64,000 nucleotides of DNA from Chlorella sorokiniana (taxonomy: Eukaryota > Chlorophyta > Trebouxiophyceae > Chlorellales > Chlorellaceae), in contig CP084611.1 in NCBI GenBank assembly GCA_025917655.1, positions 1,488,001-1,552,000 of the forward strand, written 5' to 3'. Position numbers and translations under genes: made by a program. The notes under the pieces were generated by a model. The model was not told where the DNA came from and searched no databases. It worked only from the letters and a program-made list of their open reading frames with translations. Numbering within the stretch: position 1 is the first letter of the stretch; each line of letters begins with the position of its first letter. This document shows, in pieces, positions 1 to 64,000 of the stretch.

Positions 1-437
1 GGTCAGCCAGCCCATCATGTGCTTGCCAACACTCCAGCCTTGTCCCCTCTGCTGATCTGATGAACTGCCCCTATCGAGTTTCTTTTTCGCTAAGCCCTGC
101 ATGGTGCCAGCGTACGTTACCCGGTTGCCAGGCTTCCGCAGGCCCCGCGCCCGCTGGCTCGCATATACAGGCACGTGCATGCCTTGCGCAGCCCTCCTTG
201 CGCACGCCACATGCATCAACGTACGATCCCAACATGACCTCCACGTCCCGTCCTTGCTGCACCAAGTAGCGACGGCCATGCGTCCTTTGCCCTTGCCAGA
301 CTGCTCCCTACCATACCTGTTGCCCACCAGCTCGCTGCAGCATCGTGACAATACTATGGCCAAAGCGTGTGTTGCAGCTTTGTACAAATGAATACGGGAC
401 GTCGGATTGCAAACTTGACACTCTGCAGTATATGGCA
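1..437. other. Left-edge stretch, no gene seen
   Basis: No coding sequence is supported here. It lies downstream of the stop of the minus-strand C69 peptidase gene, so part of it is probably that gene's 3' UTR. I found no TGTAA motif on the minus strand in it. Confidence 0.4.
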
Positions 438-3113
438 TCAGGCTGTGCTGGTCGGCTGACCCGCCGCGCCGCCGTGCACCAGCGCCACTGCTGCAGCACC
501 GCCGCCGCTGCTGCTGTTGTCGCCATCTGAGGTGGGCTCAAACGCGTAGGCCTCTGCCGCCGCCTCCAGCATGTCTAGCAGCCGCTGGTCGTGCGGCACG
601 CCCGGCAGGCCCAGCTGCGCCGCCGCGTCCGCCGCCAGGCCGTCCAGCAGCTTGCCCGCCTGCTGGGCCACCCAGTTGGTGAAGGCGGCCAGGGCCCGGT
701 CCGCCTCGGCCTGCCCCCGACCTCCAGCGCCTCTGCGTACGTGCGCGCCTCGAACAGCGGCCGCTCCAGCTCCTCCAGCCGCTCCTCCCAAGCCACGATG
801 GCCGCTGCCGCTGGCGGCGCCAGCCGCGCCCAGTCCTGCGTTGGCGGGCGGTCCAGCGAGAGCTGGGCTGCCGGATCCAGACGGTGCCGGGTGCAGTGTG
901 CATGGACAGCAGGGCCTCTGAGCGCGATTGAACCAGCGACTGTGCGCCACGAGGCAGCAGCTTGGGGCATGCATGCGTGGCAGCAGCGCAGCCTTCCCTG
1001 CCCCCGCCCCCACCCACCACCACCACCACCACACACACACACACACACACAAACCCACCCACCTGGAACACCAGGGCCTGCAGGCGCCGCGCCCGCCAGA
1101 AGAGGGACACGGCATCGGGCGCCCCTCCCGCGCGGCCGTCAGCTCCGGCGGCAGCGCGGCGGGGGCCAGGCCCTTGTACAGGGGGATGAAGGGGGCCAGG
1201 GCGGGGGTGGCCAGCGCGACGTGGGTCACCACTGAGAGCGCGTCGGGCAGGGAGGGGGTGGGCGGCCGCAGCTGGGTCACTGCGGGTTGGGGGAGAGGCA
1301 CAGGCGGTGGGGCCGCAGGGGTGGCGGTTTGACAGGGGTGGCAGTGAGCGGGGAGGGCGGGGGTCGCAAGCAGGGGCAGGGGCTGGGGCCAAGCACGCGG
1401 GTGGGCAGGCGGGTGTGAGCAGCCGGGCGCCTCACCGTGGCCCATGCTGGTGCGGCTGCGCGGGGAGGAGGGGGACAAGGGCGGGGCAGACGGTGGCGGT
1501 GAGAGGGCAGCAAAGCCACCGCTTCAAACTCAGCCTGCCCTGCACCACCCCCGCGCTTGCCGAGCGCTGCGCCCATGCAGGCAGGCCCGGCGGCGCGCGG
1601 GCCCTGCACTCACAGCAGCGCGATGGGGCGCCAGGGCTCGTCGGGGTTGGCGTGCAGGTAGGGGTCGTGTGAGGAGCCGTCCCAGTGGTTGCGCATCGCT
1701 GCCTTGACGTCCTGCCAGGCCAGGGGGGGGGGGCGGCTGGGTGGCGGAGTGCAGGGTGACGGCCGGATGGCGGCTGACTGCGGGCATGACACTGGCAAAC
1801 CTGGTTTCATCGCGGTCTACAGCCCCTCCCCTCGCCCCCTCGCACCCGCACGCCCAGCTTGCGCGGCTGCGGCTCCAGGAACGTCGGCTGCGCCGTCATG
1901 TCGTTGCAGGCGCCGGCGGGGGCTGCAGCGCGCCCCACAGGCGCTGCAGCAGGCAGACCCGGGGGTAGGAGTAGTCGGTGTCGTGGGGGCCGTCCCGCAT
2001 GAAGGCGGCGAAGAAGCTGAGGGGACGCCCGCAGGAGGGGTCCCACAGGCCCGCCTCGGCGGCAAAGCGCAGCAGGCCGGGGGAGGAAAGGGTGGAGGCG
2101 GGGTCGTCCAGGTCAGCTTCCTGTGCGTTTGTGGGGGGAAGGGGGGGGGCAGGGGGGCAGATGAGGCTGTGCGCCGCACCACGTGCATCCTCCTGACAAG
2201 CCCCTTGCTCAAGAGCCCCCAAACATCTTCCTTGCACACCACCACACCACCACACCGCCAGCGCCACCCGCCCACCTGGAAGCGCCCCTGGTTGGCGGAC
2301 ACGAAGAAGCTGCCGTGGGGCACGCGCTGCGCCAGCCAGTGGTGCCCGCTGGCGGTCTCCAGGTACCACGCCTCCCGCGCGTCGGCGGCCAGCACCCCAA
2401 ACGCCTCGCCCGCGCCCCGCTCGCTCACGAGGGCCCCCAGCAGCTCCATGGCATGGCGGGCAGACGTGGCCTGCAGTTGTGTGCACGCGTGTGTAGGTGT
2501 GTGGGGGCGCAGCCGCAGGCCAGCAGTGAAGATGGCGGACGCGACCGGAGGGGATGCTGAACAGGTGGGCTGGGCAGCCTGCCCGCCCTCTGACCACACG
2601 CTGCCTGCAGCCGCCGCCGGGCGCCGCCTTCACCTGGGGCAGCAGGAGGGAGGGGATGGCGTCCTCGGTGACGCCGTCAGCCTCGTTGGGCGGGTCGGCC
2701 GCCAGCGCAGCGGCAGAGTTGTAGATGGACTCGGTGGCCGACAGCGCCACCCCTGCGCTGTTCCACCCAGCCGCCTCGCCCGACGCGTTGCGCCCGCTGG
2801 CTGGGTCGGCCAGGGGGCCCGAGGGCAGGGCAAAGTATGCGAGGCCGGGGCCGGGCAGCTCCACCTCCAGCGCGTTCACGTTTGCGCGGTACCGAGCGGG
2901 GCCGTCCCGCGCGGGGTGGTACGTCAGCCGCGACGGCGCCACCGCGCCCTCGCCGTCGTCGTTGCGGCGATGAGCACGCTGCCGTCCGCCCGACGCGCCG
3001 CCCGCCACGATGTACGAGGTGCAGGCAGCGGCAGGGGCAGGCGCGGCGATGCTGCCCAGCAGCAGCGCCAGAGGCAGCGCCCACGCGCATCTTGGTGGGC
3101 ACTTCAGGGCCAT
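438..3113 (-). CDS. Secreted C69-family dipeptidase
   Basis: A multi-exon gene encoding a PepD-like N-terminal-nucleophile dipeptidase that would hydrolyse dipeptides in the secretory or vacuolar compartment. The start at 3113 gives a signal peptide (MALKCPPRCAW, then a hydrophobic Leu/Ala stretch) ending just before ACTSYIVAGG. The Cys there is the expected catalytic nucleophile exposed by processing. RNDDGEG and NSAGVALSATESIYNS follow, both typical of the family, then exons with ARHAMELLGALVSE, AWYLETASGHHW, FFVSANQGRF and AMRNHWDGSSHDPY. C-terminal exons include ALSVVTHVALATPALAPF and a low-complexity Ala/Gly tail to the TGA at 438-440. The conserved ADGSVLIA segment expected between the nucleophile and RNDD is present but in another frame (near 2950-2985), which suggests two small compensating base-count errors. 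Introns hold CA- and GT-rich microsatellites. Family assignment is firm; exon borders are approximate. Confidence 0.85.
1010..1051. repeat. (CAC)n/(AC)n microsatellite
   Basis: CAC triplets run directly into an uninterrupted AC dinucleotide array. It sits inside an intron of the C69 peptidase gene; read on that gene's strand it is a GT-rich tract near the donor side. Confidence 0.9.
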
Positions 3114-4126
3114 GCTCTGCAGAACGAGTCGCGCAGTGAGGGCAGAAAGATTGTGTTGCACAAAGCCACAGGGCAAGGGCGGTGGTGGCGGCGGCAGCTT
3201 GAAGCAGGTCCGTTCCGTGGCTACATGCAGGTGTTTGTTTCCAACCCACGAAATGTCAATGCATATTTAACCGCTGCGCATCAAGCTAAAGGCACCCGGG
3301 CTAGGGCATGGAATGCGTCAGAACTCACTCTTGGAGGATATTCAGCGGCTGCACTCCGATAATTGATCTCCACAGCTATCAACGTAGACTGGGCTTTGTA
3401 TTTAACCAATGGGCCCTGCCCAGCTTCCGCCGAAACAGACTTGAATGCTGTCAACCTGGCTGGTAAGAGCGTCAATGAGTCACCTGCAACATTATCCGCC
3501 GTTGAAAGCCATCTGCAGGTGCAGGCACCCCAAAGTCAGCCATGGGGCAGTCACGCTATGCTGGCGGGTGTGAGCGGCCGGGCTAGCTCCTGGTGGCAAG
3601 GCTGCACAGGCTGAATGCAAAGGGTGTCCTTGTTTTCAAATGTGGGTTTCTTTGACATCAGGATTGATAAATCACGAAAGGGGATTGCAACCAAACAAAG
3701 TGAAATGGTCGAACCAAATGAGGTGCCCAAGAAAACTGCCGTGCTTGCCCGGGGAAGAGAGGCGGGGCACAGGCTCGAGGCTATGAGTGCTGAATGAGAT
3801 GATGCAAGTTGGGAGTAACAGATTATGGCAGGGATACTTCAAGGATCAAGCTGCCCTGCCCTGGCAAACATAAGTTGCTCTTGAGCAAGTGGTGGCAGGG
3901 GGTCCGTGGGAACGCGTGTCGACAATGCTGAGGCGCATGTAGCAACACAGGCTGCAAGGCAGGGTGAAAAGGTGCAAAAACCATGCGGTGTGACGTCGGA
4001 GCTGCTCCCGAGCACCAGGAGTGCGGATGCGCGTGGCGCGGGTATGCTGTGCTCGCAGTGAATGTGCGGCAGGCGAGTGGGTGTCAGCGTCAGAGTGAGG
4101 TCAGCTGTGGGCTGCACGAGCACGGA
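3114..4126. other. Intergenic, promoter side of the C69 peptidase gene
   Basis: No supported gene. On the minus strand it is the 5' flank of the C69 gene and holds AT-richer stretches with TTAAATA-like motifs near 3263 and 3402, the second next to an ATTGG (reverse CCAAT) box. Whether these are promoter elements is unknown. The right part is probably 3' UTR of the gene ending at 4127. Confidence 0.35.
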
Positions 4127-6150
4127 TCAGAAGGGTGCCAGCAGGTCTGCCAGGGGGTCGTCGCTGCATGCAGGCAGCGGGCGAGGCGAGGCCAGCACCG
4201 CCGCTAGGTCGCCCTCGCCGGCGCCGACGTCAGAGGTGAGCAGCTCCAGGGGCAGCGCCGCATCCCAGGCCGCCATGGAGAAGACGCCGGGGTCCTCCAC
4301 GGGGCCGGCGTGGCGGCGGGGGCAGGGGGCTTGGCAGCAGCAGAGGCGCTTGCCGGCATTGCAAGGGGCATCTGGGGCGGGGCGCCGAGAGGCAGAGGCC
4401 GCGGCAGATCCAGGCTGGCGGTGCCACGGGCGGGGGCAGGGCCGAGCGCGGCAGGTCCAGGCTGGCGGGGTGGCGGGCAGCGCCATCCAGGCTGCCACGC
4501 AGGGTGTAGTGCGCCACGCGGCGAGGCATCTGCTGCTGCTGCTGTTGCTGATGGAGAACAACGGCGTGCTGGTAGCTGCGGCGGGGGCGGCGGGAGGTGA
4601 GGGAGGAGGAGGCAGCGCGGGAGGAAGGTCATGGCTGGGGTGGAGGGGGTGGGCGCCCATGCCACGCATCGCCGTCTGCAACCACAGCAGCAAGCTGGGC
4701 AGCGCCTCTCACCCAAAGCCAAGCGAGTCCGTGGGGACAGGGCGCAAGGCGCGTAGAGCGACGACTGCATGGCGGCGGCGTGGGCTGCTGCCGCCGCGGC
4801 TGCTGCCTCGCGCTTGCGCTTCAGTTGGTGCGCCTCCAAGGCTGCGGAGCAGCCGCTGTCTGCCCAGCCATCCATGCTGGCGCGCGCGGCGTGGTGCGGT
4901 CGGGTGCCACCGGGGACAAACGGCATAGATGCTGCCGGCTGCACCTCCGGCAGGGCCACCATCGGCGGCAGGCTGAAGCCGCTGCGCTGGCGGCTGCAGC
5001 TGGAGTGGCCAGGCTCATCGATGGAACGGCGGCGGTGAGCGCTGCAGCATGGTGGGGGAAGGGGGACGGGGGGCGCGCCAGGGTGAGGTGCCAGCCAGCG
5101 ACACATTCACAAGCGTGATGGAGCAATGCACGGTCGGGGATATGCAGCACGCTGCAGCACTGGGCGGTGCGTGGCCGGGTGGCCACAGGCCCCACCTGCT
5201 CTGCGGTGACTGGCCGGCAGAGGTGTTGGAGGAGGAGGGCTCGGAGGGCCAGGCCTGGCGCTGCTGCGGGGGTGTCGCAGCGGGTTCCAGGCAGCCTGCC
5301 TGCAAGGCTGGAGCGTCCTGCGGCTGCCGTGGCGGCCCGCTGCTGCTGTAAAAGGCGCTGGAGGCGGCCAGGGAAGCGCGCCCGTTCATGCTCGGCCGAG
5401 GCGACGCATGCGGCGGCCGGGACGGCGACGCAGTTTGACGGCCAGATGGTGTGGGGCTCACTGCGCAGCCCTGCTCCTCGGCCAGCTTGCCCCATGCCGC
5501 CAGCCAGCCCATGACCCCGACCCGTGCGCTGACGGCTGGCGAGGTGCGTGTGGAGGCAAGAAGGGGGCCAGCGGGGTGCGTGGCACATCAAGGGAGGTGC
5601 CGCGGGCGCCCTTTGGCTGTCGAGGGAAGCTCGCGGTGGACGTGGCACATCATAGGAGGCTCGGCAGGGGTGCCCCAGGTCATGGGATGTGCGGGTGAGT
5701 GGGCTGGGGCTCACGAAAGCAGCGGAGAGCTCGACAGAAGTGCGCTGCGATGGTGGCGCCACAGTCTGCGCTGCAAAGCCGCTCTCGGTGCGCCGCCGCT
5801 GCATCCTTGCCATGTCATCGAGCTCTGCAAAAACAGGGAGCAAGCCAAGAGTAGGTGACGCTCAGGGTCTGGGAAAGATACGGGGCATGGGATGGGCACG
5901 GCGCTTCTCAGGTTCTGCGGCGCCGATAGGCCGCAGGACTGCACATAACCGTAAAACAACACGGAGAAGGCCAACCGGCCAGGTCCCTGGAACGTGCCGG
6001 GACTGGGAGCCAGAGCAGAAGTGCACCTGTTGGCGCTATCTCGTCACCCAGAAGCCAGTTGCAGGCATCTGCAACATCCTCTGCGGCGTACGCCAGACAG
6101 GCGTCGCTCAGGCTGCTAAAAGGGGCCATGTTGCAAGCGACCGCTGCCAT
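4127..6150 (-). CDS. Disordered protein with N-terminal UBA/CUE-like helix pair and R-x-S-x-D repeats
   Basis: I do not recognise this protein. The first exon encodes MAAVACNMAPFSSLSDACL followed by EDVADACNWLLGDE, which resembles the last helix of a UBA or CUE ubiquitin-binding fold. The exon junction is clean: CAACAG/GTGCAC at the donor, TTTTTGCAG/AG at the acceptor, restoring Thr-Glu-Leu-Asp-Asp. The rest is Ser/Pro/Ala/Gln-rich and probably disordered, with many basic-site serines in the pattern R-[TA]-S-x-[DE]: RTSVEL, RTSHDL, RASYDV, RASLDS, RRRSIDE, RASMDG. A KRKR cluster may be a nuclear localisation signal. The C-terminus is SDDPLADLLAPF. The frame changes several times, probably through homopolymer miscalls, so the full protein cannot be read without correction. 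Confidence 0.55.
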
Positions 6151-6516
6151 TCTTGTCTATCAACCCACTCTCTCTAAATGGTTGCGGGATTAATGGTGGG
6201 GACAGAGTGAGAGACAAACGGGGACTTATGGCGTAAACTCTTGCGCCCCGATTTGGCCATCAGATTCACTGGCAGAGGCGCATGCGGTTCCGCCGCTCTA
6301 ACACACTCTTCTTTTTATCGAGTAGCAGGTAACGCACCGCCTGCGAAGCAACCCGCCCAAAGCCACGAGCCAAAAAGCGACTTCCTGCAAAACCCGAAAA
6401 GTGCTCTGCCTCAGTGAAACTGTTGGTCATGCTCAAGAACACTTGCTTTACAATGAAAGGGTCTGGCCATGATGGGCAGCTGGGGCCAGCAGCCCCCTGT
6501 CACCCTCCGGGCCGGC
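6151..6516. other. Spacer between two minus-strand genes
   Basis: This 366-nt spacer has no gene. Its right part is the 3' UTR of the lycopene cyclase gene and holds that gene's TGTAA signal; the left part is the 5' flank of the preceding gene. Confidence 0.5.
6448..6452 (-). promoter_or_regulatory. TGTAA polyadenylation signal for lycopene cyclase
   Basis: A TGTAA motif on the minus strand, 65 nt past the LCYB stop codon. TGTAA is the usual nuclear polyadenylation signal of green algae. Confidence 0.6.
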
Positions 6517-9500
6517 TCATTTCAGGGAGATGAGCCGCGCCAGCATGACCACCAAGCCGGGCATGCCCTTTGCCAGCAGGTTGGCGCGGGCCGCATTGCT
6601 GCTCTTGGCAAACAGGGACAGGCCAAAGCCGATGAGCTCGATGAAGGAGAGGCGTGAGGAGAGGAAGCCGTGCCAGTGGCGGTCGGACAGGGAGAAGAAG
6701 GCGGCGAAGAACTGCCGCGTCTCCGCCAAGTCCAGCTTCAGCAGCACGTCCATGCCAAACTCGAAGAAGGCACGCTGGCGCAGGCGCTCCACGGGCCACA
6801 TGGCGCGCCACACCGCCGCCGACATGGCCGCCGCCTCGGCCTCGCTGCGCGGGGCGCGCGCGAGGTGCGCGTCTGTCGCCTTGTCGGCCACTTCGGTGTG
6901 GAAGGGAGGGGAGGCATGAGAGAGTTGGGCGCATGCCAGAAGGCCAGCAGACGCAGCAGCACCCGCCACTCTCAAAGCGCAGCAGACGCCTCTCCTCGTG
7001 TGCACGACCACCTCATCCACTCCTGCCTCAGCCCCCCTGAAACACCCGCCAGCGCCCCCTCCACCCCCAGCCCCGCCCCCACCCGAGGACAGCTGGTCCA
7101 CGATGGCGTCGGCGATGAGGGGCGCCACCCCCAGCACCCGCGACACCATGTAGCCGGTGGAGGGGTGCACCATGCCGGCGGTGCCGCCCACACCGATGAC
7201 GCGCTGCGGGTGGACGGGCAGGCAGCCGCCCATGGGGATGGCGCAGAACTCCTCGTCCTCCACGCGCAGCACCTGCGGGGGGGGAAGGGGGCGGCGGCAG
7301 CAGGGGGCGGGGGCTGGGGGCGCAGCGCGCTTCGCATCTAGGGAGGGCTGGACAGCGGACGGATGCAGCAGCAGGAGCTGCAGCCAGCTGGGAGGCCCCC
7401 GCTCATCGCCTGCAGGACGTCATGTCGAGGCCGCAAGCAAGCCCGGCCTGCGCCCAGGCATGCGCTCATGCTTCGATCCCCTCGCACTGGCCGCCCCCCC
7501 CCATCCCTCGCACACCTTGATGCCCAGGTGCGCCATGCGCTTCTCCAGACGCAGCTTGAGCTCCGGGAAGGGGATGATGGGGCGCGCCACCAGGCTTGTC
7601 TCCTCCAGGAAGACCTTGGTGGGCGAGAATGGCATGGCGTACAGGAAGGTGGGCAGCCTGCGACATGCCCGCCAGCCACACGTCAGCCTCTGCGGTGCGC
7701 AGGCGCAGGGTTACACTCCCTGCCCCTCCCCTAGCCGCCAACCTGGCCCATCCCGGCAACACAGCCCAGCCGGCCCTCACTTGGCGTTGCGCTCCTTCAC
7801 GTCGCCATCCAGGTGGTCGTCGCGCCAGTCCATGAACAGCATGGTGCCGCAGTCAAAGGGGTGGCTCTCCACCTCCACCGTGATCCCGTATGCGCCCTGG
7901 TAGCCTGCAGGCGGGAGGGGGCTCAGTGGGGGAATGGGTGCGGCACCGGCAGGGGCCATGCGAAGAGCTCCCCGGCGAGCTGCACACGGCTCCGTTAAGC
8001 TGCTCAAGCGCTGCAGCTCTTCCGGCAGGCTGCCCCCGGGCCTGCGCACCAGGGTTGAAGGGGCGGTCAAACTCCACCAGCTTGCGGCTGTGCCCCGTGG
8101 CGTCCGCCACCAGGCTGCCGCTCACGCTCACGCCGCCTCCAGCTGCACCATGGACCGCCCGTCGGCGTGGGCAACGCCTTGTGCCTGCAAAGGAAATGAG
8201 GTGCAGCGCAGATGCGCGGGCTGGAGAAAGGCGGCACGCTCTGGCCCGCCTGCTAGCGCGCCACGGCTGCACGTTCGGCGGCGCCCTGCTGCACGGCGGC
8301 TGCCCGCACGCTGCGCACCTTGCCGCGGTGGAAGGTGACCCCTGCGCGACGCAGCGCTCCAGCAGCCGCCGCTTCAGCTTGGGGCGGTCCACGCGTCCGT
8401 AGGGGCGGGACAAGTACCTGCGGCCGGGCGGTGGGGGTGGGTGGGGGTGGGTGGGTGCTGAGGTGGCAGGAGGCAGGCTGGGCTGCAGGGACCCGGCAGG
8501 GCAGCCCTCAGGCATGCAAGGCAAATCGCACACTTTGAGAAGGCAGGCCTGCTGCGCAGCGACAGTGCCGGGGCTTGCTCCCGCAGCAGCTGGAGGGTGG
8601 GGGGAGGGGCCCATGCCACAGCGCCCGCCCACGCTCACTTGGCGCCGTCGGGCTGCGAGTCGAGGTGCACCAGGGCGCGGTCCCAGGTGACGTCCAGGCA
8701 GTCGTCCAGCCCCATGGCCTTGAACTCGTCGATCCACACCCCAAAGTTGTTGATCCAGGGGCCAGCGGGTTGGGGTCAACCACCAACACCTGCCGAGGTG
8801 GGAGGAGCAGCGCGTGGCGCGGTGTGTGGCACAGGTCAGGTATTGCCTCAGGTGACCGAACAAGCCTCCCTGCCAAAAGCGGGTGTCCGCCGCCACCATC
8901 ACGGGCCGCCCCATTGCAGCGCCTTGGTGGCTGCCTGTGAGTGCCCCTGCTGGGGCCCCACCTGGAAGCCGGCCTGCGCCACTCGGTCCGCCACGGCCAG
9001 CCCAGACGGCCCCGACCCCACCACCACCAGGTCAAAGGTGCGGGGTTGGGAGGGATCGTACAGCGGCAGCTCGATGTCAGGGAACAGGTTCCTGTTCATG
9101 GGGCTGAGCGGCGCGGATGGATCGTATGCTGGGCCACGCCCGCCAGGGCCAGCCGGCACGACGGGCGTCGACGGCGGTGCTGCACGGCAGCGGGAGAGGT
9201 CGGCAGCACGTCACCGCTGTACTCTATAGGATGTGCATGGTCAATGATCTTGATTCGTGTTTCTCTGCACTCATGAATAACCCTGTTGCAGCAACATGAA
9301 TGGCAACCACAGCACCGCAACCCACCTGCCGCGGTTTCAGCCGTCACCGCTGAGCAGACGGCTCTCCGCCGCCCTTGTCGCCGAGCACGTTGCCGCTTGT
9401 CTGCGCCATCGCAATGATGCCGATTCGCTGCAACTGGCCTAACGCAGGCCTTGCTGCTGCTGCAGGCTGCGTTGCCACTGGCGCGCTGACTTGCGCTGGA

Positions 9501-9548
9501 CAGAGGGCTCGCTGCTGCCGTGCCAATTATCCCCCATGCTGCAGTCAT
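6517..9548 (-). CDS. LCYB: Lycopene beta-cyclase, plastid precursor
   Basis: A flavoprotein that adds beta-ionone rings to lycopene to give beta-carotene in the chloroplast. The first exon from 9548 encodes a Ser/Ala/Arg-rich transit peptide (MTAAWGIIGTAAASPLSS...) ending AVTAETAA. A phase-1 intron (GGCAG/GTGGGT ... CCGTGCAG/CA) joins it to PPSTPVVPAGPGG in frame. The next part carries the dinucleotide-binding motif LVVVGSGPSGLAVA. Later exons have YLSRPYGRVDRPKLKRR, ADATGHSRKLVEFDRP, GTMLFMDWRD (the LCYB hallmark), FLEETSLVARP and GGTAGMVHPSTGYMVSR. The C-terminus with FFEFGMDVLLKLDL and HWHGFLSSRLSF matches beta- rather than epsilon-cyclases. One-base frame jumps occur, for example at the G-run 8758-8761 before WINNFGVWIDEF. 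It is divergently arranged with the next plus-strand genes, sharing about 255 nt. Confidence 0.93.
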
Positions 9549-9803
9549 GCTGCAAAGTGCAAATTTTGGGGCTTGCGTAGAAACACCACGGCCAAACCGG
9601 TGAGAGTGGCTTGCGAGAGGGCTTGGAGGCCAGTAACACCCTGCGCAGGACAGGTGAACGTTTTGTATGTGCAATGCGCTAGAAGAGGAAGCCCCAAGCG
9701 GCAAACCAGCGAACTTCACCAGCGCCGACGTGTCACTCGTTGGCCAACGTTGGCCTTACTGATCGGAGGACCCCGGGGGATCCTAGCTACGGTGAGCACA
9801 TCC

Positions 9804-10055
9804 ATGGAAGAGCCCCCGTCGCCTGCACACTTGCGGCTCAAAGCAGGCACGGCTGTGGTGACCGTGGCGCTCACCATCGGCCTGCTGCTCTTTGATTGGG
9901 ACGCAGCATCCGGAGGACCTAAGACGGTGTTCAGCAGCGTGAGGCCAACCATCAAAGCCACCCTGAACCGCCTTTACGGCAGGGACAGGGCGCCAGTGGG
10001 GGCCCAGCAGCAGCAGCAGCAGCAGGAGCAGCAGCAGCCCTCACAGCAACATTAG
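9804..10055 (+). CDS. 83-residue single-pass membrane protein
   Basis: A short intronless reading frame starting MEEPPSPAHLRLKAG. It has one hydrophobic segment of about 17 residues (AVVTVALTIGLLLFDW), then FSSVRPTIKATLNRLYG and a Gln-rich tail. I do not recognise the family. Its stop (TAG, 10053-10055) is only 39 nt upstream of the start of the next gene on the same strand, too little for a separate terminator and promoter, so both may be carried on one mRNA. The divergent LCYB gene begins 255 nt upstream. The C-terminal CAG run could vary in length between strains. Confidence 0.55.
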   Translation: MEEPPSPAHLRLKAGTAVVTVALTIGLLLFDWDAASGGPKTVFSSVRPTIKATLNRLYGRDRAPVGAQQQQQQQEQQQPSQQH

Positions 10056-10094
10056 CAGAGAGAGATAGCAGCGCCGCGGGAGAAATGCCCCAGA

Positions 10095-11936
10095 ATGTCG
10101 GCGGCGGCAGCGGACGTCCTTGCCGCTTGGGCACGCCATTTTTTTGCGAGCGCCGACGATGCCGTGCAGGACTACATTTCCCAGTGAGCGTTGCTTGCTG
10201 TCGCATGCGGTGTCCAAGGCATGAATCCTGCATTGTGTGCTGCTGCATCGCCAGGCGCCTCACGGGGAGTGGCACGTTTTGGTGCCTTGTGTGCAGGGCG
10301 CTGTTGTCGGCAGCAGAGGCGGGCGAGAGCCTGCAGGACCAGGCTGACTTGCTGCATGACTTTTTACCTGGCAAGCACAGTCGTTGCTGGCTGTCTGCCG
10401 GCCTGGCTGAGCTGGAGGCTGTGCTGCAGCAGCGACAGCCTTCTGCGCCTTGGCTCAGCACTCCGCTGGCTCAACATGCAGCGCGCCCTGCACCGGGGGA
10501 CAGCGCGGGCAGCAGCCAGCGTGATTCCGGGCTGCAGCACGCCGACGTCCGGCCGCTGCAGTCCACCAGCACGCTAAGAGTGGCTGCAGCCGAGTTCCGC
10601 CCGGCAGGTGCGCCAGCAGCCTTGGCCGCTGAGCAGCACGGCATTGCAGCATCGCACTTGGGCTGTGCCGGCGGGGATGGCCAAGGAGTGGAGGGGCACG
10701 AGTTGGACGAGGAAGAAGAGGATGGCTCCTGCTGGGACACCGACTGGTGTGCTGAAGGGGGCTCCGGGAATGCGGCGGGTCAGCACGCAGCCGACGCCTG
10801 GCAGGCAGCCCCCGCAGCAGGCGGGGAGGCGGACTGGGCGGCGTTGGATGCCAGCGAGGGCGTGGCAGGCGGGCCCGCGGCCCATGAGGCTTTCCTGGCG
10901 GTGCTGTCGGAGCAGTTCCCCCTGTTCTCGCTCGCCGCCCTGCGCCAGCTGTTTGAGGAGCAGCAGCACAGCCTGGCGGCCACGATTGCCACGCTGTGCG
11001 GGCTGGAGGCGGAGGTGCAGGGGCAGGCAGTGGCTGCGGCGGCGGCGGGGACCCCGGAAGATGCCGCTGGGCTGCAGCACGCCGTCTTCAGCACCGCCCA
11101 GGCGCCGCAGTTCTCTGAAGACGACTTTCCAAGCCTGGGCTCCCCGCCCGCGGCCACCGCCAGCAGCCGAAGCCTCGGCGTTGCGGCCGGCGAGTATGCC
11201 AGCGCTGCGCGGGTGGCTGCCCACCTGCCAGGCCAGCCGGCACGGCGACCGCGGCCGCGCAGCGCAGTGGCTGCCCCTGCCAGCGCCCGCCCGCCCCCAT
11301 CTGGCAGCAGGCGGAAGGCGTGCGGCAGGTGGCCACCGGCGCCGCTGTGGCCGCTGAGTACGCTGCGCTGCGCTCCGAGGCGCGGGACCACGCCCGCCTG
11401 CGCAACGTCTGCTTTCAGCAGGTGCGGGGGCACTGGGAGGCGCCCGCGGCAGCCAGGGCAGCGCCTGCACCCAGCTGCTCCACAGCTTCAGGTCGCCCTG
11501 CGTTCCTTTGAAGCCACCTCATGCCTCCCTGCCCGCCACAACCATCCATGCGCAGGCCACCCAGGCATACCTGGCGGGCGATCGGCGGCTGGCTCGGGAG
11601 CTGGGCGCCAAGGGGCGCTGGCACGGCGAGCAGATGCACGCAGCGCACGCGGCGGCCGCCGCCGAAATTTTTGCACGGCACAACCGCGACGTTGTGGCGA
11701 GCGGCGGCGGCACCCCACGCTCGACCTGCACGGCCTGCACGTGTCGGAGGCGCTGCAGCAGCTGGAGCGGGTGCTGCGGGAGAGGCGGGGCGGGCGGCGG
11801 CTGCGCGTCGTCGTGGGGGCGCGGCACGCACGGCAAGGTCCCCGCTCGCCTGCCCGCCGCCGTGCGCCGCTGGCTGCAGGACCAGGGGCTGCCCTTCTCG
11901 GAGCCCTACGCCGGCCTGCTGGAAATCGGTCTGTAG
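10095..11936 (+). CDS. CUE, DUF1771 and Smr-domain protein (CID7-like)
   Basis: It resembles the Arabidopsis CTC-interacting proteins CID5-7, which combine a poly(A)-binding-protein-interacting motif, a CUE domain, DUF1771 and a small-MutS-related (Smr) domain and are thought to act on RNA or ubiquitin. The start at 10095 gives MSAAAADVLAAWARHF. The donor CCCA/GTGAGC and acceptor GTGCAG/G join ISQ to ALLSAAEAG in frame. A CUE-like stretch is near FLAVLSEQFPLFSLAALRQL, then FSEDDFPSLG, which resembles a PAM2-like or FP-type short motif. DUF1771 follows (YAALRSEARDHARLRN, AYLAGDRRLARELGAKG), then Smr (PTLDLHGLHVSEALQQL, GTHGKVPARLPAAVRRW) to LLEIGL. The Smr core is one frame off relative to its flanks between about 11704 and 11819, where two opposite one-base differences cancel out. 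Confidence 0.8.
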
Positions 11937-12087
11937 CCGTGGCCTGCATGCTTGCGAGCGTGTGGTGCATAAGCCAGAGTGGCAACTGCATCGTGCCAAG
12001 GGTCGCCCGCGGATGGCGGCCAGCCTGTCGCAATCCACGCAGCAGCCGTCCACAGGCTTGTTCAGCGGCGCTGCGGAGCCAGATGCA

Positions 12088-12119
12088 TGTAATGCCATGT
12101 TTGAGCCATATGTTTGTAA
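12088..12119 (+). promoter_or_regulatory. Two TGTAA polyadenylation signals
   Basis: TGTAA occurs at 12088-12092 and again at 12115-12119, about 150 and 180 nt downstream of the Smr-protein stop, fitting alternative 3' ends of that transcript. Confidence 0.55.
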
Positions 12120-12699
12120 TCTACCTGCATCAAACAGCACGAGCGAGCTCCCTATTTGCCAGCATTGCTGCAAGCTTTCATGGGCCGGTGTTGCAAAAGG
12201 ACATTGGTGCGCCGAGCGTGGTGGACCAGCACATGAAATGCTGCATGTAGGCCTGCGCTTGTTGGCAGCAATCACTGTTTGTGCTACTATTCTGGCGGGT
12301 GGGGCTTCTCTCTCGAAAAGAGAAGAAGAGAGAGAGAGCTGAGCGAGCCGGGACCTCGGCCCAAAGCCCTTCCGTACAGTCCGTTTGCGTGCTCACGCTA
12401 CTTCAATGCACTCGACAGGCCGGTTATTGTTATGTTAGCGAGCCTTACAACGCACTGCGCCGAACCTTGCCGCCTGCGAAGCCAGGCCCAGTGCCTCTCT
12501 TGCTCGATACCAGTAGACCATCCAACCCGATTGTAGAGTAAAGACCCCCGACAGGCGAATAAGCCGCCAACCCTGTTCTGGAATCAGTGGCGGCGCCGCT
12601 TGTGTCGCAGATTCTGACGCCCGCAGGCCAGTCACCAAACAGAGGAGCCTTGCGCCACGCTTGCGTACCCGTTGTACCGTGCAAATAGGAGCGTGGTAG

Positions 12700-14609
12700 A
12701 TGGCGAATGAAGAGCGCCGTGCAGCAGCTGGGACCTCTGCAGCGGCGGGCAAGCCGGGGCCCGGCGCGGAGGAGCGCTGCGCGCTGTGTGTGATGGGTCG
12801 AGAAGCGGAGGCTGTGCTGGGGCCGCTCCTACTGTTTGAGGCCTGCGATCCCAAGAAGCCGGGCGATGGCCTGTGCACAGCCTGTGCGCGCAGTGGGCCC
12901 CGCAAGCCTACTACTCTGAGGAGGTGCGGAAGCACAGCCCCCTGCCTGTCGTGCCGGTTAGCAGGGCCCCCTGTCTGGCGTGCTCATGCTGTCTCGGAGC
13001 CAGGCTCACCCTCCCTGCCTGCCCCCTCCCGCTGACCCGGCAGCCCGGCGCGCAGCACAGCCTGCTGATGGTGCCCGAGGAGTGCCGCCGCGCCCGCCTC
13101 CTGCGCTGCAAAGTGTGCGGCAAGGCGGGCGCCGCGGTGGGTTGCAACATAACGGCCTGCAGCAGCACCTACCACCTGCCCTGCGCCATGCTGCTAGAGG
13201 GTGCCGCCTTGACTGCAACGCCTGGGCGGTGTACTGCCCGGTGCACAGCGACAGCATGGGCAGCAGGCAGCAGGCGCCCGACATGGCCACGCTGGGCGGC
13301 GGCGGCTGCGCAAGCTGCACCGCCACCTGCGCGCTGCAGCGGGTGAGGCGGAGCCGCTGCCCATCAACGGCGCGGTCACGCCGGTCAAGGCGGCGCCTGG
13401 CCGCAACACCAGCACAGCGCCTCCCTCGGCGACCTCGGCCAACCCACCGGGCGCAGCAAGCGGGCTGCCACCCGCCGACAAGGTTGCTGGGTCAGCCGAC
13501 AAGATGACAGCCGGCGGCACTGCCTTGCCCAAAGCGCGCCCAAAGGGTGAGCAGAGGACGCCGCTGGAGCGGGAGGCGCTGGAGCCGCCGGGCAAGCGGC
13601 CGCGGCTGGGCGCCCGCCGGCGGCTGGGCACTCGCCTGTTGGCCTGGGCCTGTCGCTGCCGCCCTCAAAGCCGCCTCGTTCGCCGGGCGCCCGCGTCCGC
13701 TGCCCTGCCAGCCCTGCAAAGGCCAACGCGGGGGCGGTGCTGAGATGTCAGCCGAAGAGTTTGCAGCCCTGGCTGTGGCGGCAGCAGCCACCTCGCTCGC
13801 CAGTCTGGAGCCGGCGCCGGATGCGCTGCCCCCGCGGCTCCAGCCACAGCGCCACCCTCTCAGCAGCAGACCGGCCTGGATTCGGCACCCGCCTCGCTGC
13901 CGGCCAGCAGGGACCAGAGCGAGGGGGTGGCTGCCGCTGCTGCAGCAAACCAGCGGCAGCACAGAGAGCAGCAGCAGGAGCTGGCGGGGCAGCAGCAGGA
14001 GCAGCAGGGGCAGGAGCAGGAGCTGGCGGGGCAGCAGCAGGGGGCGCAGCGTGAGCAGCAGTGCCCTGGGTCGCAACTGCCGCTGGACGTGCGCCTCTTC
14101 ATTGCCGAGGTGTTTGGGGCGGCGGCGCCAGCCGCCATCCCCGCTGCCGAGGCCTATCTTTGGCAGGAGGGCGTGCGAAGCTTTGCAGGCAAGCAGCCAT
14201 GCTTGCAGTCGACAGGGTGGCCATGGCACGGCTCGACACCCTGTCTCGCGTCGCGTCTGACGTCATGCCCTCCTGCCCCCATGCATGGTGTGCAGATATT
14301 CGGTTCTGTGATCCACAGGCGCGTGGGGCCCGCCATTGTTTGCTTTGTGGTGACCAGGCTTGCACCCGCTGTGTGGGCAGGGCCGCGAGCGGACGTTGCC
14401 GGCTTCCGCGCGCGCCCGGCCTTGCCGAGTGTCGCTTAGGGTTGGCCGCTGCTTGCCTCGCCCTGTAGGACTTCTTTGAGCACGTGCCCTGCACCAAGCT
14501 GCTCTTCAACAAGTTTTTCCTGCTGCAAGCAGAGCGGCACAGCGCAGCGGAGGCCAAGGAGGGCGAGGCACCGCGGCATGGCTCGCCTCTGGAGGCAGGC
14601 GCCTCCTGA
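12700..14609 (+). CDS. Extended PHD-finger (ePHD) nuclear protein
   Basis: It starts MANEERRAAAGTSAAAG. A pre-PHD C2HC knuckle follows (ERCALCVMGREAEAV, then VHSLCAQWAPQAYYSEE) and, after an intron, an atypical PHD finger (RCKVCGKAGAAVGCN, STYHLPCAMLLEG, CRLDCNAWAVYCPVH). This order is the extended PHD module found in chromatin readers. The rest is basic and low complexity with a long Gln-rich block (13,960-14,070), then LPLDVRLFIAEVFGAA and a final exon DFFEHVPCTKLLFNKFFLL to the TGA at 14607-14609. AATAAA occurs at about 14,702. Frame changes at about 12,870 and at the G-run near 13,197-13,202 interrupt the zinc-ligand pattern. In each case one extra base would restore the canonical spacing, so they look like sequencing errors. 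Confidence 0.75.
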
Positions 14610-14777
14610 CCGCGGCGTGCGCCGCCCCACGTTGAACACTGCTGACCGCATCGTCGCCTGCCCACATTGATTCGATTCACATGACTGAGACACGAGCCTT
14701 TGAATAAATTTGCTCACCAAATGCAGTGAACAGTGGGCAGATTGTTGCGGAAGCATTGCGGAAACAAGGCTGGGACG

Positions 14778-17297
14778 TCATGGCTTGGGGTCGTCGCCCC
14801 CGCCCCCTTCCACTGCTTCCTCGCCCTCTGCAGCGCCAAGGTCGTCCCCAAACCTGGGCAAGAAGCGCCAATAGATGAGGTAAGCCGCTCCAGCCAGGCG
14901 CCAGACGTTGAGCGCGGCCTTGGCGGCCCAGATGGCGGCCAGGCTGGGGCGCAGCCAGCCGCCCAGCGCGAGCAGCGGGCAGAACAGGGCGGCAAAGCCC
15001 AGGCACATGTAGTCCCGGATGAAGCGGAAGCGCTGCGTGGCCAGCAGCAGGCCATCGAACACAAAGAGCAGGCCGTTGAGGGGCTGCGCCGCCGCCAGCA
15101 CCGCCCAGGCGCCTCCCCCGCGCAGAGCGGCTGCCACGGCGGGGTCGGCGGTGAAGGCGGCAACAACCGCTGGCGCCCCCAGCTGGAAGGCCAGCCCCGC
15201 CGCCACGCCAGACAGGCCCCCCGCCAGCAGCACGCGCCACGTCAGCCTGGCCATGCTCCTGCTTGGGGGCAATGCATGCACCCTCTGTCAGCACAAAGAG
15301 CAGGGAGCAGAGGCTGCCTGGCCCTCACGCCAACCGAGCTGCTCCTTGACAGGTGCTGAGCGCCGCCAGGCGCCCACACCATGCCCACGCAGCCAGGCAA
15401 GCGGGACGGGCCCCCGCCCCCGCACCGCTTGGCGTGGGCGCGCAGGCTGGGCAGGCGCGCAAAGCCGTAGAGGCGGGAGCCCAGCACGATGCCGGCGGCG
15501 GCAAAGCCGTCCACGCCGTACGACACCACCACCCACAGCTGGCCGATGATGCTGTGGGCTGCGCGGCAGGGGGCGCGGCAGGGGGCGGCAGCGTCGCGGG
15601 CCTGCCGGGCAGCGCGGCAGCGCCCCGCCCCGCCCGCCCCGCCCCGCTCCCTTGCACACGAATGCAGCGCTGGCCATCACCCGCGAGCGCCGCGGTGCCC
15701 AGGCGTGGCGGCGGCCAGGGCCGCGAAGAAGGTGAGCTGCAGCAGCAGGGAGCGGATGAACATGTCCCGCCCATCCCTGCAGCATTGCCGGGCGGGGGCC
15801 AGGCGGGCCAGGTCAGGCGGGGAGGGGTACCAGCGCCGGGCGGCACCGCTGCAGGCGGGAAGGCACCGCATGCGCTTGCTGGGCAGCAGGCCCGCAAACA
15901 GGGCTGCCAGGCGTGCGCAGCGGCGGCACCACCTGAGGAACTCCAGGGTGGGGGCGTCCAGCAGGCGCAGGCGGCCGCCCGCCGCTGCAGGCGGCTCCCC
16001 AGCCCGGCCCTGCGGCTGCTCCTGCACGTCGCTGCCGTCGCCGCCGCTGCCCAGCAGGGGCTGGCGGGGGCCGTCTGCAGGGACAGGGCTGCCGCCCTGC
16101 TCCCACCCGGCTCCGCGCCTCAGCCCAAACACATCCCTGGCAAGGTGCACGCGGCCGCGGGCCTCCGGGGCGGCAACGCTGCCACGCACGCCAGCGACGC
16201 CGCCGCCAGCAGCCCCTGGCAGGCGCAGGTGACGCACCCCACGGCCAGGAGCTCTCTGCCGCTGCCGCCCGCCGCCGCCGCCGGCTGTGTGCGCAGCTGC
16301 GTCAGCACGGCAGCGCTGCCCGCCATCTCCAGCACCGACGCCGCGCTGGCCAGCACCGCGTTCACCCTGACACGCCCAAAGCCCTGCAGCAGGAGGGGCC
16401 TCGAGGGCCCGCCAGCTTGGCGCCCCCACCCCCGCAGCGCTGCCCGGCTGCGCCCGCATGCATGCCTCGGGCGGGATGACGGCCGGCAGCGGCGGCAGCT
16501 GCGCCCACCTGCAGCGCCCCCGCCGCCGCCATGCCCACCATCTGCACCGGCACCAGCAGCGAGCGCGCCCGCCAGTAGCCCGCCGCCTGCCGCCGCACCG
16601 CCGGCTCCAGCGCCAGCAGCGCGGCGCACAGCGGGGCGCGCGCAGCCAGCAGCAGGGGGCCGCCGCAGCACCCAGGGCCAGGCTCCAGCGCAGCGACAGG
16701 CGCACGTGTGTCGCCAGCTCGCCCCAGGCGCGCTGGCCCACCGCGCGGCCCACCTTGCTGCTCACGCCATCCACCTGTGCGGGTGTGGGTGGGTGTGGGT
16801 GGGTGTGGAGGGAAAGGGCGATGTTCAGGCCTGGCCTGCCCCCAAGTGCTGCCCTCCTTGCTGGCGCCAGGCGCAGTCCAGCCTGGCGGGGGTGTGGGGC
16901 TCACCAGGAAGTTGCACACGCGGCAGAGGAAGCCGACGCACAGGCTGGTTGCGGCAAAGGCGGCCAGCGCCGACGTCTGCGCATAGCGGCCCAGCAGCGC
17001 CGTCTGCACAGCTGCTGTGAGGGGGTGCGGCTGCGATGCAGGCGGAGGGCGGCGGAAGAGCAAGCAGGCGTGATGAGGGCGATCGCCACAGGCTGGTGGG
17101 GGCGCCGTGCGGGCGGCGGCGGGCGAGCAGCGATTGCGGAGGCAAGCCATCGACCATCGTCCAAGAGACTTGTGCTGCTCACCATTGAGCACCACAGCCG
17201 GCAGTGCCACTCCAGCGATAGCTTTCAGCGAGCTCAGCGCTGCAATTTCCAGCTGCGGCTGCGGAAGCCTTACAAGCGATCCTTCGTGGTCACTCAT
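14778..17297 (-). CDS. MATE-family multidrug/toxin exporter (DinF-like)
   Basis: A polytopic antiporter exporting small organic compounds in exchange for H+ or Na+. The chosen start at 17297 gives MSDHEGSLVRLPQPQLE, then a first helix with IAGVALPAVVLNG typical of MATE proteins; an in-frame Met at 17381 is also possible. Exons encode ALAAFAATSLCVGFLCRVCNF, VDGVSSKVGRAVGQRAWG, YWRARSLLVPVQMVGMA, FGRVRVNAVLASAASVLEM, MFIRSLLLQLTFFAALAAA, WVVVSYGVDGFAAAG and GGLSGVAAGLAFQLGAP. The last helices include GLLFVFDGLLLATQRFRFIR, followed by an acidic tail. GYWRARSLLVP and DGLLLATQRFRFIRDY are characteristic of the plant/DinF subgroup, several of which are plastid proteins. A frame jump lies near 16,660-16,680 (SLALG to LLLAARAPL). 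Confidence 0.85.
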
Positions 17298-18238
17298 TGC
17301 GCCAGGAGGGCTTTCGAGCAGCCAGGCCTTTCGTCGCCTTCCCAAACGAGCGTCTGCCACCCGCCGCCCTGCGCTCGCCACGCTGTGCCACCCTCTGTGC
17401 TTGCGGCTGGCAAGTGCTTCTCAACAAGACGTCCGCCTTGATCACCGCTTAGACAGTGCACAATGGCAGCCTTATAAAAAAAACGAGCTTTGCTTGCAAC
17501 AGCCAAGCATGTCATCATCGGTTCGGCGTTCACGCATACAGTTGACAGATTCGGTGGCAGAGGTCACGCCCGCCAATAGCTTGGCAGCTCGTTTTCTGAA
17601 GTTGCATGGTGACAGAAACATGAACAGTGCTTCATCAGCACACGTGCGGCATTAAGCAAGCAGAAGGTGCTGGCTGAACAGGTCAGGCTGCAGCAGAGTC
17701 CTCTGAAGCGGTCCATCGGTTGAGGTGCTTGACGTCGCCGAATGCTGCATGCAACCCGTCGCTTCACGTTGACACTGTGAAGGGCGTCTGTAGTTTGAGA
17801 TACTTGCCGTAAGGAGCCATTCCAGGTTCGCCAACCCGAACGCTCTCGTTCGTTTTGTTGTTCGGGAGTTTGTCCTTCATGAACTGATCCATGTCGACTC
17901 CTGGCTTGCAAATAGCGCTGGAAAACCTTGTTGAAAATAACCATTGCGCAAACAAGGGCACATCGGGCAAGTAAACTGCAGAAGGGCAGGGGTTTCAGCG
18001 CCGCCCACCCTCCCCGCTGTTTCAAAACCAGAGCGGCACGTTCTAAACGTATCGGTGTAGCATAAAGTGCTTATGGATGGCGGGGGGCCCGGAAGGGCCG
18101 CCCTTCTTGGGCGCACAGACCCATCGACGGCGAGCGGGTGAGGCAGCGTCACCTGGTGTGGCTGCACTGGCGGCAGCTTGCTGAAGCCTGCTCTTCTGCC
18201 AAAGACGCCAACCCAATCCGTTTGCAGGCAGCAAGCCA
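17298..18238. other. Intergenic stretch
   Basis: About 0.94 kb with no supported gene. Base composition is less GC-rich than in flanking genes, and short reading frames on both strands have no codon bias or recognisable motif. It is the 5' flank of the MATE gene and of the plus-strand gene starting at 18239. Confidence 0.4.
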
Positions 18239-18993
18239 ATGCGGAAGCTGGCCAGCGTAGCCGAGGCCGTGCCGCCTTTCAAACGCTGCTCCGTGGCGCC
18301 GTCGGAGGCAGGCGCGCCCGCTGAGCAAGTGCATGTAGATGAGCAGGCAGCTGGAGCCCAGCAAGGCGTGGAAGCTGATGAGGTGCTGCCGGGTCCTGGG
18401 GCTCTCCAAGCAGTTGAACATGAAGATGCGGGAGCTGGGCTTCCTGTTGAACACCCCGGGCCCTGCCAACTGGCGCTGCCCTGGCACCCTCAGCTGCCAG
18501 CACCAGCACAATCGCGTCTGCACCCAGCGGCCCCGGTTGAAGGCCCACCCGGACAGGAGACAGTTGGTTGGGCTCAACATTCAGTGCCTCCAGCATGGCA
18601 GCAGACCTGTGCTGAAGGGACGTCCAGCGGCAGCAAGGGCTTGGCCCCCCAACTGCCCTCGTGCGAATTGGCTTCTTGCCCCTGCCTCGCCAGCACTCCA
18701 AACCTCTCCAGCCGTTGCAGATCCAGCCAGGCAGCTGGGCTTTGGACGTGCAACCGCAGCAGGCCAGGCGCAGCCAAGTCCAGGCTGGAGCTCGCAGCCC
18801 GCCCTCAGCGAGTTGCCACGGTCAAGAGCAGCACGGCAGGCAGGTGCCACCAGCCACCCCGCTCCAGTGCTTCTTTTGCGGCGAGTTCTCGCTCCAGTGC
18901 TTCTTTTGCGGCGAGTTCGGCAAGGGCACCAGCCTGTGCAGCTTCTGCGCGGAGCGGGCAAAGGGGGGAGCGGCAGCCCCACCAAGCCTCTGA
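18239..18993 (+). CDS. Small CxxC zinc-knuckle protein
   Basis: An unrecognised protein. The best start is ATG 18239 (MRKLASVAEAVPPFKR). Codon use favours the same frame at 18,600-18,850, then shifts to a frame encoding LQCFFCGEF twice, followed by GKGTSLCSFCAERAKGG and a stop. The two CxxC pairs spaced by about ten residues suggest a small zinc ribbon. The first pair is duplicated by an exact 30-bp tandem repeat (18862-18921). A TGTAA signal 61 nt past the stop supports the strand. A minus-strand reading over 18,150-18,580 also shows C-ending codons, so the 5' half is uncertain. Confidence 0.45.
18862..18921 (+). repeat. 30-bp tandem duplication inside a CxxC motif
   Basis: Two adjacent 30-nt copies, nearly identical, each encoding LQCFFCGEF plus one residue. 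The period is a multiple of three, so the duplication adds a second CxxC knuckle without changing the frame. Confidence 0.85.
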
Positions 18994-19053
18994 GCAGCCA
19001 CCCAAACGACAAGTAGTGTGATCGTCGCCGTAGTGTAGTCATAACCTGATGAA

Positions 19054-19058
19054 TGTAA
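19054..19058 (+). promoter_or_regulatory. TGTAA polyadenylation signal
   Basis: A plus-strand TGTAA, 61 nt after the stop of the CxxC protein gene. It supports a plus-strand transcript ending here, convergent with PEN-2. Confidence 0.5.
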
Positions 19059-19190
19059 TACAGTTCCCAAACCAGTGTCCATGTCTGTATGCTGCTTCCC
19101 GTGCACGTAACGAAACTGTGTGAGTCACAACAGGCAAGGCTGTCCTGAGGCAGCACGTGGACAGTCAAGTCTGCAACCAGATCCCCCAGG

Positions 19191-19782
19191 TCACATCCCC
19201 ATGCCAGCGCCTCTTAAATCCAAACTCATGATGTTCAGAGCGTTGTACGCTGTCTCCCCCAGCAACTGCTTGCCAACTGCATCGGGAGGGAGGCAGGAGC
19301 GCGCATCAGGGCACAGGGTGCCAGGCCGGCGTGCGCTGCGCAGCCTAGCAAGCCACACGGCTGCCAATGAGCACTGACGCTTTGACTGGCCAGTACCTGT
19401 GAGGTATGTGAGTGACCATGACAGGAGGAGGCAGGAGGACACCGCAAACCCGATGGCTGACCAGCGCGTGTCTGCATGGCAGCGCCAGGCCACAGAGAGC
19501 GGGGGAGGGGGCGGGGTGTGCGCTCTCGTTCACGAGTGCTCACGCAGCCCAAGGTATCATGCAGGGAAGATGGAGGGCTTTGCGCTTTGCTGCATCAGCT
19601 GCATGCTGGCACTCACACTTGGCCACGACGGCATCGCCGCCGTCGCGACGGAAGTCGGGCCAGAACAGCCAGACGTTTGTGGCCCAGAACCAAGGTAGCA
19701 ACGCGAAGCCCAGGTAGAAGTACAGCCTGGATGTCTTGCGTGCTTGCAGCGCAGGCATGACGTCCTCGTCGCACGTGACCAC
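19191..19782 (-). CDS. PEN2: PEN-2, gamma-secretase subunit
   Basis: The presenilin-enhancer subunit of the intramembrane protease gamma-secretase. Three exons assemble in frame: 19617-19782, 19397-19471 and 19191-19276. Each junction is GT/AG and splits a codon cleanly (AAGT/GTGAGT with CAG/AC; ACAG/GTACTG with GCAG/TT). The product is 108 residues against about 100 in other species. It contains RLYFYLGFALLPWFWATNVW and LFWPDF (first hydrophobic hairpin), YTRWSAIGFAVSSCLLLSW (second helix) and GKQLLGETAYNAL near the C-terminus. These match the conserved PEN-2 order of YxxGFxxLPxLW, WPxxR, and RSAxGF followed by LSW. No frame correction is needed. Presenilin, nicastrin and APH-1 are not in this window. 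Confidence 0.88.
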
Positions 19783-20430
19783 GGGCGGCAGCTCCAGCCT
19801 CGCCCACTTGCGCGTCGGGCATGGTCGACAGCGCTAGTGGCTGAGGTGGCGTGTGGTGTGGTGTCGGCAGGGGCCGCGGAGGTCAGCAGCCCTGGCCTCT
19901 TACTCCTTGAGCGCAGGACGTTACTGAATCAATGCAGGCTCGGTTGCAGGGCCAGCGCAGCACAATGACAAGGGCACGCCAGGAATTGAACGCGGATGCA
20001 GCTGGGAGAAACCTGGTTATTTCCGGCTCTGTTCAATAGTCGTTAGAAGGTCTGCGACGGGAATTGTGAGCAGTCGTGTACCGCCAAGGTGTGATCGGGC
20101 CTATTTGGGCCGATTCCCGTCTGTATAAGCTTGAAAGCGACAGGGCATCGGACCCGCTGCCAGGAGGTGGTTTACACGAGGGGTTGCGTTAATGCTGTCC
20201 CGCGAAAGTACTGCGTTTGGCGGGCTTCTTAGCCACCTTCCTGCAACACACAGACGCCCGATACTGCACCATCACCTTTACTTTACGTCCGCACGACCGA
20301 ATTCAGGCGACGAGGAGGTCCGTCCGAGTAGCCGGAGCACCTGTGCCTGTGCCCTACAGCATCCCTCACACACGTTTCTTCTAGCTTCTGTGCGAGGCTC
20401 CCGCCCCACAGACATCATCAGAGACACACC
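19783..20430. other. Divergent intergenic stretch
   Basis: It lies between the PEN-2 start (-) and a plus-strand gene. No gene or RNA is supported. A T-loop-like sequence near 19,990 on the minus strand was examined and does not fold as a tRNA arm. Confidence 0.4.
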
Positions 20431-21703
20431 ATGGACATCGGCAGGTGAGGACGGCCCCCAGGCACAGGAGGGTTGGCGACGTGCCCGCCCGGTGCGTGCG
20501 GCGCTCCATGCTGTGCCCCCCACCCCACCCCAACCCCCCGTGCCTGCAGGTCTCTGTCCACGCGGCTGACCCCCGCAAGCTGGAGGTCGCCGCCAAGCCC
20601 ACCACCATGCACAGCTGGAGCAGCGAGGAGTACGTGGCCATCCACGCGCGGCGGCGGCGGCGCGCCAGCTGGTGCGCCAGAAGTCTGCCTACCCCGCCTG
20701 CCCCTACGCCTCTGACGACTCCGCCTACGACTCCAGCGACCGCGACAGCTCCTGCCTCTCGCCCTCCGACAGCGGCATCTCCATCCCGCCCGCACAGCTC
20801 CAGCCCGAGCCGCCAGAGAAGGTGGGGCCCGGGGCCTGCGGGGCCTGCCCACCGACGCCACTCACCACGGGCGGGTGCAGCGCCTTCACCACGGCCATGA
20901 AGCTTCTTTCACAAACGGCCCCTTCTCCGCCCCCAACCCCAACCCCGGCCCTCTCCCTCCTCCCCCGCAGGTCAACTACACCTACTTTGGCGCCGAGGCG
21001 TACAGCCGCGCCGCGGCGGCCAACGCCGCCGCCAAGCAGCAGCGCCACGATGCTGCAGCCCACGCGCCCTCCCCCTTTGCCGTGAGCGCGGGGGAGGGCG
21101 GCATGGCGCTGGCCCCCTCGGACCGCGTGTACCACCTGAACAGGAAGCAGGATGAGGTGGCGCAGCCCATCGGCTTCGACGCCACCGTCACCCGCAGCCG
21201 CCTGCTGCGCAAGCCCCAGGCCGAGCCAGCGGAGCGCATCGGGTTTGATCCAGCCGCGCCGCGCCTGCTGCTGCTCAAGAAGAAGCACTCTGCGCTGGCG
21301 GGCAAGGTGGGCGCCAACGACGGCCCCCTTGCTGCGGCCCCCAGCAGCGGCCCCGTCACACCCATCCAGCTGGCGGTCCGAGCTGCACCCGTTCAGCTGG
21401 CAGCCCCGGCTGCACCCGCACCCCAGGTGAGTTTCTTCACCCATGGGGGCATGACGGTGCTTGCCAATCTGAACCCCCCTGGCATGAGCCCGGGCTTGGC
21501 TGGCTGTGCTGCTACCTAACCGGGCAGGCCGCCTGCGCCGCTTGCAAGCATCCCCCACCAAGCATGCCGTTGTGCCGCTTCCTGTGCAGGCTGCGGTGGA
21601 GGCTCCCTGGGACGCGAGGGAGGCCGCCGAGGAGTGCCGCCAGCGCAAGGAGGCGCAGGTGGCGGCCAGGCGGCGCAACTCGGGCACCCCGGCCTCATTG
21701 CTT
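20431..21703 (+). CDS. Unknown Ser/Ala-rich protein
   Basis: I do not recognise the product. A short first exon (MDIGR, donor GGCAG/GTGAGG) is followed by VSVHAADPRKLEVAAKP and MHSWSSEEYVAIHARRRRR, then QLVRQKSAYPACPYASDDSA with an acidic Ser-rich stretch. After an intron comes NYTYFGAEAYSRAAAANA and then two related units, QPIGFDATVTRSRLLRKPQ and ERIGFDPAAPRLLLLKKK, which suggest an internal duplication. The last exon begins around AVEAPWDAREAAEECRQRKE. Strong G/C-ending codon use stops near 21,700. The stop is placed at about 21,703 in a shifted frame, with TGTAA 300 nt further on. Phase between the first two exons does not fit without a one-base correction. Confidence 0.45.
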
Positions 21704-22000
21704 GAGCCGCAGGCCGTGGGATTGAGGCTAGGAGTACCTGCAGAGACTCCTCAACTTCATCCCCCTCCGCCCTGTACTAACCCTGTTTGTTACCTTGTTG
21801 CCTGTCCTAACCCTCTTCATCGCCAAGCACCAGTTCCACCGAAAAGCATCCCCATGCGTTGCCCTTGCCCGTCGCCCCTCCCGCCCAGCAAACAGCCTCC
21901 ATTGCATCCCGGGTTTATGAGTTTGGGCCCCAGCGCTCGTGCGTCCCAGCCATACACACTGCTCCCTGCATTCACACAGTCTCCACACATCCGTTTGCTA

Positions 22001-22005
22001 TGTAA
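22001..22005 (+). promoter_or_regulatory. TGTAA polyadenylation signal
   Basis: A plus-strand TGTAA about 300 nt after the proposed stop of the unknown gene and 70 nt before the convergent SR-protein gene ends. Confidence 0.4.
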
Positions 22006-22072
22006 CTTCATGCATCCAAAGAGCGGCACAGTGCAGGGGCATGCGACAACCGCGCCAGGCAAGGGCTGCGTC

Positions 22073-23984
22073 CTAGCCCTGCTGCTGCTTGGCGCGCCTG
22101 GCCGCCAGCGCTCGCTCCCGCCACGAGTGCACGGCGCTGCCGCCGCCGCCCTGCGCTGCCTGCTGCGCTGCTGCGCCTGCGCCTGCCAGCTCCTCAGCCG
22201 GCACAACCACAGCGCCCTCGGCCTCAGCCAGCGCCAGCAGGCCTGGCAGCCCAGTGGCACCGCGCCCTGCATCTGCCGCCGCCGCTGCTGCTGCTGCCGC
22301 TGCTGCTGCTGCTGGCGCGTCGGGCGCCTTGCCTGCCGGCCGGGCCAGCTGGCCGGCTGCCGGGCCGCCGCTGGTGCCGCCGCCAAAGATGGCGGCCGCG
22401 TGTGAGTCGTCGCGCTGCTGCTGCAAAGCCGCAGCGTTGCTCTGCCGGAAGGTGACGGGGTTGAGGCCAGCCAGCAGCTGCTCGTCGCCGCCGTCGGCGC
22501 CTCCCTCCGGGGCTGCCGCCCGCCCGCCGCACGCTCGCCCTCCAGCTCAGCGGTGGCGTCGAAGCGGAGCGCGTCCACTGCGCCTGCCCCGCGTCGCCGC
22601 CGCCCTCGTCTTCCTGCCGGCGCTCTGCAGAGCAGCTTGCCGCGCAGCGCCGTCTGGGCGCACCTCAACCATGCCCCTCACTCTTGCTGTGGTGCAACAG
22701 GGCTGTGTGTTGCCCTCCTCAAGCCCCCCCCATTTTCCGCGCAGGCTGCAAGGCAACACAGGCAGCTGGCTGCCTCTGTACGCACGCGGCCGCCAGCCCG
22801 TGGGCACCCACCCTTGCGCCTGTCGTGCGCAGCGCTGCGCTCCAGCTGGTACCGCGCCGCCGCCCGCATGCGCTGCGCCAGCGGCAGCGCAGAGTATCCA
22901 GGGATCAGCGCCTCCCAATCCTGCTGCGCGTGCTGCCCACCGCGACCGGAAGCGCCGCCACTGCCGCCGCGCGCCCTGCCGCCCGTTCGCACCGCCCGAG
23001 GCCTGCGCTCTCCCCACGCCGGCCCCGCTGGCGCTGTGGTCCCTCCGCTGCGCGTGCTGTGCCGACCGGCGCTTCTGCTCCGGGACGCGGCGCGCCGGTG
23101 TCGCTGGCGGCTGCGGCTGCGCCCGCCAGCCCTCCCCCGCTCCCTGCTGCGGCTGCGGCTGCGGCTGCGGCGTCCACGCTCCTCACTTCGGCCCCTGCTC
23201 CTGCTCCTGCTCCTGCCGCGGCGCGCCTCGCCCGCCCTTCGCTCCTGCCCCTGCTCCGGCTCCTGCTTCGCCGCCGCCCAGCCTCCCGCTGCTGCAGCTC
23301 GCGTTGCCGCTGCTCGCGCGCCGCTCGTCGTACAGCAGCTCAGGCAGGCCGCTGCGCCCCCGCCCTGCTCCCGCCTCAGCTGGGACAGGCGCCGCTGCAC
23401 CGCCGCCGCGGTGTCACTGTCGTACCCTGCCTCGCGCTCCTCCTGAAGCGGAACAAGGGGCAGGCACAAGGGCTGGCGTTCAACCATGCGGGGCTTTGCC
23501 GCGAGGACAGGCATGTGGGCAGCGCCGGTCGGCGTGCCTGCCTGGCTGAGCTTGCAGCCATGAGCAAATGCACGCACCCCTGCTGCCCCTGTGGCCCCCT
23601 CCTTTGCCGCCACCCCACACAAAGAACACACACACACATACACACACGCACACACACACCACCGGCATCACACACATGTGCACACACTTGCCTCCTCCTT
23701 CAGCGTGACGCCGTAGAGCGCCGCACGTATGCGGCGGTTGCGCGCCACCACATCGTCGTCGCCCTGGTCCTCGCTGAACCCGCCAGGCAGCCGCGCCTGC
23801 ACGCCGCGCCCTGCGAACCCCAGGCCCTGCATGGGAGCAGGAGGGGCATGGAGCCGCTCGGAAACAAGGCTTCAACGCGAGGGGCAGCGGCGGCGCGCGG
23901 CCTGCACACAGACCTGCTTGAACCGGGCCCCGCATCCACCCCTTGGAGGGTGGTGTACAGCTCGTGAGCCTTGTCCTCCTCCAT
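22073..23984 (-). CDS. Arg/Ser-rich nuclear protein, possibly a splicing cofactor
   Basis: The start at 23984 gives MEEDKAHELYTTLQG. The frame then needs one extra base in the run at 23928-23931 to continue into ARFKQGLGFAGRGVQARLP, FSEDQGDDDVVARNRRIR and ALYGVTLKEEA. After an intron with a CA microsatellite come EEREAGYDSDTAAAVQRRL and a long RS-dipeptide region (RGRSRSRSRGRSEERG and similar), as in SR-type splicing factors. DWEALIPGYSALPLAQRMRA follows, then a C-terminal exon with LLAALKPVTFRQSN-like residues, a poly-Ala stretch and WRERALAARRAKQQQG. The two conserved-looking ends flank the RS domain. I cannot name the family with confidence. The role in pre-mRNA processing is inferred only from the RS repeats. 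Confidence 0.6.
23626..23660. repeat. (CA)n microsatellite
   Basis: A CA dinucleotide array with few interruptions in an intron of the SR-rich gene. On the coding strand it reads as GT repeats. Confidence 0.85.
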
Positions 23985-25548
23985 GGCTGGCACACAGCAC
24001 AGTGCAGCAGGCCAAAGCTGGCACCTGCGGCGGCCGGCAGGCGGGAGCGGGCAGGCGGGTTTGTTGGTAAACCGGGTCGTTCTTGAGCACTGCACAGCCC
24101 TCGACAAATCTTTGTGATGCATCGACTCATGATTGCTTACCACTGGATCACGGCGTGCTTGGAACTGGTTATCAAAGGTGCCGACGGTCGGGGCGTTGTA
24201 TGGAAGCGGCCATAGAGTAATGAATTTTCGTTGCAAACATACAGGCTCACTTATAACATGCAAGCGCTGTCCTTAATGTGAGATGGGTGACGTGCGAGAG
24301 CGGCGGCAAGGCGGGCAGCGTGATGCTCAGCATGGGCTCTGTATCTTTCTGAACAACTGGCCACTTCAAACCACTGACATGATGCAGGTCAAGCATGGTC
24401 GATGCTCGGAAGATAATTATCTCAGCCGTGCAGGCTTTGTCAGCCGTGCAGCAGTTCAGACAAGCGCAACGCATGCCTCATGCGTAACGCCCGCCCGCCT
24501 TGCGCAGCGCAGCCGGCATGGCCCGCCACTGCTTTGAGGCCGCCCCGGTCCAGGGGCTGATGGATGCGCACTTGCTGCAGGGAAGGATCAGAGTGCAGAG
24601 ACACTCCCTAACAATGTGCAGCAGGACGAGCAAGGCTATTTAGCAGGCTTATGATAGGTCGGACAGGTTTTGAGTACACCAGTGCTGGGCCCTCCACCCA
24701 CCTAACAGTGTCCTGCCCCTGCTTCGGAAGGTCTTGCAGGTTCGCCACTCAGAAAGCGCCAGCCAGAAGTCCGCATGCTCTGGGCGGCGGCGGAAGTGGG
24801 CGGCGGCAGAAGTTCAGCCCCGACCTTGACGACAGCAGTCTCCCTTGGCCGCTGTTCCAGTTGCGGCGATGGGGGTTCACCTGGCTGGGCCAACCAGTTC
24901 AAGGCTATCGTCTTGAGAAGGAGGCGCTGTAGCAGGTGGGGCTTCACCATCTGGTGACCCCAACCACGGTCCAAGTGGACATGCAGTCCGCTTGTATGCT
25001 TCATTGCTGCCATCAGCATTGCTGTGTGTGTTTCATGCTGTTTGCTACGCTGGCTGAATAGCTTGACGTGCAAACCCAGGGCGCATGCATGCCTGCTGAT
25101 GAGGCAAACTGAGTGGTCATTTTTGGCGGCGGCAGCGGGCCGGCAGCAGGACAGCCAAGCCCAGGCTCTTTGCACGCGTGCCTCCAACGTACGCACAGCA
25201 ACACCCAACTGAATTGCACAGCTGATTGTGCGATTGCCCGCTTGCCAGGGTTCTTGCCCCGCCTAAAAGGTGCCTGCTCAGGCAATTTGAGTAGGGAGCA
25301 CCCCTCTCTCTCAACTGCATTCTACTGGCAGTAATCTCTTGAACGCAGCGTATCTTGTGACGCCCATCACTATGATCGCAACGCGCGCTCTCGGACAACA
25401 GCAGGCAGGGCGCATTGAAGGCTTGGGAATCTGCTGAGAAGAGGCTGCATTGTCTACGGTCCCCATACGCGGCATTGCGGGCCCGCTTGCTGCGGCGCGT
25501 AGCAGCGGCAGCCGCGGCGCACGGCGCCGTCTCCTTCTTGCCAGCCAC
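23985..25548. other. Intergenic stretch of 1.56 kb
   Basis: No gene is supported. Short frames on both strands lack codon bias and recognisable motifs. It holds the 5' flanks of the divergent SR-rich gene (-) and large gene A (+), so it may contain promoters of both. Confidence 0.4.
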
Positions 25549-28500
25549 ATGGAGGTAGAGCAGCAAGCCGGTGGCCGGTGTCACAGCTTGATAGGTGAAC
25601 CATCGCAAGGCCTGACAGGAAGGCCTGCAGCAGTTGACGATGCACTTGGAGCTGGGTGGGCACCTGCCGATACTTCGATGCCTGAAGGTGTGACGCCGCC
25701 TGCCACCCAAGTGCTTTGTTGCAGTGCCGCGTCGCGAATCGCGGGGTTCACTTGATAACTCTCCTGCTTCAGGCGAGGCAGGCGCAACGGTCGCGGTTGA
25801 GGGAATGCTGGCGGACGCCCCTGATGCAGCGGAACTGGCTCCACAGCTTGGCCACGGGACCCGGCAATGCGACCAGGCTCAGCAGGGGCTAGACCAGCCT
25901 GCGACACCTGCATGCGACAACGTTGCTGGAGACGCGCTCTGCCCGGGTATGCAGCCGAGGCCGGTCGCAGAAGGGGCCGCAGCGGCGGCCACGCTGCCGC
26001 CGCCGGCAGAGGTGGCGGAGCAGGCGGCGCGGCAGGGCCCGTCGGATGGCGCTGGGGAGCGTGCGCAGCAGGGATCGCATTCTTCGGGGAGCCTGCAGGC
26101 CGGCCTTGCCGCAGCGGTGCCCTCCCAAGCAGCCCTAGCGCTGCCCGACGGGCGGGAGGCCGTCCAGGTTTTGGTGCTGGCGCCCCTGCTGGCTGCACGG
26201 CAGGCGGGAGCACGGCCGGCTCCCTCCGCTGGACTCTGCGCCGAAGGCGCTGCAGGCGTATACACGTTTGGCGAGCCCAGGCCTGATGCGGGGCAAGGCC
26301 TGAAGGGCAGCTGGCTGGCCCGGCATGTCCCGCCCTGGCCGGGCCGCCTTGCCCGCCCGCCGATCAGGCAGCGCCACAGGCGGCCAAGCACAGCCGCGCC
26401 AGCGCCAAGCTCGGCGTCGGCCTCCCCGTCGCCGCGCGGGCCTCAGACGGCCGGCTGCTGCCGCTGGGCGTCAGTGAGATGGGCCCCAGCGGCAGGTTCC
26501 GCCTGCGCATGAAGCTGGGGCAGGCAAGTGGGGCGCAGCCGCCCGCGGCATGGGCATGGGGCTGGGCAGCGTGCGCCGCCCGCTGCACCCCGCAGGCACG
26601 CCTTGCTGCTGGGGTGTTGCCTGGCAGTGCCTGTCCAAATGCTTCACTCCGCCCCCTGTGCCCCTGGCTGCCCCCTGCAGGGCCAGCCTCAGCTGCGCGT
26701 CTCCGGCTACGGCTCCGAGGCGCTGGCGGCCGCCGCTACGACCACGCCCGCATCTGGCAGGCGCTGCAGCCGGTGCAGGCGGCCGCCCGGGAGCAGGGCC
26801 TGCCTGGTGCGCCGCTGCTGCAGCTGTCGGCGGCGACGGCAGAGCTGGCGGGGCAGCTGAACGGCGACGCGGGGCGTATGCGGCGGACGCGGCGCTGTTG
26901 GGCAGGCTGGGGGTTGCGGGCGGGAGCAGCTGGAGGAGCACCTGCAGGCGGCGCAGCTGCAGGGCTGGGTGCCGTGGGCGCCGCCGCCGCCGCAGGGCTC
27001 GGCTGCGCTGCTGCGCCGGGACAACACCACCCGCTACGTGGGCGTGGCCCGCATCACTAACAGCACCAAGCTCGCAGCAGCTATCACAGGTGGGGGTGGG
27101 GTGGCCGTGGAAGGGGTGGGCAGGGGAGGGCAGGGTGGGTGGGTGTGGATTGGGTGGGTGGGTAGAGGAAGTGGGGTGCGTCTGCCTGGCAGATTACAAA
27201 CAGTACAAGACAAGGCAACCATGCTTGCATTGTTTCTCCCCAGCGCATTATTTGCGAGCTCTGCCCCCCTTCCTCCCGCAGTGGACGCCTGCCGAGAGCA
27301 CCTCGGCTCTTTCAGCACTGCAGCCGAGGCGGCGGTGGTGCGCGATGTGGGCATCATCTGGAAGCAGCTGCAAGGTGGGCGGGCGGAGGAGTGGCACGCT
27401 GGCCGCACCTCTCCCTGCGCACAATTTGCCACCAAGGAAACTTGCCGCGATGCCTGCTGCCACAGCATCCGGCCATCCTGCTTGCATGCGGACCGACCGA
27501 CATGCGCTTCCTGCCGGCGGCGCTGCAGGCATGCGTGGGGACACCCCCTCAACCTGCCGCACCTGGGGCTGGACAAGGACCCGCTGCTGGTGGCAGAGGT
27601 GCGTGTGTGTGTGTGGGGGGGGGGGGGGGCGCGCGCGGCTTTCTGGGACAGCGCTGCGGGTTTGCCTGGTGTCCCGCACACGGGTTGCGCAGAGCCGGAC
27701 ACGGGCCCAGAACCTGCCACGCACAACTCGCGCTTGCGGGAGGCATGACACAGCGCTGCGCCCCCTCTTCCCTGCAGCTGCGGGAAGCGCCCGACGTGGC
27801 TGCGCTGCGGGAGGTGCTGTCCCGCTGGGTGCCCGCCAACCTGGCGGACGTGGTGTCCTGCCTGCCGGAGGCGCGGGCGGCGGGGGCAGACGGGCAGCGG
27901 GTGAGCCTGGGAGGGGGCTGGGGCAGGCAGCGCGGCTTGTGTGGGAATTGGGGTTGCTTGCCAACAGTTTGCCATCAATCTGACGAGAAGGGGTACGGCT
28001 GGCAGGGGCGGTTTTCTGGCTGATCGGCTTCCGCGCACGACCCCAACACGACGGAAGGCCCCAAAGCGAAGGCCGATCCCACAGCTATCCACCCCCTTTG
28101 TGCCACCCGCCCTGCCCTCCAGCCGCCACGCTGGCCGACATCCTGCTGGCGACGGTGGGCGCAGGATGCGAGGCTGCCGGCCCCAACAGCAGCAGCAGCG
28201 CAGGCACAGCCCGCGAGGCTGTTGGGGATGAGGGTGTCGCAGGCGCCTGGCCCTGGACTGAGGGAGGCGTTGAGCAGGCTGGCCCCCTGGCAGCCCCAGC
28301 AGCCAGGCAGAAGGAGCGCAGGCACCAGCGGCTGATGGCACGGCGGCTGGCGCAGCCGCTGCTGGTGTTGCTGCAGGGTGGGATGAGGCAGGAGGCACAG
28401 ACAATGACGGCGATGCGCAGCCCCCGCTTCCCGTAGTTGCTGCAGCCACAAAGGAGGAGGGAGCAGCAACAGATGCAGCGGAAGGGGAGGCGCCAGGCAG

Positions 28501-31087
28501 GGGCCAGGCGAACGAGGCGGCGCTGCCACCTTGGCCTGTGCTGGCGACGACGATGAGCTGGCAGGGCAGAGAAGCAGTCCCCTGCTCTGCCCCACGGAGC
28601 AGCACCAGCTGGACCAGCAGTTGGGGCCGGGGGCGCAGGCTGGCACAGCGGCAGCTGCTCGGGAGGGTCGCGAGGAGGAGGAGCAGAGCGGTGGGCTTGA
28701 ACAGCTGCGGAGGCTGGCAGCAGACATTGTGCAAGGCAGATTGATTCGCGACGGCGCAGACAGGGAGCTGGAACGAGAGCAGCAGGAGCCGCAGCAGCCG
28801 CGTGTTGACGGCCAGTCGCGCCAATGCCTGCGGTGCGGCAGCGCCAGCAAGGGCGACGCGCCGAGGGCTTCCTGGCATCGTCACCCAGCCACTGGCGCCG
28901 AATGGCTGTGCCACGCCTGCTTCCTCAAGGCCGCTGCAGAGGCCCGCCAGCAGCGGAGGCAGCAGAACCGGCAGCAGCTGGGGGACGTGCAGGGGCAAGT
29001 TGCGGACGCAGGCGACAAGCAGCCGGGGCAGCAGCTTCAGCCGGTGCAGGCCGAGCCGCAGGCTGAGCGGCAGTGCCTGCAGTGCGGCAGTGCCAGCAAG
29101 GGCAGCGGCAGGTGGGCATCCTGGCACAGCCACCCAGCCACGGGCGACAAGTGGCTGTGCCAGCCCTGCTTCCAGGCAGCACGTACAGCAGTTAAGCGGC
29201 AGCAGCGTGAGAAGGTGCAGGAGGTTGCATCCCAGCAGGAGTCAGAGGAGGAGAGGGAAACTGAGGCAGCCGCCCCCCAGCAAAGCAGTGCACCCACTGC
29301 GGCGCGCTGCATGGCGGACGGCCAGGCACCAAGGGTGTCAACAACTGGCGGCGCCACCCCGAGACCAGGGAGTTGCTGTGCCAGCGCTGCGGAGGGTACG
29401 CAGACAGACATGGCGGAGAGCTTCCTCAGCCTGCCCCGCCAGCAGCGCCGGCTGCTGCTCCCTTGCCGGATGTTCAGCATGCAGCCGCGACGCTGCAGGG
29501 CTGGCGGCACGGGCACCTCCCCAGCTTCCTGAGCCCGCCGCCAAGCGCCGGAAGGTGCAGACGCCTGCACGGGATGCCGCAGTTGGCGGCCAGCCTCATC
29601 GAGGCAGCCGCAGGCAGAAGCGCCGCAGGGTGCAGCCAGAATATGCAGCAGGATCGCCACTCCGAGGGTCGGCTGTCACCCCCTGCCTCGCACCAGCCCT
29701 CGGATACCCCCTGCCCAATGCCGCTGCTGCCACGGGCGCAGCCGGGATTCCCGGGAGCGCAGCAGCGGAGGCTGCCGCTGGGTCGGCGCCCGCCGAAAGG
29801 GTAGGGGCATGCTGCGGCGTCGTGCTTGCCAAGCCCACGGACGCCGTGGGATGGTTGCTCGCCGGCATGTGTGCAGCGCGTGTGAACCTTGCGCTCCCCA
29901 CTGCCAGTCAGAACCCCCACCCCAACCCCTACACCCACCACCGCCGCCAACCTGTCCCCTTTCCTTGACTCAGCCGTGGAGGTCGAGGTGGATGCCCCCG
30001 CTCTGCACTCTCATTGCCTAGCTCTGCCAGGTAGGACAGTCGGCATGTGTCGCTCCAAAGCTTTCGAATGGCCCCGCACTTCACTTCCCTTTGCTCCTGT
30101 GCATGGCCAGGCAGCGCCGCGCCGCCCAGGCCCCCACCCTTCCCACCCACCCGCCCGCAGTGGCTGTTGCCGCTGAGCTGACTGGGCTGCCGGGCGGCGG
30201 CGGCGGGCGTGTGTATCTGCGGGATGCGCGCGGCGGCCAGCATTGGATCTCGTCGCTTGTGAGGGGCAGGCTGGAGGCAGAGAGTGAGAGGGAAAGGAGG
30301 GCTGTGTGGTGCCCCGCTGTCAGCAGCTCTGGTGCTGAGGGGGTGGTGGAAGACTTGGGAGGGCCGCCTGCACTCTCCACGCCTTTTCCACCTGACCGCC
30401 CCCAAGCTGCTCCTCTCCTTGTTGCACCGCCCTGCAGAGCTGTTTGCCACGCTGGGCGTGCGTGATGGAGACCGCCTGCTGCTGCACTGCCGCGGCCCAC
30501 CCGCTGCTGCCGCCAAGCAGCTGCCGCTGATTGCGGCGGTGCGCCTGCCACGCACGCTGCCAGCTGAGGAGGTGCTGCAGGAGGGAGCGCGGGCAGCCCG
30601 AGCCTCGACCCCGGGAGTGCATGTACAGCAGGGCCAAGCAGCGCCGGGCTCGGCAGCCGACTGCTGCGCAAGCGGCCTGGAGGCTGTGGGCGGCGGCGGC
30701 GGTGCCCAGCAGAGGGAGCAGCCGCAGCTGTTTGATCTGCTGATGCAGGCGTCGCACCAGCCGGCGGTTGCGGCCGAGGGGCTCACCGGAGACCTGGTGG
30801 CCAGCTTCTGCCTGGCGTACCTGCAAGACCTCTCCCAGCAGCAGCAGGACGCTTGGGTGAGAGCCGGCGCTGGCCTGCCCCAATGGCTGACCTGCCCGCC
30901 CACTACCCAGCATGCTTGGCTGCCGTCTTCAGGCTAGTTGACTGTCGTCCCATGTGCACCCCCCCACCCCCCACCCCCACCCCCCAAGAAACAGGACTTC
31001 CGCCTCCGCTTGCTGCTGCAGCATAGGCGGCACAGCTCAGCCGCGCATGCCGTTCAGGCGGCGCTGCGCAAGGCAGGCCTGGATTGA
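25549..31087 (+). CDS. Gene A: AP2-like, GATA-like fingers and B3-like domain protein
   Basis: A probable multidomain DNA-binding protein. Start 25549 (MEVEQQAGGRCHSLI) joins the second exon in frame (ATAG/GTGAAC ... CTTCAG/GC gives GEAGATVAVEG). Two AP2-like repeats follow a long Ala/Pro/Gln-rich region: GRFRLRMKLG with SGYGSEALAAAAYDHARIW (about 26,480-26,770), and TRYVGVARI with EHLGSFSTAAEAAVVRDVG (27,030-27,380). LNLPHLGLDKDPLLVAEL and PDVAALREVLSRWVPANL come next. Three C2C2 fingers lie at 28,827-28,924, 29,070-29,172 and 29,288-29,420 (CLRCGSASKG, CLQCGSASKG, CTHCGALHGG; each with WxxHPxT/ET and a second CxxC). A B3-like domain spans about 29,970-30,560 (GGGRVYLRDARGGQHW, ELFATLGVRDGDRLLLH). 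A helical tail (GLTGDLVASFCLAYLQDL) ends at TGA 31085-31087. Frame jumps are frequent. Gene B is an inverted paralogue. Confidence 0.7.
27599..27629 (+). repeat. GT microsatellite plus G-run at an intron donor
   Basis: The intron following the LLVAE exon of gene A begins GTGCGTGTGTGTG and passes straight into a run of about 15 G. The splice donor is thus the first unit of the dinucleotide array. Confidence 0.75.
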
Positions 31088-31313
31088 GGCCTGGGCAGGG
31101 CCCACCCTTGCTTGGTCTATGCAGGCCACTCCTGCTGATTGCCCTCGTCACAACGCTGCAGCTCAGTTTCCACCATCGTATTTGATGCAGCCGAGCTGCA
31201 AACGTGGACATCTTGCCCGTGCTTTGCTGTTCAGCCCTTGCGCTCGCCAGACCTCTCATGCCCCCTGGCCCGGCTCGCGCCTCACCTCCTCGACCACTGC
31301 ACAGCAGGCAAGG

Positions 31314-31318
31314 TGTAA
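31314..31318 (+). promoter_or_regulatory. TGTAA polyadenylation signal for gene A
   Basis: A plus-strand TGTAA 227 nt after the gene A stop, at a plausible distance for its 3' end. Confidence 0.4.
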
Positions 31319-31384
31319 AGACCTCGCCTGGGCGCATGCACGGCAGCAGGTGTGTCAGCCCTGCATCTCCTCCTGTCATCTCAC

Positions 31385-31580
31385 CCTTTGCAAACTCCGT
31401 CGTGCCCGCCTCATCCTCGCTCCCGGGCTCCTCCTGCCCAGGGGCGCGGTCCGTGGGATCTGTGGCCAGCGCAGCTGTCACGTGCGGCGGCAGCGGTGCC
31501 TCGGGGGCCACGCCTGGCTCCTCTGGTGGCCTTGGTGCGTGCTCCCCCTCAGGCTCAGGTGCTGGCTCGCTAGGGGGCTC
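31385..31580 (-). CDS. Candidate orphan acidic exon
   Basis: On the minus strand an acceptor-like CTTTCTGCAG precedes an open stretch encoding EPPSEPAPEPEGEHAPRPP and later DPTDRAPGQEEPGSEDEAG, ending in TEFAK before GTGAGA. G/C-ending codons and an acidic Pro-rich composition suggest coding. I could not connect it with certainty to other exons. It may be a 3' exon of the unknown gene upstream on the minus strand (31.75-34.2 kb). It lies within the downstream region of convergent gene A. Confidence 0.3.
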
Positions 31581-31751
31581 CTGCAGAAAGAGAGCGCCTC
31601 CAGCACCGGCGTGCTTGCACCCCTCTGCCCTGGCTTCAAACCGGACACGCGTGACGTGACGTGGCGGCAGCGCCCGGCACCTTGCCGTTGTGGACCCACC
31701 TTGGACGCCCGGGTTCTTGCATACGGGCAGCGCCAGGGCCTAATGGACACA

Positions 31752-34203
31752 TTAGTTGCACTCTGACGCCGGCCTGAGCCCCTGCCACCCACAACCGGCC
31801 CTAGAAAGCCTCTGTTCGGCAATGCTGGGACGAGCATTCTTTGATGTTGTGGGTAACGAAACACCTTCTCTATGCTTGAAGCAACCCCAGAAGCCTGGTA
31901 CAGAGCGAGCCTGGTACAGCGAGTTGTACATGCACCAGCTCCACATTAGTAAAGTGGAGCAAGAATGCGCGGCAGGGTCGTTGCCTAGCTGTCTGCACCT
32001 CTCAGCCCTGCCAGCCGCTAGGGACGAGCAGGCAGGAGGCACTTGAGCGTGTACAAGGCTGTGGCCCCGGCTTGGCCCCAGACCCAGCTCCCGGGCTGAG
32101 CTGCTGGCTGGCTCCGCTGACGGTGCCGACACCGAGCGGCGCTGCAGCGGGGCAAGACCCGGGGAAGCGCGCCGCTCCCTGAACGCGGCATGGCTCTCGT
32201 GCAGCGAGCGGCGCACATTGGCGCTTAGGGCGCAAGTGGCAGCAGGCGCCCTCCATCCGCCCTGCCGTCTGGCGCTGAGAGAAGGCCGGCACCCGTGCTA
32301 CTGAGCTTGCCGAGTTCTCACAGCAGGTCTGCAGCGGCTCCACCCAGCAGGCTTCCTTCCGCAGGAGGCCGGCGCCTTTGGCTGCCCGCATCATGCTGCA
32401 CACCATCCTGCCGTAAGACGTGGCCTCCCCGCCGCACCGGGCCACGTGGAGCGATACAAAGGCGCCATGTGCCACCTGCAGAAGGCAGCTTGCTGTTTCC
32501 AAGGATAGCATGCCCGCTGCACTCCTGGGCGCGAGTTCATGCCGCGGGCCCCACCAGGAAGTCGTGCAGCTCCACCAGCCCTGCACCCTGGCTGTCGCGC
32601 AGGCCCGCCTTGAACAGGACGCGCTGCAGCCGGCACTCCAGGGCCTGAAGGGGCGGGCGATTGGGGAGAACGTGGCGGCATGGCGCCGCACATAGGCAGG
32701 GGTGTGTTGGACGGGTACCGGTGCAAGGAGGGCCCACCTCAGCGTCAGCCGTGGCCAGGAGCTGCTGCTGCCTCCACTCGGCGTTCATGATTTCCAGAAG
32801 CAGAGGGCGCCGCCCTGCTTGTATGGCAGGCATGCCTGCTTGCAAAACCCATACACCTTTGCACCCTGTGTGGGCCAAAGGGCGGGTGTCGGAGTTGAGT
32901 GCATCACCAGGCGGTATCGTCCTTTGGAGGGAAGCAAAGTTGTCTGCTGCTCCACTGAAATGCCTCACCCCGGCACAGATGAGCTCCCGGGCTACCCCAT
33001 CCAGCGCAGCACCAACCGTCGCCCATCGCTGCCACAAAATACTGTCGCGGCTGACCTCCCGTTCAAGGCGCTGCGGCAGCCACCCACACCTCAAGGGTTG
33101 GCCAGGTTGAACAGGGCGAGAACCTGACAGCTTGCGCAGGGCATGGGGGCACCTCACCGCCAGGCCTTCCAGGCGAATGTTCAGCTGCGGGGCAAGGCGG
33201 TGGAGGCGCAGAGCCTGCCATAGCAGCGGGACGTTGGCTGCCATGAACTCCAAGGCTTCTGCCACCAGCCTGCCAATGATAGTCCTGCAGGCACCATGGC
33301 GGAATAAGCTCCTCGCCAGCATGGCGCAAACCACCGAGAGCGCAAGGTTGGAGGCTGGCGGTGCACAACTGCGGCAGCGCACTGCATGATGGTCCGCTGC
33401 TCCGCCTCCTCTTCCGTCTCTGGCTCCTTGGCTCCTTTCAGGTTCAGCGAGGCAGACGCCAGCGGGCCGTTGCCCCCGCGGCGCAACGTGGGACAGGAGG
33501 GCAAGCATGCCGGCGGTGGGTGCCGCCAGCAGGAGGGCCTTGAGGGTGGCCCACAGCGCGCCTTTCAGGTCATCTGCGTCTCCACCCATGTAGTGGATGC
33601 CGCTGGACATCAGCTGCCGAAGCGGTGGACAGGATGAGGACTCGGTGTGTGCTTGGCTGCTGCGGAATCGTGCACGATGCAGTGCTGCAGGATGCTGTGC
33701 TGGGCTTGCCTGTCCCAGGAGGCCATCCACGCACACACCAGTGGTGTTGGGTGCACTGTAGACCTGGCCGGGCTCCTCCTCCAACAGAGAGCCGACTTCA
33801 GGCTGCTCAAACAGCCAGCGCAACGCGTCCAGCAGCCCGAAGTAGAGGTCCGGGGGCGGGCGCGGCGCACCTGGGGCGTTGACCAGGTGCAGCATCACCT
33901 CCAAGTCAACCTGCGACAAGCAGCCGGTTGGTTAAAATCTTGCAAGCCATTGCGCCACAGTGATCATACTGGTGCCATAGGCAAACCGTACAACGACGGG
34001 TGCAGGGGTCGGGGGTCGGCGGCAAACCAAGGGCAGTAGCAGCAGGTGCCAGGTGCAGCCTTTGAGGATGCACGCCTCACCTGCTGCAAACACCCAACAA
34101 GGCCACGCAGCAGGGGTGCAGTTTCAGCCTGCACGAGCTGCAGCTCGCTCCCTGCGAGGTGACTGTCCCTGCACGAGGCCAGCTGAGCGCTCAGAACCTC
34201 CAT
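31752..34203 (-). CDS. Unknown alpha-helical protein
   Basis: I do not recognise this protein. The first in-frame Met (34203) starts MEVLSAQLASCRDSHLAG, ending LLRGLVGCLQQ/GTGAGG; an upstream exon is possible, since coding-like sequence (PPPELLAACESRLRQ) precedes the Met. Following exons encode VDLEVMLHLVNAPGAPR with LDALRWLFEQPEVGSLL, DDLKGALWATLKALLL, ALSVVCAMLARSLFRHGACR, LVAEALEFMAANVPLLWQAL, DSILWQRWATVGAALDGV, LQRVLFKAGLRDSQGAGLVE and YGRMVCSMMRAAKGAGLLR. The C-terminus is Ser/Arg-rich (RRSVSAPSAEPASSSARE). The sequence is predicted mostly helical by inspection, without signal peptide or membrane segments. The 3' end is uncertain; codon bias fades near 32,040, well before the in-frame stop at 31752. 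Confidence 0.5.
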
Positions 34204-35024
34204 TTGGCGCAGGCGTGACTCACAGGCTGCCAGGAGCTCTGGCGGGGGCAGCCACGCTGCTTCACAGTCTGAAGACCCGTCTTGTGCAGCATGGTGGCCT
34301 CAACCGTGCTAGAGCAAATCGGAAAGTAGCAGGGCTCCTATACAAGTACTGTTGGACAGGCGGAACAAGCTTGGAAAGTCACCAGCCCGGTGTGCCTTCC
34401 TGCCAATGTGTTGTCCAGCGTTCAAATTCATGTCAGCCCAGCACATAGTGTCCCATTCATCACACGTTCAGCATCATTGTTCATCAGCTCACAGAGCCAT
34501 CTGTCCCCCGTTCAGGTTTGACCGCGGTACATCTGTTGAAACTGACGCGTTTGCAGAAGCGGGAAAATACAGTTCGGTTGCATGGCGCAAAGACTCGGAG
34601 TGAAGATTGGTGGAGAGATTGTCATGAGCAGAACGAGGAAAAGCAGTAGGGACTGGCAACAGGGCCTGCACTATGAAATGAAGCCCTGAGAACAGGGCAT
34701 AGGAGCTGAAACTTCAAAAGGCATGGCAGGGGCCATACACGGGGAGCGGCACAGGCAGGTGCACCAGCGAGCGAAAATGTGCAGTGTTGCGTGTAGCAAG
34801 GTATGACCTCCAGAGCGTCATGCAGGAACCAAATTCACTGCTTGGCGGCCCGGTGGCTGCCGCATGGGAGCTTTTGAGATGCCTAGGGAGCACATGCTGC
34901 TGCATGGCTGCCCCGGCCGCCACGGCCGGCTGTATCAGCCCCTAGAGAGCACATGCTGCTGCATGGCTGCCCTGGCCGCCGCGGCCGGCTGTGTCAGCCA
35001 GATATGCGAGGTGCAGCACAGCGC
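34204..35024. other. Intergenic stretch with a 59-bp duplication
   Basis: No gene is supported. It contains the 3' flank of the phosphate transporter gene, the 5' flank of the unknown helical-protein gene, and a two-copy tandem repeat annotated separately. Confidence 0.45.
34882..34999. repeat. 59-bp tandem duplication
   Basis: Two adjacent copies of about 59 nt (34882-34940 and 34941-34999), sharing GAGCACATGCTGCTGCATGG and a palindromic GGCCGCCACGGCCGG core in which a few bases differ. The second copy ends just 25 nt downstream of the phosphate transporter stop, so it lies in that gene's 3' UTR. Confidence 0.8.
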
Positions 35025-37413
35025 TCAATCAAACACACGCTCGCCGGTGGCAAACAGGTTCCACACCACGGTGCCGACGAGGTAGAGCGCGACAGCCACC
35101 GCCCAGACCTGCGTGGTTGCGGTGGGGGCACACCGCAGCTAGTGAGCGCAGGGACGAGGCTGCCCCGCGGGCACAAGACAGCCTGGGCTCGGCGCTGTTG
35201 ATGGCACAACCAGGCCCTGGCGTGCCATACGTTTACGCATGCCCCCCTTGCGGCTCGCCTGCTTCCAGGAGCCGGTCTGCAGGATGAGGCCCGTGGCGGC
35301 GGTGCCCAGCACGCCTGCCAGCACGCCCGCGGTGTTGCTGAGGCCCAGCAGCACGCCCGCGTAGCGCGGCCCGATGTCGGCGTGGTTGCTGTACAGGCCA
35401 GACTGGGAGAAGGCGTCCAGGCCCTGCGCCGCCATCATGCAGCCCACCGCGCCCGTGACCGTGGTGATGCCCCCAGGCGGGTCAGGAAGAAGGCGGGGCC
35501 CAGGAAGCCAATCTGCGGGCGCAGCATCACAGCAGCGATGGTGAGAGTGGCGGGGTCGCGCACAGCGGCGTGCGCAGCGGCGGAGCGATCTGCCAGCCCG
35601 CCGACACGCGCGGCGCCCTCGCCGCGCGGCCGCAGCCGCTGCCGCCGCCGCGCACCGTCTGCATGATCTTGCGCACTGCCGTGACCGACAGCCCGCGCTC
35701 CACCAGGGTGTCTGCGATCCAGCCCCCACGTTGGCTGAGATGGCCATGGTGATCCAGGGCAGCACGGAGAAGAAGCCGCTGCTCTTCAGGTCCAGCCCCA
35801 GCACCTGGGTGTGCATGGGTGGGTGGGTGGAGGGGGGATCGGGTCGTTACAGCCTGCGACCGGTACACGCCCGTGCCCGCCCCAGGCTGCAGGAGGGTGC
35901 GCCGTGCAGCGGCACGCACCGCAGCGATTGGGCACGCACGCCATCGCCACCCCCCACCCCTTGCACGCGCACCTGGTTGTAGTAGGTGGGCATCCAGGTG
36001 AGTAGGATGAAGGTGCCCCAGTTGTGGCAGAAGTGGCTGACGATGAGGGCCCAGGTGGCGGGCTTGGAGAGCAGCAGGCGCCAGGGGATGGAGGTGAGGG
36101 GGCGGCGGCGGCGGTGTTGCGCGTGATGTAGCGCAGCTCGCTGTCGTCGATGCGGGGTCCAGGGAGGGGGCGGGGGCCGCCTGGCGCTGCCACCACGCAA
36201 ACCACAGCAGGCCGGCGGCGCCAAAGACGTAGAAGACGGAGGCCCAGCCCCAGGAGGAGATCATCTGCGGCGACAGCGCCAGCCCCAGCATGCTGCCGGT
36301 GTACATGCCGCTGTACACCAGCGACAGGGAGCGGCTGCGCTCCCGCACAGGCACCCACCTGCGCGGGGGAGCCAAGGAGAGGGAGGGGGGTTGAGGGCGA
36401 CGCACAAGGGGCGGAAGGCACAGAGCAAGGCCGTGCAGGCAGGAGCGGCTTGCGGCGATGCATGGCGCCCTCGCCCCGCTCCTGCTGCTCGCTGTCACGC
36501 AGCCCGGCACCCACACGCTGGCTGCCGCCGCGCTGCGCAGCAGTGCAGGTGTGCCAGGCAGCGCAGCGCGCCGCGCTGCGCAGCCGCGCCTCACTTTGAC
36601 AGCAGGTTGTTCATGGCGGGCATGGCCACCCCCCCCGATGCCCATGCACGCCCGCGCCGCCAGCAGCACCGGCAGGCTGGTGCGCGCGGCGATGGGGGTG
36701 GCCATGGTGGCCAGGCTCCACCACACCACGCCAAAGCCCAGCACGCGCTTGCCGCCAAAGCGGTCGGCCCACACGCCGCCGGCCACCTGGGTGAGCAGGT
36801 AGCCCCAGAAGAAGGAGGACTGCACCAGCCCGATGGTGGTGCTGCTCCACCCGTACTGCTGGCTGATGGGCAGGATGGCGATGGACATGTTGACGCGGTC
36901 CATGTTGCACAGCAGGAAGGCCACAAAGCACATGGCCAGGATGGTCCAGCGCCGCTTCCAGCCGGGCTTCTCCCGAGCCCTGCTGCCGCTGCTGCTGCCG
37001 CCGCTGCTGCTGCCGCCGCTCAGCTGCCCGCTGAACGAGGCGCCGCCGTCGAAGCTGCCGCTCAGGGCGGCCTCGCCGCCCCGTCGCCGCCGGGCGACAC
37101 AAACGTGGCGTGCGGCGGCGCCGGGGGCGTGACGTGGCACACGATGGCAGCCGCTGCATCGCTGCAGGCGAAGCGCGGCAACAGGAGGCAGTTCAATCGC
37201 AGCCGTGCAGAGTTTCAGGGTCGCAGGATGTGTGAGCAGGGGCAGGCGAGAGCAAGGGCGCCTGGCGGCGCCAAGAGCCCCTACCTGTGGCGGCACCTGC
37301 ACCATCAGCCCAGCCGGCGGCTGGTGGGCCATCCTATGCCCCGCTCCCACGCGGCGCCCAAGCAGCCTGCGACATGCCATCAGGGCCCAGATGGAAGGCT
37401 TCAGGCTCCGCAA
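35025..37413 (-). CDS. Plastid anion (phosphate) transporter, PHT4/ANTR family
   Basis: A major-facilitator transporter of the SLC17-related PHT4 group, which moves inorganic phosphate across plastid or other membranes with Na+ or H+. The N-terminal 130 or so residues are basic and Ser/Gly-rich, consistent with a transit peptide. Then come KRRWTILAMCFVAFLLCNMD and RVNMSIAILPISQQYGWSS, FFWGYLLTQVAGGVWADRF, GKRVLGFGVVWWSLATM and ACMGIGGG with AMPAMNNLLSK. Later exons encode RERSRSLSLVYSGMYTGSM, WGWASVFYVFGAAGLLWF, FCHNWGTFILLTWMPTYYNQ, FFSVLPWITMAISANVGG, NTAGVLAGVLGTAATG and VWAVAVALYLVGTVVWNLF. The protein ends GERVFD with TGA at 35025-35027. The core is near-diagnostic for the family. Small frame jumps occur near 36,100. 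Confidence 0.88.
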
Positions 37414-38567
37414 CGCTGGCGCATTTGCGGCTTATCTGGGCACGCCTGCCGCCCCACTTGCCTGCTACAGATAGCGCCGGGGCCCTCAGTGCGACGACTG
37501 CTAACACCAAATTGCATCCCTAGATGGGCGGGCGCGGCGACAGCCCGCATTCCGGCCGCGCAAGCCCCCAAACCGCTTCCGCCACTGGCTGCAGCTCAGC
37601 TATCGCTGCGATTGGTATCACAAATGGCCGCTGGACGTGTTCAAGCAGAAAATCAATGATGATGTGCGCCTCGAACGCTTCTCTGCCACCCGCAGAAATG
37701 CGCAGTTACAACAGGGGCTGCACATTCTACCCTGAATACGCATTCCCCACCCTTTCCCCAGCGATCGGCACTCAGACCGGGAGTTTTTCGCCCGTGCGAG
37801 CTCTGGGCAGCAAGGGTGCACCACTGCCAGACAACCCTTGCCGAACTTCTGAGCTTATAGGGAGCCTTCGGTAGGTCTTGCTTGTCGACGTGTTTCACGG
37901 ATACTTCAGGTGTGTCGGCGCTATTCTGCAGTTCGGTGGTCCCCCGGCGCGCTGAGCGGGGCGGTTGGCGGTATGGGTCCCAGCTCTTCGCAGGGCCCCG
38001 CATTTTGCAGGCACCCTTGGATCGGCACCATGCTGACCCTCACCGCGGGTGCTGTGGGTTGTGCTGCCTGGGCTGGTGCAAGTCCAGGGCAATGCAGCGC
38101 TTGCTTGCCCGGCTGCTCGTGGCTGGCGGCGTGAGCTCGCCCTGCCGCCTTCGATTTGCTGCCGGGCTCCCTGGGGCTGGCTGCCCGGCCAGGGGCACAT
38201 GCACAACTCCTCCTGCCTGCCTGGCAGATCAGTTGGGAGGTCTGGGATCTGTGCGCATCCGGCGGGCGCCGGTGAGGCGCGGGGCCGGCATGCTGGCGAG
38301 AGCACGACAGCAGCGAGGGTGCGTTGGGATGCCTGTGTACCCTGCACCACTTCGAGCCACTCTCTGATTTGTTGCAAGTTCAGAGTACGGACCTTTCTGG
38401 GGCCACTGAGCGACGCACTAGGCTCCATTGCGCACAGTGGTGCATGCGCGGGCCCACACCGCATGATGCTTGCACAGTGAGCTGTACAGCGGACGCTGTG
38501 CAGCACAGAACAGTTGACAACAAGTGCGGGCGCAGGCAACCTGCGCATGTCAGGCCGGTCTGTTCTG
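37414..38567. other. Intergenic stretch of 1.15 kb
   Basis: No gene is supported. It holds the promoter side of the phosphate transporter and the 3' flank of the AP2/CW gene, both on the minus strand. Base composition is more mixed than in flanking exons. Confidence 0.4.
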
Positions 38568-40488
38568 TCAGTCTATCACAAGCACCTCCTGTTCACTGTC
38601 GGGTAGGATCGGCTTAGGGCTGGGCGCTGGGGCGGCAGCGTGCCCCGTCGCGTGCGGAGCCTGCTGTGCACGCTGTGCCTGCTGTACCTGCTGGCCTGCC
38701 TGCTGGCCGCTCCCGTGCTGCTCCCGGGCCGCCTCCTGCGCCTTCCTCACCCCAACCGCCATCTCCATCACGCGCGCATGGCTGGCGGCCGCCGCAGCAC
38801 GCAGCGCCATGGCCTGCCACTGCAGAACCGTTTTGACCGGCATGAGCACTGGGGGCCGAAGACGTGAAGCCCAAGTCCGAGCGGTCTGTGCGGGGCGGGC
38901 AGCGCCGCTGAGCTGTTGCCCCGCTGGCGATTGCTGCACGCAGCGCCGGCGGTGACGCCGCCCGCGCCCGCCGGCGCCCGGCGCGGCAGGCAGGTCGGAG
39001 CCTTGTGCGGCGAGGCGCACAGGCCCGTCGAGGCGCCGCCGCTTGGTTCCCTCTGCTCCGGGTGCTGCGGCGTTATCGCTGGGTGTGCGCTGTGCCGGGG
39101 CCTGGGCGCAGGTGGGTCAAGGGCAGCAGCAGGGGGCCTGCGCAAGCAGGCGCCCGCCCAACCTCGTCATCTCGCCCTTCTGTGCGCTGCTGCAATGGCT
39201 GTGCGTCGAGCCCGCCGCCCGTTCCCTCCTGCCACACCTCGTCGCATGCACAGCCGTGCATGCTGCCGCAGCCGTCGCATGGCGACATGCACCTATAGCG
39301 CCATTGCTGGCCGTCTGTCTGCGCAAACTCCCAGCAGCGTCCCGGCTTGTGCTGCAAGAGGGTGCGGAGTCCAATGCCAAAGTTGACAGCCTGATTTCAG
39401 GAGCACACAAAGCGCCAGCAGCCTCCACCCAGCTGCCTGGATGTCCCCGTGCAGAGGCGGGCTGGATTCGGGTGGATCCTTGCCTGGTAGGCCTCGTAGC
39501 AGGCGCGCGACACAATGCGCCACTTCTGGCATGCGGGGGCATCGCATCGCAGCCAGTGCAGGACGTCCTCCCGGCCCTCCGTGCCCCCACCACGCCGCTC
39601 TGGCGCATCAACGGCAGCCTGGGGCGCGTCATTGCCAGGCACTGCACGCAGCTGAGGCTGCTGCTGCTGCCGGGTTTGGCTGCTCGGCAGGCAGCCGGCA
39701 GCTGCGTTGGCGGCCGGGAGCGTCCCGAGTCCTGCTGGGGAAGCCTGCATCTGAGTCAGCTGAGTGCTGTGAGAGCCGACGCCGCATGGCTGAAGCCCCA
39801 TGCCCAGGCTTGGCTCGTGGGCGGTGGCCAGCCCGCTCACGCTGCCGTCTGCTGCATGGTCGCCACCGTGGGCCCCTGCAGCCGCTGCGCACTCGTCTCC
39901 AAGAAGTCGGGAGTCACACGCTGTGCCTCAACCTGCGCCGCGCCAGCGCTCAGCTTCAGCGCCGCACTGGCTGCACCCTCGGCCGCATCATCCGCATCGC
40001 GCGGCATCTGTTTGCCAGCAGAGCCGCTGTCGCCCGTGTGCCCGACAAAGTGGCTGGCGAGGCCGGCCGCCAGCAGCCTGCATGCCTGCTCCAGGGAGCA
40101 GTCGGCGCCCATCAGTGGCTGCCAGGCGGCGTGCCGCCGGTAGTCGGCGGCGGGGCGGTGCAGCTTCAAGCCCTCGATGGGCTGCCCGTGCTCCCTCACG
40201 ATCTGCAGCCCACAGGGCGTGCATGGTCACAGGGCAGGTTGCAGCCTTCAACAAGGAAGGCCGTGGCCTGGGTTTCAAAGCAGGCGCGGCTCCTGCTGGT
40301 GCCCAGGCCCCCACCTTGATCTTGGCCAGGTCATAGGCGGCCTCTGCAGCGGCACGGCTGCTGTGCAGGCCCAGAGGCACCAGCCCCTCGAACTTGAGCA
40401 GGGGCCTCCAGCTTGCCGGCCCTGCCTGCACCACCTTGCCCCGAGGCCTGCCATGTTCGGCCTGCTGCATGGGGGCTTGCAACGCCAC
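38568..40488 (-). CDS. Gene C: AP2-like and CW-type zinc finger protein
   Basis: Start 40488 gives MALQAPMQQAEHGRPRGK, then KFEGLVPLGLHSSRAAAEAA and YDLAKIK, which match the second half of an AP2-like fold (LG-x-x-x-x-x-x-AAEAAYD). After an intron come VREHGQPIEGLKLHRPAADY and a helical segment (LEQACRLLAAGLASHFV). A CW-type finger follows, with HWLRCDAPACQKWRIV (W-x-x-C-D-x-x-x-C-x-K-W-R) and GCWRFVC. A second Cys cluster reads WRYRCMSPCDGCGSMHGCAC. CW fingers in other proteins read histone H3 K4 methylation. The C-terminus is helical (ALRAAAAASHARVMEMAVG) with a Gln-rich tail ending EQEVLVID. It lies 443 nt downstream of gene B on the same strand, and the AP2-like element links it to genes A and B. 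Confidence 0.6.
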
Positions 40489-40902
40489 AGGCCGCCTCAG
40501 GACGAGGCTGCCTTCAAGACATGGCGTTCAAGACATGGCGTCGACGTGCGCTGAGCGCTGAGATCTGTGTAGTCCAGAAGCAGATTGACACAACTGTACA
40601 TATGTGACCATGCCTTCCCAGGGCCAAGACTTTGAAGATGTTGTAAGCGCAAACACTGGATTGTGACGAGTGGCAACCAGCTAGACAGTGCTAGAAGGAA
40701 CAAGAGAGCAAGCAGCCGGGAGAGACAGACGCAGCCGACAAGGTTTCGCTGCGCTGGGATAAGAGTGGTCATCGTCACTTTGACAAGGGCTTGGCGCAGC
40801 CCTGCCCAAGAGCACAGAGTGCAAGAACAAGATTGCAAAGGAAGGCAGCAGGGCCAGGCTGCGCGGCTGCCGCCGGTGCAGGGGGCGGGCGCCGGGGCCA
40901 CC

Positions 40903-40928
40903 CGCGGGGGTGGGGGTGGGGGTGGGGG
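40903..40928 (+). other. G-rich tract capable of forming a G-quadruplex
   Basis: Four runs of five G separated by single T or C bases on the plus strand, immediately downstream of the minus-strand gene B stop. The transcript carries the complementary C-rich sequence, so any quadruplex would form in DNA rather than in the gene B mRNA. Confidence 0.6.
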
Positions 40929-40930
40929 CG

Positions 40931-43900
40931 CTACGTGGGTGGCCCCTGGGGCTTGGGCGCCTGCTTCATGAAGGCGCCCTGCAGGAAGCGCACCAGCTTG
41001 GCGTACTCACGCCGTGCCAGCAGCTTGCGGCAGATGCGAGCCTGCGGTGGCAGGGGAATGTTGGGGGGGGTCACTGGTGGTTTTTTCGGCGGGGGGTGTT
41101 TCGGGGGCATCGGTGGAGCAGCGCATCGGGCGCCTCTCGTGCTGGCCAGCAGGGCAAGGGCGGCGGGGCGGGGGGTCAGGCAGGGGCTGGCATGGGGAGG
41201 TGCAGCGCCGCCTCACCCTGTCCTGCTGCTGCTGCTCCTTCAGGTCGTCCCAGGTGACCAGCAGCGCGCTGAGCAGGTCGTCGGTGAGGCCCGCCGCCGC
41301 CGCCGCCCCATCCTCCAGGTGCGCATCCCACAGCAGGTCCCACACAGCGCCCACGTCGGCGGCGCCGCCGCTGGCGTGCGTGGCGTCAAAGCCGCTGCCG
41401 GGGCGGCCGCCGAGGCCGGCGTCACGCCCAGTACTGCTGCCGCAGCGGCGGCGGGGCGAGGCCGTGCCAGGGGCCCCAGGCGGCCATGCCCGCCAGAGCG
41501 GGCGCATCAGGGGGTCGCCGTGGAGGGGCGCTGTCAGGGCGCGGGGTGCACCCGCTGCTGGCGCCACGGCCGGCGGGAGCGCGGGCGCTTGGGGCAGGGC
41601 CATCGCCTGGGTCGCAGGGGGCGGCGCGGCGGCGGGTGCGCTTCAACAGCGGCCGCTTCTGTCACAACCGCTGGCGCCGCTGGCGATGCACCTAGCGCCG
41701 CTAACGATGCAGCTAGCGCGGCTGGCGCGGCCGCCGAGGCTAGCCCGGCGAGGGAGGTGGGGCGCGGGATGGACGACGCCTCCTGTTCAGGTGCGACAAA
41801 GGGAGCTGCCTGAGCAAACAGGCGCTGCGCCACCGGGGCGCCGCCCCGCCCTGGGCCCTCGTGGGCTGCTGCGCGCCTGTGCCTCCGGCGGCTGCTCCTC
41901 GGCGCTGGCGGCGACGCTGGCAGGGCCCTGCGCAAGGGCAGCCGCCGCAGCAGCAGCGGGGGGCTGTGCTGCCACGTCCTCCAGCTGCTCCAGGGGCGCG
42001 GCTGGTGCGCCGGCAGCTGCTGCGTCAGCCGCCGCCTCCTCGCCCTGGGGTCCTTCGGGCGCTTCGCCAGCTGGCGCTGCGGCGGTTGCCTCCACCACTT
42101 CTGCTGCTGCTTCCTCTGCCTGATGCCCGCCTGGCGCAGCCTGCTCCTCCTGGCTGGCCCCGGCGCCCCCTGCGACACGCCAGCAGCCTCCTGCCCAAGG
42201 TCAGCGCTGGCCGCCGGCTGCCGGTCAGTCGCAGCCTGCTGAGCCTGCTCCACCTCGCCAGCCCCTCGCCACCGCCAGCTGCCTCCTGCTCCGTCTGAGG
42301 GGCAGCCTGCTCCGGCTCCGGCACTGGCGGCTCCGGCAGCCCAGCCTCGGGCGGCGCCGGCTCCTCGGCCTCGGCCCGGCCCTCCTGCGGTGCAGGCTGC
42401 TGCTGCTCTGCCAGTGCAGGTGTCGCCCGCGAGCGGGCGTCACGCCCATCGCTGCCGCCACCGTTTCCATGGCCTGCCGCCGCGCCTGCTCGGCCGGCAC
42501 GCCGCGCGGCAGCAGCGCGGCCACCAGCACGGGCAGTTTGACGCGCTTGGAACGAGGCGCCACGCGCTGCAGCAGCACGCAGTCCCCCTCCTCAGCCCCC
42601 AGCTCGGCAAACAGCCCTGCGCGGGAGGGGCAGGGGGGTAGCGGTCGCAAGGGTGGGGTGGCAGCAGCCTCCCAGGCTGCAGAGGCACGCCCACGCACGG
42701 CAGCCACGCAGTGCTGGGGTACGATTGCGGCAGGGCTGGGCGTGGGGGCCAGAAGGCAGCAGGCGCACTCTCGGCCTCCAGCGCCCTCGATCTCTGGTCC
42801 GCCAGCGCGGCCTTCCACTCCTCGTGGCTGGTGCCGCCGTGCAGGGCAGCGCACAGATACACGGTGCCAGAGGGTACGCCCATGAGCTCTTCAGCCATCG
42901 AGGCTGCACCGGGCAGGCAGCAGCGGGTGGAGGAAGTGGGGACGCCAACACAGATGCATTGTACAGCACAACGCCGCACGCTGGAGCGCCTGTGGGTTGT
43001 GGCAGCCTGTACCTGGCAGCACCAGCTGGCCTCTGCGAATGCACGCCCCGTTGATTTCCACACTCATGGCTGCGGGGTGGAGGGGGCAGGGAACAGCTGT
43101 TTGAGAGCCGCCAGCCGGGCATCTTGAGTTGGTGTGATGCAACAACACGATCGGTGAGGCAGCCGGCGCATGGGCAGCCTGAGGCGAGGCTCACCCGAAC
43201 GCTCCACATTGGCCCAGTAGCACAACCCGCCGTGGCGACCCCTCTTCCCAGGGCCGGCCAGCAGACCCTCCGCCTGTTCAGCCGCTGCATCGGCGCTAAT
43301 GCCTTCCGCCTGCTCAGCCGCTGCCTCGGCGCTGGGCTGGACTACGTGCCGCTCCGGCTGCTGCAGCTCGGCAGCCTGGGCCCCCTCGGCCCCCTCGGCC
43401 ACGGAGTGCAGCGGCTGCCTGCGCTTGCGCCCTGCCGCCTGCGGCGGCTCATCCCCGGCTTCAGCCCCCGCGTCCATCCCCGCCGGGAGGGCTCACCGGC
43501 TGGGCCGGTAGTGGCCCTGCGTCAGCCGTGTCGCGCTTGGCGCGCATGCTGCGGGTAGGAGGCCCCGCCTGCTCATGGTCTAAGGGCTCAGCTGCTGCGT
43601 GCCGCTGCGCGCGCTGGCGCTTGCTGCCCCTGGCCGCCTCGGCAGCAAGCTCTGTGGCCGCTGCCTCCTCGGCCTGCTCTTGCTGACGCTTGCCCCTTGC
43701 CTGCCGCCCCTTGCGCTGCTGCGGGAGGACGGCAGGGCAGCCTCGCGCTCCTCTGCGGGCTCAGCAGAGTTGCCGTCGCTGGCCTGCCCGCCAGCCGCAT
43801 GCCGCGCCTCCGCTGCCGATGCTCCTCCTGCCTCAGCCCCCGCCTGCTCCTGCGCCTCCTCTGCCGATGCTCCTCCTGCCTCCGCCCCCGCCTGCTGCTG

Positions 43901-46900
43901 CGCGCTCCCCCTGTTCATCCTCTTGCTGCAGGTTGGGTAACTGCCCGTGGTGGTCGCGCTCGTAGCGATAGCACTCCAAGCACAGCCACGCTTTAGTCTG
44001 GGTGTGCTGGTGCCATTTAGTTCTGGGGTTGCGGCCAGGCTTGCTGGCATTGCAGTGGCTGCAGCACATGTGGCCCTCATCAGCTGCGGCTGCCTGGCCG
44101 GCACCGACCGTGTCGAGAGCTGACACCTGCTGCTCCCTGCGCCGCTTGGCGGGGGTCCCGTCATAGGCGGCTGCCTCGACCGTCGCGTCAGCTGCGGCTG
44201 CTGAGGGTGGCGCAGCATTTGGCTGTGCCTCGACCCGCCTCACCTCCGCCTCCGTGAAGTTGGGAAGAGCGCCGCCATGTCTGTCTGCGTACCCTCTGCA
44301 GCGCTGGCACAGCAACTCCCTGGTCTCGGGGTGGCGCCGCCAGACGTTGACACCCTTGGTGCCTGGCCGTCCGCCATGCAGCGCGCCGCAGTGGGTGCAC
44401 TGCTTTGCTGGGGGCGGCTGCCTCAGTTTTTCCCTCTCCTCCTCTGACTCCTGCTGGGATGCAACCTCCCGCACCTCCTCCTCCTGCTGCCGCTTGTCCT
44501 GTGCCTCCTCCTGGAACGCAACCACCCGCACCTCCTCACGCTGCTGCTGCTTGAGTGCTGCACGGGCTTTTAGGAAGCAGCGCTGGCACAGCCACTTGTC
44601 GCCAGTGGCTGGGTGGCGGCGCCAACTTGCCCACCTGCCGCTGCCCTTGCTGGCACTGCCGCACTGCAAGCACTGCCTCTCAGCTTGCTTGCCCGGCGGT
44701 TGTTGCTCCTGCTGCTCCTCAACCTGCTGCTCCTCCCCACCCCCTGGTGTTCCCCAACAGCTTGCTGCGCATGCCCCTGCTGCTGTTCCGACTGCTGCCT
44801 AAGCAAGGCGGCTGACGCCGCCTTGAAGCAGGGGTGGCACAGCCATTCCTCGCCAGTGGCTGGGTGGAGGTGCCAGCTTGCCCACCTGCCGCTGTCCTTG
44901 CTGGCGCTGCCGCACTGCAGGCATCGGCGCAACTGGCCGCCCGCATGCGGCTGCTGCGACTCCTGCTGCTGCTCCGTGTCGCCGCCGCCCTCCTGCAGCC
45001 GCTCCTCTCCCCGCTCGGCGCCCTCCAGGCTGCCGCTCTGCAGCTCTCCCCGTTCCTGCTGAACCTGCTCAGCTTGCAAGCCCTGGCTTTTGCGGCGCTC
45101 CCACGCCAGCCTGCCACACGCGTCGCACAGCGAGTGGCCCTGCCCGTCGGGGTGGCGCCGCCAGGACCAGCTGACAGCACCGCAGGCGCTGCAGCGCCGG
45201 TCGCCTGCACCAGGGCTGACCAGCGTGATGTCCACGGTGGGCAGCCCCGGCTCGGCGGCAGCAGCCGCGCCAGCGAAGGGAGCCTTGCGCTTGCGGCCGC
45301 CGCGGCCGCCGCGGCCCGCGCGCCCAGCGTGCCTTGCAGGGGGCGGGGCTGTGGGCGCGCCCACTCGCAGCAGGATGCGGCAGCCCTGGTGCAGGCTGAA
45401 GGGCAGGGAGGCTCCTGCAGCAGCAGCAGGCGAGGGCAAGGTGGGGGAGCCCATTGGCGGAGCACACTAGCACATTCGCAACAGCAGCAGCAGGGCAGCA
45501 GCGGGATGAGCGCCAGAGCAGCCCCGCGCCAGGGCCCCCACCTGCCAGGCTGAGCGCTGTGCCGGGCACGCGCGTGACCCACTCCTGCTGGGAGGCTGGG
45601 TGGCGCACCAGCACCTCGCCGCCGAGGTCGCCAAACAGCTCAGACCAGGCCCCCCTGCAGGCGGCAGCAGCATCGTGGGCAGCTGCCGAGCAGGCTCTGC
45701 GGGGCTGAAGGCGCTAGGAGGCGGGCGGTGGGAGGAAGGGGGTTTAGGCAGCCTGCAGACTGCTGGCGGCTCACTCGGCAGGATAATCGCCTGCTGCTCC
45801 TCCTCGGCGGGCGACACGTCCTTGTGCATATCTGCGGGTGGGGGTGGGTGGGCGAGGGGCCAAGTTGCCATGAAGCCCTTGGCACAGGGCTGCAAGGGCA
45901 CAGCCGGTAAGAGGGCAAGGAAATGCGCACGGCGGCGCGCGCTCACATGAGTGCTCGTCGTCCATCCACTCGAAAGAGGGCACGTCCTCGCCAGCAGCCG
46001 CCGCCTGCAGCTGCCCCTCGTGCTGGGGGTTGGCGGCGCGGCGCACCTCCCCCACCTCCCCGCCGTCCTCCTGCACAGCGCCGCCGCCGCTGCCCTCCTC
46101 GCCCTCCTCCTGGCTGCTCTCCGCAGCAGACGAAGCATGCGGCTCCCCCCCGCTCAGCTCCAGGCCCGAGTGCCAACCCCCGTCAGCCTCGACCTCGTGC
46201 TCCTCGCTGCTGCCGCTCGAGGCGGCGGGTGCCGGGCGGCCGCTGCCGCCTTGCCCCTGGCGGCTGCTGCCGACCGGTGCTGCCCAGGTCGGGCTGCTGT
46301 CCTCCGCCTGTGTCCCCCTGCGCTTGGCTCGCTGGGCTGGCCGTCATCCTCGCTGCTGCCGTCGTCGCTCGAGATGCCCGCCGGCGCAGAGGCATCCACC
46401 ACACCCGCCACGGCTGCTGCAGACCTGCGCCGCAAGCCCCGCACACCCTCCCTTGGCTGGCGCTCCTCCTGGGCAGCCGCCTCTCCAGGCTGCCCAGAGT
46501 CCGAGGAAAGCTCTGTCTCCTCGAGAGTGGCGGGGTCCTCGGCCTGGCCCCCGCTCCGGCCGCCGCTCTGGACGCTGCCCCGGCCTCGGCCGCCGCCCGG
46601 CCGCCGCCCGGCCACGCCCACCAGCTGCGTTGCCTGCCTTGCCACGGCCGCCGCTTGCTCCCGGCCGCGGCCGCCAGCTGCTTTGCCTGCCTTGCCGCGG
46701 CCGCCGCTTGCTCCCCGGCCGCGGCTGCCAGCTGCTTTGCTTGCCTCGCCACGACCAGTGCTTGCTCCCGGCCGCGACCGCCAGCTGCTTTGCTTGCCTC
46801 GCCGCGGCTGACGCTTGCTCCCCGGCCGCGGCCACCAGCTAAGTTTTTCGCCTTGCCACGGCTGCCGCCGCGGCCGGGACCGCGCCCGTCACTCCTGCCC

Positions 46901-49900
46901 CTGCCCCTGCCACGGCCGGCATCTGAGCTGGCGCTGCTGCTGCTGCTGCGCCTGCTGACCACAGCGGCGCTCCTGCCCCGTTTTCTGCCTCTGCTGGGGC
47001 GGCTGGCGCCTTTGCCACCGCCAGCAGCGTCAGGATCTGCTGCGAGCCTGCCATCAGGGCGCTGCAAGTCTTGCTCCCTGCCCGGCGGGGGCGCGTTCTG
47101 CCCTGCACGCCTCTCGTAGCTGAAGCAGGCGGGGCACAGCAGCCTGCCGGTGAGCGGGTCCGACTGGTACTGCTTGCCCTGGTCGTCGCCGCAGCGGCTG
47201 CAGGCCCGCACCGAAGGCTGCTGGCTGCTCTCATCCGAGGTTCCCTCCTCCTCCAGCGCCTTCTTGCTCTCGTCCTCGTCCTCACTGCCAACCTCCTCCT
47301 CCCCCTCCCCCTCCTCTTCCTCCTCCTCCTCCTCCTCCCCCTCATCCTCAGAGCTGCCAGCCTGGATGTCGCCGTTCCCAGCGACTGCATGTTGCTGCAG
47401 CAGCGCAGGCGGCCGCTTGGAGCGCAATGCGCGGGCGGCAGGGGGAGGCGGACCGCCGGGCGAGCCTCCTGAGCCATACCCTCCTGAGCCTGGCACAGGA
47501 TTTTCATCAATTGGGTGTGGGGGAGGAGGGGCGGGACAGGCGGTCAAGGATCATTGCCATGCTTGGCCGCAGCAGCAGGCACACAGGGCCCCTCCCTGCC
47601 AGGGCATGTGTAACGATGCACAGGTGCGCCCCAGCTGGCACGCACCTGAGGAACCAGCGCTGGCCGCGCCCTGCAGGCCAGCCATCACAGACTGCAGACC
47701 CCGAGGCACCCAATGCTGCAGCACATGGCGCAGAGCCGCCACATCACTCGCAGCACGCAGCTGCAGAGCGGGGATGGCGCAGGAGGCACAATGTGAGGGG
47801 CGGGACAATGAGCGCAGCAGTGTGTTGACGGCGCTCCTGCCCCCCGTGCGCTGCTCATGGCTGCCCCTCACCTGCTCTGCCAGCACGCTGTCCTTGTCCA
47901 AGCTGAGGTGCGGCAGGTTGAAAGGGGTGTCGGCGGGTTTGCCTGCAGCGGTTGGGGCCAATAGCCAGGAGTTGAATAGTGCACCGCCCGCCACATGCGC
48001 ACTCAGGCTCCCACCCTGCACAGCACAGCGCTCAGGACAAGGGAGGGAGGCAGGCAGGCAGGCAGGCAGCAGGCAGGCGGGGCGGCAGCGCACCGTGAAG
48101 CTGCATCCACAGCACGCCCACATCCCGTACCACGGCCGCCTCGTCCGCGGTGTCGTACTGCCCAAGGTTTACGGCAGTGCCTTCCACTGCAAGCCACGCA
48201 TGGGGCAGTGGTGGTTGGGTCAAAGGCTCACAGAAGGAGGCTTTCGCAGCAAGCAGGCCCACAGCTAGATATGACCCCCTTACCCCCCCCGTCTGGGAAA
48301 ACGCGCACACGTACAAAGCAAGGTAACACAAGAGTGCAACAGCGGCACGAGGCACCCACCATGCAACATCGCGGACAGTTGGGCACTGCCCTGGGTGCGT
48401 TTCACACCCAAGAAACGGGTGGTGACAGCGGGGTGTCCAGCCAGGGCGCCCAGCCCGGCAGCACTCGCGGCTGCAGCTGCTCGTGCAGCTGCGCGCGGGT
48501 ACAGCCGCCCAGTTTGCCCAGCAAGCGGGTGTCGGCGACATAGCGCTGCAGGCCGTGGTTGAGCTCGCCGTTGAGGCGCTGCACCGCCGCACGCTGCCGC
48601 TCCATGTCCGCCCCCTCCTTGTCCTGCTGCAGCGCCTGCCAGATGCGGGCGTGGTCGTAGGCGGCGGCTGCCAGCGCCTCGGAGCTGTAGCCGGAGACGC
48701 TCAAGGGCTCCCGGTCCTGCACAGGGATGGGGGTGGGTGGCAATCTTCAACACGGATTGCATACACAGACCAGCTCAGCTTTGTTTGGAGCTGCCAAACA
48801 GGCTGCTGTCCTGGAGGACCGCACATGCGGGCTCCTCAATGCAGCAGCAACAAGCACCCCGTGCCAAGGTCGCTTGCCTGTTCCAGCCTGAGTTGGATGC
48901 GGAAGTGGCCGCCACCCGCAGCGTACACACCGCGCTTGCCGAAGAGCGGCAGGCGCGGGCCGCTGGACACGCGGACCTTAAACTTGGTGGAGAGGCCGCC
49001 GCCGCCCGCCTGTGCAGGATGGTGCGCAGGTTGCGCCAGGGATGGGGACGTCTCATCCGGCATGGGCGCCGCCGGTGGCTGCTGAGCCCCAGGCGGGGAC
49101 CCCGCATGGTGAGCAGGTGACGCAGCTGCAGCAGCAGGCTCCTCATTCTGCGCATCCGCTGCAGCAGGGTCTGCCGCGGGCTGCTCATCCGCTGCAGCCT
49201 CCGCTGCTGGCTGCTGGGCTGCTGGGTCTGCAGGCGGCAGCGGGCGCGATTCGACCTCCGTGCGCGTTGCTGCCAGTGCCTGGCCGTCCGCCGCTGCAGA
49301 CGGCGCCTGTGCCACCTCCGCCTCCACCCCCGCTGCTGCGGGCTGCTGCTGCTCCGCGCTGCCCTCCTGCTCCGACGCCCCATGCCCTGCTGCAGCAGCC
49401 AGGGGCTCCCATGCAAACGGGTGGGATGCTCCAGGGGCAGCAGGCTGCTCCCCCATTCCATCAGCCGCGGCCTGCGCTGTCGTAAACCACGGCGGGGCGG
49501 CTCCAGGATGCTCCCCTCCGGCCGGGGCTGGGAGCGACGCCTCCGCAAAGGGTGCCGTCGCGAGAGCTGCGGCGACCTCATGCGGCGTCAGCGCTTCGTA
49601 ATTGCTGGGAAGGGGCAGAGGGGGCCCCACCACGGGCAGCACAAACTGTTGAGCCGCCAAAAACAGCTCTGCCGGCCAGGCCGCCGCCTCTTCCCCAGCA
49701 GCCACCTGCCCCACCGCTGCGCCTGATGCCGCTGCGACCTGATCAAGCTGCTTCGCGCCGGCCTGCCGCGACGTGTCCCTGCCACGGACACGGCCCCGGC
49801 CACCAGAGGAATGCTGCTGTGAGGGAGGACGCATGGGGGCTTCCAACTGGCTGCCAAAGGCGAAGACGTTAGGGCCAGGCGGCGGCGCCTGGCCAAAGGC

Positions 49901-50704
49901 GTAGACGCGATGGGCAGCGGGGGCAGGGGCACGGCACCGAAGCCCTGTGCCAGGGGCGCCGCCACGCCGATGGGTTGCTGCAGCACTGCAGACGCAGCCA
50001 CGCTGCTTGCAGGCTGCGGCGGAGCGGCGGACTGCTCATCACCCGCCGGCCCCAACACCACTGCGCCCACGCCGCCAGTGGGTGCCGGCGCCCCGCCAGC
50101 TGGCTGGTCTGGTGTCGTCACCAGGACCGCAGGTGGCTGCTGCCCCTGCTGCGCCTGCAAACTGCGAGTTGTGCCGTTTGCGGTGCCTGCGTTGTTCTGC
50201 TGCATCTGGTGGCTTCCGGAGTCGGCAGCGCTGCCAGAATCTGTGAGTCCTGCAATCAAAACAAGGCACAATCATCAAAATGATGAGCGGCAGGCAAAAA
50301 CACGAACAAGATATCAGGCTGGCACGGTTGGCAGTGCGTGTCATTGCCCACTGTATGCCACCCACCTGTGCGCTGCCGCGCGGCAGCAACAGCCTGCTCT
50401 GCAAACAGCTCGGCGTCGTGCACGGCGGCTGCAATGTGCTCAGCCGCCACTGCCCGCGGCAGGGAGGGCGGCCCTCTGGCGATGCCGGCTGCTGCGTTGC
50501 TCGGGCGCTCCGGGGGAAGCATGGGCATGTTGGTCCCTGGCTCTTCCACGTCGTGCAGGAACTGGGAGATGGCGTTGAGGCTGCCCACCTGCTGGTGCAG
50601 GGGTTGGGCCCCGGGCCAGCGGGGAAGCCAGCCGCCCCACCCGCCGCCTCTGCAGCGGCTGCTTCAGCCACTGCTAAGCTGCGAGGCCCGCTATCTGCTA
50701 TCAT
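40931..50704 (-). CDS. Gene B: large AP2-like, GATA-like fingers and B3-like domain protein
   Basis: Inverted paralogue of gene A. The start at 50704 gives MIADSGPRSLAVAEAAAAE. After a long Ala/Gln/Pro-rich region come two AP2-like repeats: GKRGVYAAGGGHFRIQLRL with SGYSSEALAAAAYDHARIW (48.99-48.6 kb), and TRFLGVKRTQGSAQLSAML with VNLGQYDTADEAAVVRDVG (48.43-48.1 kb). HLSLDKDSVLAEQ follows. A C2C2 finger (CSRCGDDQGK...CPAC) is at 47.2 kb, then an acidic run, a 54-bp-unit GRGR repeat, and B3-like domain 1 (GEVLVRHPASQQEWVTRV, FSLHQGCRILLRVG; about 45.65-45.35 kb, joined by a clean phase-1 intron). Five more fingers occupy 45.2-43.95 kb; CSACGAVSWSWRRHPDG...CDACG has the C-x2-C-x18-C-x2-C spacing of plant GATA fingers. 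B3-like domain 2 (GVPSGTVYLCAALHGG, LFAELGAEEGDCVLLQ) and a helical tail end at 40931. It could be two genes, but splicing through B3 domain 1 argues for one. Confidence 0.65.
46621..46840 (-). repeat. 54-bp tandem repeat coding for 18-residue GRGR units
   Basis: Units start at 46621, 46674, 46728 and 46781, with a partial one at 46835, giving spacings of 53, 54, 53 and 54 nt. The 54-nt copies have four C where the 53-nt copies have three (in CTTGCTCCCCGG). On the gene B strand a unit reads like RGEASKAAGGRGREQ, resembling AT-hook-type GRGR segments. Confidence 0.8.
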
Positions 50705-51784
50705 TCACATGAAAGCTTGTCCTGGGGCGGCGATCTTTGCAAATGCCGTCTCCTGCACACAAGGGCGGGAGAGAAGGTGCAGTAGCCATCAGAGCGGCTG
50801 CGGGCGGCAGGGAACCGTGCTGCCGCTGGTGTCTGCCTGAGGCAGCGGACGGGCGAAATTCGTAAAGAAGAACGATTCGCGGTGTGGTTGAAGAGGCTGC
50901 AGAAGGGCCTCAAATTGTCTTCGGCTGGCTGGCGATCGCGGGCGCTTTGGCACCCAGGCGGAGCTGTTAGGTGATGCAGCCGGTTATGTATAGCCCTCAC
51001 TGCACCTCGTCGCCTCCTGCGGCGACACTAGCCAGCAGTAAAGCCCTCCCGCCCACGACAAGCAGCACCGCTTACCAGGTGTGTTTTGTGCTGCTTCAAT
51101 TGTCTGCCGTAGGCTTGTAGGCCAAGGTAGGACCGGAGGGATCAAACAAAGCCGGCAACTCCCGATTTTAAGACCCTACCGTGGTGCTATGTTGCGGGCG
51201 ACTGCCTGGCAAGCTCAAAAGATACGTTGAACTGCCAAGCCTCGCTGGGAGAGTGGTGGGCAAAAGGGGTTGCCGGGAGACCGGGGGCTCTGGCAGCGAA
51301 GCATGCGCGGCGCACCCATCATGCGCTGAGCCTCCACGACAGCAGCTGCTGCTGATTTCGACATGTGTCAATTTCGGAGGAGTGACAGATTTGTACAGGG
51401 AGACCGTGTCACCTAGCTAGACAAGTCCTTATTGTGTGCTTTAGCCAACATGAGTAATCTCTCAGCCCTGCCAGTGATGTACCTGTCCCGAGCGCGTCCC
51501 GGGACGGCGACTTTGGGCAGCACATACAGACAGGCACAGGCTCTCCAAAAGGGCATTCTGTGCTCATGTGAACACGTGTGAAACGCAACTGTCAAGCCTC
51601 CATGTCAATGCACAGTCCTGATGGCCAGAAGCACTGCTGGTGCCTGCTGTGACTGCTGTGATTGGTCCCGATATCCCAAGCACCCAATATGGCTGGAGGC
51701 CTGTGCTGCACATCAGCATGTCCTCTGGCCTATCCGTCCTGCACACGCTCTATACCCCTGCACCTGAGGTCTTCTTCAGGGAAC
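50705..51784. other. Divergent intergenic stretch of 1.08 kb
   Basis: It lies between the start of gene B (-) and the shikimate-pathway gene (+). No gene is supported. It is richer in A/T than the flanks and probably carries both promoters. Confidence 0.45.
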
Positions 51785-54700
51785 ATGCGGGCATGCCGCT
51801 TGCAGCGGCTGCTTCTCCTAGCGCTTCTCGCTTGCATGAATGTAAGGCGGCAGCAAGCTGCTGCCGGCTCGTTTCAACAACAGGCAGTCTCGCTCGCCCT
51901 TCGGTGGAGTCCGCTGTGCAGCACCGCCAAACCCACCGGAGACGCCGATTGGCCCAACATCGCACGCTGGCAGCGGCGATGGAGGCCGCACCAGCGTCTG
52001 GTAGCGGCAGCGGGGGCACCCCGGCGGCACCCACCTGTGCACCAGCCTGGTGGCCAGCACAGTGGAGGGCATGCTTGCAGAGGCGCAGGAGGCAGTGAGC
52101 AATGGCGCAGACATTGTCGAGCTACGGCTAGACTACCTGGAACAGTTTTCGCCTGAGACCGACCTGCCTCGCCTGCTCAAGGAGTGCCCGCTGCCGGCCA
52201 TCGCTACGTACCGCCCCACCTGGGAGGGGTGAGCGGTGGGGCCCCTGGCTGCAGCGCCCCCAACAGCTTGCCTGCTGGAGGACTGCGGAAGCGGGCTGCT
52301 ACAAGCAGCGAACTGTGCCCCGTGCCTGGCGGAGCGCAAGAGCTCCACGTCCCGCTGCCCGCATCCTTGCGCTCATGGGCGGCAACACTGGCTGACGCCC
52401 GCAACCGCCCCCTGCACGCCGCTCGCAGCGGCAAGTACGACGGCCCTGAGCCGGAGCGGCTGGCGGCGCTGCGGCTGGCGGCCTTCAGCGGCGCTGCCTA
52501 CATCGATGTGGAGCTCAAGGCGGCGCCCATCTTCTTTGCAGGTGAGCCTGGGGGTGCCAGCGCTGTTGGGAGGCTTGGGTGGGGCGGGGGGTCAAGGAAG
52601 GACGTGGCCTGTGAAGTGGGTTGTCTGCCCTTCTGCCCCCATGACCCAGCCTGGGGCTAGCGCCACACGCCTGCGCCTCCCCACGCCCCTCCTGCCCTCC
52701 TCACGCCGCGCAGTCCAGGGCAAGCTGCCGGCCACCACCCGAGTCATCGTGTCCTCCCACGACTACGAGCGCACCGCCAGCGAAGAGGAGCTGCGGAGTC
52801 TGGTAGAGGTGCGGAACGAGTGGGGTGAGGGGCAGGCTTGGCAGCGGCAGAGGGCGGGTCTGCAGCCATGGGCGTAAGGGAAGCTGGCGCGTTTTGTCAT
52901 GAGCGGCACGACGTGCCCCTGCTCCCCCGCCAGCCTCACTTGCATGCTGCCGACCCCCATGCCTTTCCCGCGCAGATGTGTGCGGGCGTGGGCGCCGACA
53001 TCGTCAAGTTTGCCACCATGGCCAACGACATCACAGGTGGGCTGCTGCCGCGGGGCTGCCGCCCTGCGCCGCTGCACAAACCGGCTCGGTGCCTCGGCCG
53101 CTGCGAGTGCAGGCAGATGCTCTGCCGGGCCCTCCTGTGCCCGCCCCGCCCCCTTCCACACACACACACGCACACAGACACCCCTCCGCACACGGTCCCC
53201 CTGCCCCGCAGACGCGTACCGCGTGCTGTCGGTGCTGCGCAGCTGCCCGGTGCCGTGCATCGCGCTGGCCATGGGGGAGCGCGGCCAGATCAGCCGCCTG
53301 CTGGCCCCCAAGTACGGCGGCTTCCTCACCTTTGGCGCACTCAGCCCTGACCGCGCCTCAGGTGTGTGTGTGTGTGTGTGTGTGTGTGGGGGGGGATTGG
53401 TGGGAAGGCGTGCGAGTGTGGGGAAGAGGAAGAGGCCCGGGCGCGCTCCTCGCGCCCCAGTCGTGAGTGCATCCGGCAGGACTGCGCCTCGCGCGTGCGC
53501 CGGCCCCAGTTGTGCCACTCTCGTTGCGCTGCTGTACCGCCGCGCAGCCCCGGGCAGCCCACCCTGGAGCAGCTGAGCTCCCTGTACGGGCTGAAGGCGC
53601 AGCGGCGTGACACAGCGGTGCTCGGCATTGTGGGCAACCCCGTGAGCCACAGGTGGGGGAGGGGGGAGGGGGAGGGGGAGGGCCCTGGGGGTGCCCAAGG
53701 CAGGCAGTCTTTTAAGGGGTGCCACTTCCTTGGGGCGCAGGCTCGAGTGCAGCATGTCAGGGGGTGCCTTTCTGGCTTGACGCTCGCATGGGACCCCTCC
53801 TTCCCCCTTCCCCGCTTGCCCGCGTGCAGCCGTAGCCCCGCGATCCACAACGCTGCGCTGCGGGCAGCTGGGCTGAACGCTGTGTACGTGCCGCTGCTGG
53901 TTGACGACATGGCCGCCTTCCTGGGGACCTTCAGGGGTGAGGCGCGCTCTATGTGTGCTTGTCTGTGTGTGTGTGAGGGGGAGGGCAGGCATTGGCGCTG
54001 CTGCTATGCTGCGGCTGCTTGGCAAAGGCCGCCCTTCCTGCGAGGAGGGGCAGGGCTGGGGGGGCAATCTGAGCAGGCAAGCGCTACTCGGCCGGGCTGC
54101 CCTGCATGGCATGCGCGTGCGTGCCGACGCCCTCCCCTTCCGCCTGCCCCACCCCGAAGACCTGGACTGGGTGGGCTTCAGCGTGACCATCCCCCACAAG
54201 CAGGCAGCGCTGCAGGGCGCGGCCGAGGTGGACCCTGTGGCGCGCCAGGTGTGTGCTGGGGCCGCCCCGCCACCGCAGACGCTGCGGCCGCCGACGCCCA
54301 CTGTACGCCTCCCGCTGTGCTGCAACCCTAACACATGCCCAGCCCCCCTCCTCCGCAGATCGGCGCCGTCAACACGTTGGTGCGCCAGCCCGACGGCGGC
54401 CTCAAGGGCTACAACACCGACTGGTCTGCCGCCATCGCCGCCATCGAGCGCGGGCTGCAGCCGGGTACGCAGCAATCAGCGCATGCTGAGCTGGCGGGGG
54501 CTACAGGCCTCCTGCCAGTGGGCTTGCTCTGCCTTGCCGCGTGCTGGCCCTGATGGCCCCCTCCCTCTCACCCCCCCCCACCCCACCCCACACACACGCA
54601 CACACACACACAACCCCCACCCCCACCCCCAACAGGCCTCCAGGGCGCCACCGACGCCAGCACCTCCCCCTGCGCGGCAAGACGGTGGTGGTGGTGGGCG

Positions 54701-55593
54701 CGGGGGCGCTGGGCGCGCTCTGGGCTTTGGTGCCGCAGTCAAGGGCGCGCGAGTGGTGGTGGCCAACCGCAGCGTGGAGCGGGCGCGGGAGCTGGCGGCG
54801 CAGGTGGGCGGCGGCGGGAGCCGGGGGCGCCAGCCAGGGGGCGCTTTGCGGCCACGCTATGGTGCTTTCAACACACCCTGACACCGCTGCCCCCCCCAGC
54901 TGGACCCCCGGCGGAGGCGTGCAGCCTGGATGAAGTGGCCAGCGGGGGCGGTGCGCGGCGACGTGCTGGTCAACACCACGTCGGTGGGCATGCACCCGCA
55001 GGTGGGGTGGGGGTGGGGGGGGATCGGGGGCTGATGGGAGGGGTGGCCTCAGGGTGAGAGGCAGGGTATGAGGGGGGCGGGTGTCAGTCTTTTCAGTAGT
55101 CCCGACGGGCACGCTGACCCGATCCGCAAGGCAGGCACACGAGGAAGCCGGTTGGCGTGGCTTGTCCCCCTCACCCCTGCCCTGCCCCCGCCCCATGCCA
55201 TGCAGGAGGACGCGACGCCTGTGCCCGCCTCCGCCCTGGGCGGCTACCAGCTGGTCTTTGACGCCGTGTACACACCCCTGCACACGCGCCTGCTCAGGTG
55301 GGCCGCGCCCCGCCCACCCAGGCCCCAACGCAGCCCCTGCCCGCCCGACGAATGCCCCCTGCCGGCAGGCCGGCTGGCTCTGCTGCCATCTTCAACCCTG
55401 CACAGGCCACCTGTCCCGTCACTCGCGCCGCCCTCCCTGGCCCTGTTCAGGGACGCCGAGGCCGCAGGCTGCCGCGTGGTCACCGGCGACACGATGTTTG
55501 TGGGGCAGGCGGAGGACCAGTTCAGGCTGTTCACGGGGTGGAGCCGCCGCGGGGCTCATGAGCCGCGTGGTGCTGGAAAGCCTGGGCCACTGA
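51785..55593 (+). CDS. Bifunctional 3-dehydroquinate dehydratase/shikimate dehydrogenase
   Basis: It catalyses the third and fourth steps of the shikimate pathway in plastids: dehydration of 3-dehydroquinate, then NADPH reduction of 3-dehydroshikimate. The dehydratase half has THLCTSLVASTVEGML, GADIVELRLDYLEQF, SSHDYERT (catalytic His) and GADIVKFATMAND (Schiff-base Lys), then PCIALAMGERGQISRLLAPK. The dehydrogenase half has GIVGNPVSHS with RSPAIHNAALRAAGLNAVY, GFSVTIPHKQAALQ (catalytic Lys), IGAVNTLVRQPDGGLKGYNT with DW, a VVVVGAGALG nucleotide-binding loop, VVANRSVERARELAAQ, LVNTTSVGMHPQ and MFVGQAEDQFRLFTG. The end LMSRVVLESLGH needs a one-base shift. The start at 51785 gives a hydrophobic/basic leader (MRACRLQRLLLLALL...), but the link to the catalytic part crosses a frame change, so the transit peptide is uncertain. 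About ten short introns are present, one starting with a GT array at 53362. Confidence 0.92.
53362..53395 (+). repeat. GT microsatellite plus G-run at an intron donor
   Basis: The intron after DRAS in the shikimate-pathway gene starts GTGTGTGT and continues as an unbroken array ending in about nine G. The exon junction (TCAG/GTGTGT ... GCGCAG/CC) restores ASAPGQPTLEQL. Confidence 0.85.
54586..54612. repeat. C-rich and (CA)n tract in an intron
   Basis: CACCCC runs followed by CA repeats in the intron preceding the nucleotide-binding exon of the shikimate dehydrogenase half. It is near the acceptor side, acting in effect as part of the pyrimidine-rich region. Confidence 0.6.
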
Positions 55594-55945
55594 TCCCGCC
55601 GCGCCGCCCTCCTGGCAGCCATACTACTGACAGATGGCAGGTACCAGTTGTGTGACAGCAGCACAGGTTGGAACCCCTAGAAGCACAGCTGTTACTAAAA
55701 GCCAGTACGTGGGGCAATCGGGCGCAAGCACGGTAGGCGGCAGCACAGCGAAGGGGGCGATTGACGAGGCACCCCAGGGTTTGTGGAAACTGCCGGGGCC
55801 AGGAACCACGTGCTGGCGGCGGCCAGGAAAGCAGTGCAGGGCCGTGCTCTGGGCACAGTGCTGCCGTCCTGGAAGCAACAAGGCTGTCTGCGGGCTTGCA
55901 TCCGAGCGTGTGGGGCGGCGGTGCTGCTGCCGCCCAGGCAGCCGC
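55594..55945. other. Convergent 3' region
   Basis: The 352 nt between two stops facing each other. No gene is supported and no TGTAA was found on either strand; both 3' UTRs must fit here or overlap. Confidence 0.45.
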
Positions 55946-58101
55946 TCACGCTGCCTTGGCCCACGCCGCCCTGAACGCGTCTGTGATCAGGGGCGGCGTG
56001 GGCTCCGCCTCAAACTCCCCAATCGGCTGGTACTCCTCCTCGCCGGGCCCCAGCTCCACGCGGCGGTACACCTGGGGGCCGGGGCCAGGCGGTACAGCTT
56101 GGCGGGTACAGAGCCGGCAGAGGGGCGGTGGCTGGGCGGGCCAGGCACCTCGAAGCGAGAGCGTAAGGCACTCGTCAGGAAGGCAGCTCAAACGCGAAAG
56201 GCAGTCGTCAGGGACGGCGCTAGGCCAGGCCCCCCACACACAGCTGCGCCGCACCTCCCATGGCCCGCCGTACTGGTGCCGCAGCGCGCCCATGATGGGG
56301 TGCATGGTGACGCCGCGGTAGAGCAGGCGGAAGTGGTACGCCGTGGCAAAGGAGGCGGCAAAGTCGAGGCGGCCCTGGCGCCCGCGCACCGACATCACGC
56401 CGGCAGCTGCGCAGCAGGGGGGGCCGGGGCCTCAAGGAGGGGGAGGCGGGGATGCAGTGGCTAGCCTTCAGCAGTTGTTAGGCCTGGCAGCGACCGGAGC
56501 GCATCCACACCAGCTGCTGTGCATGCGCCCGCCCGACCCCGACCACCACCCACCCTCAACCCCCGCCCCCGCCCCCCCAACCCCCACCCCACCCGCCCGC
56601 CGCCCACCCGACTGGATGTCGGTCAGCTTGGGGTTGACCAGGATGAGCGGCTTGCCCTGCGCCTCTGCTGCCTCCACCATCTCTGAGGGGGAGAAAGGAG
56701 GCGGGGAGCCCAGCTTGCAAGGCATCACTGGGTGCGCACATGGCGAACACGCACAAGCAGGGCACGGCTCCACGGATTGGGCAGGAGGGTCTGTCAGTGC
56801 CGCCGTCGCCGGGTGCATGGCCCACCTGACAGCAGGGGCATGATGGAGTGGCCCACCATGTTTTGGGGGCAATCAGGATGACTACAGGGCAAGCGGGGGT
56901 GGCAAGGTGCGGTGGATGTGGCAGAGCACACAGGCAGTCATGGGTGATGTGTCTGGAGGCTTGCACTGCATCTCCTTCAGATGGACAGGTGGGTGGTAAC
57001 CACACAGGGGTGGGACCTGCCACCCCGGCCCCCTTTCAACAGCACAGCGCCCCCGCCGGCCCCCGCCTCACAGGCATCCGCGCTCTCCACCTCTGCCGCC
57101 CCCATGTTGCCCGTCTGAATCAGGTCTGCAAACCGGTGCAGAGGCATCAGTGCAGGTCGGCGGCGACAGTGCATGCCGTCTTCCAGCCCTGGCTTGAAGC
57201 GCATGCGTGCGGCAGCGCAATCGCCGCCCCCGCCTGCGCCTCCACCCGCCCCTCCGCCCGCTGAGGCCCACCCGCGCTGCCGCCCCAGTCCATCTGCTTC
57301 ATGATGCGCATCACGCCGTTGAGGCTCAGCGGCAGGCCCTGCGCGGCGCATTGCCGGCGCGCAGGCGGTGCCCGGCTCAGCGCAGCACGTGCAGCAAGGT
57401 GTTGCGCTTCCCAGCCAGCTCAGCGCCGTGCATGCCGCTGCGCTGGAGCACCGTCCTGCGCGCCGCATGCAAGCGTGCCGCCCACCGCACCGCACCTGGA
57501 ACACTCCCTGCCCCATCGCCTGCTGCACGCAGACCTTGACTCGCTTGCCGTCGGCAGCCAGCGCCGTCGCCACCTCCCGCACCAGTTCCAGGAGCGTGCC
57601 GATGCGGTACACGTCAAACTCAGTGTTAAGCTCGGGAATATGCACCTGGGGGGCGGCCAGAGCTGCAGTCTGGGGGCCCGACGGCGGCGGAGCCAAGGTG
57701 CGGGTGCAGCCCGAGGCAGCAGCTGCCCCTCCGATTGTATGGCAACGCACCTGGCCACCACGCGCGTCTCGCCCGCCGCCAGCGCTTTTCTGCACGCCCG
57801 CCACAACCTCACGATAAAAGTGCTGGCGAGTGGAGCGCTCGTGCGGGATTGTGTTGAGCCGCGTCGGGATGGCGGCAGGCGCTGCAACCGCGCCTGAACC
57901 ACCGCTCTCCTCGCTGGTGGCAGCCCGAACTCGGAGGCTTGATTGATGGCGGTGGTGGAGGGAGGGCTGCCGGCTTGCCTGCTGCTGTATTGGCATGCTG
58001 CTTAGCTGGTGTGCGGCGGCGGGTAGCCTGGCCGTCTGGAGAAACCAGCTGCCGCTGCTGCGTGCCGGGGCGCCTCGGTGCATCATGGCTCCACTTTGCA
58101 T
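55946..58101 (-). CDS. DUF1995 plastid protein (LPA3-like)
   Basis: It resembles the DUF1995 family, which includes plastid proteins such as Arabidopsis LPA3, implicated in photosystem II accumulation. The N-terminus (start 58101, or the nearby MM at 58086) is a Ser/Arg/Gln-rich transit-like region, then SLRVRAATSEESGG. Exon by exon: TRLNTIPHERSTRQHFYRE, VHIPELNTEFDVYRIGTLLE, LVREVATALAADGKRVKVCV, QQAMGQGVFQ, PLSLNGVMRIMKQMDWGG, DLIQTGNMGAAEVESADAC, NMVGHSIMPLLS, MVEAAEAQGKPLILVNPKLT, VMSVRGRQGRLDFAASFATA and YHFRLLYRGVTMHPIMGAL. YRRVELGPGEEEYQPIGEFE is near the C-terminus. The VNPKLTDIQSG and MSVRGRQ-R-DFA motifs are the family's most conserved parts. The family call is good; the LPA3 link is from memory. 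Confidence 0.7.
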
Positions 58102-58450
58102 GTTTGAAAGTTAATTCCGACAGCGAGGGAAAGCCAAGAAGCGTGGGTGAGCAACGCTCTTCCCGTGGGCTGGTTACACCCGCCTGCTGCTGTCTGGATG
58201 TCGATGGGCTTGATATTCACGCTGATCGCAGCAGCAAGCAATCGTTGGCCTCGGCCGAGTCTCCACTGGCAATCCCCGCTCTGCCCGCTCTGCGCCGCGC
58301 TTTGATGTGCCGGCCCCAAGAGAGGTGGCAAGTGACATACAAAACAGGGTGGCCATATTTTGCAGTGTGGGCACAGGATGGCAGGCAGCACAGGCGGTGC
58401 GCACAGAGGGCGCTGCATGACATGCGCCGCCGCCGACGCCGCTCTCTCTC
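58102..58450. other. Spacer between two minus-strand plastid-protein genes
   Basis: A 349-nt spacer with no gene. It contains the TGTAA signal of the flavin oxidoreductase gene and the 5' flank of the DUF1995 gene. Confidence 0.5.
58174..58178 (-). promoter_or_regulatory. TGTAA polyadenylation signal
   Basis: A minus-strand TGTAA 273 nt past the stop of the oxidoreductase gene and only about 75 nt upstream of the DUF1995 start. Confidence 0.4.
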
Positions 58451-60525
58451 TCAGTACTCGCACACCATCACCCGCTCGCTGGAGAAGCCGTGCTGCGTGA
58501 GCTTGCGCGTCAGCGAGGCCGCCAGCTCCCCCTCCAGACCGCTCAGCAGCACCTGCGCAGCGGCGGAAGGGGCAAGGGGCGAAGTGAGGGCCCCAGGGCG
58601 CGGCTGCTGAGCCAGACCGAGCAGCTCGTAGTCGGTTCCAGAAAGAAAAGGACAGGGGCAGCGGCGTGGGGCTGCCGCGTGGGCGCAGCGCTCACCGCCG
58701 CGTCCGCCGGCTTGGCGCCGCCCAGCAGGCCCTGCAGGCCGCCCGGTCCGCGGAAGAGGGAGCCGTCCAGCAGCTGCTCGGCGCCCGGGGAGCCGCCGCC
58801 GTTGGAGGAGCCGCCCCCATCCGCCAGGTACAGCGGGGTCAGCGAGGCCTGCAGGGGGCAGGGCCGGGGAGGGGGGTCGAAAACCCTGGAGCCGTGCCGC
58901 GCCTTTTCTGCGACCGGCCACACACGGACGCGGAGCGAAAAGTCACGCTGCGAGAGGCAGCATGCACGCTTCGCCTGCCTCCAGGATACCAACCTCCGTT
59001 GTGCCTGTGCTTGCTGCTTAAAGACCGCTGAGCCAGCCCCTCGACCCCCTCCCGGCACCCACACGCAGCGCCGGCTCACCCCCGCCTCCCGCCAGTCGTC
59101 CCACTCTGCCAGGTATGCTGCCGAGGGCGGGCTGTCTGCCAGGTAGAAGACAGCCACGCGGCTGCTGCCCGCGTGCGCCAGCACGGGCGTCCAGGACAGC
59201 GCGGCACGCACGGGGGCGATGCCGCGCACGCCGGCTGCCACCACCACCAGCGGGTGCCCCGCCTCCAGGCAGGTCATCAGGCTGAGCTCGGGGTTGAAGA
59301 GGGAGGCAAAGCTGCGGCGCGGGGGCGGGTGGCGGAGAGGGGGAGAAGAGGGGCACATCAAGCTGCGGGCAGCCCCGCCACTGCACGCAAACCGGGCTGG
59401 CTGGCTGCGCGCAGCGCTGCAGGCGGCGACAGGGCTTGCGGCATGCGGGCGGGAGGCTCACCCGCGTCCCGCCACCCGGCTGACTTCAATCATCGACCCC
59501 GGGCCCAGCTCCGCCAGCCGGCGCCGTCCGCGTCGCCTGTGCGCGCGTGGGTGGGGGCAGGGCGCGCAGGTCGCGGGGCGCGCCGCCAGGTCTGCGGCAC
59601 CACTTCATGCGCTGGATGCAGGGCAGCCAGCTGCGCACAACCTTCCATGAAACCCCACACCGCCGGGCAGGCCTACCTGCACGGCTGACCAGCAGCTCCA
59701 CCAGGGACGCGTCCAGCATGGCGGAGTCGCGGCGCGCCTCGTACGGCGACGATGCCAGGAGAGCAGGCGGCGCGCCACCGCCAGCTGGCCGCACTCGTCG
59801 GTGCCGCTGCTGCCCGCCTGCTCGCAGTAGCGCGCCGCCACAAACTGGCCGGGGACCCTGCACGGATGGGGCGGGGCGCCCTGTGAGGCCGCTGCCTATG
59901 CGCAGCCCAATGCTGCGGACCCAGACGCACTGGCAACAGGTGCGGGCCTGCGGTGCGGCTGCCCCCCCGGGCACAACCACCTCCGGGCTCACTTGTAGTC
60001 GTCGATCCAGCGCCGGTTCTCCTGCACGTGCCGCACCTTGCGCCCCTCCAGGAAGTTGACGTGGTCTTCCACCGAGAGCAGCAGCGTGCGCACCGAGCCG
60101 TCGGCCGAGGCCTCGCGGTTCTCGACCACCGTGGCCGGCGTCCAGCGCATGTCCTCGGGGCAGCCTGCGCCTGCACGCAAGGGGAATAATTGGGTGTGCG
60201 GCCGTCCAGCTCAGCACAAAGCAGGATGCACGAGCACCACGGCCAAGAAGCAGCTGGCAACCGGACAAGCAGGGACGGCGGGGAGCAACGGGCCTGCCTG
60301 CTGTAGCAGCTGTGCCAGGCCACCCTTGCCATTTCCGTCTGCTCGGCACATTAAGATGCTACGTTTCAGTCTCTTTTGCTCCCGGCGGGATTTGCGAACT
60401 GTGACAAACAGCCTGGGCATAGGAGGGGATGCGGGGGGCCGCATGCCGACAACGGCGCCGGCGTGTGCCTCGATACTTGCGCTTGCAGTCGCATTTTGCG
60501 GATGCGCTGCCGCTTCAGTGTACAA
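58451..60525 (-). CDS. Flavin oxidoreductase of the fruit-protein pKIWI502 type
   Basis: Ferredoxin-NADP-reductase-fold protein, probably plastidic, binding FAD and NAD(P)H; the physiological substrate is unknown. The first exon (start 60525) encodes a basic transit-like leader with MPRLFVTVRKSRREQKRLKR and MCRADGNGK. The junction AAGG/GTGGCC ... GTGCAG/GC restores GKGAGCPEDMRWTPATVVEN. Then VRTLLLSVEDHVNFL and VPGQFVAARYCE form the FAD-barrel part, SLVELLVSRAG and ELGPGSMIEVSRVAGRG match the core, and VVVAAGVRGIAPVRAAL is the nucleotide-binding motif (GxGxAPxR-like). RVAVFYLADSPPSAAYLAEW, LYLADGGGSSNGG and finally LLSGLEGELAASLTRKLTQH with GFSSERVMVCEY match the family's C-terminus. Frame jumps occur near 59,740-59,800. 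Confidence 0.78.
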
Positions 60526-61320
60526 GCTGCGCGCGAGGATGTAGAGGAGGGGAGGAACAAAACTGTCGGCAGGCCGCGCAGGAATGCTTGCTGATTAATA
60601 TCGGTTGCGATGTGATGTTGGATCGCTAGTCGGGCACGATATGTCTGCCGCCCAAAGCTGGTGCCAGCTCGGCGGGAAATCGCACGCTGGCGGGGGAAAG
60701 AAAGGGAGGCTTCGCTCTCGCAGGCACTCTTTCATTGCTGATACTCGCTCGCAGGCTTCGGCCCGCCCTCTGGGGCGCTCTCTGGGGTTGGGGGCTTGGC
60801 TAGTTTTAGCTTCGAGCGCCGAAAGCTTGTGCACGATGATTGTTGCTCACAAAACCTCCAATAAACTTCAATTGGCTACGTACGGGACTCCTAAAAGCCC
60901 ACGCTGCACTCAGCTTTGCCACGGTAGGCTTACACGCGCCTCTTTTGCCGCGGTTAATGCCTTGTTCGACCAATGCCAGTGTCTCAATCGATGGCAAGGG
61001 CATCCCCGCATCCGCAGGCGTGCGGGCATGCTGCTCTTCAAGGGTGCAGACCGCTGGCGGTGCACACGCCGCGAGGGTTTGTGTCTCGCGAAAGGCAAGC
61101 TCTGCTGCCCGTGCTGGTGCTCCACGGCAGCTGTTTCCCTGCACATTGATGTCACCCAGAAGCTTGCTGCGTTCTGCATGCTTGCAAACCCTCGGACGCT
61201 ATCGGCGGCGTCAGACGACAGGCCCCAGCTTCCGGCGCAGCTATCATCTGATCCCCGCCACACGTGCAAGCAAGCCGCCATCGCCCTTGAACCTTTGCTG
61301 CTGCAGCCCCACCCTCGTCG
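60526..61320. other. Divergent intergenic stretch
   Basis: It lies between the oxidoreductase (-) and the CBM20 gene (+). A long plus-strand open frame is present, but codon use is not biased and no motif is recognisable. The transit-peptide exon of the CBM20 protein may lie in its right half. Confidence 0.4.
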
Positions 61321-64000
61321 TTGCGTGCCTTGCCCTTGAGGGTGCAGGTTGTGGCAGCCTCCACCAGCGCCTCGGAACCAACGCCCAGCGCTGAACTTCC
61401 CGCCGTCGCGGTTACCTTCAGGGCCCGCAAGCGCCTGCAGTTTGGGCAGGTGCTCAAGCTGGTGGGCGGCCGGCCCAGCCTGGGGGCCTGGGACGCCGAC
61501 AAGGCGCCAAGTGAGTCCCTTTGGGTCGCCGGCCTGCCACCGGGCCGACTGCCGATGCAGCGCATGTGGCCTCAGCCACGTGCCCCTCGGCCTAGTGGCG
61601 GCATGCTGACGCTGCGGCTGCTGTCGCCCGACGCCCCCATGCCCTCCATGCCACCCTCACCCTGCTCCCGCCTCCCGCTGCAGCCATGGAGTGGGGCGAG
61701 GGAGACCAGTGGACCCTGACACTGGACCTCCCGCCCGGCACCCACCACTTCAAGCTGGCCGTCACCCGGGCGGCCAGCCAGCCGACTGGGAGGGCGGCGC
61801 CAACCGCTCGCTGGAGGTGCCGGCGGCAGGCGCTGGCCCGGGCACCGCGCTGCTGGCCACCTGCGAGTGGGGCAGCACCCACGTCGCCCTGGAGGCGGCG
61901 GCGGCGGCGGAGCAGGATGCCGGAGCTGGTGGGGGGCTGCGGGAGCTGGGCGCCGCTGCTGCTGCTGCTTCTGCTGCTGCTGCTGCGTGCCCCCGCACAT
62001 CTCAGGGTTCCGGATTCGGCGCCTGGCTCTGTTGGAAGACCATGATTCCACGCTGACTCCGCCCGCGGCCCTGCCCGCGCCCTCCCCGCCGCAGCCACCG
62101 AGTTGGACGAGCCGTCGCTGCGCCCTGAAGACCTCACCGCCGAGCCCTACTCTCCCGCCGGGGACGAGGGTGCGCGCCACATGCCAGCCGCTGCATCACA
62201 CCCCGCATTCAATAGGCAGCGGGCTGAGGCGTGGGCTGTGCTTGGGGGTGTAAAGAGCTCGTGTCGCCCACGCCCCCACTCCACCTCCCTGCAGGCGAGG
62301 CGCCGGTCAGCGTGGCGGGCAAGACGGCGGCGGAGGGGGCGACGCGCAGCCAGCAGCCCCTGGCAGGGAGCCAGTCAGCCGCTGCAACGAGCCCCACCTC
62401 TCCCCAGGTGCCTGGCCGCAGCCCGTCGTCTGCCGATGCTGCTGCACCGCCCTGCCGCCCGCCGCCGCTCCTCCCAGGGCAGAGGCCCGCACGCACAAGG
62501 GCGGCAGCGATGCAGCGCCGGCAGCTGGCAAGCGGGACAGTGCAGCCGACCATGGAACTGGCCAGCAAGATTTGGATGGGGGCGCAGCGGCGGGCGCCGC
62601 CAGCGGCAGCGGTGCCCCCGCGAGGGGGCCGGCCTGGAGGGCCATGCTGCGGTGCTGATGGATGCCGGGGACTACCCCTCGCAGACACCGGTGGGCTGCC
62701 CGCCCACCAGGGACGGCAGCGCTTTGAAGCTGCTGGGCAGGCAGCCCAAGGGGCACCACGCTGCACGCCCACACCTGCGCCCACCCTGCTGCTGCCCGCT
62801 GGGCTTGAGCTGCGCTTCCAAGCCCGGTGGCCTGAGCTGCTTGCGCTGCGCCCCTGTTGCGTGCAGATGGGTGAGGGGGCCAAGGAGGAGGTGGGCGGCG
62901 AGCCAGCCGGCGGCCTCAAGCCCTCCACCGAGGCGGCGGTGAAGAGGGAGCTGCAGGAGGCGGTGAGAGCCCCGCTGCCTGCCGCGCCGACCGCCCCTCA
63001 CCGCCCTGCTGTGGCGCGAGGCCTGAGTGCGCCGCCGCGTGCCTTGCTGCAGGCGGCGCCCCAACCCGGCCTGCTTGAGCGCTTCCTGCAGGCACTGGCC
63101 GGCAGCCTGAGCCGCGACGACGAAGACCAGGACGACTACCCGGGTGGCGGCGGCGGCGGCGGAGTCGCCTCGGGCTCGTCCGCGCCCCCGCCCGCCTCCC
63201 CCGCCCCTCTGCCGGCCCGGGCAGCAGCGGTGTCGGCGCCGGCGACCCCCCGCAGCCATGCAGGCGGGCGTGGCTGCGGCGGGCCTGGCTGCGCTGCCCG
63301 TGGTGGCCTGGTCGGAGTGGGCGCTGCGCGACACGGGTGAGGCGCGGCGGCGCGCCGGGTGGGGCAGCAGCGCGCTGCCGCTCCCGGCCTGGGGGCAGCT
63401 GTGTCCTCCTGTACAGCCCCCACCCCCACCCCCAGCTGTCCCCTCCTGGTCCTGTCTCCATCTAACCTCCCTTCCCCACCCACACCGCCCCCGCGCAGGC
63501 TGTGGCCTGCCCCCGGCCCCACGGGCTGCTGGGCGCCGCCGAGGGGCTGTCGTACCTGGTGGTCGGCGGCGTGGCGCTCTGGAGCCTGGCCCGCAGGCTG
63601 CGCACCGGCGGCGGTGAGCCCGCGGCGCAGCGCTGCGCGCCTGCCATGCGCCGCCAGCGACTGAAGCTCTTATGCGCTCACAGCTGCGACGTGCCGCCGG
63701 TGGTGGCTGAGCCACTGCATGCCCCCCATACCCCCCGCAGGCCTGCCCGCAGGCCCCGCCAACCTGCTGGGAGCGGTGCAGGGCGGCAGCTGGCTGGTGG
63801 TGGCGTCTGGGCTGGCAGTGCTGGCGCTGCAGTGGCAAGCCTACGGCTACATCCCCTCCGCCCTGCCCGACAGCAACTGCTTCGGCCAGGCGGCGGCCAG
63901 CCGGGGCTTCACGCTGGCGACGCTGCCCGGCAGCAGCCCCGCCGCGCCCGCCGCCCAGCCGGCAGCCCCCTGCTGGCAGACGCATCGCAGGTGCTGCTGC
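61321..64000 (+). CDS. CBM20 starch-binding protein with C-terminal membrane helices (partial)
   Basis: The 3' end lies beyond the window. A CBM20 starch-binding domain begins near 61,400: AVTFRARKRLQFGQVLKLVG, RPSLGAWDADKAP, then across a clean intron (CCAA/GTGAGT ... CTGCAG/CC) TMEWGEGDQWTLTLDLPPG and THHFKLAV, then DWEGGANRSLEVP. These are the expected CBM20 strands and the two starch-contacting Trp. Long Ala/Pro-rich linkers follow, with LLERFLQALAGSLSRDDEDQ. Three hydrophobic segments come after: MQAGVAAAGLAALPVVAW, GLSYLVVGGVALWSLARR and SWLVVASGLAVLALQWQAYG. So the protein may tether starch to a plastid membrane. The true start is unclear: the 5' coding segment begins RALPLRVQVVAASTSASEP, and an upstream plastid-targeting exon is likely. 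A frame jump sits near 61,780. Confidence 0.7.

Follow-up and report, generated by a model that had tools for sequence, protein, structure and literature searches.

A convergent gene pair of Chlorella sorokiniana with AP2-like, GATA-like and B3-like parts in a shared order

In counts of transcription factors, AP2, GATA and B3 domains usually figure as families of their own, and proteins that combine AP2 with B3 are known as RAVs. Tandem AP2 repeats are found in WRI1-type proteins and in the structure of the apicomplexan protein SIP2 (6sy0), for which we know of no GATA or B3 parts. The available text of PMC11685440 places RAV and ARF B3 domains only in streptophytes and assigns ABI3/HSL- and REM-like B3 domains to chlorophytes, and that of PMC5873896 describes AP2+B3(+PB1) proteins in charophytes, and B3 or PB1 in separate proteins in chlorophytes. 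For plant GATA factors, the types tabulated in the available part of PMC11608367 have finger loops of up to x20 or x21. A full-text search, whose coverage includes few subscription papers, listed no paper among its matches on a family joining AP2, B3 and GATA-like fingers, in agreement with the first-pass annotation of the locus described here.

The window is a stretch of 64,000 nucleotides (G+C approximately 68%) forming part of contig C1 in the 38.8-Mb, 15-contig genome of Chlorella sorokiniana. Proteins of this genome point to a probable Chlorella-clade trebouxiophyte host: two joined PsaD exons align with PDB chain 6zzx along all 114 residues at 241.9 bits (203.1 bits for the next single-domain chain; 9vfj, a fusion of three domains, has a higher summed score), and the chains nearest to a CP26-like exon are 8bd3 and 9hd7. 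Both 6zzx and 8bd3 are Chlorella ohadii entries. It holds two convergent genes, A (25549-31087, + strand) and B (approximately 50591-40931, - strand, the 5' end being uncertain), with other ORFs in between. Our preferred reading, to which we give a probability of roughly 0.6, is that A and B are diverged copies of a Chlorella-clade family whose members would be one-chain AP2 + GATA + B3 proteins, most likely nuclear DNA-binding regulators. Their parts are as follows.

25549-26287 (+): gene A N-terminal exons, first ATG at 25549 (start codon inferred), intron at approximately 25687-25773; from ORF reading and intron ends
26443-26773 (+): gene A AP2-like repeat 1, interrupted by a GC-AG intron (26524-26680) and with its frame broken at 26737; from hhalign and the A/B alignment
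27020-27568 (+): gene A AP2-like repeat 2, three exons, NLPH motif at its end; from profile search and hhalign
28825-29390 (+): gene A GATA-like C2C2 fingers, three: 28825-28920 (x24), 29074-29169 (x24), 29289-29390 (x26)
29537-29632 (+): gene A stretches AAKRRKV and RRQKRRRV, basic and by eye resembling nuclear signals
29974-30556 (+): gene A B3-like part, three exons; from hhalign
30719-31087 (+): gene A tail, helical by eye, and stop codon
48878-50591 (-): gene B N-terminal exons; an ATG at 50704 is possible, out of frame without a further splice
48630-48967 (-): gene B AP2-like repeat 1, interrupted by a GC-AG intron (48877-48717); from hhalign and the A/B alignment
47908-48423 (-): gene B AP2-like repeat 2, three exons; from profile search and hhalign
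47125-47202 (-): gene B finger 1, C-x2-C-x18-C-x2-C, after an acidic run
45353-45980 (-): gene B B3-like part 1, four exons; the weakest assignment
45116-45193 (-): gene B finger 2, C-x2-C-x18-C-x2-C; its open exon also contains finger 3 and the end of B3-like part 1
43971-44923 (-): gene B fingers 3-6: 44923-44828 (x24), 44672-44577 (x24), 44399-44298 (x26), 44063-43971 (x23)
42501-43069 (-): gene B B3-like part 2, three exons, introns placed as in gene A; from hhalign
40931-41360 (-): gene B tail, helical by eye, and stop codon

The order claimed for this inverted pair in the first-pass annotation, namely two AP2-like repeats, C2C2 fingers, B3-like part(s) and a helical tail, is borne out, and the motifs that it named are present in coding order. 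The two genes are nevertheless unequal within that order: B exceeds A in fingers (six against three) and in B3-like parts (two against one), and B3-like part 1 of gene B is without a partner in A. Aligned from AP2-like repeat 1 to the tail, they are 49% identical, and both carry a conserved exon (LRxAxDVAALRxVLxxWVP) placed after the exon with the NLPH motif and before the fingers. Read by eye against the sequence, 13 introns of B and 10 of A have GT..AG or GC..AG ends (several of the intron coordinates as listed are off by 1-7 bases), and intron positions match between the genes. Over 13 hand-picked ungapped blocks (315 codons), dN is 0.23 and dS 0.45 (saturated in two blocks), giving a dN/dS of 0.52 (bootstrap 0.37-0.68), with values above 1 in 2 of the 13 blocks, a linker and one B3 piece. 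This is constraint, but of a moderate kind. Together with the relative considered below, the identity, the matching introns and the codon comparison make the resemblance more than chance, and by their sequences A and B are evidently diverged paralogues of one gene family in opposite orientation. A wider family within this genome was considered and rejected, all 9 matches to the AP2-like block lying inside A and B; the fingers have weak relatives in an array on contig C6. A viral source was likewise rejected, as 98 pattern matches in viral contigs yielded no confirmed relative of the AP2-like part.

Several other features of the window were recorded. Inside the coding stretch of gene B, at 46607-46868, is a tandem repeat of 53/107 bases, through which the reading frame rotates because the period is not a multiple of three. 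In the next gene after B (40470-38571, -), a stretch that looks AP2-like by eye (SRAAAEAAYDLAKIK; nothing matched in Pfam), with one weak match on contig C7 (E 7.2e-4), precedes a CW-type zinc finger (PF07496, E 0.001), whose 19.5 bits fall short of the 27.5-bit cut-off. At 34882-34999 a 59-base unit occurs twice, head to tail (93% matches), and a shikimate-pathway gene (dehydroquinase/shikimate dehydrogenase-like, FSVTIPHK motif, by eye) lies at 52.1-55.7 kb (+).

Protein searches yielded two sequences only, P0002, which is one exon of gene A itself, and P0001, an independent relative (E 9.9e-47); the absence of further relatives weighs little, since only the top 7982-7999 candidates were scored in each search. 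P0001, an ORF of 639 aa without interruption, lies on a 2426-base contig that probably derives from a transcript assembly, as the protein's C-terminus looks like adaptor sequence. It contains both AP2 repeats, an acidic run and one GATA-type finger of C-x2-C-x18-C-x2-C spacing in the order of gene B, and the chain stops there, so that the union of AP2 and finger in one chain, as the first-pass annotation had it, is demonstrated by this uninterrupted frame.

The two signatures given earlier for the AP2-like parts occur in both genes. SEALAAAAYDHARIW is unbroken in the gene B exon 48716-48429 and needs the frame change at 26737 in gene A, and TAxEAAVVRDVG lies at 27284-27376 in A and 48184-48092 in B. 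Repeat 2 is split by a phase-1 intron in both. Against PDB chains, the repeat 2 profile placed AP2/ERF proteins first to fourth, the second repeat of WRI1 at the top, and repeats 1 and 2 both match AP2 in hhalign. The structure model of P0001, built on an alignment of nine rows in which some short fragments were misplaced by the aligner, shows in repeat 2 the three-stranded sheet and packed helix of the AP2 fold, and a fold search with it returned WRI1, TEM1 (its AP2 domain among the best matches) and ERF1. PF00847 is not listed for the pieces of A and B scanned, the window is absent from the genome's PF00847 hits, and repeat 2 of P0001 reaches 16.3 bits, below the curated cut-off of 33.3. We consider the AP2-like unit, proposed from motifs alone and now backed by profile comparison and by structure in the relative, to be well supported.

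The same holds for the GATA-like unit, for which GATA factors rank first in profile comparison and the modelled P0001 finger has the GATA fold. Loops are x18, x18, x24, x24, x26 and x23 in B and x24, x24 and x26 in A. The claim of a single exact C-x2-C-x18-C-x2-C finger in gene B thus gives way to two (47202-47125 and 45193-45116), and that of longer loops elsewhere stands for the remaining seven, four in B and three in A. GATA spacing (C-x2-C-x17-20-C-x2-C) is accordingly found in 2 of the 9 window fingers and in P0001, and x23-x26 loops, in 7 of the 9, fall outside the plant types tabulated in the available part of PMC11608367. The spacing of B fingers 1 and 2 and of P0001 is that of class IV GATA fingers, with a WRRHP core as in a GATA finger elsewhere on this contig (L009, G000:C1:3318555-3318662, 42.6 bits), which lies in an open frame with a SET-domain-like part (by eye). 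The best window finger scores 19.0 bits and the P0001 finger 12 bits with PF00320 (cut-off 26.8), and the window is absent from the genome's PF00320 hits. Chance resemblance of the AP2 and finger parts is rejected on the PDB profile searches, hhalign and the P0001 fold matches. The array on C6 (G000:C6:2207247-2241432, L050-L053) is a tandem series of genes, each with one short-loop and one long-loop GATA-like finger; with a motif filter, 40 kb yielded 35 finger matches, every one of them on the minus strand, and part of the array looks, from spacing and matching letters, like a nearly exact 5.57-kb duplication.

The B3-like parts are harder to place. Both motifs from which they were first recognised, RVYLRDARGGQHW and LGVRDGDRLLLH, are present and belong to gene A (30166-30282; 30440 on). 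PF02362 is not listed at E up to 10 for the pieces scanned, and the window is absent from the genome's hits to this model, which include two partial ones elsewhere, below the cut-off, with a GW..F..GD core. A PDB sequence search with the three B3-like copies (E up to 10) returned no B3 chain, the best match being FeoA (E 0.44), and B3 chains are absent among the matches listed by the fold searches, whose queries were other parts of the proteins. Profile comparison by hhalign covered 68 columns when four PDB B3 domains were used (P 0.021, probability 2.3%), and with nine it aligned the LP, G..W and GD landmarks in order. Against these nine, the A/B pair scored 17.8 (probability 2.5%), a value reached by 0 of 200 decoys, all three copies 21.4 (9.3%, 1 of 200) and B3-like part 1 alone 12.6 (0.4%, 27 of 200). 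Adding two B3 genes of this genome gave scores of 18.4 (3.4%, 1 of 150 decoys) and 23.6 (19%, E 0.0012, 0 of 150).

An alternative is that the B3-like part is another small beta-barrel, for instance AbrB-like, leaving a protein of AP2 and GATA parts only. The low hhalign probabilities and the want of a B3 match by sequence in Pfam or PDB speak for it, as does the pattern LVLP..A..L, which we take to resemble an AbrB hairpin. Yet 61-68 columns of the B3 core align with LP, G..W and GD in register, shuffled decoys are beaten, and reversed B3 profiles reach only 9.7-10.6; we regard the alternative as unlikely, if a serious one. The earlier B3 assignment has in its favour scores above nearly all decoys, at low probabilities, and is left without a Pfam or PDB sequence match. 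This moderate profile support is suggestive of a B3 fold, and a B3-like unit in A and B is likely but unproven.

Gene structure suggests that the B3-like part shares a transcript with the AP2 repeats and fingers. In gene B, one open exon (45412-44741) takes in fingers 2 and 3 together with the end of B3-like part 1, and the putative link of the fingers to B3-like part 2 is drawn from exon phases and from the same order in two diverged copies. Each locus could instead comprise two adjoining genes, AP2x2 + finger and finger + B3-like, kept together after duplication: the uninterrupted chain of P0001 joins the AP2 repeats to one finger only, and several frame breaks separate finger 6 from B3-like part 2 of B. 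Against such a division, GT-AG or GC-AG introns join the exons in both copies (by eye), and B3-like part 1 sits between fingers 1 and 2, with its end in the exon common to fingers 2 and 3. TGTAA serves as a polyadenylation signal; the sole instance on the gene A strand from 24800 to 32500 is at 31314, 3' of the tail, and the gene B strand has none from 51500 to 38300 (one or two would be expected by chance, on a rough estimate). Two genes per locus appear decidedly improbable, and one chain is retained as the preferred reading.

The reading frames of both genes are broken, a point absent from the first-pass annotation: the frame changes at ten joins in B, where further changes lie between 42158 and 41360, and at no fewer than five in A. 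Such breaks, in company with a dN/dS (0.52) that is not strong constraint and exceeds 1 in two blocks, are what would be seen if one or both copies were decaying pseudogenes with genuinely broken frames. However, homopolymers of at least 4 occur in 9 of the 10 break windows of B, where random windows of matching length within the two genes would give 4.7 (P 0.0036); for runs of at least 5 the excess is not significant (4 windows against 2.0, P 0.11), and 4 of 7 break windows of A contain a homopolymer, the expectation having been computed for B alone. Two conserved genes of the assembly break too: the frame of a PHT4-like MFS transporter (37.2-35.1 kb, -, by eye) is broken twice at G runs, and neighbouring pieces of an HSP70 gene elsewhere (C3:1270819-1270971 and 1270967-1271083) are in different frames yet overlap, which leaves no space for an intron. 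Given the homopolymers and these two genes, the breaks in A and B are probably assembly errors in large part, and we hold decay to be distinctly unlikely.

If functional copies are represented here, the product would be a large single chain in which long low-complexity and acidic linkers connect two AP2-type repeats, three to six GATA-type zinc fingers and one or two B3-type domains. It would be a nuclear, sequence-specific DNA-binding regulator, whose several domains would contact several short motifs at once (composite DNA sites) and whose acidic and helical parts would recruit partners. Nuclear location, DNA binding and regulation are all predicted from sequence. By eye, few of the residues of ERF1 that contact bases, at what we take to be the corresponding positions, are conserved in repeat 2, which counts against a simple DNA-binding reading, and Toxoplasma mitoribosomal proteins are also among the fold matches to the AP2-like part. 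These two observations would fit a protein that has the folds but acts in chromatin or RNA work. The presence of several DNA-binding folds together, the basic nuclear-signal-like stretches in A (and, by eye, in B) and the acidic runs in gene B and P0001 argue the other way, and we judge a chromatin or RNA role fairly unlikely beside a sequence-specific regulator.

How, then, do A and B relate to described families? Comparison with RAV proteins, made in the first-pass annotation, is apt as a resemblance: like RAV1 and TEM1, they would carry AP2 and a B3-like part in one gene. RAV membership is rejected, as a RAV has one AP2 and then B3, whereas A and B have two AP2-like repeats, GATA-type fingers in between and one or two B3-like parts. 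They share two repeats with WRI1-type proteins, but repeat 1 is strongly diverged, the linker between the repeats spans approximately 70-90 residues, and the repeats are succeeded by fingers and B3-like parts. The B3 core pattern is that of chlorophyte B3 genes (ABI3/HSL- or REM-like), but in A and B this part sits in a finger- and AP2-bearing gene and escapes Pfam. The three Pfam models named in the first-pass annotation (PF00847, PF00320, PF02362) did not confirm the parts, none exceeding its cut-off in the pieces of A, B and P0001 scanned. Since defining features are lacking or curated cut-offs are not reached, we do not class A and B as RAV, AP2/ERF or GATA members; most likely they are multi-domain plant-type regulators outside these families.

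Since the available texts of PMC11685440 and PMC5873896 confine RAV-type proteins to streptophytes, A and B would represent an independent AP2+B3 combination. We see an even chance that they belong to a new green-algal family with three plant-type DNA-binding folds, up to ten units per chain, and an AP2-B3 join independent of the streptophyte RAV. If true, a chlorophyte protein with all three folds would mean that the combination had more than one origin. It would mean, too, that strongly diverged members can be overlooked when the factors of Chlorella-like algae are counted by Pfam: no AP2, GATA or B3 model passes in the pieces scanned and genome-wide scans report nothing in the window. Genes A and B may also offer a concrete system for how several DNA-binding folds in one chain share work.
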